A program made the translations under genes and the position numbers. From Symbiodinium natans (taxonomy: Eukaryota; Sar; Dinophyceae; Suessiales; Symbiodiniaceae), in contig CAJNDS010002002.1 of the NCBI GenBank assembly GCA_905221605.1, positions 372,001 through 436,000 of the forward strand: a DNA stretch of 64,000 nt, written 5' to 3'. The number at the start of each line of letters is the position of its first letter. The first letter of the stretch is position 1. A model generated the notes under the pieces. It ran no database searches. It saw only the letters and a program-made list of their open reading frames with translations, and was not told the DNA's origin. This document shows, in pieces, positions 1 through 64,000 of this stretch.

Positions 1-50
1 TAGCCGTGGGCTCTATGGATCTATTGAGATATCTGGAGAGGAAATTGCTT
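1..50 (+). repeat. 57-bp minisatellite, partial unit
   Basis: The window opens inside a unit of the same minisatellite that resumes at about 3964. The unit breaks off after GGAAATTGCTT, and its continuation (CAAGGTG...) is found on the far side of the LINE, so the LINE at 51-3960 splits one unit. Confidence 0.85.
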
Positions 51-488
51 GAGCATTTGCTTCCGGCTCAACCTTGAATGTCTAGGCCCATCAAAGCCTT
101 CGAGAAAGCTGGGCCAGATCCTACTTCTGAGGGTGGCGACAAAACTGCGAAAAGGCCTGGGAAGGCTGGACAATTCCGCTGCGCCCACTGAGGGCAGCAA
201 GTCGGGAACATGTGAACATGTCTATATACACGGAGCGCTCCGTTGGCCATTTGCGAGCTAGCACGCTAGTAGCGCGCGCAAATTTTGGAGGCGCGGGAGG
301 AAGGCCCAGCCAGGCCGACCAACCTCCCCAACTCCTCTACTGGGGGTCCGCCCCGCAGCAGCCCATCTCAAGCCATCCCGTCTGGAGGCGCGGGACAAAG
401 GCCCAGCCATGCCGACCAACTTCCCCCACTCCACTACAGGGGGTCCTCCCCACTGCAGCAACAATGGACTGAAGCCGCAGTAGCCCCA

Positions 489-1206
489 TCAGGCCACTAG
501 CTCTTGCCGACGACGCAAAGCCGCCCGCCCCCGCCAGGAGCGGACAGTGACGCTGAGCTCCTGAAGCAAGGCCGCTTGCGCCGCGTCGGGAGCGTCCCCA
601 CTACGGGCAGCTACTGCTGTAGCCAGATGCTTGAGCACCGTGGCCGCGCCCTTATCCCAGGTGCCGGTGGACTCGGCCACCATCGGCACAAAGACAACCC
701 CCTGAGCCTCGCAGCTTTTTGCTGTGTCCAGGTGCCGCTCCTTGAGCCTGGCATAGTCTGCCGCGGCTGCTCCTGTTTCCCTGCTGGCGATGGCCAGAGC
801 TTCCTGTCGCTGCGGTGCCGTGATGGCGAAGTCAAGTGCGGCAGGAGAGCCGGCCAAGGCCGGGAGGTACACATCGGCGGGCCGCCGCCGAGCGGAGTGT
901 GTGTCTTCAGGACTCTGGGGTAGCAATAAGCCCGCTCGCTCCTTTTCCGGCCGGAGGCCAGCACGCTCGGCCCAGGCGCAGACCAAGTCGCGGACTGCGT
1001 TGTGTCGCTGGGTACGTTCCCCCCCCAGCTACACACATGGAGGCATGGAGGCCATGGCGATCGAGGATGCCATCACAACGTGGGCACCAAACATCTTCTG
1101 AGGCTTCAGAAGATGGCAGCCTCCATTCGGGTTTTGCCGGCAGGTAGGGCCGCCAGAAAGGCACGCGCTCCCGCCCCAGCCTCAGAAAAGAGCGTTGCGC
1201 GGGCAA
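489..1206 (-). pseudogene. LINE C-terminal zinc finger and tail
   Basis: Two overlapping frames carry the protein's end. The first (1206-907) has CPRCDGILDRHGLHASMC, a C-x2-C...H...C knuckle typical after the RT of this family. The second (986-489) has the tail PADVYLPALAGSPAALDFAIT, a D...DFA pattern common to dinoflagellate LINEs and resembling a degenerate nuclease fold. The tail stops at 489-491. Positions 51-488, the presumed 3' untranslated end, show no supportable gene. Confidence 0.7.
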
Positions 1207-2248
1207 CCGGGCTAGCAGTCAAGAGGATGGCGTCCCAAGTGGCAGAGTCGATGCGTTGGGAGAGGTCCCGCTGTTTGCTGGCCATGACAGCTTCCAGGGT
1301 CATAGCCCGATTTCCAGGCAGCTGTGCATTAAGGGCATGGAGAGCAGCAGTGACCTCAGCATCCTGGAGCACGGTGTCAGTCGAGAAGGAGGGGTCAAGT
1401 TCCGCGCAGGCCCAAAGGCACGAGCCCAGAGAGGCTAAGCAAGCTGCCGGCGCGTGCGCTGCACTGCTTCGGAGCCCAAGTCCCGCCTGCGCGAAACCCA
1501 GCTCAGCTTGGCGCCACTGCGAAGCAGTGGGATGAATGCCGGTGAACCCGGCAAAACATCGCCTGACCATACCATCAAAGGACTGAAGAGCTGCGCACTG
1601 TGCTTGCGAGGGGTTGCACCGCATGCTGTGGACCATTCGCACATAGCTGGCGCAAGCCCGTAAAAGACGCAGAGCCACCTGCGGGTCTTCCAGTTCGGCC
1701 AACGCTTCCAACAGCTCCGCAGCCTTGGCAGCACGCTGTTCGGTGTGCCCCTGCACGAAAGAGGCATCCCCAATACCTGCCCCCAGGAACTCAAAGTTTT
1801 GGAGGACCCGGCTGGTGCCATCCTCATGCTGAAGCAGAGGTGATGGGAAATGCGCACTGAGAGCGGCAGTTGGCACAGGCCCGAATACCACGGCTTCACA
1901 TTTGGCAAGGTTTAATGTGAGCCCAACGCTGGCAGCACCTTGTTGAACGTGTGCCAACGCCGACCCCACATCGGCGAGGTCACCGGCCAGTCTGCCATCG
2001 TCCAGGAAGTGCACAGCCAGGTCCAACGAGGAGCTCCGCAAGTTGGAGGCCAACGACTGTAAGGCAGCGGAGAAGAGCAGTGGGCCTAGGGGATCTCCCT
2101 GCTGAACTCCCGACGAGCTGTTGAGGCTTCGTTCCGCAAATTGCAAGCGTGGGCTGTCTGTAGCACCAAACGGCCCACCTGGCCAAAGCCGGGAAGTGGG
2201 TGAGTGTCTGCTGCAGAACAGCTTCCCTGCTAATGCAGTTGAAGGCAT
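1106..2248 (-). pseudogene. LINE reverse transcriptase, motifs B-C and thumb
   Basis: GVQQGDPLGPLLFS is RT motif B. AVHFLDDGRLAG is motif C, with LDD in place of the common YxDD, and LNLAKCEAVVFG follows it. The long helical C-terminal part is the thumb/connection region. The frame runs out at about 1106, and the downstream part of the protein resumes in other frames at 1206-489. Confidence 0.85.
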
Positions 2249-2360
2249 TGGTGAAGTCCATTTTGACTAACACCTTGCTCGAGGAGCCGGCCTGACGGCG
2301 TGCCCAAGCACGCACAGTGTGGACAGCCTTCTCAGCTCCGCCTTTGACAGCCACTCCCAC
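1980..2360 (-). pseudogene. LINE reverse transcriptase, palm segment
   Basis: The stretch VLVKMDFTNAFNCISR holds the first catalytic aspartate of the RT palm (motif A, xxxDFxNAFN). The reading breaks again near 2250, just before motif B, which is found in the neighbouring frame. This is a frameshifted piece of the same LINE protein, not a gene. Confidence 0.8.
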
Positions 2361-2994
2361 TTGGGCCGGCCAGAAACAGGCATTTGCCAGTGAGGCGCCT
2401 CAGGAGCTCTCCCACAGCAATGGGACGAACACCCCCAGAAGGCTTGGGGAGCGCCACAAGGCCAGCACCAGCCAGGACCGGGGCAACGCAGGCCGGAGCC
2501 CGCCCATGCGCGAGTAGCTGCACCACGGCTGTAAGCTGAGCAATCAGAGTGTCAGTGGCACCAGCCGCACAGGCCTCTCGCAAGTGCTGCACCCGCAAAC
2601 CTGTCGGCCCGGGGGCCGTTTCTGGTGAAAAGGCTCGCAAGCACCTGGAAACTAGTTCAGGAGAAATGTCGGGCCCCAAAGGAAGGTTCTGTAGAGGCCG
2701 GTCAGCAGGCACAGGGCCAGATGGGTGTAAGGCCTCCAAAGCACGGGCAGTTTCAGCAGTGGGCGGGCAAAGGCCCTTTGAAAGTAGAGCCGCCGAAGCT
2801 TTTCTGTCAAAGCCTTCCCGCCCCAACGCAGTAGCCATATCCCGGCGCTCCTCCGGCGTCGGAGTGGAGGCACCTCGCCGTTTGTGCTGGGGCCGAGTTT
2901 CCCAGAGAGATAGGCGCTCGCCTTCTTGCCACTGTTGCATGCGGTCCAGCGTAAAGGAAGCGGCAGCTTTCCGGTGCCGCTTACCCCCCCTCAA
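2332..2994 (-). pseudogene. LINE reverse transcriptase, fingers region
   Basis: This continues the 3906-3013 reading in the same frame after the TAG stop. It contains APGPTGLRVQHL, the usual LINE RT motif ahead of the palm, and then LVALPKPSGGVRPIAVGELLRRLTGK, the strand with the conserved R-P-I. The frame is lost at about 2340-2360, where the reading passes to another frame. It has no independent start. Confidence 0.8.
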
Positions 2995-3012
2995 GGGGGA
3001 ACAGAGGACACT

Positions 3013-3906
3013 CTAAGGAAGCATTAGAAGTTCACGCCAGGCCCGCTCATCGTTCCGATGCGCGACCGCAGCAAGGGCCCTTGTCAGCAGCTGGCACCAA
3101 GTGTGTCGAGCCGCTGCAGGAACATGCCTGAGGGTAGGCGTGCGAGCGGACTGAATGGCCTCGAAGCTCGGGAGCTGCAGGCCCTCCACCTCCATGGGAT
3201 GGCCGCCATCCACTGCAGCAGCACGGGCCTCTGGCTGACAAGTCGGATGCACAGCGTGTCGCTCCGACACACTGAGGCCGCACACTGGGCAGCGCATGCG
3301 TTGACGGGCCTCCAGCCAGGCAGCAGGAATGTCTCCAGCCAGTGTCCCGGCTAGGTGGGCGTCGATGTGTGACCGCATGCTGGCGTCATTCGCCCAGCCA
3401 CGGGCTCGCATGGGATCGTGGCATGGGCAGCCCTCCACAGGGCAATAGACTCTGCCAGGCCTAGGCGTCGGGCGGCTGGCGCGATGAATAGGGGACCGCT
3501 CACGCCGGTCAACATCCTGGGCCGGTGATGCCGCCGCTGGTCCGGGGAGATCAGCCTCCCCAAAGCGTCGACCTCGGCTGGGCCATCCACACCAGTGCCG
3601 AGAACGCTGAGGCCAGGCCCGCCAGTTTGCACGCTGCTTCTTGAAGAGACAACGACACCGTCGGCGGAACAGTGCACTGGCTTGTGGCGGCCGCCAGATG
3701 TTATGATCAGGGGCAGGCGCTTCGCTGTCTCTCCAGACAATGTTCAAATGTTCAGTGAGTCTGCGCCGCTCACCCCTCCCGATACTGCCCAAATCATCGT
3801 AGGGAGACGATCTTCTCCCCGAGCTCTGGGCCCCAACACCAGTTAGGACTCGCGACGCAAGAAACAGCCAGCAGAGCACCTGCTGGGGCCCCGGAGAAGG
3901 CGCCAT
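3013..3906 (-). pseudogene. LINE N-terminal segment with CCHC-type zinc motif
   Basis: The frame opens with a true ATG at 3906, about 40 nt downstream of the spliced-leader relic. Its N-terminus is Pro/Arg-rich. Towards the C-terminus there are a CPVEGCPCHD...H...H stretch and CPVCGLSVSERHAVHPTC (C-x2-C-x9-H-x3-C), both looking like zinc-binding fingers. It stops at a TAG at 3013-3015, but the next coding block (from 2994) is in the same frame, so one nonsense change separates them. The role is probably the nucleic-acid-binding part of the LINE protein; this is inferred from position. Confidence 0.7.
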
Positions 3907-3947
3907 TGCTCAGAGAAAGCACCCTTTTCCTCGTATGGAGCACTCTG

Positions 3948-3960
3948 GAGCCAAAATGGC
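3948..3960 (-). other. Spliced-leader relic at LINE 5' end
   Basis: Read on the minus strand this is GCCATTTTGGCTC, identical to 13 consecutive bases of the dinoflagellate spliced leader as I know it. The leader's final CAAG is altered to CCAGAG. It lies exactly at the LINE/minisatellite boundary and upstream of the first ATG, as expected if a trans-spliced mRNA was reverse transcribed and reinserted. Confidence 0.75.
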
Positions 3961-3963
3961 CAT

Positions 3964-5387
3964 CAAGGTGCCCGCGGGCTCTACGGATCTTTGAGATATC
4001 TTGAGAAGGAGATTCCCTTCAAGATATTCGTGGACTCTATGGGTCCATTGACGTATCTTGATAAAGAAATTCCCTTCAAGGCGTCCGTGGGCTCTGTTGT
4101 TATATTGAAGCATCTTGAGAAGGAAATTCCCTTCAAGATATCCATGGACTCCCTTGAGGCATCTTGAAGAGAAAATTCCCTTCAAGGTGTCCATGGACTC
4201 TATGGATCTATCGAGGCATCTTCAGAAGGTAATTTCCGTCAAGGTATCCGTGGACTCTACGAATCTATTGAGGTATCTTGTGAAGAAATTACCTTCAACG
4301 TATCCGTGGGATCTGTGGATCTATTGAGGTATCTTGAGAAGGAAATTCCCTTCAAGGTGTCCGTGGACTCTGAGGATCTATATATTGAGGCATCTTGAGA
4401 ATTAAATTGTCTTCAAGGTGACCATGAGCTCTCTGGATCTATTGAGGCATCTTGAGAAGTAAATTCCCTTCATGGTGTCCGTGGGCTCTATGGATCTATT
4501 GATGCGTCTTGAGAAGTAAATTCCATTCAAGGTGTCCATGGGCTCTATGGATCTATTGAGATATCTTGAGAAGGAAATTTGCTTCAAGGCGTCCGTGGGC
4601 TCTGTGGTTTTATTGAAGCATCTTGAGAAAGAAATTCCCTTGAAGATCTCCATAGGCTCTATGGATCTATTGAGGCATCTTGAAAAGGAAATTCTCTTCA
4701 AGGTGTCCGTGGACTCTATGGATCTATTGAGGCATCTTGAGAAGGAAATTACCTTCAAGGAATCCGTGGGATCTGTGGATCTATTGAGGCATCTTGAGAA
4801 GGAAATTGCCTTCAAGGTATCCGTGGTCTCTGGGGATCTTTTGAGGCAGCTTGAGAAGAAAATTCCTTTCAAGCTAACCATGATTCTATCCCTCTAAGTT
4901 ATCCATGGATTCTATGGATCTATTGAAGCATCTTGAGAAGGAAATTCGCTTGAAGGTATCCATGGGCTCTGGGGATTTATTGAAGCATCTTGAGAAGGAA
5001 ATTCCCTTCAACATGACCGTGGGCTCTATGGATCGATCCATTGAGATATCTTGAGAAGGAAATTCCTTTCAAGGCGTCCGTGGACTCTATGGATCTATTG
5101 AGGTATCCGTGGGCTCTAGGCATCTATTGAGATATCTTGAGAAGGAAATTGCCTTCAAGGTATCCGTGGGCTCTGTGGATCTATTGAGATATCTTGAAAA
5201 GAAAATTCCCTTCAAGATATCCATGGGTTCTACGGATCTATCTTGAGAAGCCGTGGACTCTGTGGATCTATTGAAGTATCTTGAGAAGGAAATTGCCTTG
5301 AAGGTGGCCGTGGGCTCTATGGATCTATTGAGGCATCTTGAGAAGGAAATTCCCTTCAAGGTGCCCGTGGACTCTGAGGATCTATTA
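3964..5387 (+). repeat. 57-bp minisatellite array, forward
   Basis: About 25 diverged head-to-tail units; the core is GGATCTATTGAGGCATCTTG then AGAAGGAAATTCCCTTCAAG then GTGTCCGTGGACTCTAT. The period of 57 is a multiple of 3, and both strands stay open. The plus strand reads a 19-residue peptide repeat around LLRHLEKEIPFKVSVDSMD. The minus strand reads one around SFSRCLNRSIEPMDTLKGI. I regard these as by-products of a stop-poor unit rather than genes. Confidence 0.95.
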
Positions 5388-6372
5388 GAAGGGAATTTGC
5401 TTCTCAAGAGGCCTCAATAGATCCCCAGAGTCCGTGGATACCTTGAAGATAATTTCCTTCTCAAGATGCCCCAATAGAAATTCAGAGCGCACGGACCCCT
5501 TGCAGGGAGTTTCCTTCTCAAGATGCCTCAATCCATAGAGTCCAGAATCACCTTGAAGGGAGTTTTCTCTCAAGATGCCTCAATAGATCTCCAGAATCCA
5601 CGGATATCTTGAAGGAAATTTCCTTCTCAAGATGCCTCAATAAATCCGCAGAGCCCACGGACTTCTTGAAGAGAACTTATTTCTCAAGATACCTCAATGG
5701 ATCCCCAGAATCCATGATCATCTTGAAGGCAATTTCCTTCTCAAGATGCCTCAATAGATCCCCAGAGCCCATGGATATCTTGAAGGGAATCACCTTCTCG
5801 ATTATGGATCCCTGAAAGGAAATTTCCTTCTCAAGATGCCTCAATAGATCCGTAGAGCCCACAGATACCTTGAAGATAATTTGTCAAGATGCCTCAATAG
5901 ATCCATAGAGCCCATGGATACCTTGAAGGGAATTTCCTTCTCAAGATGCCTTAATAGATCCTCAGAGCCCATGGTCATCTTGAAGGCAATTTCCTTCTCA
6001 AGATGCCTCAATGGATCCATAGAGACCGCGGACGCCTTGAATGGAATTTCCTTCTCAAGATGCTTCAATAGATTCCCAACTCCTTTCGATACCTTGAAGG
6101 GAATTTCCTTCTCAAGATACCTCAATAGACCAACAGATCCCATGGTTACCTTGAAGGTAATTTCCTTATCAGGGCCCACGACCACCTTGAAGGGTATTTT
6201 CTTCTCAAGATGTCTCAATAGATCCATAGAGTCGATGGCTTTCTTGAAGAGAATTTCGCTCTCAAGATGTTTCAATAAATCCGCAGAGTCCATGGTCACC
6301 TTGAAGGGAATTTCCTTCTCAAGATGCCTCAATAGATGCAAAGAGCCCACGGCCACCTTCAAAGGAATTTCC
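5388..6372 (-). repeat. 57-bp minisatellite array, inverted
   Basis: The same unit continues as its reverse complement from about 5388, with roughly 17 units. The two blocks therefore form a large head-to-head inverted repeat. It ends in a T tract at about 6370-6380, where a LINE fragment begins. Confidence 0.95.
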
Positions 6373-6599
6373 TTTTTTTTTTGGCAATTGTAGCGGGATA
6401 TGAGAGAGTGGATGCAGGAATGAAGGGATATTCCTGCTTGTCGGTCTTTGGCAGAAGAATATCAGATTGAGAAACTCGAGAAAAGGGTGTGATGGAACAT
6501 ATCTCGCCGGTGCAAGAGGATCCTGTACGAAGAGGCGTGTCAGAATACGTCGGCACACGTGTATTGATCCCGAATTCGCGGATAATGGCTTCTGCGGGG

Positions 6600-7397
6600 G
6601 CCCTATTTCTTCTGTTTGGGCGGTGTTCGAACGGGAGCTCGCGCTTGTTGACAAATACGGACTTCACTTCGATCTAGCCAAGACTACCCTATACGTCCTG
6701 GTTGGGGATAATTTCAGTGGCGACCTTCGGCCTTTCGAAGCGCTCACAGGGTGCGTATCGTCAAAGGCGTCGACGTACAGATGCCCAGGTGCCCGTGTCA
6801 GGCTCGCACGATTTCTTTTCCGAATGGAATCGTCGCAAAATTGTCGAAGTCGATGAGGCAATCGGGGCTGTCGAACACCTACCACACAAGCATATAGCCC
6901 TCCATCTCTTGCAACGCTGTTTGAGCTTTCCCAAATTGCTTTATTGCGCCCGAACTGTTGGTAGCACCCACCTCCAACCTCTCTTGCTTGCGCATAGCGA
7001 TAGGTTGCGAGCCGCGCTTCGGTACCAAGTCGGTCAGGAACTATCGGAGGTTCAATGGAGACAGCCTACACTTCCAACCAAAGTGGGGGGTTTGGCATTG
7101 CTCATTGATGATATTTCGGTGCGGAATGGGAGGCTTTCTCGGGCGGACATTGCTATGGTGTGTTCTTGGCAGGCCACTTGGGAACAGATTCGATCGTTGC
7201 TTGGCCCTGCGGCTGACACGGATGTCGATCTTGATCGGACGTTGGCTCTCCGAGCATTGAGTCCTCACTTCCCTCACTTGCGAGCGATTAGACAGTCAGC
7301 ATACTATCCTACTCAACCATCGAGGCTTGATACAGGCAGCTATGGAAAAGCTAAGCGCATACCTTCTTGCGGGCAGTGGTCCAGGCGAAGCTACTAG
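6600..7397 (+). pseudogene. LINE RT thumb/connection fragment
   Basis: Two frames are needed: ELALVDKYGLHFDLAKTTLYVL (about 6630-6700) is the segment after RT motif C, and from about 6790 a second frame gives EWNRRKIVEVDEAIGAVEHL and the helical thumb. No catalytic YxDD is retained. Only similarity in layout to dinoflagellate LINEs supports the call. Confidence 0.6.
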
Positions 7398-8071
7398 GCT
7401 GCTGGCCTGCAAAGCCAAGTGGGCCGATGGTTGGCTTGGGGTTATTCCTAGCATTTGTTCAGACACTCTTTTATCCAACGTTGCAGTCACTGATTCCATT
7501 TCTCTGCGACTTGGGGTGGATGTTCTGGATAATGGCGGATGTCCCTTCTGTATGCAAGCTCACGATACTTTGGGCCACCATAGCATGACTTGTATGGCAG
7601 GAGGTTGTCGGACTCGCATATATTACACCTTACATGATACGATTTTCAGGGTCGCACGAGAAGCGGGAACGCGGCCCAAAACTCGCTTGGGGGTCTTTTG
7701 CCAAATGCCGAGGGACGCCGCCCGGCGGATGTCTTACTGCTGTCAACCCCCTTTTGAAGCAGAACGAGTGGCAGAGATTCCCCCAGATGGCTTTGGATTT
7801 CGCGGTGGTGTCTCCGTATACGGCGGTGGCGATAGGGCGACAATCCCCAAATCCGGCAAGTGTTGCGGCTGTCTATGCAGAAACTAAACGGCAAGATAAG
7901 GGAACTTTGCAGGCATGTCATGCGCAACAATTTGGCTTCGAACCAATTGTGTTCGAGACAACCGGGGGATGTGAGCAGGGGGCACATCGCCTTTTGAAAA
8001 ACTTGTGCCAAGAATGCGACAGAAATCAGGGTAGGAAATCGGGCATCATTAAATCCATATTGAAAGGGTGA
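7327..8071 (+). pseudogene. LINE C-terminal zinc finger and tail fragment
   Basis: The frame from 7327 contains CPFCMQAHDTLGHHSMTC, a C-x2-C...H...C knuckle. The reading then shifts at about 7640 to a frame with LDFAVVSPYTA and AAVYAETKRQDKG, the conserved tail of these proteins, which stops at 8069-8071. It is the downstream continuation of the RT fragment and is not expressed as one protein here. Confidence 0.65.
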
Positions 8072-8154
8072 ATCTCGATAGATATTCAACGGGGAATCTC
8101 TTTCATGTTGGGACGTTGTCGGGCCAATCATGGATCGGGTGATGCGGGTCCCCT

Positions 8155-8440
8155 GACCCCCCTCCCACCCCCCCCCCCCACTCCCACCCCCCAGCCCCCC
8201 ACCCCCACCCCCCCTCCCCCCAACCCCCCCCACCCCCACCCCCCCCCCCTTCCTTCCCCCTCCCTCCGGCCCCCCTCCCCCCCTCCACGCCCCCCTCCCC
8301 CCGCCACCCCCCTCCCTCCCCCCCCACCCACCACCAATTTGTGGTTCGACTTAAATGAGTGAAAACACCCCACACACACCCCCCCTCCCGCCCCCTCCCC
8401 TCCCCCCTCCACCACCCCCCCCCCCCTCCCGCCCCCCCTC
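8155..8440. other. Extreme C-rich low-complexity tract
   Basis: Nearly pure cytosine runs broken by A or T, interrupted once by about 45 bp of mixed sequence (8331-8380). The minus strand is a dense series of G runs with quadruplex potential. Open frames across it read only Gly- or Pro-rich repeats and are not genes. Confidence 0.9.
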
Positions 8441-8798
8441 CCTCGGAGGAGTCATTTCGAGATTCCTCCAGGAGTGCTTGAGCTAATGATGCGATATGAT
8501 TTGCAGGATGGCCCCCGCGCGCAGGCTCCGTCATGTGAGTCGTGGCAACTGCACTGTAAAAAATTCTGATACTCTCACTTATTTGTGAAGTGTTTCTCGT
8601 GATTGTACTTGGGAACCATACCGAGAGAGAAATGTCTCATTTTTGGGTCCCTTCCTCGAGTCGGATAGTTTTCGTCGTTTGGCTGGGGGCACTTCTTTTC
8701 TTCTGGGTCTAATTCGGGGTGGTGGTGGGACCGTGCACGTGCCTAGGAGTGCAGAAGTACCTCGTTTCTCATGTATATCTTTCTCGAGGATTGTGAAA

Positions 8799-8895
8799 AT
8801 TTCTTTTGATTTCTGTTGGGAGTATACGTCTCTCTCAATGAAGATGTCGTAGCGAATTGCTACTTTTGGGAGCACTTGTCTCTTGCACCGAAGTG
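8799..8895 (+). repeat. Dispersed repeat, copy 1
   Basis: ATTTCTTTTGATTTCTGTTG through GGGAGCAC...CTCTTGCACCGAAG is repeated with about 10 differences at 26479-26575, on the other side of the 1,563-bp array. Both copies lie among minisatellite pieces. Confidence 0.8.
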
Positions 8896-9324
8896 AAGAA
8901 ATTTCCTTCAAGGTGTCCGTGGAGTCTATGGCTAGCTGAGATGAAGTGCTACTATTGCTACTTCTGGGAAATCTCTCTGCTGAGCTTCTCGAATGAGAAA
9001 TCTCTCTCGGAAGCGTGTTGTATTGTATATAATTGGAGTTCACCCTTGATATGTCTCACTTTTTGGCTTCTTCGTTTTTTTCTTTTGTTTTTCGTCTTTC
9101 TGGGACGCCTCTTTAATTGGGGGGGGTGGCGGGCTTTTGTGCATGTCGAGGTGTCTTGGAGAGCACGAAACTTTGATTGTTTGGTTTCGTTTCTGGATCC
9201 AGAGTATACGGACGCAGAAGCCGTCGTATTCTCTTAGTATTATCTCTCTTTTCTTAATTGACGCTTTTGGGAGCAGAAGTCTCTTGCGTCCTGGATACGG
9301 AGCGCTTGATGTCTTTACGCTACT

Positions 9325-9385
9325 GACGCTATGGATCTATTGAGACATCTTGAGAAAGAAATTATCTTCAAGGTGATCGCGGGCT
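9325..9385 (+). repeat. Isolated minisatellite unit
   Basis: One 57-bp unit (GGATCTATTGAGACATCTTG onward) is stranded in unrelated sequence. A shorter piece is present at about 8895-8935. Confidence 0.8.
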
Positions 9386-9446
9386 CAGTGACAGGAGGCC
9401 GACAGGCCGGGGTGTGAGGTAAGCTCTCATTTTCTGAGGGGGTAGA

Positions 9447-9498
9447 TGAATGGATCTATCCATTCGCATCGATGAATGGATCTATCCATTCGCATCGT
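9447..9498. repeat. Tandemly duplicated perfect palindrome
   Basis: A 26-bp unit occurs twice back to back. Each contains GAATGGATCTATCCATTC, whose arms GAATGGAT/ATCCATTC are exact reverse complements around CT. Confidence 0.85.
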
Positions 9499-9947
9499 TG
9501 TTGCCAGGCCGAGTGTCGGAAGTCGTTGATGGCTTGGTTTCAAGGGGGTGTTCGTTCTTTGTAGTAGTCATGGGTGGATGTCTCTTTCTTGTCGTTCTCT
9601 CCGGGGGTCTCCGTATCTTGGCGTAATTCGGGGCGGTGGGGGACGCTTTTCCTTGTTGGGTTATGGAGATCTTTTGCCTTTACTCGTCTGTTGTTTGGAT
9701 ATCTTCATATGTCCTTCTGGATCTCATTTGGGGTATTCCTGAGCAGAAGCCTTTTCTTTTCCTCGTGAGGATCCCAATCTTTTGCCTTTTGATGGAGGCC
9801 TCTCATAGGATCTCGTTCCGGAGACTTCATTCTGAAAGTTTTTAATCCTGGAGCCTGAAGGGACAAGGCTTTCCTTCGTATTTCACAAGCAAAGGCCAAA
9901 TCAATTAATCTTGATGCATGATCCAATATAGAGGGCAAAGTGCGTTT

Positions 9948-10235
9948 TGACGGGCTCTGGGGATCTATTGAGGCATCTTGAGAAGGAAATTCCCTTCAAG
10001 GTGTCCGTGGACTCTGTGGATCTATTGAAATATCTTGAAAAAGGAATTTCTTTCAAGGTGACCATGGGTTCTACGGATCTATTGAGGCATCTTGAAAAGG
10101 AAATTTGCTTTCAAGATGACTATGGAATCTGGGAATCTATTGAGACATCTTGAAAAATAAATAATCTTCAAGATATCTGGGGACTCTATGGATCTATTGA
10201 GGCATCTTGAAAAAGGAAATTCCTTTCAAAATGAC
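9948..10235 (+). repeat. 57-bp minisatellite, five units
   Basis: Forward units ending in the middle of one (…TTTCAAAATGACCG), where the 1,563-bp array begins. The missing half of the last unit reappears at 25862. Confidence 0.9.
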
Positions 10236-11779
10236 CGCGTGAAGTCATGTACTGGCTGACCAGCAAATGGTTCATGCAAAGCATGTGCAAAGCACACTTT
10301 TTGGACCCTTTTACATGTCCTCTGCTCGGTCGGCTGAAGGCACTTTCTCATATTAAGGCACGATTTTGCCACCTCCAGCCGACCAAGCCTTGTCAAGACG
10401 GAGAAAATCCGCGCACAAAGCACCATCAAGCTCGGTCTCATGCTGTCTGCTTACTCAGCTGTCACTACCAAATAGCTGTAGGTCAACACATGTCAAATGC
10501 AAGGTTCTTAGGGCGATGTTCGAGCCGTGGACAAAAGCGCAAGGAGACTAGACGCACCGTGGTGCACAAAGCAGGTCACCCGTGGTGCAACAAGTGAGTA
10601 CAAGTTTCAACAATAGTGCTGACGGTCGTCTTGACCTGAGCAGTAGCTGTCTGGCCAAGATCAGGCAATGCCTCTACGATCTGGTTCGTGTGAGACGCGG
10701 TCTGCGTAGGGTCGAGATGCTTCTCATCACAAATGAGGTTCACTTTGTGGACCAGATCTATCAATTGGGTTGCGTTCATGAGGGTACCCATGGCCAGACT
10801 GGAGCTCGTTTTGGCCAACTCCTGAGTGCGAGTTTTCAAGGCTTGCGGCGATCCTGTGCCGTCCAAGTAGGCGTGCCATGCTGCGTTCCACTGGTCATCG
10901 TCAGCACACAGAGCGCCCGCCCCACTTGTCGAAGAGCGCCAGTGCTTGACTCATCTCCTCCAACACCAACATCGTTTCAACCTTTGTACAAATGGTCCTG
11001 GCCGATGAACCCAAAATGCCTGTGGAAGATATTCAAGTTGTCCGGGCCAAGACTGTTGCTGTTCGGTTGAAGTGAGCACAACAAAAGGCCAAGCTCGATA
11101 CTGGTTTGGTCTAAGTCGCTCACTCAATCTATCACTCTGCTCTTGGCAGCCCGACAAGAGCTCGAAGGAAACTGCGCACCAGAGGACATGGACGCGCAGC
11201 TCGAAACCAAAAAGATAAAACTCTAACCTCTACATACAACAATTTCTTTCCCCTCATCTGAACCAAACAATGAAATGAAAGCTAAGACTCAGATCCAGGG
11301 GTTTAGGGTCCTTCAGAGATTTGGAGGGTTTCGGTGACCCAAAGACCATGAGCTGTTCAAAGAGTGGAAACCCTGGGCTCCCCATGTAGCAATACTTAAA
11401 GTAGCAAGGATGCTCAAAAGAATGACCAGACCAGTCGTGATAAGAATGACCATGGTCGCACGGTCGAACGACAAGAACACAACAAAAATAGAAAGAGCAA
11501 GTAAACCCCAATTAAACAGCTGGCATCTGCGCCATTGGTTGGTGTGTTTTCAATTCAGGATTTGACATTGGTTGGATAGGTCTACTAAACTTTCACCGCT
11601 AAATTTCCCATGAAGTGCTTGACGCCTCCCACGGGGAAACGACCCTCAATGTGAATGACGAAGACGTGCTCTTCCAAACCTCGACGTGGCGCACTTCTCT
11701 CCTATCAAACTCGAACTTCACGTCAACATGCAATTTCCTTCTTCAAATTCTATTGTAACGACTGCTTGTTGGATGAACT
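10236..11779. repeat. Array unit 1 (rearranged)
   Basis: Near 10910 the stretch between CAGCACAC and CCCGCCCCACTT is replaced by AGAGCG. This truncates the minus-strand frame to 10576-10866. The replacement resembles the deletion junction in unit 7, so the two may be related. Confidence 0.9.
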
Positions 11780-12118
11780 GCGTGAAGTCATGTACTGGCT
11801 GACCAGCAAATGGTTCATGCAAAGCATGTGCAAAGCACACTTTTTGGACCCTTTTACATGTCCTCTGCTCGGTCGGCTGAAGGCACTTTCTCATATTAAG
11901 GCACGATTTTGCCACCTCCAGCCGACCAAGCCTTGTCAAGACGGAGAAAATCCGCGCACAAAGCACCATCAAGCTCGGTCTCATGCTGTCTGCTTACTCA
12001 GCTGTCACTACCAAATAGCTGTAGGTCAACACATGTCAAGTGCAAGGTTCTTAGGGCGATGTTCGAGCCGTGGACAAAGGCGCAAGGAGACTAGACGCAC
12101 CGTGGTGCACAAAGCAGG

Positions 12119-12577
12119 TCACCCGTGGTGCAACAAGTGAGTACAAGTTTCAACAATAGTGCTGACGGTCGTCTTGACCTGAGCAGTAACTGTCTGGCCA
12201 AGATCAGGCAATGCCTCTACGATCTGGTTCGTGTGAGACGCGGTCTGCGTAGGGTCGAGATGCTTCTCATCACAAATGAGGTTCACTTTGTGGACCAGAT
12301 CTATCAATTGGGCTGCGTTCATGAGGGTCCCCATGGCCAGATTGGAGCTCGTTTTGGCCAACTCCTGAGTGCGAGTTTTCAAGGCTTGCGGCGATCCTGT
12401 GCCGTCCAAGTAGGCGTGCCATGCTGCGTTCCACTGGTCATCGTCAGCACACTCATTCAGGAACTGCAGGTTATAGGACCCGCCCCACTTGTCGAAGAGC
12501 GCCAGTGCTTGACTCATCTCCTCCAACACCAACATCGTTTCAACCTTTGTACAAATGGTCCTGGCCGATGAACCCAA
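12119..12577 (-). CDS. Conserved 152-codon open frame of the tandem unit (representative)
   Basis: Read on the minus strand, the frame is acidic and helical (for example VLEEMSQALALFDKWGG, ECADDDQWNAAWHAYLDG and NLICDEKHLDPTQ). I do not recognise the family. Equivalent full frames lie at 13682-14140, 16480-16938, 18042-18500, 22626-23084 and 24189-24647. Differences between units fall about half the time on third positions of this frame; one glycine codon appears as GGT, GGG and GGA. That favours this strand over the overlapping plus-strand frame. The first codon is not ATG, and a possible acceptor CCACAG sits just upstream, so it may be an internal exon. A GGTGAC after the last codons could be a donor. 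Expression is unproven. Confidence 0.45.
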   Translation of the reverse strand: MGSSARTICTKVETMLVLEEMSQALALFDKWGGSYNLQFLNECADDDQWNAAWHAYLDGTGSPQALKTRTQELAKTSSNLAMGTLMNAAQLIDLVHKVNLICDEKHLDPTQTASHTNQIVEALPDLGQTVTAQVKTTVSTIVETCTHLLHHG

Positions 12578-12875
12578 AATGCCTGTGGAAGATATTCAAG
12601 TTGTCCGGGCCAAGACTGTTGCTGTTCGGTTGAAGTGAGCACAACAAAAGGCCAGGCTCGATACTGGTTTGGTCTAAATCGCTCACTCAGTCTATCACTC
12701 TGCTCTTGGCAGCCCGACAAGAGCTCGAAGGAAACTGCGCGCCAGAGGACATGGACGCGCAACTCGAAACCAAAAAGATAAAACTCTAACCTCTACATAC
12801 AACAATTTCTTTCCCCTCATCTGAACCAAACAACGAAATGAAAGCTAAGACTCAGATCCAGGGGTTTAGGGTCCT

Positions 12876-13079
12876 TCAGAGATTTGGAGGGTTTCGGTGA
12901 CCCAAAGACCATGAGCTGTTCAAAGAGTGGAAGCCCTGGGCTCCCCATGTAGCAATACTTAAAGTAGCAAGGATGCTCAAAAGAATGACCAGACCAGTCG
13001 TGATAAGAATGACCATGGTCGCACGGTCGAACGACAAGAACACAACAAAAATAGAAAGAGCAAGTAAACCCCAATTCAA
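12876..13079 (-). CDS. Membrane-spanning open frame in the tandem unit (representative)
   Basis: The minus strand reads two hydrophobic stretches, LLALSIFVVFLSF and MVILITTGLVILLSILATLSIA, separated by a short DRAT turn, then a polar tail ending at a stop. The same frame is open in every complete unit. In units 5 and 7 it lies directly behind the 60-codon beta-rich segment, in the same frame and separated from it by one TGA. The arrangement resembles a membrane-anchored protein's C-terminus, but no start or splice sites are proven. I do not recognise it. Confidence 0.35.
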   Translation of the reverse strand: MNWGLLALSIFVVFLSFDRATMVILITTGLVILLSILATLSIATWGAQGFHSLNSSWSLGHRNPPNL

Positions 13080-13342
13080 CAGCTGGCATCTGCGCCATTG
13101 GTTGGTGTGTTTTCAATTCAGGATTTGACATTGGTTGGATAGGTCTACTAAACTTTCACCGCTAAATTTCCCATGAAGTGCTTGACGCCTCCCACGGGGA
13201 AACGACCCTCAATGGGAATGACGAAGACGTGCTCTTCCAAACCTCGACGTGGCGCACTTCTCTCCTATCAAACTCGAACTTCACGTCAACATGCAACTTC
13301 CTTCTTCAAATTCTATTGTAACGACTGCTTGTTGGATGAACT

Positions 13343-14776
13343 GCGTGAAGTCATGTACTGGCTGACCTGCAAATGGTTCATGCAAAGCATGTGCAAAGCA
13401 CACTTTTTGGACCCTTTTACATGTCCTCTGCTCGGTCGGCTGAAGGCACTTTCTCATATTAAGGCACGATTTTGCCACCTCCCGCCGACCAAGCCTTGTC
13501 AAGACGGAGAAAATCCGCGCACAAAGAACCATCAAGCTCGGTCTCATGCTGTCTGCTTACTCAGCTGTCACTACCAAATAGCTGTAGGTCAACACATGTC
13601 AAATGCAAGAATCTTAGGGCGATGTTCGAGCCGTAGACAAAGGCGCAAGGAGACTAGACGCACCGTGGTGCACAAAGCAGGTCACCCGTGGTGCAACAAG
13701 TGAGTACAAGTTTCAACAATACTACTGACGGTCGTCTTGACCTGAGCAGTAACTGTCTGGCCAAGATCAGGCAATGCCTCTACGATCTGGTTCGTGTGAG
13801 ACGCGGTCTGCGTAGGGTCGAGATGCTTCTCATCACAAATGAGGTTCACTTTGCGGACCAGATCTATCAATTTGGCTGCGTTCATGAGGGTACCCATGGC
13901 CAGACTGGAGCTCGTTTTGGCCAACTCCTGAGTGCGAGTTTTCAAGGCTTGCGGCGATCCTGTGCCGTCCAAGTAGGCGTGCCATGCTGCGTTCCACTGG
14001 TCATCGTCAGCACACTCATTCAGGAACTGCAGGTTATAGGACCCGCCCCACTTGTCGAAGAGCGCCAGTGCTTGACTCATCTCCTCCAACACCAACATCG
14101 TTTCAACCTTTGTACAAATGGTCCTGGCCGATGAACCCAAAATGCCTGTGGAAGATATTCAAGTTGTCCGGGCCAAGACTGTTGCTGTTCGGTTGAAGTG
14201 AGCACAACAAAAGGCCAGGCTCGATACTGGTTTGGTCTAAGTCGCTCACTCAGTCTATCACTCTGCTCTTGGCAACCCGACAAGAGCTCGAAGGAAACTG
14301 CGCACCAGAGGACATGGACGCGCAGCTCGAAACCAAGAAGATAAAACTCTAACCTCTACATACAACAATTTCTTTCCCCTCATCTGAACCAAACAACGAA
14401 ATGAAAGCTAAGACTCAGATCCAGGGGTTTAGGGTCCTTCAGAGATTTGGAGGGTTTCGGTGACCCAAAGACCATGAGCTGTTCAAAGAGTGGAAACCCT
14501 GGGCTCCCCATGTAGCAATACTTAAAGTAGCAAGGATGCTCAAAAGAATGACCAGACCAGTCGTGATAAGAATGACCATGGTCGCACGGTCGAACGACAA
14601 GAACACAACAAAAATAGAAAGAGCAAGTAAACCCCAATTAAACAGCTGGCATCTGCGCCATTGGTTGGTGTGTTTTCAATTCAGGATTTGACATTGGTTG
14701 GATAGGTCTACTAAACTTTCACCGCTAAATTTCCCATGAAGTGCTTGACGCCTCCCACGGGGAAACGACCCTCAAT
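13343..14776. repeat. Array unit 3
   Basis: Carries the open minus-strand frame 13682-14140. It joins unit 4 at about 14776 through a 328-bp deletion with ATG at both breakpoints. Confidence 0.95.
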
Positions 14777-16139
14777 GTGAATGCTGTCTGCTTACTCAGC
14801 TGTCACTACCAAATAGCTGTAGGTCAACACATGTCAAATGCAAGGTTCTTAGGGCGATGTTCGAGCCGTGGACAAAGGCGCAAGGAGACTAGACGCACCG
14901 TGGTGCACAAAGCAGGTCACCCGTGGTGCAACAAGTGAGTACAAGTTTCAACAATACTACTGACGGTCGTCTTGACCTGAGCAGTAACTGTCTGGCCAAG
15001 ATCAGGCAATGCCTCTACGATCTGGTTCGTGTGAGAGGCGGTCTGCGTAGGATCGAGATGCTTCTCATCTCAAATGAGGTTCACTTTGTGGACCAGATCT
15101 ATCAATTGGGCTGCGTTCATGAGGGTACCCATGGCCAGATTGGAGCTCGTTTTGGCCAACTACTGAGTGCGAGTTTTCAAGGCTTGCGGCGATCCTGTGC
15201 CGTCCAAGTAGGCGTGCCATGCTGCGTTCCACTGGTCATCGTCAGCACACTCATTCAGGAATTGCAGGTTATAGGACCCGCCCCACTTGTCGAAGAGCGC
15301 CAGTGCTTGACTCATCTCCTCCAATACCAACATCGTTTCAACCTTTGTACAAATGGTCCTGGCCGATGAACCCAAAATGCCTGTGGAAGATATTCAAGTT
15401 GTCCGGGCCAAGACTGTTGCTGTTCGGCTGAAGTGAGCACAACAAAAGGCCAAGCTCGATACTGGTTTGGTCTAAGTCGCTCACTCAGTCTATCACTCTG
15501 CTCTTGGCAGCCCGACAAGAGCTCGAAGGAAACTGCGCACCAGAGGACATGGACGCGCAGCTCGAAACCAAAAAGATAAAACTCTAACCTCTACATACAA
15601 CAATTTCTTTCCCCTCATCTGAACCAAACAATGTAATGAAAGCTAAGACTCAGATCCAGGGGTTTAGGGTCCTTCAGAGATTTGGAGGGTTTCGGTGACC
15701 CAAAGACCATGAGCTGTTCAAAGAGTGGAAACCCTGGGCCCCCCATGTAGCAATACTTAAAGTAGCAAGGATGCTCAAAAGAATGACCAGACCAGTCGTG
15801 ATAAGAGTGACCATGGTCGCACGGTCGAACGACAAGAACACAACAAAAATAGAAAGAGCAAGTAAACCCCAATTAAACAGCTGGCATCTGCGCCATTGGT
15901 TGGTGTGTTTTCAATTCAGGATTTGACATTGGTTGGATAGGTCTACTAAACTTTCACCGCTAAATTTCCCATGAAGTGCTTGACGCCTCCCACGGGGAAA
16001 CGACCCTCAATGTGAATGACGAAGACGTGCTCTTCCAAACCTCGACGTGGCGCACTTCTCTCCTATCAAACTCGAACTTCACGTCAACATGCAATTTCCT
16101 TCTTCAATTTCTATTGTAACGACTGCTTGTTGGATGAAC
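14777..16139. repeat. Array unit 4 (5' deleted, decayed frame)
   Basis: Lacks the first roughly 328 bp of the unit. Its minus-strand frame has two nonsense changes (TAG at about 15157 and TGA at about 15071), leaving only 15160-15375 open. This is the only unit that keeps the frame's full length but loses it to stops. Confidence 0.9.
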
Positions 16140-17701
16140 TGCGTGAAGTCATGTACTGGCTGACCAGCAAATGGTTCATGCAAAGCATGTGCAAAGCACA
16201 CTTTTTGGACCCTTTTATATGTCCTCTGCTCGGTCGGCTGAAGGCACTTTCTCATATTAAGGCACGATTTTGCCACCTCCAGCCGACCAAGCCTTGTCAA
16301 GACGGAGAAAATCCGCGCACAAAGCACCATCAAGCTCGGTCTCATGCTGTCTGCTTACTCAGCTGTCACTACCAAATAGCTGTAGGTCAACACATGTCAA
16401 ATGCAAGGTTCTCAGGGCGATGTTCGAGCCGTGGACAAAGGCGCAAGGAGACTAGACGCACCGTGGTGCACAGAGCAGGTCACCCGTGGTGCAACAAGTG
16501 AGTACAAGTTTCAACAATACTACTGACGGTCGTCTTGACCTGAGCAGTAACTGTCTGGCCAAGATCAGGCAATGCCTCTACGATCTGGTTCGTGTGAGAC
16601 GCGGTCTGCGTAGGGTCGAGATGCTTCTCATCACAAATGAGGTTCACTTTGCGGACCAGATCTATCAATTGGGCTGCGTTCATGAGGGTACCCATGGCCA
16701 GACTGGAGCTCGTTTTGGCCAACTCCTGAGTGCGAGTTTTCAAGGCTTGCGGCGATCCTGTGCCGTCCAAGTAGGCGTGCCATGCTGCGTTCCACTGGTC
16801 ATCGTCAGCACACTCATTCAGGAATTGCAGGTTATAGGACCCGCCCCACTTGTCGAAGAGCGCCAGTGCTTGACTCATCTCCTCCAACACCAACATCGTT
16901 TCAACCTTTGTACAAATGGTCCTGGCCGATGAACCCAAAATGCCTGCGGAAGATATTCAAGTTGTCCGGGCCAAGACTGTTGCTGTTCGGTTGAAGTGAG
17001 CACAACAAAAGGCCAAGCTCGATACTGGTTTGGTCTAAGTCGCTCACTCAGTCTATCACTCTGCTCTTGGCAGCCCGACAAGAGCTCGAAGGAAACTGCG
17101 CACCAGAGGACATGGACGCGCAGCTCGAAACCAAAAAGATAAAACTCTAACCTCTACATACAACAATTTCTTTCCCCTCATCTGAACCAAACAACGAAAT
17201 GAAAGCTAAGACTCAGATCCAGGGGTTTAGGGTCCTTCAGAGATTTGGAGGGTTTCGGTGACCCAAAGACCATGAGCTGTTCAAAGAGTGGAAACCCTGG
17301 GCTCCCCATGTAGCAATACTTAAAGTAGCAAGGATGCTCAAAAGAATGACCAGACCAGTCGTGATAAGAATGACCATGGTCGCACGGTCGAACGACAAGA
17401 ACACAACAAAAATAGAAAGAGCAAGTAAACCCCAATTAAACAGCTGGCATCTGCGCCATTGGTTGGTGTGTTTTCAATTCAGGATTTGACATTGGTTGGA
17501 TAGGTCTACTAAACTTTCACCGCTAAATTTCCATGAAGTGCTTGACGCCTCCCACGGGGAAACGACCCTCAATGTGAATGACGAAGACGTGCTCTTCCAA
17601 ACCTCGACGTGGCGCACTTCTCTCCTATCAAACTCGAACTTCACGTCAACATGCAATTTCCTTCTTCAAATTCTATTGTAACGACTGCTTGTTGGATGAA
17701 C
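16140..17701. repeat. Array unit 5
   Basis: Open minus-strand frame at 16480-16938. One base is missing near 17530 (TTTCCATG instead of TTTCCCATG), which joins two minus-strand frames into the 60-codon reading at 17474-17656. Confidence 0.95.
17474..17656 (-). CDS. Beta-rich 60-codon open frame in unit 5
   Basis: The minus strand reads a strand-like segment (HVDVKFEFDRREVRHVEVW, then SFTLRVVSPWE) ending at a TGA, after which the same frame enters the membrane-spanning segment. Most units carry one extra C here and shift frame. The identical reading recurs at 20514-20696 in unit 7. It may be an exon followed by an intron; function unknown. Confidence 0.3.
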   Translation of the reverse strand: MHVDVKFEFDRREVRHVEVWKSTSSSFTLRVVSPWEASSTSWKFSGESLVDLSNQCQILN

Positions 17702-19264
17702 TGCGTGAAGTCATGTACTGGCTGACCAGCAAATGGTTCATGCAAAGCATGTGCAAAGCACACTTTTTGGACCCTTTTACATGTCCTCTGCTCGGTCGGC
17801 TGAAGGCACTTTCTCATATTAAGGCACGATTTTGCCACCTCCAGCCCACCAAGCCTTGTCAAGACGGAGAAAATCCGCGCACAAAGCACCATCAAGCTCG
17901 GTCTCATGCTGTCTGCTTACTCAGCTGTCACTACCAAATAGCTGTAGGTCAACACATGTCAAATGCAAGGTTCTTAGGGCGATGTTCGAGCCGTGGACAA
18001 AGGCGCAAGGAGACTAGACGCACCGTGGTGCGCAAAGCAGGTCACCCGTGGTGCAACAAGTGAGTACAAGTTTCAACAATACTACTGACGGTCGTCTTGA
18101 CCTGAGCAGTAACTGTCTGGCCAAGATCAGGCAATGCCTCTACGATCTGGTTCGTGTGAGACGCGGTCTGCGTAGGGTCGAGATGCTTCTCATCACAAAT
18201 GAGGTTCACTTTGTGGACCAGATCTATCAATTGGGCTGCGTTCATGAGGGTTCCCATGGCCAGACTGGAGCTCGTTTTGGCCAACTCCTGAGTGCGAGTT
18301 TTCAAGGCTCGCGGCGATCCTGTGCCGTCCAAGTAGGCGTGCCATGCTGCGTTCCACTGGTCATCGTCAGCACACTCATTCAGGAATTGCAGGTTATAGG
18401 ACCCGCCCCACCTGTCGAAGAGCGCCAGTGCTTGACTCATCTCCTCCAATACCAACATCGTTTCAACCTTTGTACAAATGGTCCTGGCCGATGAACCCAA
18501 AATGCCTGTGGAAGATATTCAAGTTGTCCGGGCCAAGACTGTTGCTGTTCGGCTGAAGTGAGCACAACAAAAGGCCAAGCTCGATACTGGTTTGGTCTAA
18601 GTCGCTCACTCAGTCTATCACTCTGCTCTTGGCAGCCCGACAAGAGCTCGAAGGAAACTGCGCACCAGAGGACATGGACGCGCAACTCGAAACCAAAAAG
18701 ATAAAACTCTAACCTCTACATACAACAATTTCTTTCCCCTCATCTGAACCAAACAACGAAATGAAAGCTAAGACTCAGATCCAGGGGTTTAGGGTCCTTC
18801 AGAGATTTGGAGGGTTTCGGTGACCCAAAGACCATGAGCTGTTCAAAGAGTGGAAACCCTGGGCTCCCCATGTAGCAATACTTAAAGTAGCAAGGATGCT
18901 CAAAAGAATGACCAGACCAGTCGCGATAAGAATGACCATGGTCGCACGGTCGAACGACAAGAACACAACAAAAATAGAAAGAGCAAGTAAACCCCAATTA
19001 AACAGCTGGCATCTGCGCCATTTGTTGGTGTGTTTTCAATTCAGGATTTGACATTGGTTGGATAGGTCTACTAAACTTTCACCGCTAAATTTCTCATGAA
19101 GTGCTTGACGCCTCCCACGGGGAAACGACCCTCAATGTGAATGACGAAGACGTGCTCTTCCAAACCTCGACGTGGCGCACTTCTCTCCTATCAAACTCGA
19201 ACTTCACGTCAACATGCAATTTCCTTCTTCAAATTCTATTGTAACGACTGCTTGTTGGATGAAC
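17702..19264. repeat. Array unit 6
   Basis: Full-length unit with the minus-strand frame at 18042-18500. Two conservative changes are seen in that frame, Lys to Arg and Gln to Arg. Confidence 0.95.
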
Positions 19265-20741
19265 TGCGTGAAGTCATGTACTGGCTGACCAGCAAATGGT
19301 TCATGCAAAGCATGTGCAAAGCACACTTTTTGGACCCTTTTATATGTCCTCTGCTCGGTCGGCTGAAGGCACTTTCTCATATTAAGGCACGATTTTGCCA
19401 CCTCCAGCCGACCAAGCCTTGTCAAGACGGAGAAAATCCGCGCACAAAGCACCATCAAGCTCGGTCTCATGCTGTCTGCTTACTCAGCTGTCACTACCAA
19501 ATAGCTGTAGGTCAACACATGTCACATGCAAGGTTCTTAGGGCGATGTTCGAGCCGTGGACAAAGGCGCAAGGAGACTAGACGCACCGTGGTGCACAAAG
19601 CAGGTCACCCGTGGTGCAACAAGTGAGTACAAGTTTCAACAATACTACTGACTGTCGTCTTGACCTGAGCAGTAACTGTCTGGCCAAGATCAGGCAATGC
19701 CTCTACGATCTGGTTCGTGTGAGACGCGGTCTGCGTAGGGTCGAGATGCTTCTCATCACAAATGAGGTTCACTTTGTGGACCAGATCTATCAATTGGGCT
19801 GCGTTCATGAGGGTACCCATGGCCAGACTGGAGCTCGTTTTGGCCAACTCCTGAGTGCGAGTTTTCAAGGCTTGCGGCGATCCTGTGCCGTCCAAGTAAG
19901 CGTGCCATGCTGCGTTCCACTGGTCATCGTCAGCACACAGAGCGCCAGTGCTTGACTCATCTCCTCCAACACCAACATCGTTTCAACCTTTGTACAAATG
20001 GTCCTGGCCGCCAAGACTGTTGCTGTTCGGGTGAAGTGAGAACAACAAAAGGCCAAGCTCGATACTGGTTTGGTCTAAGTCGCTCACTCAGTCTATCACT
20101 CTGCTCTTGGCAGCCCGACAAGAGCTCGAAGGAAACTGCGCACCAGAGGACATGGACGCGCAGCTCGAAACCAAAAAGATAAAACTCTAACCTCTACATA
20201 CAACAATTTCTTTCCCCTCATCTGAACCAAACAACGAAATGAAAGCTAAGACTCAGATCCAGGGGTTTAGGGTCCTTCAGAGATTTGGAGGGTTTCGGTG
20301 ACCCAAAGACCATGAGCTGTTCAAAGAGTGGAAACCCTGGGCTCCCCATGTAGCAATACTTAAAGTAGCAAGGATGCTCAAAAGAATGACCAGACCAGTC
20401 GTGATAAGAATGACCATGGTCGCACGGTCGAACGACAAGAACACAACAAACATAGAAAGAGCAAGTAAACCCCAATTAAACAGCTGGCATCTGCGCCATT
20501 GGTTGGTGTGTTTTCAATTCAGGATTTGACATTGGTTGGATAGGTCTACTAAACTTTCACCGCTAAATTTCCATGAAGTGCTTGACGCCTCCCACGGGGA
20601 AACGGCCCTCAATGTGAATGACGAAGACGTGCTCTTCCAAACCTCGACGTGGCGCACTTCTCTCCTATCAAACTCGAACTTCACGTCAACATGCAATTTC
20701 CTTCTTCAAATTCTATTGTAACGACTGCTTGTTGGATGAAC
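19265..20741. repeat. Array unit 7 (two deletions)
   Basis: About 86 bp are missing in total. One deletion lies between CAGCACAC and AGAGCGCC near 19938. The other lies between two GGCC copies near 20008. The minus frame is cut to 19605-19895. Like unit 5 it has the one-base loss near 20570. Confidence 0.9.
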
Positions 20742-22285
20742 TGCGTGAAGTCATGTACTGGCTGACCAGCAAATGGTTCATGCAAAGCATGTGCAAAGCA
20801 CACTTTTTGGACCCTTTTACATGTCCTCTGCTCGGTCGGCTGAAGGCACTTTCTCATATTAAGGCACGATTTTGCCACCTCCAGCCGACCAAGCCTTGTC
20901 AAGACGGAGAAAATCCGCGCACAAAGCACCATCAAGCTCGGTCTCATGCTGTCTGCTTACTCAGCTGTCACTACCAAATAGCTGTAGGTCAACACATGTC
21001 AAATGCAAGGTTCTTAGGGCGATGTTCGAGCCGTGGACAAAGGCGCAAGGAGACTAGACGCACCGTGGTGCACAAAGCAGGTCACCCGTGGTGCAACAAG
21101 TGAGTACAAGTTTCAACAATACTACTGACGGTCGTCTTGACCTGAGCAGTAACTGTCTGGCCAAGATCAGGCAATGCCTCTACGATCTGGTTCGTGTGAG
21201 ACGCGGTCTGCGTAGGGTCGAGATGCTTCTCATCACAAATGAGGTTCACTTTGTGGACCAGATCTATCAATTGGGCTGCGTTCATGAGGGTTCCCATGGC
21301 CAGACTGGAGCTCGTTTTGGCCAACTCCTGAGTGCGAGTTTTCAAGGCTTGCGGCGATCCTGTGCCGTCCAAGTAGGCGTGCCATGCTGCGTTCCACTGG
21401 TCATCGTCAGCACACTCATTCAGGAGCCCCACTTGTCGAAGAGCGCCAGTGCTTGACTCATCTCCTCCAACACCAACATCGTTTCAACCTTTGTACAAAT
21501 GGTCCTGGCCGATGAACCCAAAATGCCTGTGGAAGATATTCAAGTTGTCCGGGCCAAGACTGTTGCTGTTCGGTTGAAGTGAGCACAACAAAAGGCCAGG
21601 CTCGATACTGGTTTGGTCTAAGTCGCTCACTCAGTCTATCACTCTGCTCTTGGCAGCCCGACAAGAGCTCGAAGGAAACTGCGCACCAGAGGACATGGAC
21701 GCGCAGCTCGAAACCAAAAAGATAAAACTCTAACCTCTACATACAACAATTTCTTTCCCCTCATCTGAACCAAACAACGAAATGAAAGCTAAGACTCAGA
21801 TCCAGGGGTTTAGGGTCCTTCAGAGATTTGGAGGGTTTCGGTGACCCAAAGACCATGAGCTGTTCAAAGAGTGGAAACCCTGGGCTCCCCATGTAGCAAT
21901 ACTTAAAGTAGCAAGGATGCTCAAAAGAATGACCAGACCAGTCGTGATAAGAATGACCATGGTCGCACGGTCGAACGACAAGAACACAACAAAAATAGAA
22001 AGAGCAAGTAAACCCCAATTAAACAGCTGGCATCTGCGCCATTGGTTGGTGTGTTTTCAATTCAGGATTTGACATTGGTTGGATAGGTCTACTAAACTTT
22101 CACCGCTAAATTTCCCATGAAGTGCTTGACGCCTCCCACGGGGAAACGACCCTCAATGTGAATGACGAAGACGTGCTCTTCCAAACCTCGACGTGGCGCA
22201 CTTCTCTCCTATCAAACTCGAACTTCACGTCAACATGCAATTTCCTTCTTCAAATTCTATTGTAACGACTGCTTGTTGGATGAAC
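20742..22285. repeat. Array unit 8 (short deletion)
   Basis: A deletion of about 19 bp near 21425 (between CAGGA and GCCCCAC) truncates the minus-strand frame to 21082-21432. Confidence 0.9.
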
Positions 22286-23848
22286 TGCGTGAAGTCATGT
22301 ACTGGCTGACCAGCAAATGGTTCATGCAAAGCATGTGCAAAGCACACTTTTTGGACCCTTTTACATGTCCTCTGCTCGGTCGGCTGAAGGCACTTTCTCA
22401 TATTAAGGCACGATTTTGCCACCTCCAGCCGACCAAGCCTTGTCAAGACGGAGAAAATCCGCGCACAAAGCACCATCAAGCTCGGTCTCATGCTGTCTGC
22501 TTACTCAGCTGTCACTACCAAATAGCTGTAGGTCAACACATGTCAAATGCAAGGTTCTTAGGGCGATGTTCGAGCCGTGGACAAAGGCGCAAGGAGACTA
22601 GACGCACCGTGGTGCACAAAGCAGGTCACCCGTGGTGCAACAAGTGAGTACAAGTTTCAACAATACTACTGACGGTCGTCTTGACCTGAGCAGTAACTGT
22701 CTGGCCAAGATCAGGCAATGCCTCTACGATCTGGTTCGTGTGAGACGCGGTCTGCGTAGGGTCGAGATGCTTCTCATCACAAATGAGGTTCACTTTGCGG
22801 ACCAGATCTATCAATTGGGCTGCGTTCATGAGGGTACCCATGGCCAGACTGGAGCTCGTTTTGGCCAACTCCTGAGTGCGAGTTTTCAAGGCTTGCGGCG
22901 ATCCTGTGCCGTCCAAGTAGGCGTGCCATGCTGCGTTCCATTGGTCATCGTCAGCACACTCATTCAGGAACTGCAGGTTATAGGACCCGCCCCACTTGTC
23001 GAAGAGCGCCAGTGCTTGACTCATCTCCTCCAACACCAACATCGTTTCAACCTTTGTACAAATGGTCCTGGCCGATGAATCCAAAATGCCTGCGGAAGAT
23101 ATTCAAGTTGTCCGGGCCAAGACTGTTGCTGTTCGGGTGAAGTGAGCACAACAAAAGGCCAAGCTCGATACTGGTTTGGTCTAAGTCGCTCACTCAGTCT
23201 ATCACTCTGCTCTTGGCAGCCCGACAAGAGCTCGAAGGAAACTGCGCACCAGAGGACATGGACGCGCAACTCGAAACCAAAAAGATAAAACTCTAACCTC
23301 TACATACAACAATTTCTTTCCCCTCATCTGAACCAAACAACGAAATGAAAGCTAAGACTCAGATCCAGGGGTTTAGGGTCCTTCAGAGATTTGGAGGGTT
23401 TCGGTGACCCAAAGACCATGAGCTGTTCAAAGAGTGGAAACCCTGGGCTCCCCATGTAGCAATACTTAAAGTAGCAAGGATGCTCAAAAGAATGACCAGA
23501 CCAGTCGCGATAAGAATGACCATGGTCGCACGGTCGAACGACAAGAACACAACAAAAATAGAAAGAGCAAGTAAACCCCAATTAAACAGCTGGCATCTGC
23601 GCCATTGGTTGGTGTGTTTTCAATTCAGGATTTGACATTGGTTGGATAGGTCTACTAAACTTTCACCGCTAAATTTCTCATGAAGTGCTTGACGCCTCCC
23701 ACGGGGAAACGACCCTCAATGTGAATGACGAAGACGTGCTCTTCCAAACCTCGACGTGGCGCACTTCTCTCCTATCAAACTCGAACTTCACGTCAACATG
23801 CAATTTCCTTCTTCAAATTCTATTGTAACGACTGCTTGTTGGATGAAC
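22286..23848. repeat. Array unit 9
   Basis: Full-length unit; the minus-strand frame 22626-23084 is open. Confidence 0.95.
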
Positions 23849-25411
23849 TGCGTGAAGTCATGTACTGGCTGACCAGCAAATGGTTCATGCAAAGCATGTG
23901 CAAAGCACACTTTTTGGACCCTTTTACATGTCCTCTGCTCGGTCGGCTGAAGGCACTTTCTCATATTAAGGCACGATTTTGCCACCTCCAGCCGACCAAG
24001 CCTTGTCAAGACGGAGAAAATCCGCGCACAAAGCACCATCAAGCTCGGTCTCATGCTGTCTGCTTACTCAGCTGTCACTACCAAATAGCTGTAGGTCAAC
24101 ACATGTCAAATGCAAGGTTCTTAGGGCGATGTTCGAGCCGTGGACAAAGGCGCAAGGAGACTAGACGCACCGTGGTGCACAAAGCAGGTCACCCGTGGTG
24201 CAACAAGTGAGTACAAGTTTCAACAATACTACTGACGGTCGTCTTGACCTGAGCAGTAACTGTCTGGCCAAGATCAGGCAATGCCTCTACGATCTGGTTC
24301 GTGTGAGACGCGGTCTGCGTAGGGTCGAGATGCTTCTCATCACAAATGAGGTTCACTTTGCGGACCAGATCTATCAATTGGGCTGCGTTCATGAGGGTAC
24401 CCATGGCCAGACTGGAGCTCGTTTTGGCCAACTCCTGAGTGCGAGTTTTCAAGGCTTGCGGCGATCCTGTGCCGTCCAAGTAGGCGTGCCATGCTGCGTT
24501 CCACTGGTCATCGTCAGCACACTCATTCAGGAACTGCAGGTTATAGGACCCGCCCCACTTGTCGAAGAGCGCCAGTGCTTGACTCATCTCCTCCAACACC
24601 AACATCGTTTCAACCTTTGTACAAATGGTCCTGGCCGATGAACCCAAAATGCCTGCGGAAGATATTCAAGTTGTCCGGGCCAAGACTGTTGCTGTTCGGG
24701 TGAAGTGAGCACAACAAAAGGCCAAGCTCGATACTGGTTTGGTCTAAGTCGCTCACTCAGTCTATCACTCTGCTCTTGGCAGCCCGACAAGAGCTCGAAG
24801 GAAACTGCGCACCAGAGGACATGGACGCGCAGCTCGAAACCAAAAAGATAAAACTCTAACCTCTACATACAACAATTTCTTTCCCCTCATCTGAACCAAA
24901 CAACGAAATGAAAGCTAAGACTCAGATCCAGGGGTTTAGGGTCCTTCAGAGATTTGGAGGGTTTCGGTGACCCAAAGACCATGAGCTGTTCAAAGAGTGG
25001 AAACCCTGGGCTCCCCATGTAGCAATACTTAAAGTAGCAAGGATGCTCAAAAGAATGACCAGACCAGTCGCGATAAGAATGACCATGGTCGCACGGTCGA
25101 ACGACAAGAACACAACAAAAATAGAAAGAGCAAGTAAACCCCAATTAAACAGCTGGCATCTGCGCCATTGGTTGGTGTGTTTTCAATTCAGGATTTGACA
25201 TTGGTTGGATAGGTCTACTAAACTTTCACCGCTAAATTTCTCATGAAGTGCTTGACGCCTCCCACGGGGAAACGACCCTCAATGTGAATGACGAAGACGT
25301 GCTCTTCCAAACCTCGACGTGGCGCACTTCTCTCCTATCAAACTCGAACTTCACGTCAACATGCAATTTCCTTCTTCAAATTCTATTGTAACGACTGCTT
25401 GTTGGATGAAC
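23849..25411. repeat. Array unit 10
   Basis: Full-length unit; the minus-strand frame 24189-24647 is open. It is nearly identical to unit 9, so the two probably share a recent duplication. Confidence 0.95.
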
Positions 25412-25861
25412 TGCGTGAAGTCATGTACTGGCTGACCAGCAAATGGTTCATGCAAAGCATGTGCAAAGCACACTTTTTGGACCCTTTTACATGTCCTCTG
25501 CTCGGTCGGCTGAAGGCACTTTCTCATATTAAGGCACGATTTTGCCACCTCCAGCCGACCAAGCCTTGTCAAGACGGAGAAAATCCGCGCACAAAGCACC
25601 ATCAAGCTCGGTCTCATGCTGTCTGCTTACTCAGCTGTCACTACCAAATAGCTGTAGGTCAACACATGTCAAAATGCAAGGTTCTTAGGGCGATGTTCGA
25701 GCCGTGGACAAAGGCGCAAGGAGACTAGACGCACCGTGGTGCACAAAGCAGGTCACCCGTGGTGCAACAAGTGAGTACAAGTTTCAACAATACTACTGAC
25801 GGTCGTCTTGACCTGAGCAGTAACTGTCTGGCCAAGATCAGGCAATACCTCTACGATCTGG
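25412..25861. repeat. Array unit 11 (partial)
   Basis: Only the first 450 bp are present. It has one extra A near 25673. It stops inside the minus-strand frame at CTACGATCTGG, where the minisatellite resumes. Confidence 0.95.
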
Positions 25862-26460
25862 CATGGGATCTGGGGATCTATTGAGATATCTTGAGAAGGA
25901 CATTCCCTTCGCGGTGGTCATGGTCTCTATGGATCTTTTGAGGCATCTTGAGAAATTATCTTCAAGGTATCTATGGGCTCTGCGGATCTATTCAGGCATC
26001 TTGAGAAGGAATTATCTTCAAGGTGACCGTGTGTTCCATGGATCTATTGAGGCATCTTGAGAAGTAAATTCCCTTCAAGGTGGCCGTGGGCTCTATGGAT
26101 CTATTGATGCATCTTGAGAAATTCATTCCCTTCAAGATGTCCATGGGCTCTATGGATTTATTAAGGTATCTTGACAAGGAAATTATTTTCAAGATATCCG
26201 TGGGATCTGGGAATCTATTGAGATATCTTGAGAAGGACATTTTCTTCAAGGCATCCATGGATTCTGGGGATCTATTGAGGCATCTTGAGAAGGATATTCC
26301 TTTCAAGATGCCGATGGAATCTGGGAATCTATTGAGATTTCAAGGTATCTATGGGTTCTTTGGATCTATTGAGGCATCTTGAGAAAGAAATTTCTTCAAG
26401 ATGAATATGGGTTCTGGGAATCCATTGAGGGAAATTCCTTTCAAGATAATCATGTGATCT
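25862..26460 (+). repeat. 57-bp minisatellite after the tandem array
   Basis: Resumes with CATGGGATCTGGGGATCTAT, the half-unit missing at 10235, and continues for about ten diverged units. Confidence 0.9.
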
Positions 26461-26478
26461 TTGGATCTATAAGGCATA

Positions 26479-26575
26479 TATTTCTTTTGATTTCTATTGG
26501 GAGCAAACGTCTCTCTCACTGAAGATTTCGTAGTGAATTGGTGCTTTTGGGAGCACAAATCTCTTGCCCCGAAGT
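26479..26575 (+). repeat. Dispersed repeat, copy 2
   Basis: The second copy of the repeat at 8799-8895, in the same orientation, on the opposite side of the tandem array. Confidence 0.8.
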
Positions 26576-26654
26576 TCCATTCTCTCTAAATCCGGTATTC
26601 TCCTTGAGCGTAAATCTCCTCTCTCTTTTTCGATCTTAGATCGCATCATGAAGC

Positions 26655-27355
26655 TGGAATGAAATTCTCTTCAAGATATCCATGGACTCTATGGATCTAT
26701 TGAGGCATCTTGAGAAGGAAATTCCCTTCAAGGCAACCATGGACTCTATGGATCTATTGAGCCATCTTGAGAAGGAAATTGCCTTCAAGGTGTCCATGTT
26801 TTCTATGGATCTATTGAGGCATCTTGAGAAGGAAATTCCCTTCAAGATGACCGTGTATTCCATGGATCTATTGAGCATCTTGAGAAGTAAATTTCCTTCA
26901 AGACGATCATGGGGTCTGCGAACCTATTGGGGCATCTTGGGAAGGAAATTATCGTCAAGATATCCGTGGATTCTGAGGATCTATTGAGATATCTTGATGT
27001 ATCAATTCCCTTCAAGGTGTCCGTGCGCTCTGTGGATCTATTGAGATATCTTGAGAAGGAAATTTCCTTCAAGATATCCGTGTATTCTATGGATCTATTG
27101 AGGTATCTTGAGAAGCAAATTCTCTTCAAGGTGACCGTGGGCTCTATGGATCTATTGGGGTATCTCTTATAAGGATATTCCCTTCAAGGTATCCATGGAA
27201 TCTATGGATCTATTGAGGCATCTTGAGAAGGAAATTCCATTCAAGGTATCCATGGACTCTATGGATCTATTGAAGTATCTTGAGAAGGAAATTACCCCCT
27301 AGGTGGCCGTGGACTCTATGGATCCATTGAAGCATCTTGAAAAGGAAATTGGTGC
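26655..27355 (+). repeat. 57-bp minisatellite array
   Basis: About twelve forward units. It is open on both strands like the earlier blocks and ends in TTGGTGCTTTTGGAACAGAG, an echo of the dispersed repeat at 26479. Confidence 0.9.
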
Positions 27356-27404
27356 TTTTGGAACAGAGGACACCCTTGCTGTCCGCGTGTCGATTGCATC
27401 AAAT

Positions 27405-27508
27405 TTCTTCTCAAGATATCTCAATAGAGCCAGAGAGCCCACGGAGTGCGCACTCCAGTGCGCACTCCGCCGGCCCTCGAGCGCGCACTCCAGAACTTGT
27501 GTTGCCAA
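27405..27508. repeat. Inverted minisatellite scrap and GC-rich palindromes
   Basis: A reversed minisatellite piece (TTCTCAAGATATCTCAATAG) is followed by three copies of CGCACTCC. The first sits within the perfect palindrome GGAGTGCGCACTCC at 27441-27454. Confidence 0.75.
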
Positions 27509-27780
27509 GACGCGAAAACACGGAGAAGGTTGTCGTTTTTGCATCATCACAGACCAGAAACACGCAGAGGGTCGTCGATTTTGTATTGCAAAGACGCGAA
27601 AATACGGAGAGGGTTGTCGTTTTTTTTGCATCATCACAGACCAGAAACATGCAGAGGGTCGTCAATTTTGTGTTGCGAAGACGCGAAAATACGGAGAGGG
27701 TTGTCGTTTTTGCGTCATCACGGACCAGAAACACACAGAGGGTCGTCGATTTTGTGTTGCGAAGACGCGAAAACACGGAC
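27509..27780. repeat. 84-bp tandem repeat, three units plus a partial
   Basis: Units begin GACGCGAAAA at 27509, 27593, 27680 and 27764. The spacing is 84, 87 (three extra T) and 84 bp. Several frames stay open on both strands because 84 is a multiple of 3. The last unit runs directly into TTTAGGG repeats. Confidence 0.9.
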
Positions 27781-27880
27781 AGGGTTTAGGGTTTAGGGTT
27801 TAGGGCTTTTTAGGGTTTAGGGCTTTTCGGGGTCTAGGGCTTTTTAGGGTTTAGGGTTTAGGGCTTTTTAGGGTTTAGGG
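27781..27880 (+). repeat. TTTAGGG telomere-like tract 1
   Basis: Three perfect TTTAGGG repeats, then the degenerate form TTTAGGGCTTTTTAGGG. It ends TTTAGGG exactly where the LTR of element A begins. Confidence 0.9.
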
Positions 27881-28083
27881 TACAGGGGCAACCGAAAGGG
27901 GAAAGGAATCAACCCTAACAGTCGCCAGAGGTTTCACCCTGAACCAACCAGCAAACACCAAACACACGGGGTTTCTTTTTGCTACCAAGCGCATGGCCCA
28001 GTCTTGAGCCAATATTACCGGGCACATTGACCCTTTTTTCCTTTAACCTCAACACAATTCCTGAATACAACTGCAGCTCCGCA
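27881..28083 (-). repeat. 3' LTR of element A
   Basis: Matches 44536-44737 over its whole length with few differences. On the minus strand it runs from TGCGGAGCTGCAG to TTGCCCCTGTA. It includes TTGGCTCAAG (28009-28018), identical to the last ten bases of the spliced leader. Confidence 0.9.
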
Positions 28084-28112
28084 CTCCCCCTGTCCTAGGA
28101 TTTCCTAGGACA
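28084..28112 (-). promoter_or_regulatory. Polypurine tract and hairpin before 3' LTR (element A)
   Basis: On the minus strand GGGGGAG abuts the LTR start, the position and composition of a plus-strand primer. Directly upstream TGTCCTAGGA and TCCTAGGACA (28091-28112) form a perfect stem. Element B has the equivalent hairpin with a changed but still paired stem. Confidence 0.75.
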
Positions 28113-28463
28113 CAAAATTGGAGGTGCAGATTCTCGGCCAAAAACTGCCATTATCGACAGCAGCCAGCTGCTTGAAATGCATATAGTGGCTTAACGTCTT
28201 CCAGGACGGATTTTTATCAACGCATTGGTTGAACTCATTATACCATGAGGATCTTTTCACCTCTGATTATTTACTCGTCTTTGAAGACCTTTTCAGCCTT
28301 CTTCACCACGAACCGCGATCTTCGCTACTCTAAGTGCTGTACACTCTCTACTACCAGGGATTTCCCTACCCTTAATAGTAACCACCATACTTTCAGCGCA
28401 TTGGCTGTTCCAGCGCACTTGTCTTCGGAAAGAGAAAACCATTCCATCATTGACACCATCCAG
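28113..28463 (-). other. 3' untranslated region of element A
   Basis: No coding. It aligns in patches with the corresponding region of element B (GGAGGTGCAGAT, GGCCAAAA, CAGCAGCCA, TTTAACGTC, CCAGGACG), showing common descent of the two elements outside the LTRs. Confidence 0.7.
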
Positions 28464-29389
28464 TCATCCCTTCTTCTTCCTCCGATTGGCGTCGATGCTT
28501 AGATGGAGTCGCAGCAAAACATGTTCCAGGTCCGATACCGTAAGAACAGGATCTTGCACACACCTTTGAATTGAGGATACCAACCCCTCTCTCTTCGCGT
28601 CCTCAATTGCTTGGCAGGATTGTCCCAGTTCTGCGTCAACAGTGGTAGATGACTGCGCATCCACTTCAGAAGGACGATCCTTTTCTTCAGGACCCTTCAC
28701 CTTTGCCACCTCTTCCTTTTTTGGACTCTGGCTCTTCTCCTTCTTCCGCGTCTTTCCCGAAACGCTTGTCTTTGTGCGCGCTCGTGAAGAGGCCTTTTCC
28801 TCTCCAGAAACCACCACTTTTGTTGACGATCCACCCTTCTCAGCATTCACCGGCATCTTCTTCGGCTTTGGAACCAGAAGAGTGTATGGATCCTCACTTG
28901 CAGCAGTCTTCCGCTTCTTCTTGGCTTTTTTCGCCTCTTCCTCCACGGTAACCTCCGTCTCCAAGGTTTCCAATACCTCCTTTTTGGCAGGAGTGTCCTT
29001 CTGGGACTCCCCTTCTAGGGACCTCTTTTTGCCCCTTTTTGGATCGCTCTCTTCTTCCAGGTTAGCTCGTTGGAACCATATCCTCAAATCATCGATCCAC
29101 TCTTCAACCTCCACCAGTGGAATCTCATACGACTTCACTACTTCGTGAAGTTCCAATGAAGACAGCATGCCAGTAGTCCATGAACACCATTCTGCGTCCA
29201 TTTGGTCAGCATCTCCATTGAACTTCAAAAGCTTAAACACCGGATCCGCTTCCGCGCGGGCCAAATCTGACTTACCATCAGACATGTAAGAAATTGCCTC
29301 CATCAGCAATTCTATCATCCTGGTGTCGTCGTCGTACCCCATCAAATCCTCATCATCTTCATCATACCGTTCAGGAGAAATTTCCTTTC
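28464..29389 (-). pseudogene. Element A protein, C-terminal segment
   Basis: Acidic helical start (ERYDEDDEDLMGYDDD), a conserved helical block (MELL..ISYMSDGKSDLARAEADPVFKLLKF) and a Lys/Glu/Ser-rich charged tail ending NRRKKKG before the stop. It continues the CCCH segment at 37646 after removal of the nested LINE. The equivalent in A' (56198-57901) is uninterrupted. The role is unknown; the basic tail would suit nucleic-acid binding. Confidence 0.8.
29375..29389. repeat. Target-site duplication of nested LINE, left
   Basis: GAGAAATTTCCTTTC is repeated exactly at 37631-37645. The same 15 bases occur once, uninterrupted, in A' at 57109-57123. Confidence 0.95.
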
Positions 29390-29711
29390 GTCTGCACGCT
29401 GCGAGGCGTAGCCACCCGAAGGGGCTGAGGTTAGAGGGTGAAACATACAAACTACAAACTCTGCACAGTGAGACTACCGGTACTAGCCCTCACTTCCCTC
29501 AGACATTTGTCGAGGCCGAAATCCATGCCCTCAGACCGTGGTCGAGGCCGAAATTCCCTCAGGTCTTGCCGAGGCCGAAATTCCCTCATTTGCACCCCTC
29601 AGACCAGAGTCGAGGCCGAAACTTCCTCAGGCAGCACGCCGAGGCGGTATTTCTTGAGTCGGTTGGTGCTTCTCAGACCACTAGCCGTGTTTCTTGTCTG
29701 GGCTACGCTGC
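29390..29711 (-). other. LINE 3' region with five covarying hairpins
   Basis: Hairpins start at about 29497, 29529, 29557, 29597 and 29625. Their inner stem pairs are GAC/GTC, GAC/GTC, GG/CC, GAC/GTC and GGC/GCC, within a constant outer CCTC/GAGG stem with one bulged A. No protein coding is visible. Confidence 0.85.
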
Positions 29712-31016
29712 TCACTCATCCGCTTCGTCATACGGCATGCCCAACGTGATTTTCTGGATCTCTCCTGCCGGTACTGCAAGTAGGGTTCCAGCCCATCCTC
29801 GTTTTGCAATCCCGGCATCCAGTAGGTGCTGGGCAAAAGGCCCGACATTGCCCACGCACGCCATCCAAAGCGCGCTGGCCTTTCCGTCGTACGTTCTGAC
29901 CAATCCACGTATGGTTGCCAGTAGCTCCTCGTCATATTTCTCCAGGATGCGTACGAGGCCGCATGATAGCTTGTATTTCTCCTCCTGCAGCGTCGACCAC
30001 TCAGCCGTGTCAAAGAACACTGCCCGTGGTAGCGATCCTGACATCGGGTCGCGCCCAACGTTGCTCACCGTGATATCCGATAGAGCAACCCCTTGCATGG
30101 TCAGCCATGACGTTATAGCCACCAGGTAAAACAGGGACTGTCTGAGGACCCCGGCTTCTTGACGATGTTCCTGCCACCATGGGTTGAACAGTTCTGCTCT
30201 GCGGATGATACTTCCATAAAAGTAGTGGTGGTAGTGGCCCTCCACCGCCTCGTCGAAAAGGACTTTAATCCATCCTGCCCACAGGGTCCTGGTCACCAGG
30301 GTGGGGAATTGTTCCCCGTACCCTGCTTCGTTGCCAAAGCTCCGGGGTTCCGTCGCAAGTTTCATGACCCACAGCCGATCCAGAGCATATCCTCTTCGAG
30401 TACGCCCAGCTCCTATAAAGGGAAGCACTCTTGGCTGTAAGCTTTGCCCCGTCGTTGGGTTGCGTACCAATTGGACCTCCCCGATCCAATGGAGCGCTGT
30501 CCTTGGCCGCTGCTGGTTCTGCAGTTTGTGCACCACAAGGTGCACTGGCTTTTCTTGCCCCGTTGCTTCCTCTGGCTCCTGTCCCTCAGCTTCCCGCGAG
30601 GCCATGTTGTGGGCACCTGGTCCTTCTGCCAGCGTGACTGTACGAGGCTGGCTTTCGTCTTCCTCTTCATCAACACCCTCAGCTTGGTGCGAGGCCGCAC
30701 TTTCTTCTCCTCTCTCCCGTAGGCGTACCGGACCCGCAGGAGGTTCCGAAGCACTCGCCTCGTCCCTATCCCAAGTCTGTTCCGGGTGTCTGGCCTGTCG
30801 AAGCGGGGAACGGTCTCGCATGGGCTCATCCTGCTGCTTGTGCTTGCCTTTGCCTTTGCCTTTGTCCGGCCGATTCCTGAGCCAGGATGGCAATCTGGAC
30901 CCTTGTCTCCTCATCGTCGCGTCCGTTTTCCATTGCCTCATAGTTCCAGACCTGTCGTTTCCCTCAGCGATGCCGAATGCACGCCGCACCGCGAGGCCGA
31001 AAGTATCCCTCAGCAA
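29712..31016 (-). CDS. LINE ORF3, protein kinase-like domain
   Basis: An open frame of 434 codons, the first being TTG; the first ATG is about residue 26. It begins within a few bases of the ORF2 stop, so it is probably translated by coupling or reinitiation, or expressed from the same RNA. The N-terminal third is charged and repetitive and includes the hairpin-encoded peptide ASREAEG. The C-terminal two thirds look like a kinase fold: LWVMKLATEP (candidate beta-3 lysine), a helix, then GVALSDITVSNVG in the place of the catalytic loop and FFDTAEW in the place of DFG. The HRD histidine is absent, so activity is doubtful. The kinase call is my motif reading only. Confidence 0.55.
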   Translation of the reverse strand: MLRDTFGLAVRRAFGIAEGNDRSGTMRQWKTDATMRRQGSRLPSWLRNRPDKGKGKGKHKQQDEPMRDRSPLRQARHPEQTWDRDEASASEPPAGPVRLRERGEESAASHQAEGVDEEEDESQPRTVTLAEGPGAHNMASREAEGQEPEEATGQEKPVHLVVHKLQNQQRPRTALHWIGEVQLVRNPTTGQSLQPRVLPFIGAGRTRRGYALDRLWVMKLATEPRSFGNEAGYGEQFPTLVTRTLWAGWIKVLFDEAVEGHYHHYFYGSIIRRAELFNPWWQEHRQEAGVLRQSLFYLVAITSWLTMQGVALSDITVSNVGRDPMSGSLPRAVFFDTAEWSTLQEEKYKLSCGLVRILEKYDEELLATIRGLVRTYDGKASALWMACVGNVGPFAQHLLDAGIAKRGWAGTLLAVPAGEIQKITLGMPYDEADE

Positions 31017-34000
31017 AGCGAGGCCGCCTCAGCTTGGCGAGGCCTAACAAACAGTGACATCTTTTGCTGTGCACTGGCTTGGGGCTTAGCTTTGGCGTGT
31101 TTTCCACCAAACTGAACTCGAGGCTGTTGAAACTGGACGTGGCTCATACTACCACCATTGACAAGGGTTTGCGCTTGGGTAGCCAGCTTGCCCTGGGAAG
31201 TCCGCGATTTGCACTCACCCGCCAGGCTTTTATTGCACCTCTGGCTAACCGGCGCATGTGTTCTGTCACACTTTGCGCAAACCCATCGGATCCCCAAATT
31301 CACCATATTATGGGAGGGGTGGATTCCCCACTCTTCCCGCACACGCGCCTCCGGCTGGTTGACGCAGTACTGCTCCAATACCACCTCCAAGTTCGTGAGG
31401 GTTTGTTGTACATACAAACCACACAGTCGGCATTTCAGGGTTAAATTCCGGGGGTGTTCGCTGCCCTTCTCCCATTGATGCCCACGCTCCGGGTTGTCAA
31501 GCAACTGCCAAAGCCGCTGGCGTTTGTTGAGTTTGGCTCCGCCATGCTCTTTTTTGCATCCCTCAGCTTTCTGCGAGGCTTCCATCTTCTCTTTGTAATG
31601 CGCATGGTCCAGGATGAAGGGGAAGTCTTCTTCTTTGCGCTTCCGCAATATGTGGGCTGCGCGTGCACCGTACGCCAGGGAAAGTGTGCGCACCACATTG
31701 TCCAACTCTTTGACACGCCTCTTGTGCGCTGGGCTGTAAGCAGCCGCCGCCACTGCTCCACATACTTTGTCTGCCATGTCATTCGCTGCACGTCGCCACA
31801 ACGTGCCCGGCCCCATCTTCGCCAGGAATTCCTCTTCAGTTTTGTGGGACGGGACCCATGTTGCCTTGATACGTTTCCTGTCATTCCACACTTTGCTCCA
31901 TTCCAGGTCATCCTCCGGCGGTTGTGTTTTTTGTAGCGCTTGGACTGCCGGCTTGCAATCCATAGTGACATCAATCAGATCCTCCGTGTGCTCCATTAGT
32001 CGGAAAAGTGCACGGCGCTCCATGTCCACCACCGGCTGCCACGGGTAGACCAGCTCTGTAATCCGTCCGACTTCCACCAGCACACCTTTTGTCCAGGACA
32101 TAGCCACCACTGCGAGGGCTGATGTTTGTACACGTGGGTCTATTCCTCCTGGACCTCCACTTGCGTCAGTGGCGAAGATCAAGCCTTCCGCTTCCACTTT
32201 TGCATCTGCTGCGAAGCATCCTTGGTAGCGCAGACCTAAAAGGTGTTCCGGCGGCTTCGGGTGCCACACCGCCGGCTTTGGCAGGAGTGCCCTTGTCCAC
32301 AGACACTCCCATGGGTATTTGTGGCGCAAGTATTCCTGGAGCTTGGGTTCTTTGAACCCTTGTTCACGCCAGTAAGGACATTCTTTGAGGACATGCTCCA
32401 GAGTTGCTGGCATTTGGCACTTCTTGCACCATCCAGGCTTGGACTCCGTGATGACGCCCGCGTGCCACACTGACTTTATACCTTCCATAAGGCCTGGGCT
32501 TAGGCCTCCCAGCTTCGTCAGCTTGTGATGCGGCGTCCAATCCAGCCCCTCTTGGGCACCAGCGCCACCTGCCTGTCGCGCTATTGCAGCCCGTTTCTGT
32601 TCCTCCAGGAATCCCTCAAGCCATTTGTAGGCGAGGCTACCCATGCGTGGCTGGGTCCAATCAACGTTGAGGACACTTCCTCTCTTCCATTTGCCTGGGT
32701 CACTGGCATCCACCTTCAGATCCATTAAGTACGCCATGGTTGCTGCCATCGGTCCCGTGACCAGTGGCCAGTGGTGTTTGGCCGCACTCAACCTCTTCCA
32801 AGTGGTTTTCCAGGCCAAGTCAAAGTGGGCTTTTCCGCCACCAATCCATGCACGGAAAACTTTAGCCACCACCTTGAAATGCTGCTTGTGGATTGTGCTC
32901 TTCGGATCCTGGCATTTCTTGGCTCCCATGTCCAAAATGGTTTCCAAACTACCAAGCTTGTATTTGCCCAGGTGTTTTCCAACCACTGTACGGAGCCATT
33001 TCATTCTTTTGGGTGATACCCCCACTGATGGGTGCCCCCACAGAGCCACGGATGTGATCGCAGCCTTAACCACGCGGAGTTTAGTGCTGGGCGGCGGCCC
33101 CAGCCTGGACAGCTTGCTTTGTCGTGCGTGTGCTTTTTTCGCCCGCGTGGCCGACGTCACCAAGCGACGCTTTCTCCCACCTGTACTGTCGACGCCCAAG
33201 TCACGCATCACGTCGTACACTTGCGGCTCATGCGGTAACAGTAGTCCTCGCAGGTGCTTGCTCGCCTGGGTACTGCTGGCTACAAACCCTGTCTTCTTGG
33301 ATGAAATCGTGAAACCATTGGCGTCCATCCCGTCCTTTAAGCTGCGGTAGACTCGTATCGCACTATCCGCCGCTTGTTTAAAGGATTTATGCTGGATGTC
33401 AATTGAGACATCATCCAACCAACAATCCACATTTGTCACATCTCTTCGCCTTTGGATCTTATCAATCACCGGGTGCAATGCCACCTTTGCCAACGATGGC
33501 GCCGCTGGGCAACCCGCTTGCACGCCATTCGTAGCTCTGATGCCTGCCGATAGCACCCCATCCGCCACCAAATATCTGGCACCCATGTACACTTCCAGTG
33601 CCATCTTCAGGATTAGCGGTGGATATTGCAGGGCCGTTGCTGCCGTGATCAGTTGCTGAAATTGGATGGTATCGAAAAAGGACTCAAGGTCCACAAAGAG
33701 TGACACCACATGCACACCATTTGTCTTCGCCACCTCATTTCGCAGCAGTCTGCCTACGGCCACGTCCAAGCAGCAACTGCCTGGGACTGCCTTGTCGTAC
33801 GTGGCATTTTTGGCATAGCCTGCCTGCCAAGTACTTACCAAATCCCATCGCAAACGGACCCAGGTCCTGTACAGGATGTGTAGCAAGGCGATTGGTCTTT
33901 CCCGGGTCAGATTCTTCGGCAGCATTGCTATAAGGGAGACTGTCATTTGCTGCGGCCATGCTGCCTTGGCCTCACATTCATGGTAGAAGGACACAACGGC

Positions 34001-36106
34001 TTCAACTGCTTTGTCGTCCATGGCCTGCAAATGGTCAATCCTCCAGCCATCCGGCCCCGGGCTCTTTAGTGCCAGTTTTTTGATCCTTGCCTTGACCTCT
34101 ACAGTGTTCAGCGGCTCCACGCTGGCCGCTTGTTTTTTGGCTGCATCCTCAAGCTCCGTCATGAGCGAGGCCGATTTTGCCAACGGCTGGCCCTTCGTCC
34201 ACACTGCCGCCCAGTGGTCTCGGCGAATGTGTGGCCGTTCCAGCATGTCATATTCCATGTAGGGTCTTTGTACCACTTGTTCTTCTTTTCGCAAGGCATT
34301 GTATAATGGTCGCATGCCCTTTTCCATGGCCTTGCTGAGCCATTGCTTGTACTGGTGGGCTGTCTCCTCCATATCCGCCTTTCTCGCGTAGCATTGCTGT
34401 TCGTCGATGCGCTTCAGAACAAGTCTAGCGTCCGTACCCCGGCCCAGGATACTCACGAGCATATCCTCCTGGTTCTGCGCATCACCCTCGTAATACTCGC
34501 CGAGCCTGCGTTGGACCAGACGCGCCACCGGGTGCGCATCGCCATGATGTCTGCCTTGTTTGACCCATTGTTGGACCCGGTTCCAAAAGGCCGCCCTCTT
34601 GCCTGTCCAGACAACGTTCTCCGGGTTGTTGACCACCAACTTCTTCCGGACAATCTCCGATTTAACACCCATACCGTCGATTCGGCCTGTGATCGACCTC
34701 TCCACACCGGCACTCAGGTGAGCGAATGTCTCACTGAGCTCATCTTCCATCTTGGGTTCATCCAAGATGTTGATGGTCTTTGTGTTTTGAACTGGTTCGT
34801 ATTCCACAGTCTCCGTCACCAGTGCTCCCGCCTTCTTCATCTGGGGAACATCAGGGCTACTGCACGGTTGGGCTACCCTCCAATGCATCGCAGCATGAGG
34901 CCGAAAAGGGGTTTCCCAATCCGTTTTCACTTGCAGGATGGGCACCAAGCATTTCGCAACCAGCCCGTAATCGATTTCGTCCGATCCTTGGGCCGTTGGT
35001 TCCCCCACTCCAACAAATGCACCACCAACTTCTGTCGCCATAGTTGTGCCCCTCATGGTATCCTGGGTTTCATTCCAATCTCCTAACACCATGTATGGCA
35101 CTTTGCAGCCTTTGAGGAAGGCTATCAGTCTCGCCAGTACCTGGACATTGTTTGGAGCCTGGAATCCGACTCCGCTCTCCAAATACAGGCTGACGATGAT
35201 CAAATCCCAGCCTTTGTTTCGCATGGCACATGCCAGGAAGCCCGCGGGTCCTGAACCAAACTCAGCAAGGTATCGCAGGTTCCTGTGTCGGGGTGCCGCC
35301 ACTGCCAGGCCTCCTTGCACACCCTTAATTTTTGTACTGCCAGGCATGCCAATGAAGGTAGATCCCATATCCTGGCAATGGCTCATGGCTTGCTGGATAC
35401 CCTCTGTCCTGAGATGGGTTTCCTGCAGCACCACCAGGTCCGGTCCTAGCTCGTGTATCCATGCCGCAATGGGTTTTCTCCAGCTGGTGATGTTAGCCGC
35501 CGTAATCCTGATACATGCGGCCGTATCCCCTTGGCGATACCCCCTGGCCACGTCTTCCAGGATCCATTTGGCATATTGTGCATCCTTCTCCACAAAGGAA
35601 CGGAGCACTTCGTGGCATGCTCGTTGTTGCAGCGGGTTTAGATCTTGCTCTTCCAGTTTTTCAATGGCTTCGAGTGCGGTAGCCTCACTGGGAGCATCAT
35701 ATTGACCCACCACTTGGCATAGCATGTGCCACTCCTGTGGCAGTTCCTTTGGTGGCTCTTTTGGTGTCGCGTTACGCCTCTTGGTCTTTTGTTTGCCTCT
35801 GTGACCCTCAGCGCATTGCGAGGCCGAAAACCTTATTTCCTCAGCGCCATGCGAGGCCTTCGTGTTCTCCCCTCTTTCCGCTGCCGGGTCTCCTCTCTGC
35901 GTTTTGCCTCCCTCAGCTTCTCGCGAGGCCGAATGCTCACCTTCCTCTTCGATGTCCTCCCATGTCATATGGAAGTATCTGGGCCCTGTGACCGTCCAAC
36001 TGCTTTCTACTGTTCGGACAGGCTCCGGACCTTTCGTGACTGGACTCCAGCCCTCTTGGCTGTCTTCCACTGTGCTGTTTGTACTAGGCACATGGGTACA
36101 AGACAC
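31010..36106 (-). CDS. LINE ORF2: endonuclease, reverse transcriptase, RNase H
   Basis: Open for 1,698 codons from a GTG; the first ATG is about residue 47. An AP-endonuclease-like domain at about 200-410 shows N205, QETHL with E229, GDWN (D343, N345) and SDEIDY. The RT spans about 665-960: SPGPDGW, FVDLESFF (804-811), GVQAGCP (861) and CWLDD (D898, D899; W replaces the usual Y). A knuckle WCKKC...H...C lies at 1226-1243. RNase H has D1314 in ATDASGG, E1363, D1383 and a later NDMAD aspartate. Cys-pairs near the C-terminus add a zinc finger. It would nick the target and prime reverse transcription there. The stop codon lies inside a hairpin repeat. Confidence 0.93.
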   Translation of the reverse strand: MSCTHVPSTNSTVEDSQEGWSPVTKGPEPVRTVESSWTVTGPRYFHMTWEDIEEEGEHSASREAEGGKTQRGDPAAERGENTKASHGAEEIRFSASQCAEGHRGKQKTKRRNATPKEPPKELPQEWHMLCQVVGQYDAPSEATALEAIEKLEEQDLNPLQQRACHEVLRSFVEKDAQYAKWILEDVARGYRQGDTAACIRITAANITSWRKPIAAWIHELGPDLVVLQETHLRTEGIQQAMSHCQDMGSTFIGMPGSTKIKGVQGGLAVAAPRHRNLRYLAEFGSGPAGFLACAMRNKGWDLIIVSLYLESGVGFQAPNNVQVLARLIAFLKGCKVPYMVLGDWNETQDTMRGTTMATEVGGAFVGVGEPTAQGSDEIDYGLVAKCLVPILQVKTDWETPFRPHAAMHWRVAQPCSSPDVPQMKKAGALVTETVEYEPVQNTKTINILDEPKMEDELSETFAHLSAGVERSITGRIDGMGVKSEIVRKKLVVNNPENVVWTGKRAAFWNRVQQWVKQGRHHGDAHPVARLVQRRLGEYYEGDAQNQEDMLVSILGRGTDARLVLKRIDEQQCYARKADMEETAHQYKQWLSKAMEKGMRPLYNALRKEEQVVQRPYMEYDMLERPHIRRDHWAAVWTKGQPLAKSASLMTELEDAAKKQAASVEPLNTVEVKARIKKLALKSPGPDGWRIDHLQAMDDKAVEAVVSFYHECEAKAAWPQQMTVSLIAMLPKNLTRERPIALLHILYRTWVRLRWDLVSTWQAGYAKNATYDKAVPGSCCLDVAVGRLLRNEVAKTNGVHVVSLFVDLESFFDTIQFQQLITAATALQYPPLILKMALEVYMGARYLVADGVLSAGIRATNGVQAGCPAAPSLAKVALHPVIDKIQRRRDVTNVDCWLDDVSIDIQHKSFKQAADSAIRVYRSLKDGMDANGFTISSKKTGFVASSTQASKHLRGLLLPHEPQVYDVMRDLGVDSTGGRKRRLVTSATRAKKAHARQSKLSRLGPPPSTKLRVVKAAITSVALWGHPSVGVSPKRMKWLRTVVGKHLGKYKLGSLETILDMGAKKCQDPKSTIHKQHFKVVAKVFRAWIGGGKAHFDLAWKTTWKRLSAAKHHWPLVTGPMAATMAYLMDLKVDASDPGKWKRGSVLNVDWTQPRMGSLAYKWLEGFLEEQKRAAIARQAGGAGAQEGLDWTPHHKLTKLGGLSPGLMEGIKSVWHAGVITESKPGWCKKCQMPATLEHVLKECPYWREQGFKEPKLQEYLRHKYPWECLWTRALLPKPAVWHPKPPEHLLGLRYQGCFAADAKVEAEGLIFATDASGGPGGIDPRVQTSALAVVAMSWTKGVLVEVGRITELVYPWQPVVDMERRALFRLMEHTEDLIDVTMDCKPAVQALQKTQPPEDDLEWSKVWNDRKRIKATWVPSHKTEEEFLAKMGPGTLWRRAANDMADKVCGAVAAAAYSPAHKRRVKELDNVVRTLSLAYGARAAHILRKRKEEDFPFILDHAHYKEKMEASQKAEGCKKEHGGAKLNKRQRLWQLLDNPERGHQWEKGSEHPRNLTLKCRLCGLYVQQTLTNLEVVLEQYCVNQPEARVREEWGIHPSHNMVNLGIRWVCAKCDRTHAPVSQRCNKSLAGECKSRTSQGKLATQAQTLVNGGSMSHVQFQQPRVQFGGKHAKAKPQASAQQKMSLFVRPRQAEAASLC

Positions 36107-36298
36107 AGCTTGACTGCCTTCCCCATGCGCCTGTGGCCATACAATGTCCCCGTGACACTGCTTTCGGCCACCACCAAAAGTGTAAACAGAGTCTCCCCAT
36201 TGAGACTCCTCAGACTGTCTTGCTTGCTTCTTTTGGCTGTTCGGACCAGGAGCGACTCTGAGGTGTCGGCCCCTCCGCTCCTGTCCCAGCCTGAGGCT

Positions 36299-37270
36299 TC
36301 ATTCGCCATGGGCACGCGCCGGCGAGCGTTCGCGCCCCGTCGGTGTTGCCCTGACTGACACATCTCGAGACATGCGCATCGGCCCATACATGCCAAGTTC
36401 GGCTGGCATGCCTGGCTCTCTTGGTCCCAAGACTCCAGTCCAGTCTGTCTCCACGACCTTGACTGCTATCCTTGTTTTGAGCGCTTCCGCTTGCTCGTCG
36501 GTCAGGATGATCCCTTCCTTTTCCAAGTAGGACGCGACGTCCTTGTACGGCGAATCCTCCTCATCTTTCACACAGGCTTGTACCTTCCTCTGTGCTTCCG
36601 CAACCTCAAGCTCCGTGGTCTGAATGGCCTGGCTGACTTGCGCAAGCTGCTTCATGGCCTGCTCGAACTCGCTCTTGATCCTTTCCGTTTTGTCTTGAAG
36701 CCGGACTTTCTTCTCAATGAGGGATCTCAGCTTGTTTGTGGTCTTCTTATATGCACCGACGTGGCGGCTGAGCTCCTGCTTTGGCGTCTCGTCCTCAGGC
36801 TTGTAGTCCCCTGGAGGGGGAATGCCCGCTGCTCGGAGCAGCCGTTGTACTGCAGGCTCAGCTCCTTGCCACACCGTTTCAATGGCCGCGTGGTACTCCT
36901 TCTGCGACATGCTTTCTGCTTGCGATCCATCGCCAGGTAATCCCGGGGGCCAAATTGGCCCCGGCTCCATCGTCCGCGGCTTCCATCCTGCTTCTTCGAT
37001 GGCCTTCTTTGCCTCCATAGAAAGCGTACCCCACGCCTTCGTGAGGGCTTGGTCGGCCATCCCTTCTTTGTTCTTGGCATGTCTTGTCCACCATGTAGCG
37101 TATTCCTTTGGCCATTGCCACTTCTTACGCTGGCTTGACCATGCTCGCTCACGGTAGGTGGCCTTTTTCCACGCCTTTCCGCAATGCCAGCAGTTCGGGT
37201 TGTAGTACAAGTCTTCATTCCAGACCCAACCCACCTCACAGTGGGCACACACAGTACAATGCTTCCCCAT
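36299..37270 (-). CDS. LINE ORF1 protein, zinc ribbon plus coiled coil
   Basis: ATG at 37270 gives about 324 residues. A C-x2-C...C-x2-C zinc ribbon (CAHCEVGWVWNEDLYYNP, then NCWHCGKAW) is near the N-terminus. The second half has a long heptad-like coiled coil (KLRSLIEKKVRLQDKTERIK onward). ORF1 proteins of LINEs coat the RNA and often combine coiled coil and nucleic-acid-binding parts, so that role is inferred from position and architecture. The frame is open further upstream from a TTG, but that part runs through the 5' hairpins. It is separated from ORF2 by about 190 bp. Confidence 0.75.
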   Translation of the reverse strand: MGKHCTVCAHCEVGWVWNEDLYYNPNCWHCGKAWKKATYRERAWSSQRKKWQWPKEYATWWTRHAKNKEGMADQALTKAWGTLSMEAKKAIEEAGWKPRTMEPGPIWPPGLPGDGSQAESMSQKEYHAAIETVWQGAEPAVQRLLRAAGIPPPGDYKPEDETPKQELSRHVGAYKKTTNKLRSLIEKKVRLQDKTERIKSEFEQAMKQLAQVSQAIQTTELEVAEAQRKVQACVKDEEDSPYKDVASYLEKEGIILTDEQAEALKTRIAVKVVETDWTGVLGPREPGMPAELGMYGPMRMSRDVSVRATPTGRERSPARAHGE

Positions 37271-37299
37271 GACTGCTGCAGCCTGATGCCAGTCCCACC

Positions 37300-37476
37300 A
37301 GCACCTCAGCAATGCGAGGCCGGAAGATCCCCTCAACCGTAGTGAGGCCGAACTTTATGTGTCCTCAGCCGGAGCGAGGCCGAAACTGGCCACTCCCTCT
37401 GCCGAAGCGAGGCCGAAAACACACCCTCTGCCGAAGCGAGGCCGAAAAGTTCCCTCAGCACTTGGCGAGGCCGTAC
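37300..37476 (-). promoter_or_regulatory. Cluster of six hairpins in LINE 5' region
   Basis: Bulged hairpins at about 37304, 37331, 37363, 37395, 37424 and 37453, roughly 30 bp apart. Most have GC/GC inner pairs; the one at 37331 has AC/GT. Each is followed by GGCCG(A/G)A or similar on the plus strand. They lie between the spliced-leader relic and ORF1, so they would be in the RNA leader. Confidence 0.8.
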
Positions 37477-37616
37477 TCAGGCAGCTATGTTGCTTGCAGC
37501 CGACTACCAAGCAAACACAGTGGTTTCGGTTTGAGTCCTGTTGGAGCCCACCCTTAGGTACAGTCTCCAGGCAACAGCACTCCCTACCTGAGCACCCCAC
37601 CGGGGTTGAGCCGAAA

Positions 37617-37630
37617 CTTGAGCCAAGAAA
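37617..37630 (-). other. Spliced-leader relic at LINE 5' end
   Basis: On the minus strand TTTCTTGGCTCAAG immediately follows the target-site duplication. Its last ten bases equal the leader's 3' end; the preceding part is degenerate or truncated. It fits reverse transcription of a trans-spliced LINE RNA. Confidence 0.7.
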
Positions 37631-37645
37631 GAGAAATTTCCTTTC
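37631..37645. repeat. Target-site duplication of nested LINE, right
   Basis: Exact copy of 29375-29389. Confidence 0.95.
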
Positions 37646-38311
37646 CTCCACCTCTTGTACCAGTACTCCTCCGCGGACCATCCCTTGGGGGCGTCCTAGG
37701 TGACCTTGGCCTCGGTCCATCCAGCGGATCACCATTGTACGAAGACGCACCTGTCCCCATGACGGCATTTCCCAGACTGAGCAAACTGAATACACCTTAC
37801 ACCAGTTGCGTCGTGCGAGAACTTGCAGTCCTCTCCAGCGTAGCAGTGTCTCCCAGCCACATAATATTTGCACCAATACGATTGTAGCACCACATCATCC
37901 TTTGAATGGATGAATTTGCAATTCTCACCAAATTTGCAGCTATCCTTTCCCCTGCTGAACCAATAGCAGATGCCTTTCTTCCTCTTCTCCAGACGCTCCG
38001 CTTCGTAACGGTCCATAGGGCGATTCTGCTCTACACGGACATTGTCATGTACCTGAGAACTGCTCCCTTCACCCAAGGTGCTATCAATGTTTGATGCATC
38101 AAGAACAGCTGGAAAACCTGGCCTTGGTCCTATCACCTTCATGATTGGTTTCCCACCAGCTCCTGAGCCATTCTGAGAGGATCCACAAATATTGAGCATT
38201 TTCAAGAAGGCTTTTCTAGTGCCGATCTTCCGAACCTTTTTGATTGGATGATTTGCTGCTCCAACCTTGAGTCCAGATACATTCGAACGACACAACCTCC
38301 TAAACCCGGCT
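37646..38311 (-). pseudogene. Element A protein, CCCH fingers 4-6
   Basis: Three CCCH zinc fingers in tandem: CYWFSRGKDSCKFGENCKFIH, then CKYYVAGRHCYAGEDCKFSH, then CIQFAQSGKCRHGDRC. The spacing (C-x7-9-C-x4-5-C-x3-H) is that of RNA-binding CCCH proteins. One extra T at about 37734 relative to A' shifts the frame after finger 6, so the reading ends QW. Upstream it joins the 38312-42268 segment with another frame change near 38330. Confidence 0.8.
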
Positions 38312-41300
38312 CTATACCCCTTTTTCCAAAAGAGCCATAAGAATTCTAGAGGCAGTTACATTCTCCACCTCTACCTTTTCCAACTGTCCCTCACTTTCCG
38401 GAACAAACCCATCCAACACATTCATCTCTGAAGACGTTTCCATCTTTTTTGACATCACTCCATCGAGATAATCTTCCGAGATCCAGGGCAAGTTCCTCTT
38501 AGAGGAAATCAAGTCATCACCACCATTCGGTCCTTCGCCAGGATACCCTTTCGTACTGTCAAAGATTCTCCACAAGAGCATCCTTGCGCCAGAAAATCTT
38601 GACGAACCACTGGTTGTTTCTTCTTCTGGGGCAATTTCTGGCGCTTTGCCATCAGCTCCAGTATCACCAGTCAGTTCACTTCCAGCATCCTCTATAGGAA
38701 GAAGGATTTCATTGATCCCTTGTCCAAGAACCGCCTCTTGCTGTCCAGAGATCTCCAGCACCATCCCTGAAGGATCCACTTCGACATCAGTATCGTCCAT
38801 CCTCTTCCACAACTCCTCCAGCTCATCTGCACACGTAGCCTCTTGAAGGAACTCCATAAGCTGATCCTTTCCACGTTGCCAGTGAAATTCCGAGTTCACC
38901 ACAGTCCCTTGGCCTCCCGCAACCAGGAACGGATGGACCAGTTTTGCTACCCTGGCCATAAGTTCAACATGTTCTTCCATGCCTGGAATCCGGCTCCAAT
39001 CGTAAGCTATTGCTTCCATCGCCGATCCAAACTTTTCTGTGTTTCTGAACTCATTCTCGATGCCAGGAGATAGCAACACTCCCATCACTGACAGTGAATA
39101 ATTATCCACCGCGGGCAAACACGGATTGTCATGGAATGGATGATGCAGATCACCGTAATGTCCCTGCTCCCTCCTTTCATTCAGGAGCCTCCCAGTCTCC
39201 AACTGGCCATTCAGTTCATCAATCTGAATCATCTCAGCACATATTTTTCGCGCTGATGCCGCAATTGCGGTCCATATAGCACGATCTGCCACACCACGAC
39301 GCACAACCCACTCGGTCATTGGTGACTGTATCAACGTTCGTGGGTCATACACCTGTAATACTGCACCATCTCCCATTGAGGAGCCAGCGTTGTCCATCAT
39401 CTCCAGACTCAACTCTTGTTCACTCGCGCCGTCCGAAGATCCTTTCGGACAGTCCTTCTGTCCAACGGGTATCCTACCCTCGGCAGCTTTCCAATAGATC
39501 CGCATCAGCAGACCTTTGGTCAATAGTTGCTCATGGCTTTTTTGCACCATACAGACAGCAAATTTTTTCATGCCATCCTCGTGGAGTCCATTGCTCCCAC
39601 CTTCACCATCCTGTTGCCCAGTCTCTTCGCCAGAAATTTGTCCTGCTCCTTCTAGCACCGTCTCCTGTCCAACCACATCTTGCCCAGGTAGAACTTGAGC
39701 GCTTTCAGATACATTCACCTGTCCAGCAACGCCTTGCCCAGGTAAAACCTCATCTGTGGAGCCCACCACCAGCGAACCATCACCAACAGAACCATCCACG
39801 GTCCCATTTGAGACTGCAACATTTTGGTTTGAAGATGTTGACACCGAAAAATCTTGGCGGGTCTCCCCCCGCGACGCTTTGTCGCGTTCTTTGCCAAGAT
39901 CAGTTGATTTTTGATGCTCTTCATTGGAGCTTGGAGAACCAGTAAGTGGAACATTGCCACATGTCTCAGTTCTCTGTAGTTCCCTTTCACGTAGAAAGGT
40001 TTCCCACAGGTGTCTTGCGGTACTAGTCTCTTCCTCGCTTGAATCACCTGAGGACTCGGCATAAGAGACCAAAGCCCCTGCCTGATCGTCATCATCCACC
40101 ACATCTGCCCATGCTCTGCTAAACCGATACGACAAACCACCACGAGGAGGCTGCAACGGCTTCGGCTTTTCCACCACCTCTGCAGGCCGCACACGCCGAT
40201 TTGAAGAAGAACGCGGTACCTGTCGGACTTGTCGTCGATCCAGCAACGGTCGCCCTCTCTTTACAGGGTTTGACCTGGACCTGTAAACCTTTTTTGGTGG
40301 GTTCACCGGCGGCATTCCAACCCCCACCAATTGAAGCTTCTGTACGCACAGCGGAGACCTCTGCGCAAGCGTCCAAGCGTCACGGTGCTTGCCCTTGTCA
40401 AAAAGCTTTCGATAGGACCCTCGCGGCATCGCTTTTGTACCGGAACCTTCAGCTTCACGCACTTGAGAGAGGGTTCTCACCGCATCTCTTCCAGCTTCAT
40501 TGCTTCCAGAAGATTGTTGCAAACGTACAGATGCATTGGAAGGAACAGCCTTCTCCGGTGCCCCCGGGCGGTATCGGACACCACCCACCAGTTTCAGAAT
40601 TTTGCAGGCTGTAACCTTGCTGATCCCTCTGTCGACCAAATCTTCCACAAAGATGTACTCCTTCAAGTCCGACACGTTGGTCACACCAAGTGTGATCATT
40701 ACCTCACTTACATGAGGGGTATACACCCAAAGGTGTTTGTTGCGAGCCATCCAATTTTCTATTGGCTCCTCTGGATTTTGAAGCAGCACATCAGTGGACT
40801 CTGCCACCGAATTCTTTTGTACATCATCTTCTGCTCCATCCAGCGTATCCACCTCACCTTCTTTTTGTGACACATTGGTCATTTGCAACGCTTGTGGTGC
40901 TGAGGAGGATGAAGATTCAGCTCCCCCACTTGCAGGTGGCTGAAAAGTACTCCTGTCCGAAATCTCCAATCCTCTCTCTTTTTCAAACCGGACCTGATTG
41001 GCCACATTTGCCAAATGTTTCAGCTGAGCCAGCCGCTCATCCGTCATCTCGTCGTGGGAAAATCTGCAAGTATTGAACCGCTTACGGCACTGTCCTCTGA
41101 GGTAATAATCGAAACAGCAATGGTGGAACCCTGCGTCCCGTAGTGCCTTCCTGGAAGCATTGTCCCAAGCTTTGCCGGGTTCCCAAGTCCCTTCCAATAC
41201 TGCTTCATCGTCGTGAAGATACCTGCATGAACTCCCAAACTTGCAACCACCTTGATTGTAATACAGACACAGCTGCCTTTTTGGCTCACCCAACGTAGGC

Positions 41301-42268
41301 TCACCCTTTGATGTCCCTTTGCCATAGTTGTACTGGGCACGGAAGGCCGAATCCTCCCGCTCCTGCTGCGCCTCATCCACTGCACCTTCGTCAGTTGGCG
41401 GGCCACCAATGTCCCCATCCTCATCACCCACATTTCGGCTAGGTTCAGATTCAGTTGGACCTCTTTTTGGCCACCCATCACCATGACGACGATGCTCATA
41501 GGGGCATTCGCTTCCATTGCGACACCTCCCCTGATTGAAAAATCTGCACAGCTTGCTGTACCCTAAAAACACAGTTCTTGGCATCAAGTGAACCTTTTTG
41601 TATTTGTCAGGGTCCAAATAGGTCTCCATGGGCCTTTGTTCCTTTTCCCTCATAGTCTCAACCACACCATCAAGCTCTTGCAGAAACTTCTTGGTGTCCA
41701 ACCACAGCTCGTTCCAGAGTTCATCTGCACCTTGGTCTAACAATATCACCACCGCTTCTCCTACAACTGGTTCACTGTACCTGGTCTTCCGTCGTGCCAA
41801 GTCGTAGAGCGCGTTGTGGTACTGTTTCCTGGGATACTTTGTCACTTTTCCCAAACCTGCATCATCCGCACCACTGGGCGTCCACTTTTCATCGCAGAGG
41901 ATATTGTAGGCTACTCGAGCTTCTTCTTCCGCTAACGCAGGATCTGCCACAAACTCTCTAACCTCGTCCATCCGACGACTCAGCAGCATCCCGGTGATCT
42001 TGCTCAAGTAATCATTTTCAGTTTTCCCACTCTCCAGGAGTGCTCTATAAATTTTCTCTCCACAGAGCTGCTTCTGCACGACTTCCTCTTGTTCCTCAGA
42101 AGATAATCCTGGATCGGCAAACCACTCGCGGGACTGCCATTCTTCCGACTTCCAGTCCCATTCCGTCGGAACCTTGGTACCATTGACCAGCGTACCATGA
42201 ATTTGTCCACCACGTACCCCAGCCGCTGTCTTTCCATTTGCGCAGCGTCGAAGAGGAGTCCTCCTCAT
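38312..42268 (-). pseudogene. Element A protein, central segment: CCCH 1-3, SAM-like, helical domain
   Basis: A 1,318-codon frame. Fingers: CRFFNQGRCRNGSECPYEH at about 241-259, CLYYNQGGCKFGSSCRYLH at about 334-352, and CFDYYLRGQCRKRFNTCRFSH at about 385-405. Residues 512-565 (HVSEVMITLGVTNVSDLKEY and on) resemble a SAM or helix-hairpin-helix domain. A Ser/Gln/Gly-rich linker and then a well-conserved helical region (AIAASARKICAEMIQIDELN and on) follow. CCCH fingers generally bind single-stranded RNA. The frame is disjoined from the upstream segment by a 2-bp deletion near 42165, which A' does not have. Confidence 0.8.
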
Positions 42269-44075
42269 CCTCTTCCAAAACCAGGAAGGTGTCCAAGATC
42301 ACGGTACCATCATCTTCCACCCTTTCCACTGTTCCATTGACAGTGTCACCAATTTTGAAAAGAGGTGTATCTTTCCCTTCTGCAGGCATTAGTACATTCA
42401 TATCGCCATGGTCCAAAAAAGCTCCATGTACATTGATGCAGCGCACTAGACCATTGATCCGATCTCCCGTTTGATAGCAATGCTTCCCAGGTGTATCCAA
42501 GGCTCCCTCTTTGGGCACTTTCTTCGTTGGTTCTTCAGAAACCGGAATTGTTTCTTCGGCTCCCGGAACGTCCCTTGTTTCCACCTTGGGGGCAAGCTGC
42601 TTGTCCTGCTCCACGAGTCCCACAAGCTCATCCACCTTGTGCTCCTGGAGCTCAGGACCGTCTCCTTTCTGAACCAATGATTCTGCCTCGTCGGTTGAAA
42701 TCTGAACGGTGTCGACTTCCGTCAGGCTTTCGACTGGCACTTTTTCTTCCTTCTTGGAGGAGGACCCACCATTTGAGTCCTTCGTTGAATCATCTGCAGC
42801 AGGCAAATCTTCTTCCACTGCAGGGTCGTTTGACTGGTCATCCACGGCAGGCACATTTTCTTCCACCGCAGGCTCCTTTGGTTCCATGGTTACCAAAAGA
42901 GAATCATCACCATCATTGACCACAGCTGCCGCATTGGCTCCGGTGTAGCCTTCGTCATTCTGTTCCTCGCCACCAACTTCAAGCTGCACTAGTGCGTCCA
43001 CCTGTGAGCCTCCATCGTTGGCTACTACGGAGACCTGCGCCCCATTGTTGCAGTCGTCCGCGGAACATAAAACCACATGCGCCTCAACCTGTGCCTCCTT
43101 TGCACTCCAGGTACTATCTGGCACATTGGCCCGCGCTTCATTGGCGCTCCAGGCCTCATCCTTCAGATCAACCGTGTCTCCAGCTATTCCAGAAGCTTCA
43201 TTTTCCCCTTGAGTGGCAGAATTCATGGCACCAAACGAAGAGACCTCCTCAGTCGTAACGCGCGACTTCTTCCCTCCGTCATCCAGATCTTCAGGACCAC
43301 CCTCCTGAAGGCCAGATACCTTATCCACCACTCGCTCTTCTGTAGCCGACACAGCATCCACCTCTGCATTGGGAACTTTTTCCACCGGATCCACAGATTT
43401 CACCGCTGCGACACCCTCAGAAAGTGCTTCCATTCCTTCCCGATCCAGATGTTCTCCAGCCATGTCTGCTCGGAATCCAGAAATTCCTTCCTCGTCAGGA
43501 GAACCCGAGGTCTGGGCGTCACCACCATCCCTAAGACCGCTATCCCCAATAGTAGAGGAAAAATCTTTTTCACCTAAACTATTTACACTACCCTGGAATG
43601 CCTTCGTAGACTCAGGTGTCGGTGTAGTCGATGAAGGACCCAGTGCAGTCTCCACTTCCAGCCCATTGCCCGAAGGAGACCCAGCCACTTTGTCGCTTTT
43701 CACCTTTTCACCTACATCCGGCAGCGTCCACTTGCTTTCCTGCGTATCCAGGCAGTAGTAATACTGTCTCCCATCTTCGTGGATATGCCACTCCCAAGTT
43801 GTCCCATCACACGCTTGAACCAGATGCTCGTCTTTCTGAAAACCATCCACTCCAGAGACTTGGCGCATCTCATCCGCTTCTTCCGACAACTGGCGCAACC
43901 TTTCAACCTCCATCTCTAGGATCTCCTCCTCCCCCATGGCGTATTCAGCAGTAGGTGCAGCTTCAAAACTGTCCGCACCCTTCATTTCCTGTTCACAACC
44001 GCTTTCACCGCACATGGAACTCGCCGAGGGATCCTCTTTAATCTTGTTCAGAGGTCTCCTGGAAGCTTGCAGCAT
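42096..44075 (-). pseudogene. Element A protein, WW and S1 segment
   Basis: A WW domain sits at about residues 94-121 (TTWEWHIHEDGRQYYYCLD then SKWTLPD). An S1-type OB fold sits at about 530-597 (YQTGDRINGLVRCINVHGAF, then IGDTVNGTVERVEDDGTVIL). A long acidic, low-complexity linker lies between them. WW domains bind proline motifs and S1 domains bind RNA. The segment starts after a 1-bp loss near 44092 relative to A' and ends by frameshift at about 42165. Confidence 0.82.
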
Positions 44076-44183
44076 CTCTCCACTCAGACGGTCTGAGACC
44101 CTTGATCTACCATTCGTCCCGAAGTTGAGGTCGACGGCTGATACCCATGCTTGTGCAACACGCGTAAAACGGTCACCTCCAGT

Positions 44184-44468
44184 TCACGGTCTATACCGCC
44201 CAGTCGCGTCCCAGTTTCTCTTTTCCCCAGGTTTTGGCGATACAACAGCTCGTCCTTCAGCTTCAGCATTGCTAACCATATCCACATTGGGATTCATACC
44301 CTCATTGGGGCCTTCTGCAACCGCGGTTTCCTCCAGATGGTCTTCAGCACCAGGCATTACCTCTTCCAGCGCCACCCTATCACCCAGAGACTCAGTTGCA
44401 CCACTTCCAGCGCCACCATCTTTTCCACCATCCGAGGAAGGTTGGAGCCATCGCTTGGGGGAAGGCAT
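44184..44468 (-). pseudogene. Element A protein, N-terminus
   Basis: ATG at 44468 begins MPSPKRWLQPSSDGG, followed by an acidic low-complexity stretch. The start lies only about 48 nt from the primer-binding site and is identical in A' (63985). An extra C near 44200 relative to A' breaks the frame. Confidence 0.75.
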
Positions 44469-44516
44469 TGCTTCTTGATCCCAAAAACCTCAAGAAAACC
44501 CTTAACCGCAGGGAAC

Positions 44517-44535
44517 CTAATTTGGGCTCATAACC
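44517..44535 (-). promoter_or_regulatory. Primer-binding site of element A (initiator tRNA-Met anticodon arm)
   Basis: The plus strand reads CTAATTTGGGCTCATAACC directly against the LTR. GGGCTCATAACC is the anticodon stem-loop of eukaryotic initiator tRNA-Met. This implies priming by a tRNA half, as known for Drosophila copia. The identical sequence is in element B. Confidence 0.8.
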
Positions 44536-44737
44536 TACGGGGGCAACCGAAAGGGGAAAGGAATCAACCCTAACAGTCGCCAGAGGTTTCACCCTGAACC
44601 AACCAGCAAACACCAAACACACGGGGTTTCTTTTTGCTACCAGGCGCATGGCCCAGTCTTGAGCCAATATTACCGGGCACATTGACCCTTTTTCCTTTAA
44701 CCTCAACACAATTCCTGAATACAACTGCAGCTCCGCA
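44536..44737 (-). repeat. 5' LTR of element A
   Basis: Pairs with 27881-28083. It ends at CTCCGCA, and the next bases are TAGGGTTT of a telomere-like tract. It contains the TTGGCTCAAG leader-like motif at about 44657-44666. Confidence 0.9.
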
Positions 44738-45449
44738 TAGGGTTTGGGGCCTTTTAGGGTTTAGGGCTTTTTAGGGTTTAGGGGTTTTTCGTGTTTAGGG
44801 CATTTTAGGGTTTAGGGCTTTTTAGGGCTTAGGGTTTGGTTCTTTTGAGGGTTTAGGGTTTAGGGCTTTAGGGCTTTTTACGGTTTAGGGCTGTTTAGGA
44901 TTTAGGGCTTTTTAGGGTTTAGGGCTTTTTAGGGTTTAGGGCTTTTTAGGGTTTAGGGCTTTTTAGGGTTTGGGGCTTTTTAGGGTTTAGGGCTTTTTAG
45001 GGTTTAGGGCGTTTTGGGGTTTAGGGCTTTTTAGGGTTTAGGGTTTTTAGGGTTTAGGGCTTTTTAGGGTTTAGGGCGTTTTAGGGTTTGGGGCTTTTTA
45101 GGGTTTAGGGTTTAAGGTTTTTTAAGGTTTCGGGTTTAAGCCTTAGGGTTTGGTTCTTTTTAGGGTTTAGGGTTTAGGGCTTTAGGGCTTTTTAGGGTTT
45201 AGGGTTTTTTGGGGTTTAGGACTTTTTAGGGTTTAGGGCTTTTTAGGGTTTAGGGCTTTTTAGGGTCTAGTGCGTTTTAGGGTTTAGGGCTTTTTAGGGT
45301 TTCGGGCTTTTTAGGGTTTACGGCTTTTTAGGGTTTAGGGCTTTTTAGGATTTAGGGCTTTTTAGGGTTTAGGGCTTTTTAGGGCTTAGGACTTTTTAGG
45401 GTTTAGGGCTTTTTAGGGTTTAGGGTTTGGTTCTTTTGAGGGTTTAGGG
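44738..45449 (+). repeat. TTTAGGG telomere-like tract 2
   Basis: About 710 bp made mainly of TTTAGGGCTTTTTAGGG (17 bp) with point variants. The G-rich strand is the plus strand. It lies between elements A and B with no extra sequence at either edge. Confidence 0.92.
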
Positions 45450-45643
45450 TACGGGGGGCAACCAAAGGGGGACAAGGAACAAAACGGTCAACCCCAGAAG
45501 AAGCCCTTAAGCTCCCTGGACCAACCACACAACAAACCCAAACCGCAGGGCACTCACCTTTTACTACCAGGCACATGGCCCAGTCTTGAGCCAATCATTA
45601 TCGGGCGGTTCACCCTTCCAACCTATACAATGCATCCTCCGCA
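45450..45643 (-). repeat. 3' LTR of element B
   Basis: Nearly identical to 55064-55257. It shares with the LTR of A its two ends and the block TTGGCTCAAGACTGGGCCAT; the rest has diverged. Confidence 0.92.
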
Positions 45644-45673
45644 CTCCCCCTGTCCTGAGGTTCCCTCAGGACA
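45644..45673 (-). promoter_or_regulatory. Polypurine tract and hairpin before 3' LTR (element B)
   Basis: GGGGGAG (minus strand) abuts the LTR. TGTCCTGAGG and CCTCAGGACA at 45651-45673 form a perfect 10-bp stem around TTC. Position and outer stem match element A, while the inner stem differs with pairing kept. Confidence 0.75.
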
Positions 45674-45848
45674 CCTTTGGAGGTGCAGATCACCTTCCAT
45701 TCTGGCCAAAAGCTGTTCTTTTTACAGCAGCCAACAAGTGTTTAACGTCCATTAGACGGGCCGTAGCCACTGGCTTGCAAACTATGGTTTTACGTCATCC
45801 TGGACGAGTTTAAGAGCTCATTGACCCTGTACACCATGGAGGATTTTA
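45674..45848 (-). other. 3' untranslated region of element B
   Basis: No coding. Patches match the 3' region of A (for example GTTTAACGTC and the CATGGAGGAT/CATGAGGATC stretch). Confidence 0.6.
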
Positions 45849-46040
45849 TCACCTCACTTGTAACGTGAATCCATCATCCACCAAAAATTCTGCACTCACA
45901 ACCCAGTCTTTTTTAACGCAACGTTTGCACATTGTCCTCGCCTTGGGTTGTGAATATTGCAGAGTGTCACAATCACTGCTTGCGTGCATACAGCCACCAT
46001 TTGCCGTTACGTACAGTGTGGCACTCGTTGGGATAACCAC
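45849..46040 (-). pseudogene. Copia polyprotein C-terminal Cys/His segment
   Basis: After a frameshift from the RT frame, this frame reads TLYVTANGGCMHASSDCDTL then RTMCKRC, a C...H...C...C-x2-C pattern, and stops at about 45849. Comparable Cys/His tails are found at the ends of dinoflagellate copia polyproteins; its job is unknown. Confidence 0.55.
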
Positions 46041-49000
46041 CGCCTTTTTTCCCCCACAGCCCTTGATGTAGCCGTCGAAGGATGTACTTGGCCAGCTCCC
46101 AGAGTAAAATCATTGCCACTATATCCAAGTTGTTCAGTGCTATTTCTATGCCTTGCGCCAGAACCATTGCCGTGGATTCATTGGATACTCTACACACCCC
46201 ATCTTCTGAGCAGAAAAAACCAGGCGTTCGCGTCTCAACTGTTGCCATCCCTTGAAGAGATGCAGCCACCATCATGACCGCCATTGCAAGAGAGGCCCTT
46301 TTCAAGTCAGTTCCTTGCACCAACATTTGGAGACCCCAAAGCGCCTTTTGTTTCGCGTAAACCTGTCCACTCATCAGTTTTGTTAACAGGTCAGCAATCA
46401 TGTACTCACCACGAAGATGTGCTATCACCATGTAGCCACGGTCAACCAGAGACCTGACACCAGCTGCTCGAATTCTCAGGTGCCTTGTCCTCCAACTTCC
46501 AGCAGGATGTTGAATAATTGAGCACGTCGAAACCGAATCTGTATACAGCACTTTCTGCAGCGTTTCTTCACCGGTTCCCACCAAAGCGGCAATTATGGGA
46601 GTACACGACTGAATCATCGTTGCTCCCTCTATAGACGCATGTAACTCAGCTTCAGCAGTACTCAAAGCCACCGTTGACTGTCTCTGCGTTGCCCACATCA
46701 CCGGACAATCACCCCAAACCACTACCGCTCCTGAGTGGCTCTTTTCGTTTTCACCTGCTGCAAAACTAGCATCTGCGTAGGACTCTACCACCTTGATGCC
46801 TCGCCCATAACGCAACAACTCAGTCCGTTCTTTTTCGCTTGTTGCGATTGCTCCAAACGTCAAGCCCAACGTTGGAGTTGCAGCAAGGTACCGAAATACC
46901 TCCTCAGCCTTTTTAACCACGAATCGCGGCCTTCGAGATGTCCACAAAGACAGCTGGCTTGTGCAGAAAGCCAAATCAGGTCGAGTTTTGATTGCCACCC
47001 AGAGGAACTCCCCTACGGCACCTTGAGCCGCTCGTAAGGAAGGAATATCCACCTCCTCTTCTTCACCAGGGGTTTCTTTAACCGTTGGCAGATTACTGCC
47101 TTTTCCAGTTTCATCAATCTGATACCCTCGTCGGTTCAGCAAATCTCTCACGAAGTCCTCTTGGTTGAGAAAGAAGCTGCCATTTCGATACCAGATCTGG
47201 ACACCCAAAAACTTCAGGAATCCATCACCACAGCCTGGACCACAGAACTCAGGTTCAGAAGTTTTCCACCCCTTCCTGATCTGTTCCAAGGCTTCCCGGA
47301 GCACTGTCATAGTCCCGGCCATCAAAAAATCATCCACGTAAAGACCCATTGTCCCTACCAACTCGCTTGCGCCTTCCAGCTTCTCTTGTGCCATAATAAG
47401 GAACAGACTTGGGTCTGCATTGGACCTCTGAAAGCTCATTGCTTGTCCATCCTTTGACACCCAAGACATGCCTTGAAGACGCTGATCTCGCCACTCCACC
47501 CATGCTGCAGGACTTTCGGCCAAACCATACAAGGCCTTCCTCAAAATCCACCGCTCCTCCATTGTGCAAAGACCCAATTTCACCGCCGCCCTTGGGGGCT
47601 GCACCACCACCAGACGCCCTTCTCTTTGTGCCCTATTCATCGGCGCCGTCAGAAAAGCTTTGGAAATGTCCAAACCAGCGATGATCCACACCATATATGC
47701 TGCGTGCCTCACTTGACACCTAAATGTAGTTGAATCTAAACCAGGAGCGTACAGCGAGTGACGACTAAGGGACCTAGGCCCTTCGTATTCTGGGGCCGCT
47801 GTTGACGAAATAAAATTGCCACATGCACAAATACGGGCACGTCGCCTTCCAGTCCCTTGCTTCCGGGTAAACACCACCAGACTGGGCACGTACTCAATCA
47901 CCGGTGCATTAGGCTCTTCCGCCAATTTGTCCAGCTTTTCTTGAGTTGTTGGTTCAACCACCTCCAACTCTTTAACCAAAGACGTCACCTCGTCCGACAA
48001 TGGTTCCCTCCACTTTTCAAGCTCTTGCATGGCTTCTTGTGTAGGAATCGTTTTTGTCTGCAGGAACTCAACCTCCTCTGCTGCTTCAAGCGCTATATTT
48101 TCTTGCACCATTTGCTGAACTTGTGCTGCTTTGACCAAAAACTTCGATAGCTGTTCCTCTGTTCTTTTCGCTTTAACCAGCCATTCTCTAGTCTCTGATC
48201 CTTTTTCTCCAGTCGACTCATTGGCCGATTCATGGAACTCGTCCAAAACACAGCCTTCCTGTTCAGCAATTAGGCGTCGAATACTCAAATGCTCCTCCAG
48301 AGCCCGTTGCTGCGCCTCAAAAACAGCATAGTCGACTTCCTCAGCAATGTCGTCCAGCGAGGTCTCTTTCAACGTCATCTTTAACCACTTCCTTTTTTCA
48401 CCTTCTTCAGCTTGTGGTTCCGGAAGAGGAAACTTACATTGGAGAAGAAAGCACCTATCCTTGTAGCTCAATCGCTCCATAAAAACAGGTGTGTACCCTG
48501 TCAAAGATACCCTGTTCCCTTTCCAAGGCATAGGTCCATGCAATTTTCTGGGAAAGAACGACATGAAGTTCCAGTGGATATTGACTAATTTTCCAGGCAA
48601 GACTTTCTTCCCATAGGATTGCTCCACCACTTCAGCTCCTTCCTCTAAAACCTTCTCATCCTCAACCCACAGCTGACCATCCTTATAGTCACCAAAGCTA
48701 CACACATAATTGTAGCAATGCTTCTCATTGTGACTATCTCTATGCAATGACACCGGAGCATTGCATGAGATCTGAAGAGCAGAGAAATTGGCTTCAGGAT
48801 TGTGGTGCTTCACGAATGATGCCAGGTATCGACACAGCCATGGCCTCCGATGGGTCTCTTTTGTAATACCACACACTCCACCATGAGTATAGTGGCCCAA
48901 CACCAGAGCTCGCGTACTTGTGCACCAATTGTTAATACCACCTCTTCGGTTCACCCTCTTTGGGTATACAATCACTTCCAAAAGCTCTTCGCAGTCCACG

Positions 49001-49095
49001 TAATCGTACATAGACCTTTCATACATCGATTTGGCTTTTTGCTCTTCTTTTTCCAACTGTGTTCCATCCTCTGCAATCTCCCTTTTGCAGACCAA
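45973..49095 (-). pseudogene. Copia polyprotein: 2OG-oxygenase-like domain, RT and RNase H
   Basis: 1,040 codons without a true start; it follows the integrase part after frameshifts. Residues 60-205 look like a 2OG-Fe(II) oxygenase: LHRDSHN (H118, D120), GQLWVEDE, LHGPMPW (H186) and NRVSLTGYTP (candidate 2OG-binding Arg). A coiled-coil stretch covers about 290-380. Copia RT: LDISKAF (D476), LRKALYGLAESP and GLYVDDF (YVDD 586-589). RNase H: YADASF (D775), STAEAELHA (E815/E817) and YTDSVST (D853), then ADLLTK. RT and RNase H make the cDNA in the particle; the oxygenase role is unknown. Confidence 0.88.
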
Positions 49096-49428
49096 ATAAG
49101 CATCTTACAACAAGTCGGCCAATACTCATCACCAGGAACATTGTCCTCAATATCTACATTTTCTTCCAGCTCCCCCAGACCCTGCATGTCATCCTCAAAA
49201 ATTTCTAAGGGCGGACTCTCCCCCCGCTTGCGAAGCGAAGGAGCCCACATGAACACGCAGTGAAGAGGCCGGGCTTTTTGACACTAACCGATGGCGAACT
49301 GGAGGATCGCGAGGTGGAGGTACTGGAGGGCCCTCCTCATCAGCAAAGCGAAGCGCTGGTTTTTTCCCCTTGAGACGATGCTCTGGAGGAGAAGGCTCCT
49401 GTTCTTCTGCCACCCCTTCCAACTCCAA
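48972..49428 (-). pseudogene. Integrase-RT linker, frameshifted
   Basis: Two minus frames bridge the integrase and RT frames: 49428-49195 (Pro- and Arg-rich, PPVPPPRDPPVRHRL) and 49256-48972 (acidic, EENVDIEDNVPGDEYW). Both flow into neighbours only by frameshift. They represent the flexible linker of the copia polyprotein. Confidence 0.55.
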
Positions 49429-50890
49429 TTCTGGCGGATTGTAGTGCAGGGAAATAGCACCAGTTCATCCGGATCTTTTGCAGTCCCTTGAGCTTCCACC
49501 CAATAACCACCAGGTAGGTCATCACATGGACCCGTGTACGATCGACCCATTGCCGACCCTTCTTTGTTCCATCCGGACCCAGCAACTCCCACGGACGACG
49601 TTTGACTTGAATCTGAGCACCAAAGGGAAGCAATTCCTTCGGGTTTAACCCCAACTCCCTTTCAGCTTTATGCCACCGTAGCACTGACCAATGGCGAGCA
49701 GCCAGTGCCCAGTACGCCGGCCCGAGTCGCGCCTCCTTTAAGAGCGACCTTACACCACGTTTGAATAAACCCACACATGCTTCAGCGCGCCCATTGGTTT
49801 GTGGGACTCCAGGATCACCAGTGGTCCTATATATCAGACGAGTTTCGCAAAAGGACCGGAAGCGTGCATTGACAAACTCCCCCGCTCGATCTGAATGGAT
49901 TCTTAACACCGGATACCCTTGTCTTTGCAGGCGCACCATCATCCTTTGAACAGCCGATAAAACAGTTGTCTGTTGTTTGTCCACAATCGGCTCCACCATA
50001 ACGAAGTTGATCATACGAACAGGCTGGGTCAAGTGGTCCTTCAGTTCCTTCCAGGATTTTTTAGAAGCTTGGATTTTTAACACCTCTGCCTCCAGAACTG
50101 GTGCAGGTTCCACTGGTTCAGAGTCCTCTTCCTCGAAGTTAGCGGCCGCATCACCCAGCCATTCTCCGACACCAGCACCTTCATCTTCCACCTGATCTTC
50201 CACCTCGCCCGCATCTTCCTCCTTTTCCGGAGGGCGACCCACATTGGGATCCAACATTGGAAATTGATAAACACCAATAACAGCGTGTCGTGGCTTCTGC
50301 TGGTGAGCATCCTTGGAACACTTGTACGGACCCGCCAAGTCCAACGACAAAGTGTAGGCATCCCCATGCTTCCGCCTTAAATGGCGACGCTCTTTTCCAG
50401 CGGCAGACACACAAATTTGACAATCACGTCTGAAAGGAATATGCCCCCCTAGGCAATGATCACGGAAAGCTCGCTCTTCAGCCGTTAACCTCCGTAACGT
50501 TCCTTCTCGTTCTTCCTTTTTTGACAGTATAGTTTCCCGTTCAGCATCGCTCTCCTGCAACCATTGTGCCAACCTGTGACGTATTCTTTTTACCAACCCA
50601 AACGCCCATCGTGCCCATATGGAGGATTGTCCAATACGTTCTTCCAGGGTAGAAGCGAATGTTGCTGACCACGGAACAACCACACGAACCTGTTCCAACG
50701 ATTCCCATAGTTCTATGTCAGACACCAGGAAAGTCGTAGGCTTCACCAGAGCATGTCCCAATGCTCCTTGATCAAAATGTGCAGCGTACATTCCATAACG
50801 CTCGCGAAAACATTTTACCTCTGGCCAACTCCAGAAGGTAGGACTTGAGAACCCTTTCTGAGAACCATCCACCAGATCCTCAGCACTCAA
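49340..50890 (-). pseudogene. Copia integrase
   Basis: A 516-codon frame. The first about 80 residues (WPEVKCFRERYGM, FDQGALGHALVKPTT) finish the upstream methyltransferase-like region. A zinc-binding HCLGGHIPFRRDCQIC (H145, H150, C157, C160) precedes the catalytic core: D184 in LSLDLAGP, D334 in HSDRAGEF and E370 in NGRAEACV. D334 and E370 are 35 residues apart, the classical DD35E spacing. An acidic insert of about 60 residues lies between the first two aspartates. It would join the cDNA ends to target DNA. The frame is off by one from the upstream segment and stops at 49340. Confidence 0.9.
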
Positions 50891-50919
50891 GACCGTTTTG
50901 TAGTTCTAGAAATCTTTCC

Positions 50920-51741
50920 CTATGAGCTCAGGGTCCCCAGGACTTTCCATGCCAAAGAAGACAGAGCTCCCATTGATGACACAGCAGTTCCACACCTTGA
51001 ATGCACCGCCACGTCATATAGGAAAAGCATCTTCAGAAGTAAGACACCATCCTTTTGAGCCAATTCTTGATGTGGCCAAGGAAGACTCTTTAATCCAAAC
51101 CGTTCAGGCCCACAGCGCCGGCGTAATACAGGTGGACCACCGTCTTCACCTCTCAACCTTGACACTGTCCTGCATGGAGGTCCTCCAACCACAGCAACCA
51201 CCTTTCCTTCAGCCGCCAGATGCAGAAGATACTTCCAGACGCTCGAATTGTGTAGGTCATCGCCTTTCTTCAAATCCAGCTCCAGTACCTCCACAACCCG
51301 ACTGGGAAAATGCCATTTTTGTTTTCCCGAAAATAGGTGTACCACCACCCTTTTTGCTCGTGCCACCCGTCGCCTTTTATGACGGTTGAAAGGCAACGCC
51401 GCAATATCACCACGTGGCAACAGCTCCATCAGCATATGTTCTGGTACATCACCATAATACCACCGAAGAAATCGCCAACAAGCCTGGACGAACTCCTCCT
51501 CGTTCGCTGACGCTGTCCGCGCTGCGCTTTGCAACGACGCTTTTACGGCCACTTCATTGTCCGTATTCGGACACCCTTGAACCATACGTGCCACCTTTAA
51601 TGCTTGCTTTGGTGAGCACCAGTCCATTTCATCAATGATCTGAAGCGCCACCTCTTTTTCTAAACAAGGGCACCCATTCAGATCTCGAACGCGAAGTTCC
51701 CCCGAACAGGATGTGAGGCTGTGCACTTGCCACCACGCCAC
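50920..51741 (-). pseudogene. Methyltransferase-like domain of copia polyprotein
   Basis: A 273-codon frame in phase with Gag-protease but after a TGA. The start (GCPCLEKEVALQIIDEM) resembles the end of dinoflagellate copia proteases. From residue 131 it reads VVVHLFSGK (135-139 like the C5-methyltransferase motif I), VLELDLKKGDDLHN, and then VVGGPPCRTVS (186-194 like motif IV with the catalytic Pro-Cys). The domain continues after a frameshift into the integrase frame. C5-methyltransferases captured by dinoflagellate retrotransposons have been reported; I cannot say whether this is that domain. The cysteine is present; other motifs are weak, so activity is uncertain. Confidence 0.6.
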
Positions 51742-51801
51742 TGTACTCTGAGACCAACCAAGGCGCTCGCTTTGCCAATTGGCACTAGTGGATCTACCGT
51801 T

Positions 51802-54800
51802 TCAGGAGTTACCCAGGGCCCCACCTGGGGTAATACACATCTCCCGAGATCCAACGGCTAAAGACACCAACACCTTTTGCTGCGGAAGCTGTTCACCAGG
51901 ACGAAGTGATCTGAGAGGATGTGATGCCCCCGAGTCCAACACGCCCATTCCCGAGCACTCATTGGTGTCAGAAACCCTGGCCACACGTAGGACGCATACT
52001 CCTCGGCCTTCTCCCTGCTTCGGCAACAACGTGGCATCAGACGAACCGGCTCCACAGTCCGCCCTTCCATTCCTCCATTGAGAATGGGACCAAGACGCAC
52101 ACTGTCTTTCAGCATGCAAAACCATCTTTTCAGCTGTCTTGTAATCCATAACCAAACAGCCATGTTCAAACCACAAGAGCTGGTCCAGCGAAGATTTTGC
52201 TCCCACGTGACACATCCCATTGATCACCGTGAGGTTCGCCCCAAACTCCAAGATCAACCAGAGAGGGATAATCAGAGGCCCATTGTCTTCCCTAATCAAT
52301 GTCCCTTTCTCTGTAATCCTCATTGTCACACCAAGCGCGCTTTGCACCGTAACAGTAGTGTCGGGTAAACATTCCCATGGAAAAAGCGTCCGCACAAGGT
52401 GTGTCGCAGCTGTATCCACCAAGGCCACCCTGTTCTCATGCTGAAGTAACCCAGAATCACACAACACACGAATACTGGGTTCGCTGCTCGACCCGGCCTG
52501 CTGAGGTGACAGCTTCAAAGACTTCAGCACCTCAAGCGCCTCAGCGTAGAATTGGTTAGGCGTTGGTGGGGACGAAGGACTTGCAGAACCTCCTTCAGTT
52601 CCCACATTTGCAGTCTCTTCTCCTCCCTCAGCCACTTCTGCCTTTTTGGCATTACCCCATTTTGCACCTTTGCCGCCCTTTCCCCCCTTGGGAGAATTCC
52701 CTTTAAATTTATTCCTTTCGGAATTTGGGTCCGCATTGGGACTCGCACCATCTTTGTATGGACACTGCGGCTGTAAATGGCCAACGGCCCCACATTCGAA
52801 ACATCTTCCGCGCTCCAGGGAGTCCTTGTCGCGGCGAAACTTGCAGCGTGATCCAAACCTGCAGCCTGCTTCTGTCTTTCCATATACCCAACAGAATGGA
52901 CGTTCACCATCATTGCTGTACCTTTTTCCTTTCCCTTTGCTTTTGTCACCCTCCTCTGTCTCGTCACCAGTTCCCTTTTGGGCCTTGTTTAACCTTGCCC
53001 TTTTCTTGGCGTCCGAGTCCTGCTTCACCTCTTGATCACCAGCGCTATGCAATAGCAGCTCAAACTCTGCCTGTAACATTTCAGCTAGTTGTGTCGCAGT
53101 TTCAGAGGTCGGAGAGTAGTCCACCCCCAATTTCTCCCGAAAGGATGCCACTCTAAAATGAACCGTAGGGTGTTTCGCCAGCAACGCAGATGATAAAGCA
53201 TCCAATCCCTTGATAAGCAAGGTAGCGTCCGGCTCGGTCGCTCGCAACTCCCTTAATCGGGAACGCCATTGCGCCCATTGACGCACTCCCTTTATGGCCT
53301 CTGAAATCGAGGTAGCCGAAGACGGTTGCACCAAGAAGTTCAACATTGTGCTGCGCTCGTTTGCTCCACCTGGTTGGTAAACCGTCAGCAATTTGTAAAA
53401 TATCATCACCGATCCCAACATTCGAGTGGAAACGATCTCAGTCTTTAACCTCTCCGGAATCGCCTGCAGCAGCAGAGACACCGCCCTCTGCTCCAACAAA
53501 ACGTGCGCAGTTTGAACCACCTTGAGTCCTTCCAGCTCAGCCTTGATGCCCAACCTTTCCAGCGGGGAAACACTCAACCATTTGGCATACGCCTGATACG
53601 CCCTTGAATAGACGCATTGCCACCACACCCTTCCTGTATCTGTCAGCGAAGACAACATTGGTTCGATCATTGCGATCCAATCTCCTAGTGCCGTCGGATT
53701 GCTTGGCGTATAGTCTGCCAAAGTAGGAAGACTCATCACATGCTTTCCAAGAGCCTCCGGACGTTCGGTTCCAGAACTATCACCAATTGTTGGCATACCT
53801 CGTGGCGCCACTGCTCCAGGAGGTAAACTGACACTACCACCAGGCCTTTGCGGCAGTCCATGTCCCATACCAGGCGTAAGAGCTGTTAGTGGAACCTTTT
53901 CTAATTCCAACTTTCCAGCTGTCATTTTCCACCGATACGGAACATTTTCCACCATTGTATATCCACCCGATCCTGCAGCATTCTCTTGTGTCACGGTTTC
54001 CCGAGCTGAAATAAAACCGGGCTGATTCACTATAGGCGCGGCAGAACCATCAACACCTGCCGGCAAGGAAGTTATCGGCACCTGTGTCAAACCGGGCGGG
54101 CCACCTGCATATGCACCACTTGCAGAACCTCCCAGGGGGTAATTCAGCGGAGGCAATCTGGAGGGTTTCTTCCCTTCAGGTAAATGCATCATTGGCACTT
54201 CTCTTTCGGCCTCCACCTTACCATCCCCCTTCCTGGGCTCAGGCAAGGGTTGAAGATCACAACCCTTTGGAAGGTCGTAGCCCTCAATCGGCAGCCATGT
54301 CCCATCAGGCGACACAGTCCAAAAACCACCCAAACCATCAGTGTAAAAAGCTTGTCCTGGCGGATACTGTTTCTCTGGAGTCATGCCCAAGGGATATGCA
54401 GCATTTGCGTCCACCACTCCAGTGCTCCGTGCTCGCGAAACTGACTCAGATGCAGCAGAGGCATAACTTTTCTCCTCCACTCTATGCAACCTGTTTCCCA
54501 GCTCCTTTGTATGCACCAGCAGCTCTTTATGTGCACGCTTTACCACTGCCATATCTTCACCTTGTTCTTCACCAGTCAGATCAGGAATAAGCTCTTCCTC
54601 TGCTTGTGTCTCACCAATGTTACCTCGTTCCATCTGGCCCATTAAGCCTGACGATGGCCTCTCAGCTGGTGCAGGTTCTCGATCCCGAAGATCTGGCAGC
54701 GACGGTGGCCTCCTCGTATTTTCACCACTTCTATCCCCTCCGCTCGCAGGAAGACTTGCCGGCCTTGATTGCCTCAGTCTCATTTCTTCATGAGCCCGCT

Positions 54801-55002
54801 CGCTCCAGAAAGGATTCGCTGCTGGAAACGGAACCACTTCATTTTCCACCTGAGACGTTTGTTGCACCACTGCAACTTCCCTACCATCTGTCAGCGCTTG
54901 TACCACTTGCTGTCGTTCTTCACCCCCATCACCACGATTTTCTTCGGCTTCATTGGCCGCGGATGACAGTCCAGGTTCCGACCGACGCCGCAACATGTCC
55001 AT
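51802..55002 (-). pseudogene. Copia Gag and protease
   Basis: ATG at 55002, 43 nt from the primer-binding site (upstream in-frame codons start at a TTG). Residues are numbered from that TTG, 1,070 in all. A disordered N-terminus is followed by a retro-Gag helical domain at about 436-650 and a degenerate CCCH finger (CWVYGKTEAGCRFGSRCKFR; the histidine is Arg) at 708-727. A CCHC knuckle CFECGAVGHLQPQC lies at 738-751. Two retropepsin-type sites follow: DTAATH at 866-871 with a full domain behind it, and DSGASH at 1027-1032. The frame stops at a TGA at 51802-51804; the downstream domain is in the same frame, so one change (for example CGA to TGA) may have broken it. Gag forms the particle and protease cleaves the polyprotein. 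Confidence 0.88.
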
Positions 55003-55044
55003 TGCGCCAAACAAGTGTAGAATCTTACCTACACCGCAGGGAGC

Positions 55045-55063
55045 CTAATTTGGGCTCATAACC
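55045..55063 (-). promoter_or_regulatory. Primer-binding site of element B
   Basis: Same 19 bases against the LTR as in element A (CTAATTTGGGCTCATAACC on the plus strand), matching the initiator tRNA-Met anticodon arm. Confidence 0.8.
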
Positions 55064-55257
55064 TACGGGGGGCAACCAAAGGGGGACAAGGAACAAAACG
55101 GTCAACCCCAGAAGAAGCCCTTAAACTCCCTGGACCAACCACACAACAAACCCAAACCGCAGGGCACTCACCTTTTACTGCCAGGCACATGGCCCAGTCT
55201 TGAGCCAATCATTATCGGGCGGTTCACCCTTCCAACCTATACAATGCATCCTCCGCA
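55064..55257 (-). repeat. 5' LTR of element B
   Basis: Pairs with 45450-45643. It ends CTCCGCA and is followed at once by TAGGGTTTAGGG. The leader-like TTGGCTCAAG is at about 55198-55207. Confidence 0.92.
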
Positions 55258-55624
55258 TAGGGTTTAGGGCTTTAGGGCTTAGGGCTTTTTAGGGTTTAGG
55301 GCTTTTTCGGGTTTGGGGCTTTTTAGGGTTTAGAGTTTAGGGTTTTTTAGGGTTTAGGGTTTAAGCCTTAGGGTTTGGTTCTTTTTAGGGTTTAGGACTT
55401 TAGGGCTTTTAAGGGTTTTTTTCGGGTTTAGGGCGTTTTAGGGTTGAGGGCTTTTTAGGGTTTAGGGCCTTTTAGGGTTTAGGGCTTTTTAGGGTTTAGG
55501 GCTTTTTAGGGTCTAGGGCTGTTTAGGGTTTAGGGCTTTGTAGGGTTTAGGGCTTTTTAGGGTCTAGGGCGTTTTAGGGTTTAGGGCTTTTTAGGATTTA
55601 GGGTTCAGGGTTCAGGGTTTAAGG
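55258..55624 (+). repeat. TTTAGGG telomere-like tract 3
   Basis: About 367 bp of the same degenerate 17-bp pattern. It separates B from A' and ends GGGTTTAAGG at the LTR of A'. Confidence 0.9.
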
Positions 55625-55830
55625 TACGGGGGCAACCGAAAGGGGAAAGGAATCAACCCTAACAGTCGCCAGAGGTTTCACCCTGAACCAACCAGCAAAC
55701 ACCAAAAACACGAGGTTTCTTTTTGCTACCAGGCGCATGGCCCAGTCTTGAGCCATTAATATCATCGGGCACATTGACCCTTTTCCTTTAAACCTCAACG
55801 CAATTCCTGAATACAAACTGCAGCTCCGCA
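55625..55830 (-). repeat. 3' LTR of element A'
   Basis: About 206 bp, closely matching 27881-28083, with the TTGGCTCAAG motif near 55747. Confidence 0.9.
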
Positions 55831-55859
55831 CTCCCCCTGTCCTAGGATTTCCTAGGACA
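55831..55859 (-). promoter_or_regulatory. Polypurine tract and hairpin before 3' LTR (A')
   Basis: Same purine tract and TGTCCTAGGA/TCCTAGGACA stem as in A (stem at 55838-55859). Confidence 0.75.
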
Positions 55860-56197
55860 CATATGGAGGTACAGATCCTAGGCCAAAAACTGCCATTATC
55901 GGCAGCAGCCAGCTGCTTGAAATGCATATAGTGGTTTAACGTCTTCCAGGACGGATCTTTATCAACGCATTGGCTGAACTCATTATACCATGAGGATCTT
56001 TTCCTCACTCGTCTTTGAAGACCTTTTCAGCCTTCTTCACCACGAATCGCGGTCTTCACTATCCTAAGTGCTGTACACTCTCTACTATCAGGGATTTCCC
56101 TACCCTTAATAGTAACCACCATACTTTCAGCGCATTGGCTGTTCCAGCGCACTTGTCTTCGGAAAGAGAAAACCATTCCATCATTGACACCATCCAG
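55860..56197 (-). other. 3' untranslated region of A'
   Basis: Noncoding and nearly identical to 28113-28463 except for small indels. Confidence 0.7.
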
Positions 56198-57901
56198 TCA
56201 TCCCTTCTTCTTCCTCCGATTGGCGTCGATGCTTAGATGGAGTCGCAGCAAAACATGTTCCAGGTCCGATACTGTAAGAACAGGATCTTGCACACACCTT
56301 TGAATCGAGGATACCAACCCCTCTCTCTTCGCGTCCTCAATTGCTTGGCAGGATTGTCCCAGTTCTGCATCAACAGTGGTAGATGACTGCGCATCCACTT
56401 CAGAAGGACGATCCTTTTCTTCAGGACCCTTCACCTTTGCCACGTCTTCCTTTTTTGGACTCTGGCTCTTCTCCTTCTTCCGCGTCTTTCCCGAAACGCT
56501 TGTCTTTGTGCGCGCTCGTGAAGAGGCCTTTTCCTCTCCAGAAACCACCGCTTTTGTTGACGATCCACCCTTCTCAGCATTCACCGGCATCTTCTTCGGC
56601 TTTGGAACCAGAAGAGTGTATGGATCCTCACTTGCAGCAGTCTTCCGCTTCTTCTTGGCTTTTTTCGCCTCTTCCTCCACGGTAACCTCCGTCTCCAAGG
56701 TTTCCAATACCTCCTTTTTGGCAGGAGTGTCCTTCTGGGACTCCCCTTCTAGGGACCTCTTTTTGCCCCTTTTTGGATCGCTCTCTTCTTCCAGGTTAGC
56801 TCGTTGGAACCATATCCTCAAATCATCGATCCACTCTTCAACCTCCACCAGTGGAATCTCATACGACTTCACTATTTCGTGAAGTTCCAATGAAGACAGC
56901 ATACCAGTAGTCCATGAACACCATTCCGCGTCCATTTGTTCAGCATCTCCATTGAACTTCAAAAGCTTAAACACCGGATCCGCTTCCGCGCGGGCCAAAT
57001 CTGACTTACCATCAGACATGTAAGAAATTGCCTCCATCAGCAATTCCATCATCCTGGTGTCGTCGTCGTATCCCATCAAATCCTCATCATCTTCATCATA
57101 CCGTTCAGGAGAAATTTCCTTTCCTCCACCTCTTGTACCAGTACTCCTCCGCGGACCATCCCTTGGGGGCGTCCTAGGTGACCTTGGCCTCGGTCCATCC
57201 AGCGGATCACCATGTACGAAGACGCACCTGTCCCCATGACGGCATTTCCCAGACTGAGCAAACTGAATACACCTTACACCAGTTGCGTCGTGCGAGAACT
57301 TGCAGTCCTCTGCAGCGTAGCAGTGTCTCCCAGCCACATAATATTTGCACCAATACGATTGTAGCACCACATCATCCTTTGAATGGATGACTTTGCAATT
57401 CTCACCAAATTTGCAGCTATCCTTTCCCCTGCTGAACCAATAGCAGATGCCTTTCTTCCTCTTCTCCAGACGCTCCGCTTCGTAACGGTCCATAGGGCGA
57501 TTCTGCTCTACACGGACATTGTCATGTACCTGAGAACTGCTCCCTTCACCCAAAGTGCTATCAATGTTTGATGCATCAAGAACAGCTGGAAAACCTGGCC
57601 TTGGTCCTATCACCTTCATGATTGGTTTCCCACCAGCTCCTGAGCCATTCTGAGAGGATCCACAAATATTGAGCATTTTCAAGAGGGCTTTTCTAGTGCC
57701 GATCTTCCGAACCTTTTTGATTGGATGATTTGCTGCTCCAACCTTGAGTCCAGATACATTCGAACGACACAACCTCCTAAACCCGGCTCTATACCCCTTT
57801 TTCCAAAGAGCCATAAGAATTCTAGAGGCAGTTACATTCTCCACCTCTACCTTTTCCAACTGTCCCTCACTTTCCGGAACAAACCCATCCAACACATTCA
57901 T
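56198..57901 (-). pseudogene. Element A' protein, CCCH fingers 4-6 and C-terminus
   Basis: A 567-codon frame showing the uninterrupted form of what the LINE splits in A. CCCH fingers are at 153-173, 185-204 and 211-230 (the last ends CVFVH, keeping the His that A loses). An Arg/Pro-rich hinge, the DEDDEDLMGYDDD acidic stretch, the helical block and the charged tail follow. A 1-2 base change near 57900 separates it from the upstream frame. The pre-insertion site of the LINE is at 57109-57123. Confidence 0.85.
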
Positions 57902-58008
57902 CTCTGAAGATTTCCATCTTTTTTGACATCACTCCATCGAGATAATCTTCCGAGATCCAGGGCAAGTTCCTCTTAGAGGAAATCAAGTCATCACCACCAT
58001 TCGGTCCT

Positions 58009-59119
58009 TCACCAGGGATAGCCTTTCGTACTGTCAAAGATTCTCCCGGTTGTGCGGTCTTGCTTCGAGAAGTCCCAATTGGAGGTCACTCGAGAATACA
58101 CCTCCCACAAGAGCATCCTTGCGCCAGAAAATCTTGACGAACCACTGGTTGTTTCTTCTTCTGGGGCAATTTCTGGCGCTTTGCCATCAGCTCCAGTATC
58201 ACCAGTCAGTTCACTTCCAGCATCCTCTATAGGAAGAAGGATTTCATTGATCCCTTGTCCAAGAACCGCCTCTTGCTGTCCAGAGATCTCCAGCACCATC
58301 CCTGAAGGATCCACTTCGACATCAGCATCGTCCATCCTCTTCCACAACTCCTCCAGCTCATCTGCACACGTAGCCGCTTGAAGGAACTCCATAAGCTGAT
58401 CCTTTCCGCGCTGCGTGAAATTCCGAGTTCACCACAGTCCCTTGGCCTCCCGTAACCAGGAAAGGATGGACCAGTTCTGCTACCCTGGCCATAAGTTCAA
58501 CATGTTCTTCCATGCCTGGAATCCGGCTCCAATCGTAAGCTATTGCTTCCATCGCCGATCCAAACTTTTCTGTGTTTCTGAACTCATTCTCGATGCCAGG
58601 AGATAGCAACACTCCCATCACTGACAGTGAATAATTACCCACCGCGGGCAAACACGGATTGTCATGGAATGGATGATGCAGATCACCGTAATGTCCCTGC
58701 TCCCTCCTTTGATTCAGGAGCCTCCCAGTATTCAACTGGCCATTCAGTTCATCAATCTGAATCATCTCAGCACATATTTTTCGCGCTGATGCCGCAATTG
58801 CGGTCCATATAGCACGATCTGCCACACCACGACGCACAACCCACTCGGTCATTGGTGACTGTATCAACGTTCGTGGGTCATACACCTGCAATACTGCACC
58901 ATCTCCCATTGAAGAGCCAGCATTGTCCATCATCTCCAGACTCAACTCTTGTTCACTCGCGCCGTCCGAAGATACACTTATAACCAAATTTCGATCCATC
59001 TTATTGGATCCTTTCGGACAGTCCTTCTGTCCAACGGGTATCCTACCCTCGGCAGCTTTCCAATAGATCCGCATCAGCAGACCTTTGGTCAATAGTTGCT
59101 CATGGCTTTTTTGCACCAT
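58009..59119 (-). pseudogene. Element A' protein, helical domain
   Basis: Two overlapping frames (59119-58358 and 58392-58009) cover the conserved helical region after the SAM-like part: AIAASARKICAEMIQIDELN, the GHYGDLHHPFHDNPCLP motif and ELEELWKRMDDADVEVD. Relative to A there is a 12-codon insertion (around NKMDRNLVISV) and a 20-codon insertion (around YSRVTSNWDFSKQDR). I do not recognise the fold. Confidence 0.75.
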
Positions 59120-59930
59120 ACAGACAGCAGATTTTTTTCATGCCATCCTCGTGGAGTCCATTGCTCCCACCTTCACCATCCTGTTGCCCAGTCTCTTCGC
59201 CAGAAATTTGTCCTGCTCCTTCTAGCACCGTCTCCTGTCCAGCCACACCTTGCCCAGGTAGAACTTGAGCGCTTTCAGATACATTCACCTGTCCAGCAAC
59301 ACCTTGCCCAGGTAAAACCTCATCTGTGGAGCCCACCACCAGCGAACCATCACCAACAGAACCATCCACGGTCCCATTTGAGACTGCAACATTTTGGTTT
59401 GAATATGTTGACACCGAAAAATCTTGGCGGGTCTCCCCCCGCGACGCTTTGTCGCGTTCTTCGCCAAGATCAGTTGATTTTTGATGCTCTCCATTGGAGC
59501 TTGGAGAACCAGTAGGTGGAACATTGCCACATGTCTCAGTTCTCTGTAATTTCCTTTCACGTAGAAAGGTTTCCCACAGGTGTCGTGCGGTACTAGTCTC
59601 TTCCTCGCTTGAATCACCTGAGGACTCGGCATAAGAGACCAAAGCCCCTGCCTGATCGTCATCATCCACCACATCTGCCCATGCTCTGCTAAACCGATAC
59701 GACAAACCACCACGAGGAGGCTGCAACGGCTTCGGCTTTTCCACCACCTCTGCAGGCCGCACACGCCGATTCGAAAAAGAACGTGGTACCTGTCGGACTT
59801 GTCGTCGATCCAGCAATGGTCGCCCTCTCTTTACAGGGTTTGACCTTGACCTGTAAACCTTTTTTGGATTCCAACCCCCACCAATTGCAGCTTCTGTACG
59901 CACAGCGGAGACCTCTGCGCAAGCGTCCAA
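59100..59930 (-). pseudogene. Element A' protein, basic and low-complexity linker
   Basis: 276 codons: an Arg-rich start (KRGRPLLDRRQVRQVPRS), an acidic serine stretch and a Gly/Val/Gln-rich repeat with LPGQGVAGQ occurring three times. The upstream join is broken by a 16-bp deletion near 59870 relative to A. Confidence 0.75.
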
Positions 59931-61051
59931 GCGTCACGGTACTTGCCCTTGTCAAAAAGCTCTCGATAGGACCCTCGCGGCATCGCTTTTGTACCGGAAC
60001 CTTCAGCTTCACGCACTTGAAAGAGGGTTCTCACCGCATCTCTTCCAGCTTCATTGCTTCCAGAAGATTGTTGCAAACGTACAGATGCATCGGAAGGAAC
60101 AGCCTTCTCCGGTGCCCCTGGGCGGTATCGGACACCACCCACCAGTTTCAGGATTTTGCAGGCTGTAACCTTGTTGATCCCTCTGTCGACCAAATCTTCC
60201 ACAAAGATGTACTCCTTCAAGTCCGACACGTTGGTCACACCAAGTGTAATCATTACCTCACTTACATGAGGGGTATACACCCAAAGGTGTTGGTTGCGAG
60301 CCATCCAATTTTCTATTGGCTCCTCTGGATTTTGAAGCAGCACATCAGTGGACTCTGCCACCGAATTCTTTTGTACATCATCTTCTGCTCCATCCAGCGT
60401 ATCCACCTCACCTTCTTTTTGTGACACATTGGTCATCTGCAATGCTTGTGGCGCGGAGGAAGATGAAGATTCGGCTCCCCCACTTGCAGGTGGCTGAAAA
60501 GTACTCCTGTCCGAAATCTCCAATCCTCCCACCTTTTGAAACCGGACCTGATTGGCCACGTTTGCCAAATATTTCAGCTGGGTCAGTCGCTCATCTGTCA
60601 TCTCGTCGTGGGAAAATCTGCAAGTATTGAACCGCTTACGGCACTGTCCTCTGAGGTAATAATCGAAACAGCAATGGTGGAACCCTGCGTCCCGTAGTGC
60701 CTTCCTGGAAGCATTGTCCCAAGCCTTGCCGGGTTCCCAAGTCCCTTCCAATACCGCTTCATCGTCGTGAAGATACCTGCACGAGCTCCCAAACCTGCAA
60801 CCACCTTGATTGTAATACAGACACAGCTGCTTTTTTGGCTCACCCAACGTAGGCTCACCTTTTGATGTCCCTTTGCCATAGTTGTACTGGGCACGGAAGG
60901 CCGAATCCTCCCGCTCCTGCTGCGTCAGTTGGCGGGCCACCAATGTCCCCATCCTCATCACCCACATTTTGGCTAGGTTCAGATTCAGTTGGACCTCTTT
61001 TTGGCCACCCATCACCATGACGGCGATGCTCATAGGGGCACTCGCTTCCAT
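59831..61051 (-). pseudogene. Element A' protein, CCCH fingers 2-3 and SAM-like part
   Basis: Contains CLYYNQGGCRFGSSCRYLH, CFDYYLRGQCRKRFNTCRFSH and the SAM-like segment (HVSEVMITLGVTNVSDLKEY). A deletion near 60920 relative to A shifts the frame between fingers 1 and 2. Confidence 0.8.
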
Positions 61052-62354
61052 TGCGACACCTCCCCTGATTGAAGAACCTGCACAGCTTGCTGTACCCTGG
61101 GGACACAGTTCTTGGCATCAAGTGAACCTTTTTATATTTGTCAGGGTCCAAATAGGTCTCCATGGGCCTTTGTTCTTTTTCCCTCATAGTCTCAACCACA
61201 CCATCAAGCTCTTGCAGAAACTTCTTGGTATCCAACCACAGCTCGTTCCAGAGTTCATCTGCACCTTGGTCTAACAATATCACCACTGCTTCCCCTACAA
61301 CTGGTTCACTGTACCTGGTCTTCCGTCGTGCCAAGTCGTAGAGCGCGTTGTGGTACTGTTTCCTGGGATACTTTGTCGCTTTTCCCAAACCTGCATCATC
61401 CGCACCACTGGGCGTCCACTTTTCATCGCACAGGATATTGTAGGCTACTCGAGCTTCTTCTTCCGCCAACGCAGGATCTGCCACAAACTCTCTAACCTCG
61501 TCCATCCGACGACTCAGCAGCATCCCGGTGATCTTGCTCAAGTAATCATTTTCAGTTTTCCCACTCTCCAGGAGTGCTCTATAAATTTTCTCTCCACAGA
61601 GCTGCTTCTGCACGGCTTCCTCTTGTTCCTCAGAGGATAATCCTGGATCGGCAAACCACTCGTAGGACTGCCATTCTTCCAACTTCCAGTCCCATTGACC
61701 GTCGGAACCTTGGTACCATTGACCAGCATACCATGAATCTGTCCACCATGTACCCCAGCCGCTGTCTTTCCATTTGCGCAGCGTCGAAGAAGAGTCCTCC
61801 TCGTCCTCTTCCAAAACCAGGAAGGTGTCCAAGATCACGGTACCATCATCTTCCACCCTTTTCACTGTTCCATTGACAGTGTCACCAATTTTGAAAAGAG
61901 GTGTATCTTTCCCTTCTGCAGGAATCAATACATTCATATCGCCATGGTCCAAAAAAGCTCCATGTACATTGATGCAGCGCACTAGACCATCGATCCGATC
62001 TCCCGCTTGATAGCAATGCTCCCCAGGTGTATCCAAGGCTCCCTCTTTGGGTACTTTCTTCGTTGGTTCTTCAGAAACCGGAATTGTTTCTTCGGCTCCC
62101 GGAACGTCCCTTGTTTCCACCTTGGAGGCAAGCTGCTTGTCCTGCTCCACGAGTCCCACAAGCTCATCCACCTTGTGCTCCCGGAATTCAGGACCGTCTC
62201 CTTTCTGAACCAATGATTCTGCCTCGTCGGTTGAAATCTGAACGGTGTCGACTTCCGTCAGGCTTTCGACTGGCACTTTTTCTTCCTTCTTGGAGGAGGA
62301 CTCACCATTTGAGTCCTTTGTTGAATCATCTGCAGCAGGCAAATCTTCTTCCAC
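60855..62354 (-). pseudogene. Element A' protein, S1 domain to CCCH finger 1
   Basis: 499 codons that run unbroken from the S1 domain (about 113-180) through a Trp-rich stretch (WGTWWTDSWYAGQWYQ) to finger 1 (CRFFNQGRCRNGSECPYEH). This confirms that the segments split by frameshift in A belong to one protein. Confidence 0.85.
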
Positions 62355-62944
62355 TGCAGGTCGTTTGATTGGTCATCCACGGCAGGCACATTTTCTTCCG
62401 CCGCAGGCTCCTTTGGTTCCATGGTTGCCAAAAGGGAATCATCACCATCATTGACCACAGCTGCCGCATTGGCTCCGGTGTAGCCTTCGTCATTCTGTTC
62501 CTCGCCACCAACTTCAAGCTGCACTAGTGCGTCCACCTGTGAGCCTCCATCGTTGGCTACTACGGAGACCTGCGCCCCATTGTTGCAGTCGTCCGCGGAA
62601 CATAAAACCACATGCGCCTCAACCTGTGCCTCCTTTGCACTCCAGGTACTATCTGGCACATTGACCCGCGCTTCATTGGCGCTCCAGGCCTCATCCTTCA
62701 GATCAACCGTGTCTCCAGCTATTCCAGAAGCTTCATTTTCCCCTTGAATGGCAGAAAATCATGGCACCAAACGAAGAGACCTCCTCAGTCGTAACGCATG
62801 ACTTTTTCCCTTCGTCCTCCAGCCAGATACCTCATCCACCACTCGCTCTTCTGTAGCCGACACAGCATCCACCTCCGCATTGGGAACTTTTTCCTCCGGA
62901 TCCACAGATTTCACCGCTGCGACACCCTCAGAAAGTACTTCCAT
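62258..62944 (-). pseudogene. Element A' protein, acidic linker
   Basis: Frames 62659-62258 and 62944-62759 cover the low-complexity acidic region between WW and S1, with frameshifts near 62365 and 62755. Confidence 0.65.
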
Positions 62945-63052
62945 TTCTTCCCGATCCAGATGTTCTCCAGCATCATGTCTGTTTGGAATCCAGAAATTCC
63001 TTCCTCGTTAGGAGAACCCGAGGTCTGGGCGTCACCACCATCCCTAAGACCG

Positions 63053-63985
63053 CTATCCCCAGTAGTAGAGGAAAAAGTCTTTTTCACCTAAACTATTTAC
63101 ACTACCCTGGAATGCCTTCGTAGACTCAGGTGTCGGTGTAGTCGATGAAGGACCCAGTTCAGTCTCCACTTCCAGCCCGTTGCCCGAAGGAGACCCAACC
63201 ACGTTGTCGCTTTTCACCTTTTCACCTACATCCGGCAGCGTCCACTTGCTTTCCTGCGTATCCAGGCAGTAGTAATACTGTCTCCCATCTTCGTGGATAT
63301 GCCACTCCCAAGTTGTCCCATCACACGCTCGAACCAGATGCTCGTCTTTCTGAAAACCATCCGCTCCAGAGACTTGGCGCATCTCATCCGCTTCTTCCGA
63401 CAACTGGCGCAACCTTTCAACCTCCATCTCTAGGATCTCCTCCTCCCCCATGGCGTATTCAGCAGTAGGTGCAGCTTCAAAACTGTCCGCACCCTTCATT
63501 TCCTGTTCACAACCGCTTTCACCGCACATGGAACTCGCCGAGGGATCCTCTTTAATCTTGTTCAGAGGTCTCCTGGAAGCTTGCAGCATCTCTCCACTCA
63601 GACTGGTCTGAGACCCTTGATCTACCATTCGTCCCGAAGTTGAGGTCGACGGCTGATACCCATGCTTGTGCAACACGCGTAAAACGGTCACCTCCAGTTC
63701 ACGGTCTACACCGCCAGTCGCGTCCCAGTTCCTCTTTTCCCCAGGTTTTGGCGACACAACAACAGCTCGTCCTTCAGCTTCAGCATTGCTAACCATATCC
63801 ACATTGGGATTCATACCCTCATTGGGGCCTTCTGCAACCGCGGTTTCCTCCAGATGTTCTTCAGCACCAGGCATTACCTCTTCCAGCGCCACCCTTTCAC
63901 CCAGAGACTCAGTTGCACCACTTCCAGCTCCACCATCTTTTCCACCATCCGAGGAAGGTTGGAGCCATCGCTTGGGGGAAGGCAT
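63053..63985 (-). pseudogene. Element A' protein, N-terminus with WW domain
   Basis: ATG at 63985; 310 codons. A WW domain is at about 226-251 (WEWHIHEDGRQYYYCLD then SKWTLPD), preceded by a heptad-like helix (EEEILEMEVERLRQLSEEAD). It is intact where A has two frameshifts. It ends by a frameshift near 63070. Confidence 0.82.
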
Positions 63986-64000
63986 TGCTTCTTGATCCCA

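Follow-up and report, generated by a model that had tools for sequence, protein, structure and literature searches.

We examined a window of 64,000 nucleotides from the Symbiodinium natans genome and found three related LTR elements, A, B and C, sitting in a ~1.2-kb degenerate TTTAGGG array. The features, in order of position and with the parts of each element after the element itself, are:

27781..27880, plus strand: telomere-like tract 1, TTTAGGG heptamers with 17/24-bp variants
27881..44737, minus strand: LTR element A, flanks TAGGG/TAGGG; CCCH zinc-finger ORFs; carries a nested LINE
27881..28083, minus strand: left LTR of A, 203 bp
29390..37630 (approximate limits), minus strand: LINE-type element nested in A; RVT_1 and a weak, below-cut-off Exo_endo_phos match
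44536..44737, minus strand: right LTR of A, 202 bp; differs from the left LTR by 2 mismatches and 1 gap column
44738..45449, plus strand: telomere-like tract 2
45450..55257, minus strand: LTR element B, genes in the copia order gag-PR / IN / RT-RH with disrupted reading frames; flanks TAGGG/TAGGG
45450..45643, minus strand: left LTR of B, 194 bp
45973..49104, minus strand: reverse transcriptase / RNase H of B; RVT_2 38.6 bits (cut-off 31.6); YVDD
49340..50905, minus strand: integrase region of B; rve 21.9 bits, under the Pfam cut-off of 32.6
50920..51801, minus strand: conserved domain of B in the protease-integrase interval; putative methyltransferase-like motifs
51802..55044, minus strand: gag of B; CCHC-type motif and protease motif DSGAS
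55064..55257, minus strand: right LTR of B, 194 bp; 2 mismatches versus the left LTR
55258..55624, plus strand: telomere-like tract 3
55625..64000, minus strand: LTR element C (A family), truncated at the edge of the window
55625..55830, minus strand: left LTR of C, 206 bp

With the LTR limits of A, B and C placed at the point where flank and interior diverge, all five LTR edges that a preliminary description of this DNA had set against TTTAGGG-type sequence were confirmed, and the edges are sharp. TTTAGGG occurs 107 times in the window versus 6.55 expected from shuffles, and 96 of these matches fall in the three tracts, which total 1,179 bp. Since the main repeat unit identified by TRF is 17 bp, TAGGGTTTAGGGCTTTT, the tracts are degenerate telomere-like DNA and not pure telomere.

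Element B has the copia gene order, its rve-like ORF preceding the RVT_2 ORF on the minus strand, and AATGCATCCTCCGCA marks the LTR ends of the B type. A domain scan of the B ORFs and one A ORF listed no known telomere-type DNA-binding domain. Searching A (with the LINE removed) and C by tblastn with the B proteins recovered no copia pol in A; apart from a gag match that was itself weak (E 0.003-0.008), nothing matched. On this basis we regard A as a probable non-autonomous partner and not as an autonomous copia in its own right. The LINE inside A is bordered on both sides by the 15-bp duplication GAGAAATTTCCTTTC. In both A and B the LTRs are adjoined by GGGCTCATAACC, which may resemble the anticodon region of initiator tRNA-Met; in copia elements with half-tRNA priming, the primer site is complementary to an internal stretch of that tRNA.

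The TAGGG flanks, previously raised as possible but ambiguous target-site duplications, proved to be real. When duplication lengths from 2 to 19 were tried for A and B, TAGGG was the sole fit, and each of the two elements carries it as a 5-bp target duplication. The empty site of B reconstructed by dropping 5 bases differs from intact units of the same tract by 2 and 3 mismatches in 40, and no other drop length from 0 to 12 does better than 5. For A, dropping 12 bases leaves 0 mismatches and dropping 5 leaves 2, the 12-base drop fitting better because the array contains 17- and 24-bp units. The left flank of C is TAAGG, one mismatch from TAGGG, and its right LTR ends 258 bp beyond the window, where CTCCGCA abuts TAGGG; past C, after 87 bp more of array, a fourth related LTR starts, again following TTTAGGG.

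The flanks of other copies were then tabulated, as the preliminary description had proposed, using an LTR-end 14-mer that samples A-type LTR ends only (345 genome matches; control, 3). The table covers the first 100 listed of the 345 matches, of which 98 were looked at and two, in a tandem, were left out; 39 pairs were taken as two-LTR elements. The outer edge of the right LTR in these pairs was TAGGG in 19, CCCTA in 16 and another sequence in 4. This strong enrichment (35 of 39) bears out the proposal that copia-type integration is directed to telomeric repeats or to satellite derived from telomeres, and on this sample the opposite case, that most other copies lie in unrelated sequence, is rejected. 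An identical 5-bp duplication was present in 34 of 35 usable pairs, and none of the 35 had a duplication of 3, 4, 6 or 7 bp; the paired LTRs and short fixed target duplication of Ty1/copia are found in A, B and the genome pairs alike. Orientation relative to the repeat was about even in the genome pairs (17:14), so the shared orientation remarked on earlier holds within the window but not as a general rule.

The specificity is not absolute: the four exceptional right edges read TTGGG, CTGGG, CACCA and CAGGC, and pairs C399, C331 and C556 have no tract, placing at least three copies outside arrays. The 19 unpaired or tandem places looked at comprised 8 with TAGGG/CCCTA, 5 inner edges and 6 with neither; these last six may be chance 14-mers, truncated copies or off-target copies. 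Ahead of the duplication, GGGTT was present at all 26 sites whose flank was long enough, versus 1,220 of 1,552 array TAGGG, and a perfect 19-mer was found at 18 of the 26 insertions, versus 691 occurrences per 1,552 array TAGGG. Around array TAGGG at large, too, conservation declines further out. The footprint beyond the duplication is just modestly better than the array background, and what the data show strongly is therefore the register rather than recognition of any long sequence.

As background we used the window's own genome (759 Mb), from which 190 kb were sampled (140 kb + 50 kb). Telomere-like arrays occupied ~7% of these 190 kb. TAGGG or CCCTA starts accounted for 2,258 of 190,000 sampled bases (1.2%) and 1,561 of 13,396 array bases (11.7%). 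The 140 kb contained three related elements, whose three visible edges all lay in telomere-like DNA; the right ends of two of these elements complete TAGGG/TAGGG and CCCTA/CCCTA. Several LTR pairs sit hundreds of kilobases inside long contigs, and the array is dispersed.

With arrays so plentiful (5.9% of the 140 kb and 10.3% of the 50 kb, and 2.37 million overlapping genome matches to (TTTAGGG)3), LTR edges might meet the repeat by chance through random insertion. The array share alone, however, predicts ~3 of 39 in arrays, and 35 of 39 edges against 1.2% of sampled bases gives a binomial p of 3e-63, which brings the probability of this account close to nil. The same 35 edges tested against the 11.7% of array bases give p 1e-28, so that neither chance nor simple arrival within an array can account for the TAGGG/CCCTA edges. 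This second comparison also weighs against a regional pull of open chromatin (nucleosome-free array) or of an unusual structure (G-quadruplex) in which the sequence goes unread, since such a pull gives no single register. G4 motifs do cover 827 of the 1,179 tract bases, versus 8 plus-strand bases in the rest of the window, and the sections available of PMC12477314 link microsatellite 'landing pads' of plant and human elements to DNA conformation. We consider regional pull very unlikely as the explanation; attraction by structure or chromatin may nevertheless add to targeting.

Every visible LTR edge in the window touches a tract, and some outside tracts are short, as might be expected if the tracts were part of the elements, or were added at LTR ends after insertion (e.g. 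by telomerase or end repair), and moved along with them. Against this, the same 5 bp stand on both sides in nearly all usable pairs, the 140 kb holds 163 arrays and just 3 related elements, tract lengths in the flank table differ per side and give way to other sequence at varying distance, and the off-target copies C399 and C331 have no tract. On this sample the tracts are independent of the elements, and the idea that they travel together, which had been named earlier as a way for targeting to fail, is rejected as extremely improbable. Loose insertion followed by selective removal of copies outside arrays is just as hard to credit: arrays are likely harmless sites, but a register inside a 7-bp repeat would not be expected to be visible to selection, and the LTR pairs of A and of B are 99% identical, leaving little time for loss of copies.

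Among known systems, Ty5 is of the copia type, and the class of TRAS/SART, HeT-A and MoTeR lacks LTRs and uses target-primed reverse transcription. A telomere-specific non-LTR type is ruled out here by the paired LTRs, the integrase region and the fixed 5-bp duplications. The comparison previously drawn with insect telomere retroposons is apt for the landing sequence and limited to it, since the arrays here are scattered genome-wide. The TTAGG-specific TRAS/SART of Bombyx likewise insert into telomeric repeats (available text of PMC7265360 and PMC4700185) but are non-LTR elements, unlike the clan described here. The fungal MoTeR, CNL1 and FoTeR also have telomere-repeat-related targets, but they are non-LTR and chromosome-end-associated (PMC12810828 and PMC12857005, accessible parts). 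Ty5 of Saccharomyces, an LTR element favouring telomeric regions, uses the host tether Sir4 through its integrase and targets silent chromatin, whereas the clan here targets the heptamer itself in genome-dispersed arrays; the portions available of PMC8909793 and PMC4700185 do not describe a sequence- or register-specific duplication for Ty5. The closest named protein relatives of the B RT, at 33% identity over 81% among the best 7,997 candidates, are Symbiodinium Copia (RE1 of S. natans and the abundant Copia of PMC5890265), for which target-site specificity, in contrast to the clan here, is not mentioned in the accessible sections of PMC5890265 or PMC11453091. Dada elements show multicopy-DNA target specificity outside non-LTR elements as well, but are DNA transposons targeting small RNA genes (PMC3706591, available text). 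Titles and abstract openings, with subscription literature largely outside this scope, yielded no report of telomere-repeat-specific LTR elements in dinoflagellates.

Taken with the enrichment, the duplication and register data indicate that insertion goes to one heptamer register, a highly uncommon behaviour among LTR elements: their targeting is described as acting via protein tethers with loose local sequence, and Ty targeting is ascribed to protein contacts and not DNA sequence (review, PMC4700185, in the sections available). With high confidence we place A, B and C in one multi-copy clan, made up of LTR retrotransposons of the copia type together with partners that lack pol. The pre-integration complex of this clan inserts into arrays of the telomere-type heptamer in a single register, GGGTT^TAGGG^TTTAGGG (G-rich strand), with a 5-bp staggered cut that duplicates TAGGG. 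B-type elements would supply the integrase, which would also mobilise the pol-less A type, the LTRs of the two being related and the LTR-adjacent sequence the same; in L030, moreover, a B-type interior is enclosed by A-type LTRs. The preference would act at integration, not via later selection. The integrase might read the DNA itself or be docked in fixed register by a TTTAGGG-bound protein; we lean slightly towards docking, given that the repeat is asymmetric and its register invariant, yet the element enters in both orientations.

We put at about even the broader proposition that an LTR clan makes a near restriction-enzyme-like target choice, through integrase contact or protein docking, with interstitial arrays at ~1 per kb forming a genome-wide landing grid, in which the array could have expanded jointly with the element. 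This raises the question why the S. natans genome carries so much interstitial telomere-like DNA, and because both the 5-bp TAGGG duplication and its register in TTTAGGG are fixed, target recognition can be tested directly in vitro with short oligonucleotides.

Three degenerate TTTAGGG tracts of 100, 712 and 367 bp lie in the window, with LTR elements between them:

27881..44737, minus strand: element A, paired LTRs (203/202 bp; 2 mismatches)
45450..55257, minus strand: element B, LTRs of 194/194 bp with 2 mismatches between them
55625..64000, minus strand: element C, truncated at the window edge; its left LTR measures 206 bp
50920-51801 and the start of 49340-50905, minus strand: conserved domain of B between copia protease and integrase

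The tract repeat unit is mostly 17 bp (TAGGGTTTAGGGCTTTT), with 17- and 24-bp units side by side, and the tracts are more aptly described as telomere-like satellite than as pure telomere; the dinoflagellate telomere repeat is reported as TTTAGGG in the consulted excerpt of one paper (PMC11453091). Taking the LTR border as the point where outer flank and element interior diverge, we found sharp borders with plus-strand ends TAC...CTCCGCA, equivalent to TG...TA on the coding strand. TTTA[A/G]GG, a class found at 100 of the 1,179 tract positions, precedes all three window insertion points. The preliminary description had treated flanking TAGGG as a possible but ambiguous target-site duplication; TAGGG stands on both sides of A and B and no other length from 2 to 19 fits, supporting that reading. 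C is flanked on its left by TAAGG and, in the 500 bp past the window, ends on its right in a CTCCGCA/TAGGG junction, followed 87 bp further on by a fourth related LTR that again starts after TTTAGGG. We also reconstructed empty sites by joining both flanks with one duplication copy dropped, comparing drop lengths of 0-12 over 40 bases. The B site with one TAGGG dropped was nearly intact at 44839 (2/40 mismatches) and 45153 (3/40), while every other drop length left 5 mismatches or more. For A, dropping 5 bases left 2 mismatches and dropping 12 left none; because 17- and 24-bp units coexist, A alone does not fix the duplication length.

Telomere-like arrays proved abundant in the genome assembly that contains the window (759,417,921 bases, 2,543 contigs; window at C1746:372001-436000). 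(TTTAGGG)3 gave 1,185,204 plus- and 1,184,385 minus-strand matches, overlaps counted, against 41 and 33 for its reversed control. Arrays made up 5.9% of bases and occurred in 10/14 stretches of a first sample (10 kb each, 20 requested, one fixed position on evenly spaced contigs; one stretch includes 3,673 N). These 140 kb contained 163 arrays, spanning 42 bp at the median and split 78 vs 85 between the strands. The second sample (20 stretches of 2.5 kb) yielded 10.3% of bases and 12/20 stretches, for a pooled 13,396/190,000 bases (7.1%), and TAGGG or CCCTA starts at 1.19% of sampled bases, both samples summed. Interstitial arrays thus sampled (L017-L030, L035-L054) occur about once per kb, both strands alike. 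Three related elements were met in the first sample, in stretches L023 (TTTAGGG/TAC), L030 (AACCCTA/TAC) and L019 (CTCCGCA/CCCTGAACCCTG), and a related LTR in none of the 20 second-sample stretches. All 3/3 edges were telomere-like, two with the repeat in opposite orientation, and the right-hand edges supply the second TAGGG copy for L023 and the second CCCTA copy for L030.

Integration aimed at telomeric repeats had been proposed in the preliminary description, with a genome-wide table of LTR flanks as the check. We compiled this table using a 14-mer from the A-type LTR end (ACTGCAGCTCCGCA; 345 genome matches, control 3), taking 78 of the first 100 listed places as 39 pairs on one contig and one strand, 4.6 to 28.8 kb apart. 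The others comprised one already known (C320), 18 unpaired and 3 in a tandem on contig C447 (one fetched). Just outside the right LTR, the 39 pairs read TAGGG in 19, CCCTA in 16, and TTGGG, CTGGG, CACCA and CAGGC in one each, so that the targeting claim held in this sample (TAGGG/CCCTA vs the 1.19% background, binomial p 3e-63). At least two heptamer-like units lay in the first 50 bp of 30/39 right and 23/38 left flanks (some fetched short), compared with 643/4,000 random sampled 50-mers, and there was no tract at C331, C399 and C556. Leaving out 4 pairs (2 short left flanks, 1 without LTR start, 1 inner LTR edge), an identical 5-bp duplication was present in 34/35 (TAGGG 17, CCCTA 14, TTGGG, CTGGG and CAGGC 1 each), the remaining pair was one base off (CACCG/CACCA), and no 3, 4, 6 or 7 bp match occurred among the 35. 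Among the 19 fetched places that were unpaired or in the tandem, 8 carried TAGGG/CCCTA, 5 were inner edges and 6 were neither; two of these six have a flank in common, and the C447 tandem accounts for one. The common orientation earlier described holds within the window but not in the flank table, which shows 17 copies in one orientation and 14 in the opposite one (p 0.72).

Within arrays, TAGGG/CCCTA starts at 1,561/13,396 bases (11.7%), against 35/39 right edges (p 1e-28); array landing alone would therefore not produce the pattern, and the insertion register is firmly fixed. At the 31 perfect sites, read on the G-rich strand, GGGTT precedes the duplication wherever fetched (27-30 sites per position), and 27-30/31 match per position over TTTAGGGTT after it, although conservation around array TAGGG in general likewise declines with distance. 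Of the insertions with sufficient flank, 26/26 have GGGTT in front and 18/26 the perfect 19-mer; for array TAGGG the figures are 79% and 691 occurrences per 1,552, so that recognition of neighbouring heptamers is only suggested.

Three rival explanations (chance, tracts that travel with the elements, and selection after insertion) fail when set against this register and the independence of arrays from elements. Within the tracts, G-quadruplex motifs are dense, covering 827 of 1,179 bases, but do not predict a register. A LINE-type element nested in A (29390-37630; RVT_1 and a weak endonuclease match, 15-bp target duplication) used an unrelated 15-bp site, so that, on a comparison with one LINE, not every retroelement here tracks the repeat. 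Given a fixed register on an asymmetric repeat together with free orientation, we lean slightly towards docking on a protein seated on the heptamers in fixed register. Telobox-Myb proteins are an example of a type that could occupy them; no domain of this type was listed in the domain scan of B. Alternatively, the integrase itself could possibly read the DNA directly. Telomere-targeted retroelements are known, including, in the portions consulted, the telomere-directed LTR element Ty5 (PMC8909793, PMC4700185) and non-LTR elements specific to telomere repeats (PMC4700185, PMC12810828, PMC7265360). What appears to be new is base-precise heptamer choice by an LTR element, for which our literature search listed no precedent.

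Gene order and RT family make B a copia-type element: gag (CCHC-type motif, DSGAS protease motif), the conserved domain, an integrase-like region (rve match below cut-off) and an RVT_2 RT with YVDD. Its ORFs are interrupted by one or more in-frame stops and by changes of frame, and among the matches listed the closest named relatives, at 33% identity, are Symbiodinium natans RE1 proteins. A search of A and C for copia pol gave no match; both carry CCCH zinc-finger ORFs, one ORF of C is matched by at least 35 protein clusters, and seven A vs C ORF comparisons gave dN/dS of 0.27-0.61, leaning to silent changes and blurred by broken frames. The A and B LTRs share 69% identity over ungapped columns (36 gap columns), a 19-bp block is common to all five LTRs, and the sequence adjoining the LTR is identical in A and B. 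L030 (C2530:50001-60000) combines a B-type interior (91% identity over 9.1 kb) with an A-type LTR, which we read as LTR exchange between A- and B-type elements. Together, these similarities argue that A and B belong to one clan, and B enzymes could plausibly mobilise A.

The B protease-integrase interdomain is matched by 16 protein clusters and contains VHLFSG and GGPPCRTVS, which we take to resemble C5-methyltransferase motifs. Neither sequence nor fold searches bore out a methyltransferase identity, and Symbiodinium Copia is said, in an excerpt of one study, to be without a DNMT domain (PMC5890265). Pfam gave no match on the N-terminal part of the B RT ORF (48390-49104, minus strand). This part holds an HRD...H...R pattern, also kept in S. 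natans RE1, that presumably resembles 2-oxoglutarate oxygenases. An oxygenase in a retroelement, if true, would be of interest because 5-hydroxymethyluracil is present in dinoflagellate DNA, according to the part of a report consulted (PMC11071213).

The protein relatives and the telomere type point to a dinoflagellate host; a spliced-leader search of the window gave no match. From about 10240 to 25850 runs a tandem array of units of roughly 1,563 bp, some of them shorter, in which TTTAGGG recurs at ten places. Arrays of a 57-bp satellite lie at 3963-6374, 9955-10236 and 25862-27350, with inverted orientation around 5388, and a low-complexity C-rich tract at 8150-8442 holds the window's only minus-strand G4 motif runs.
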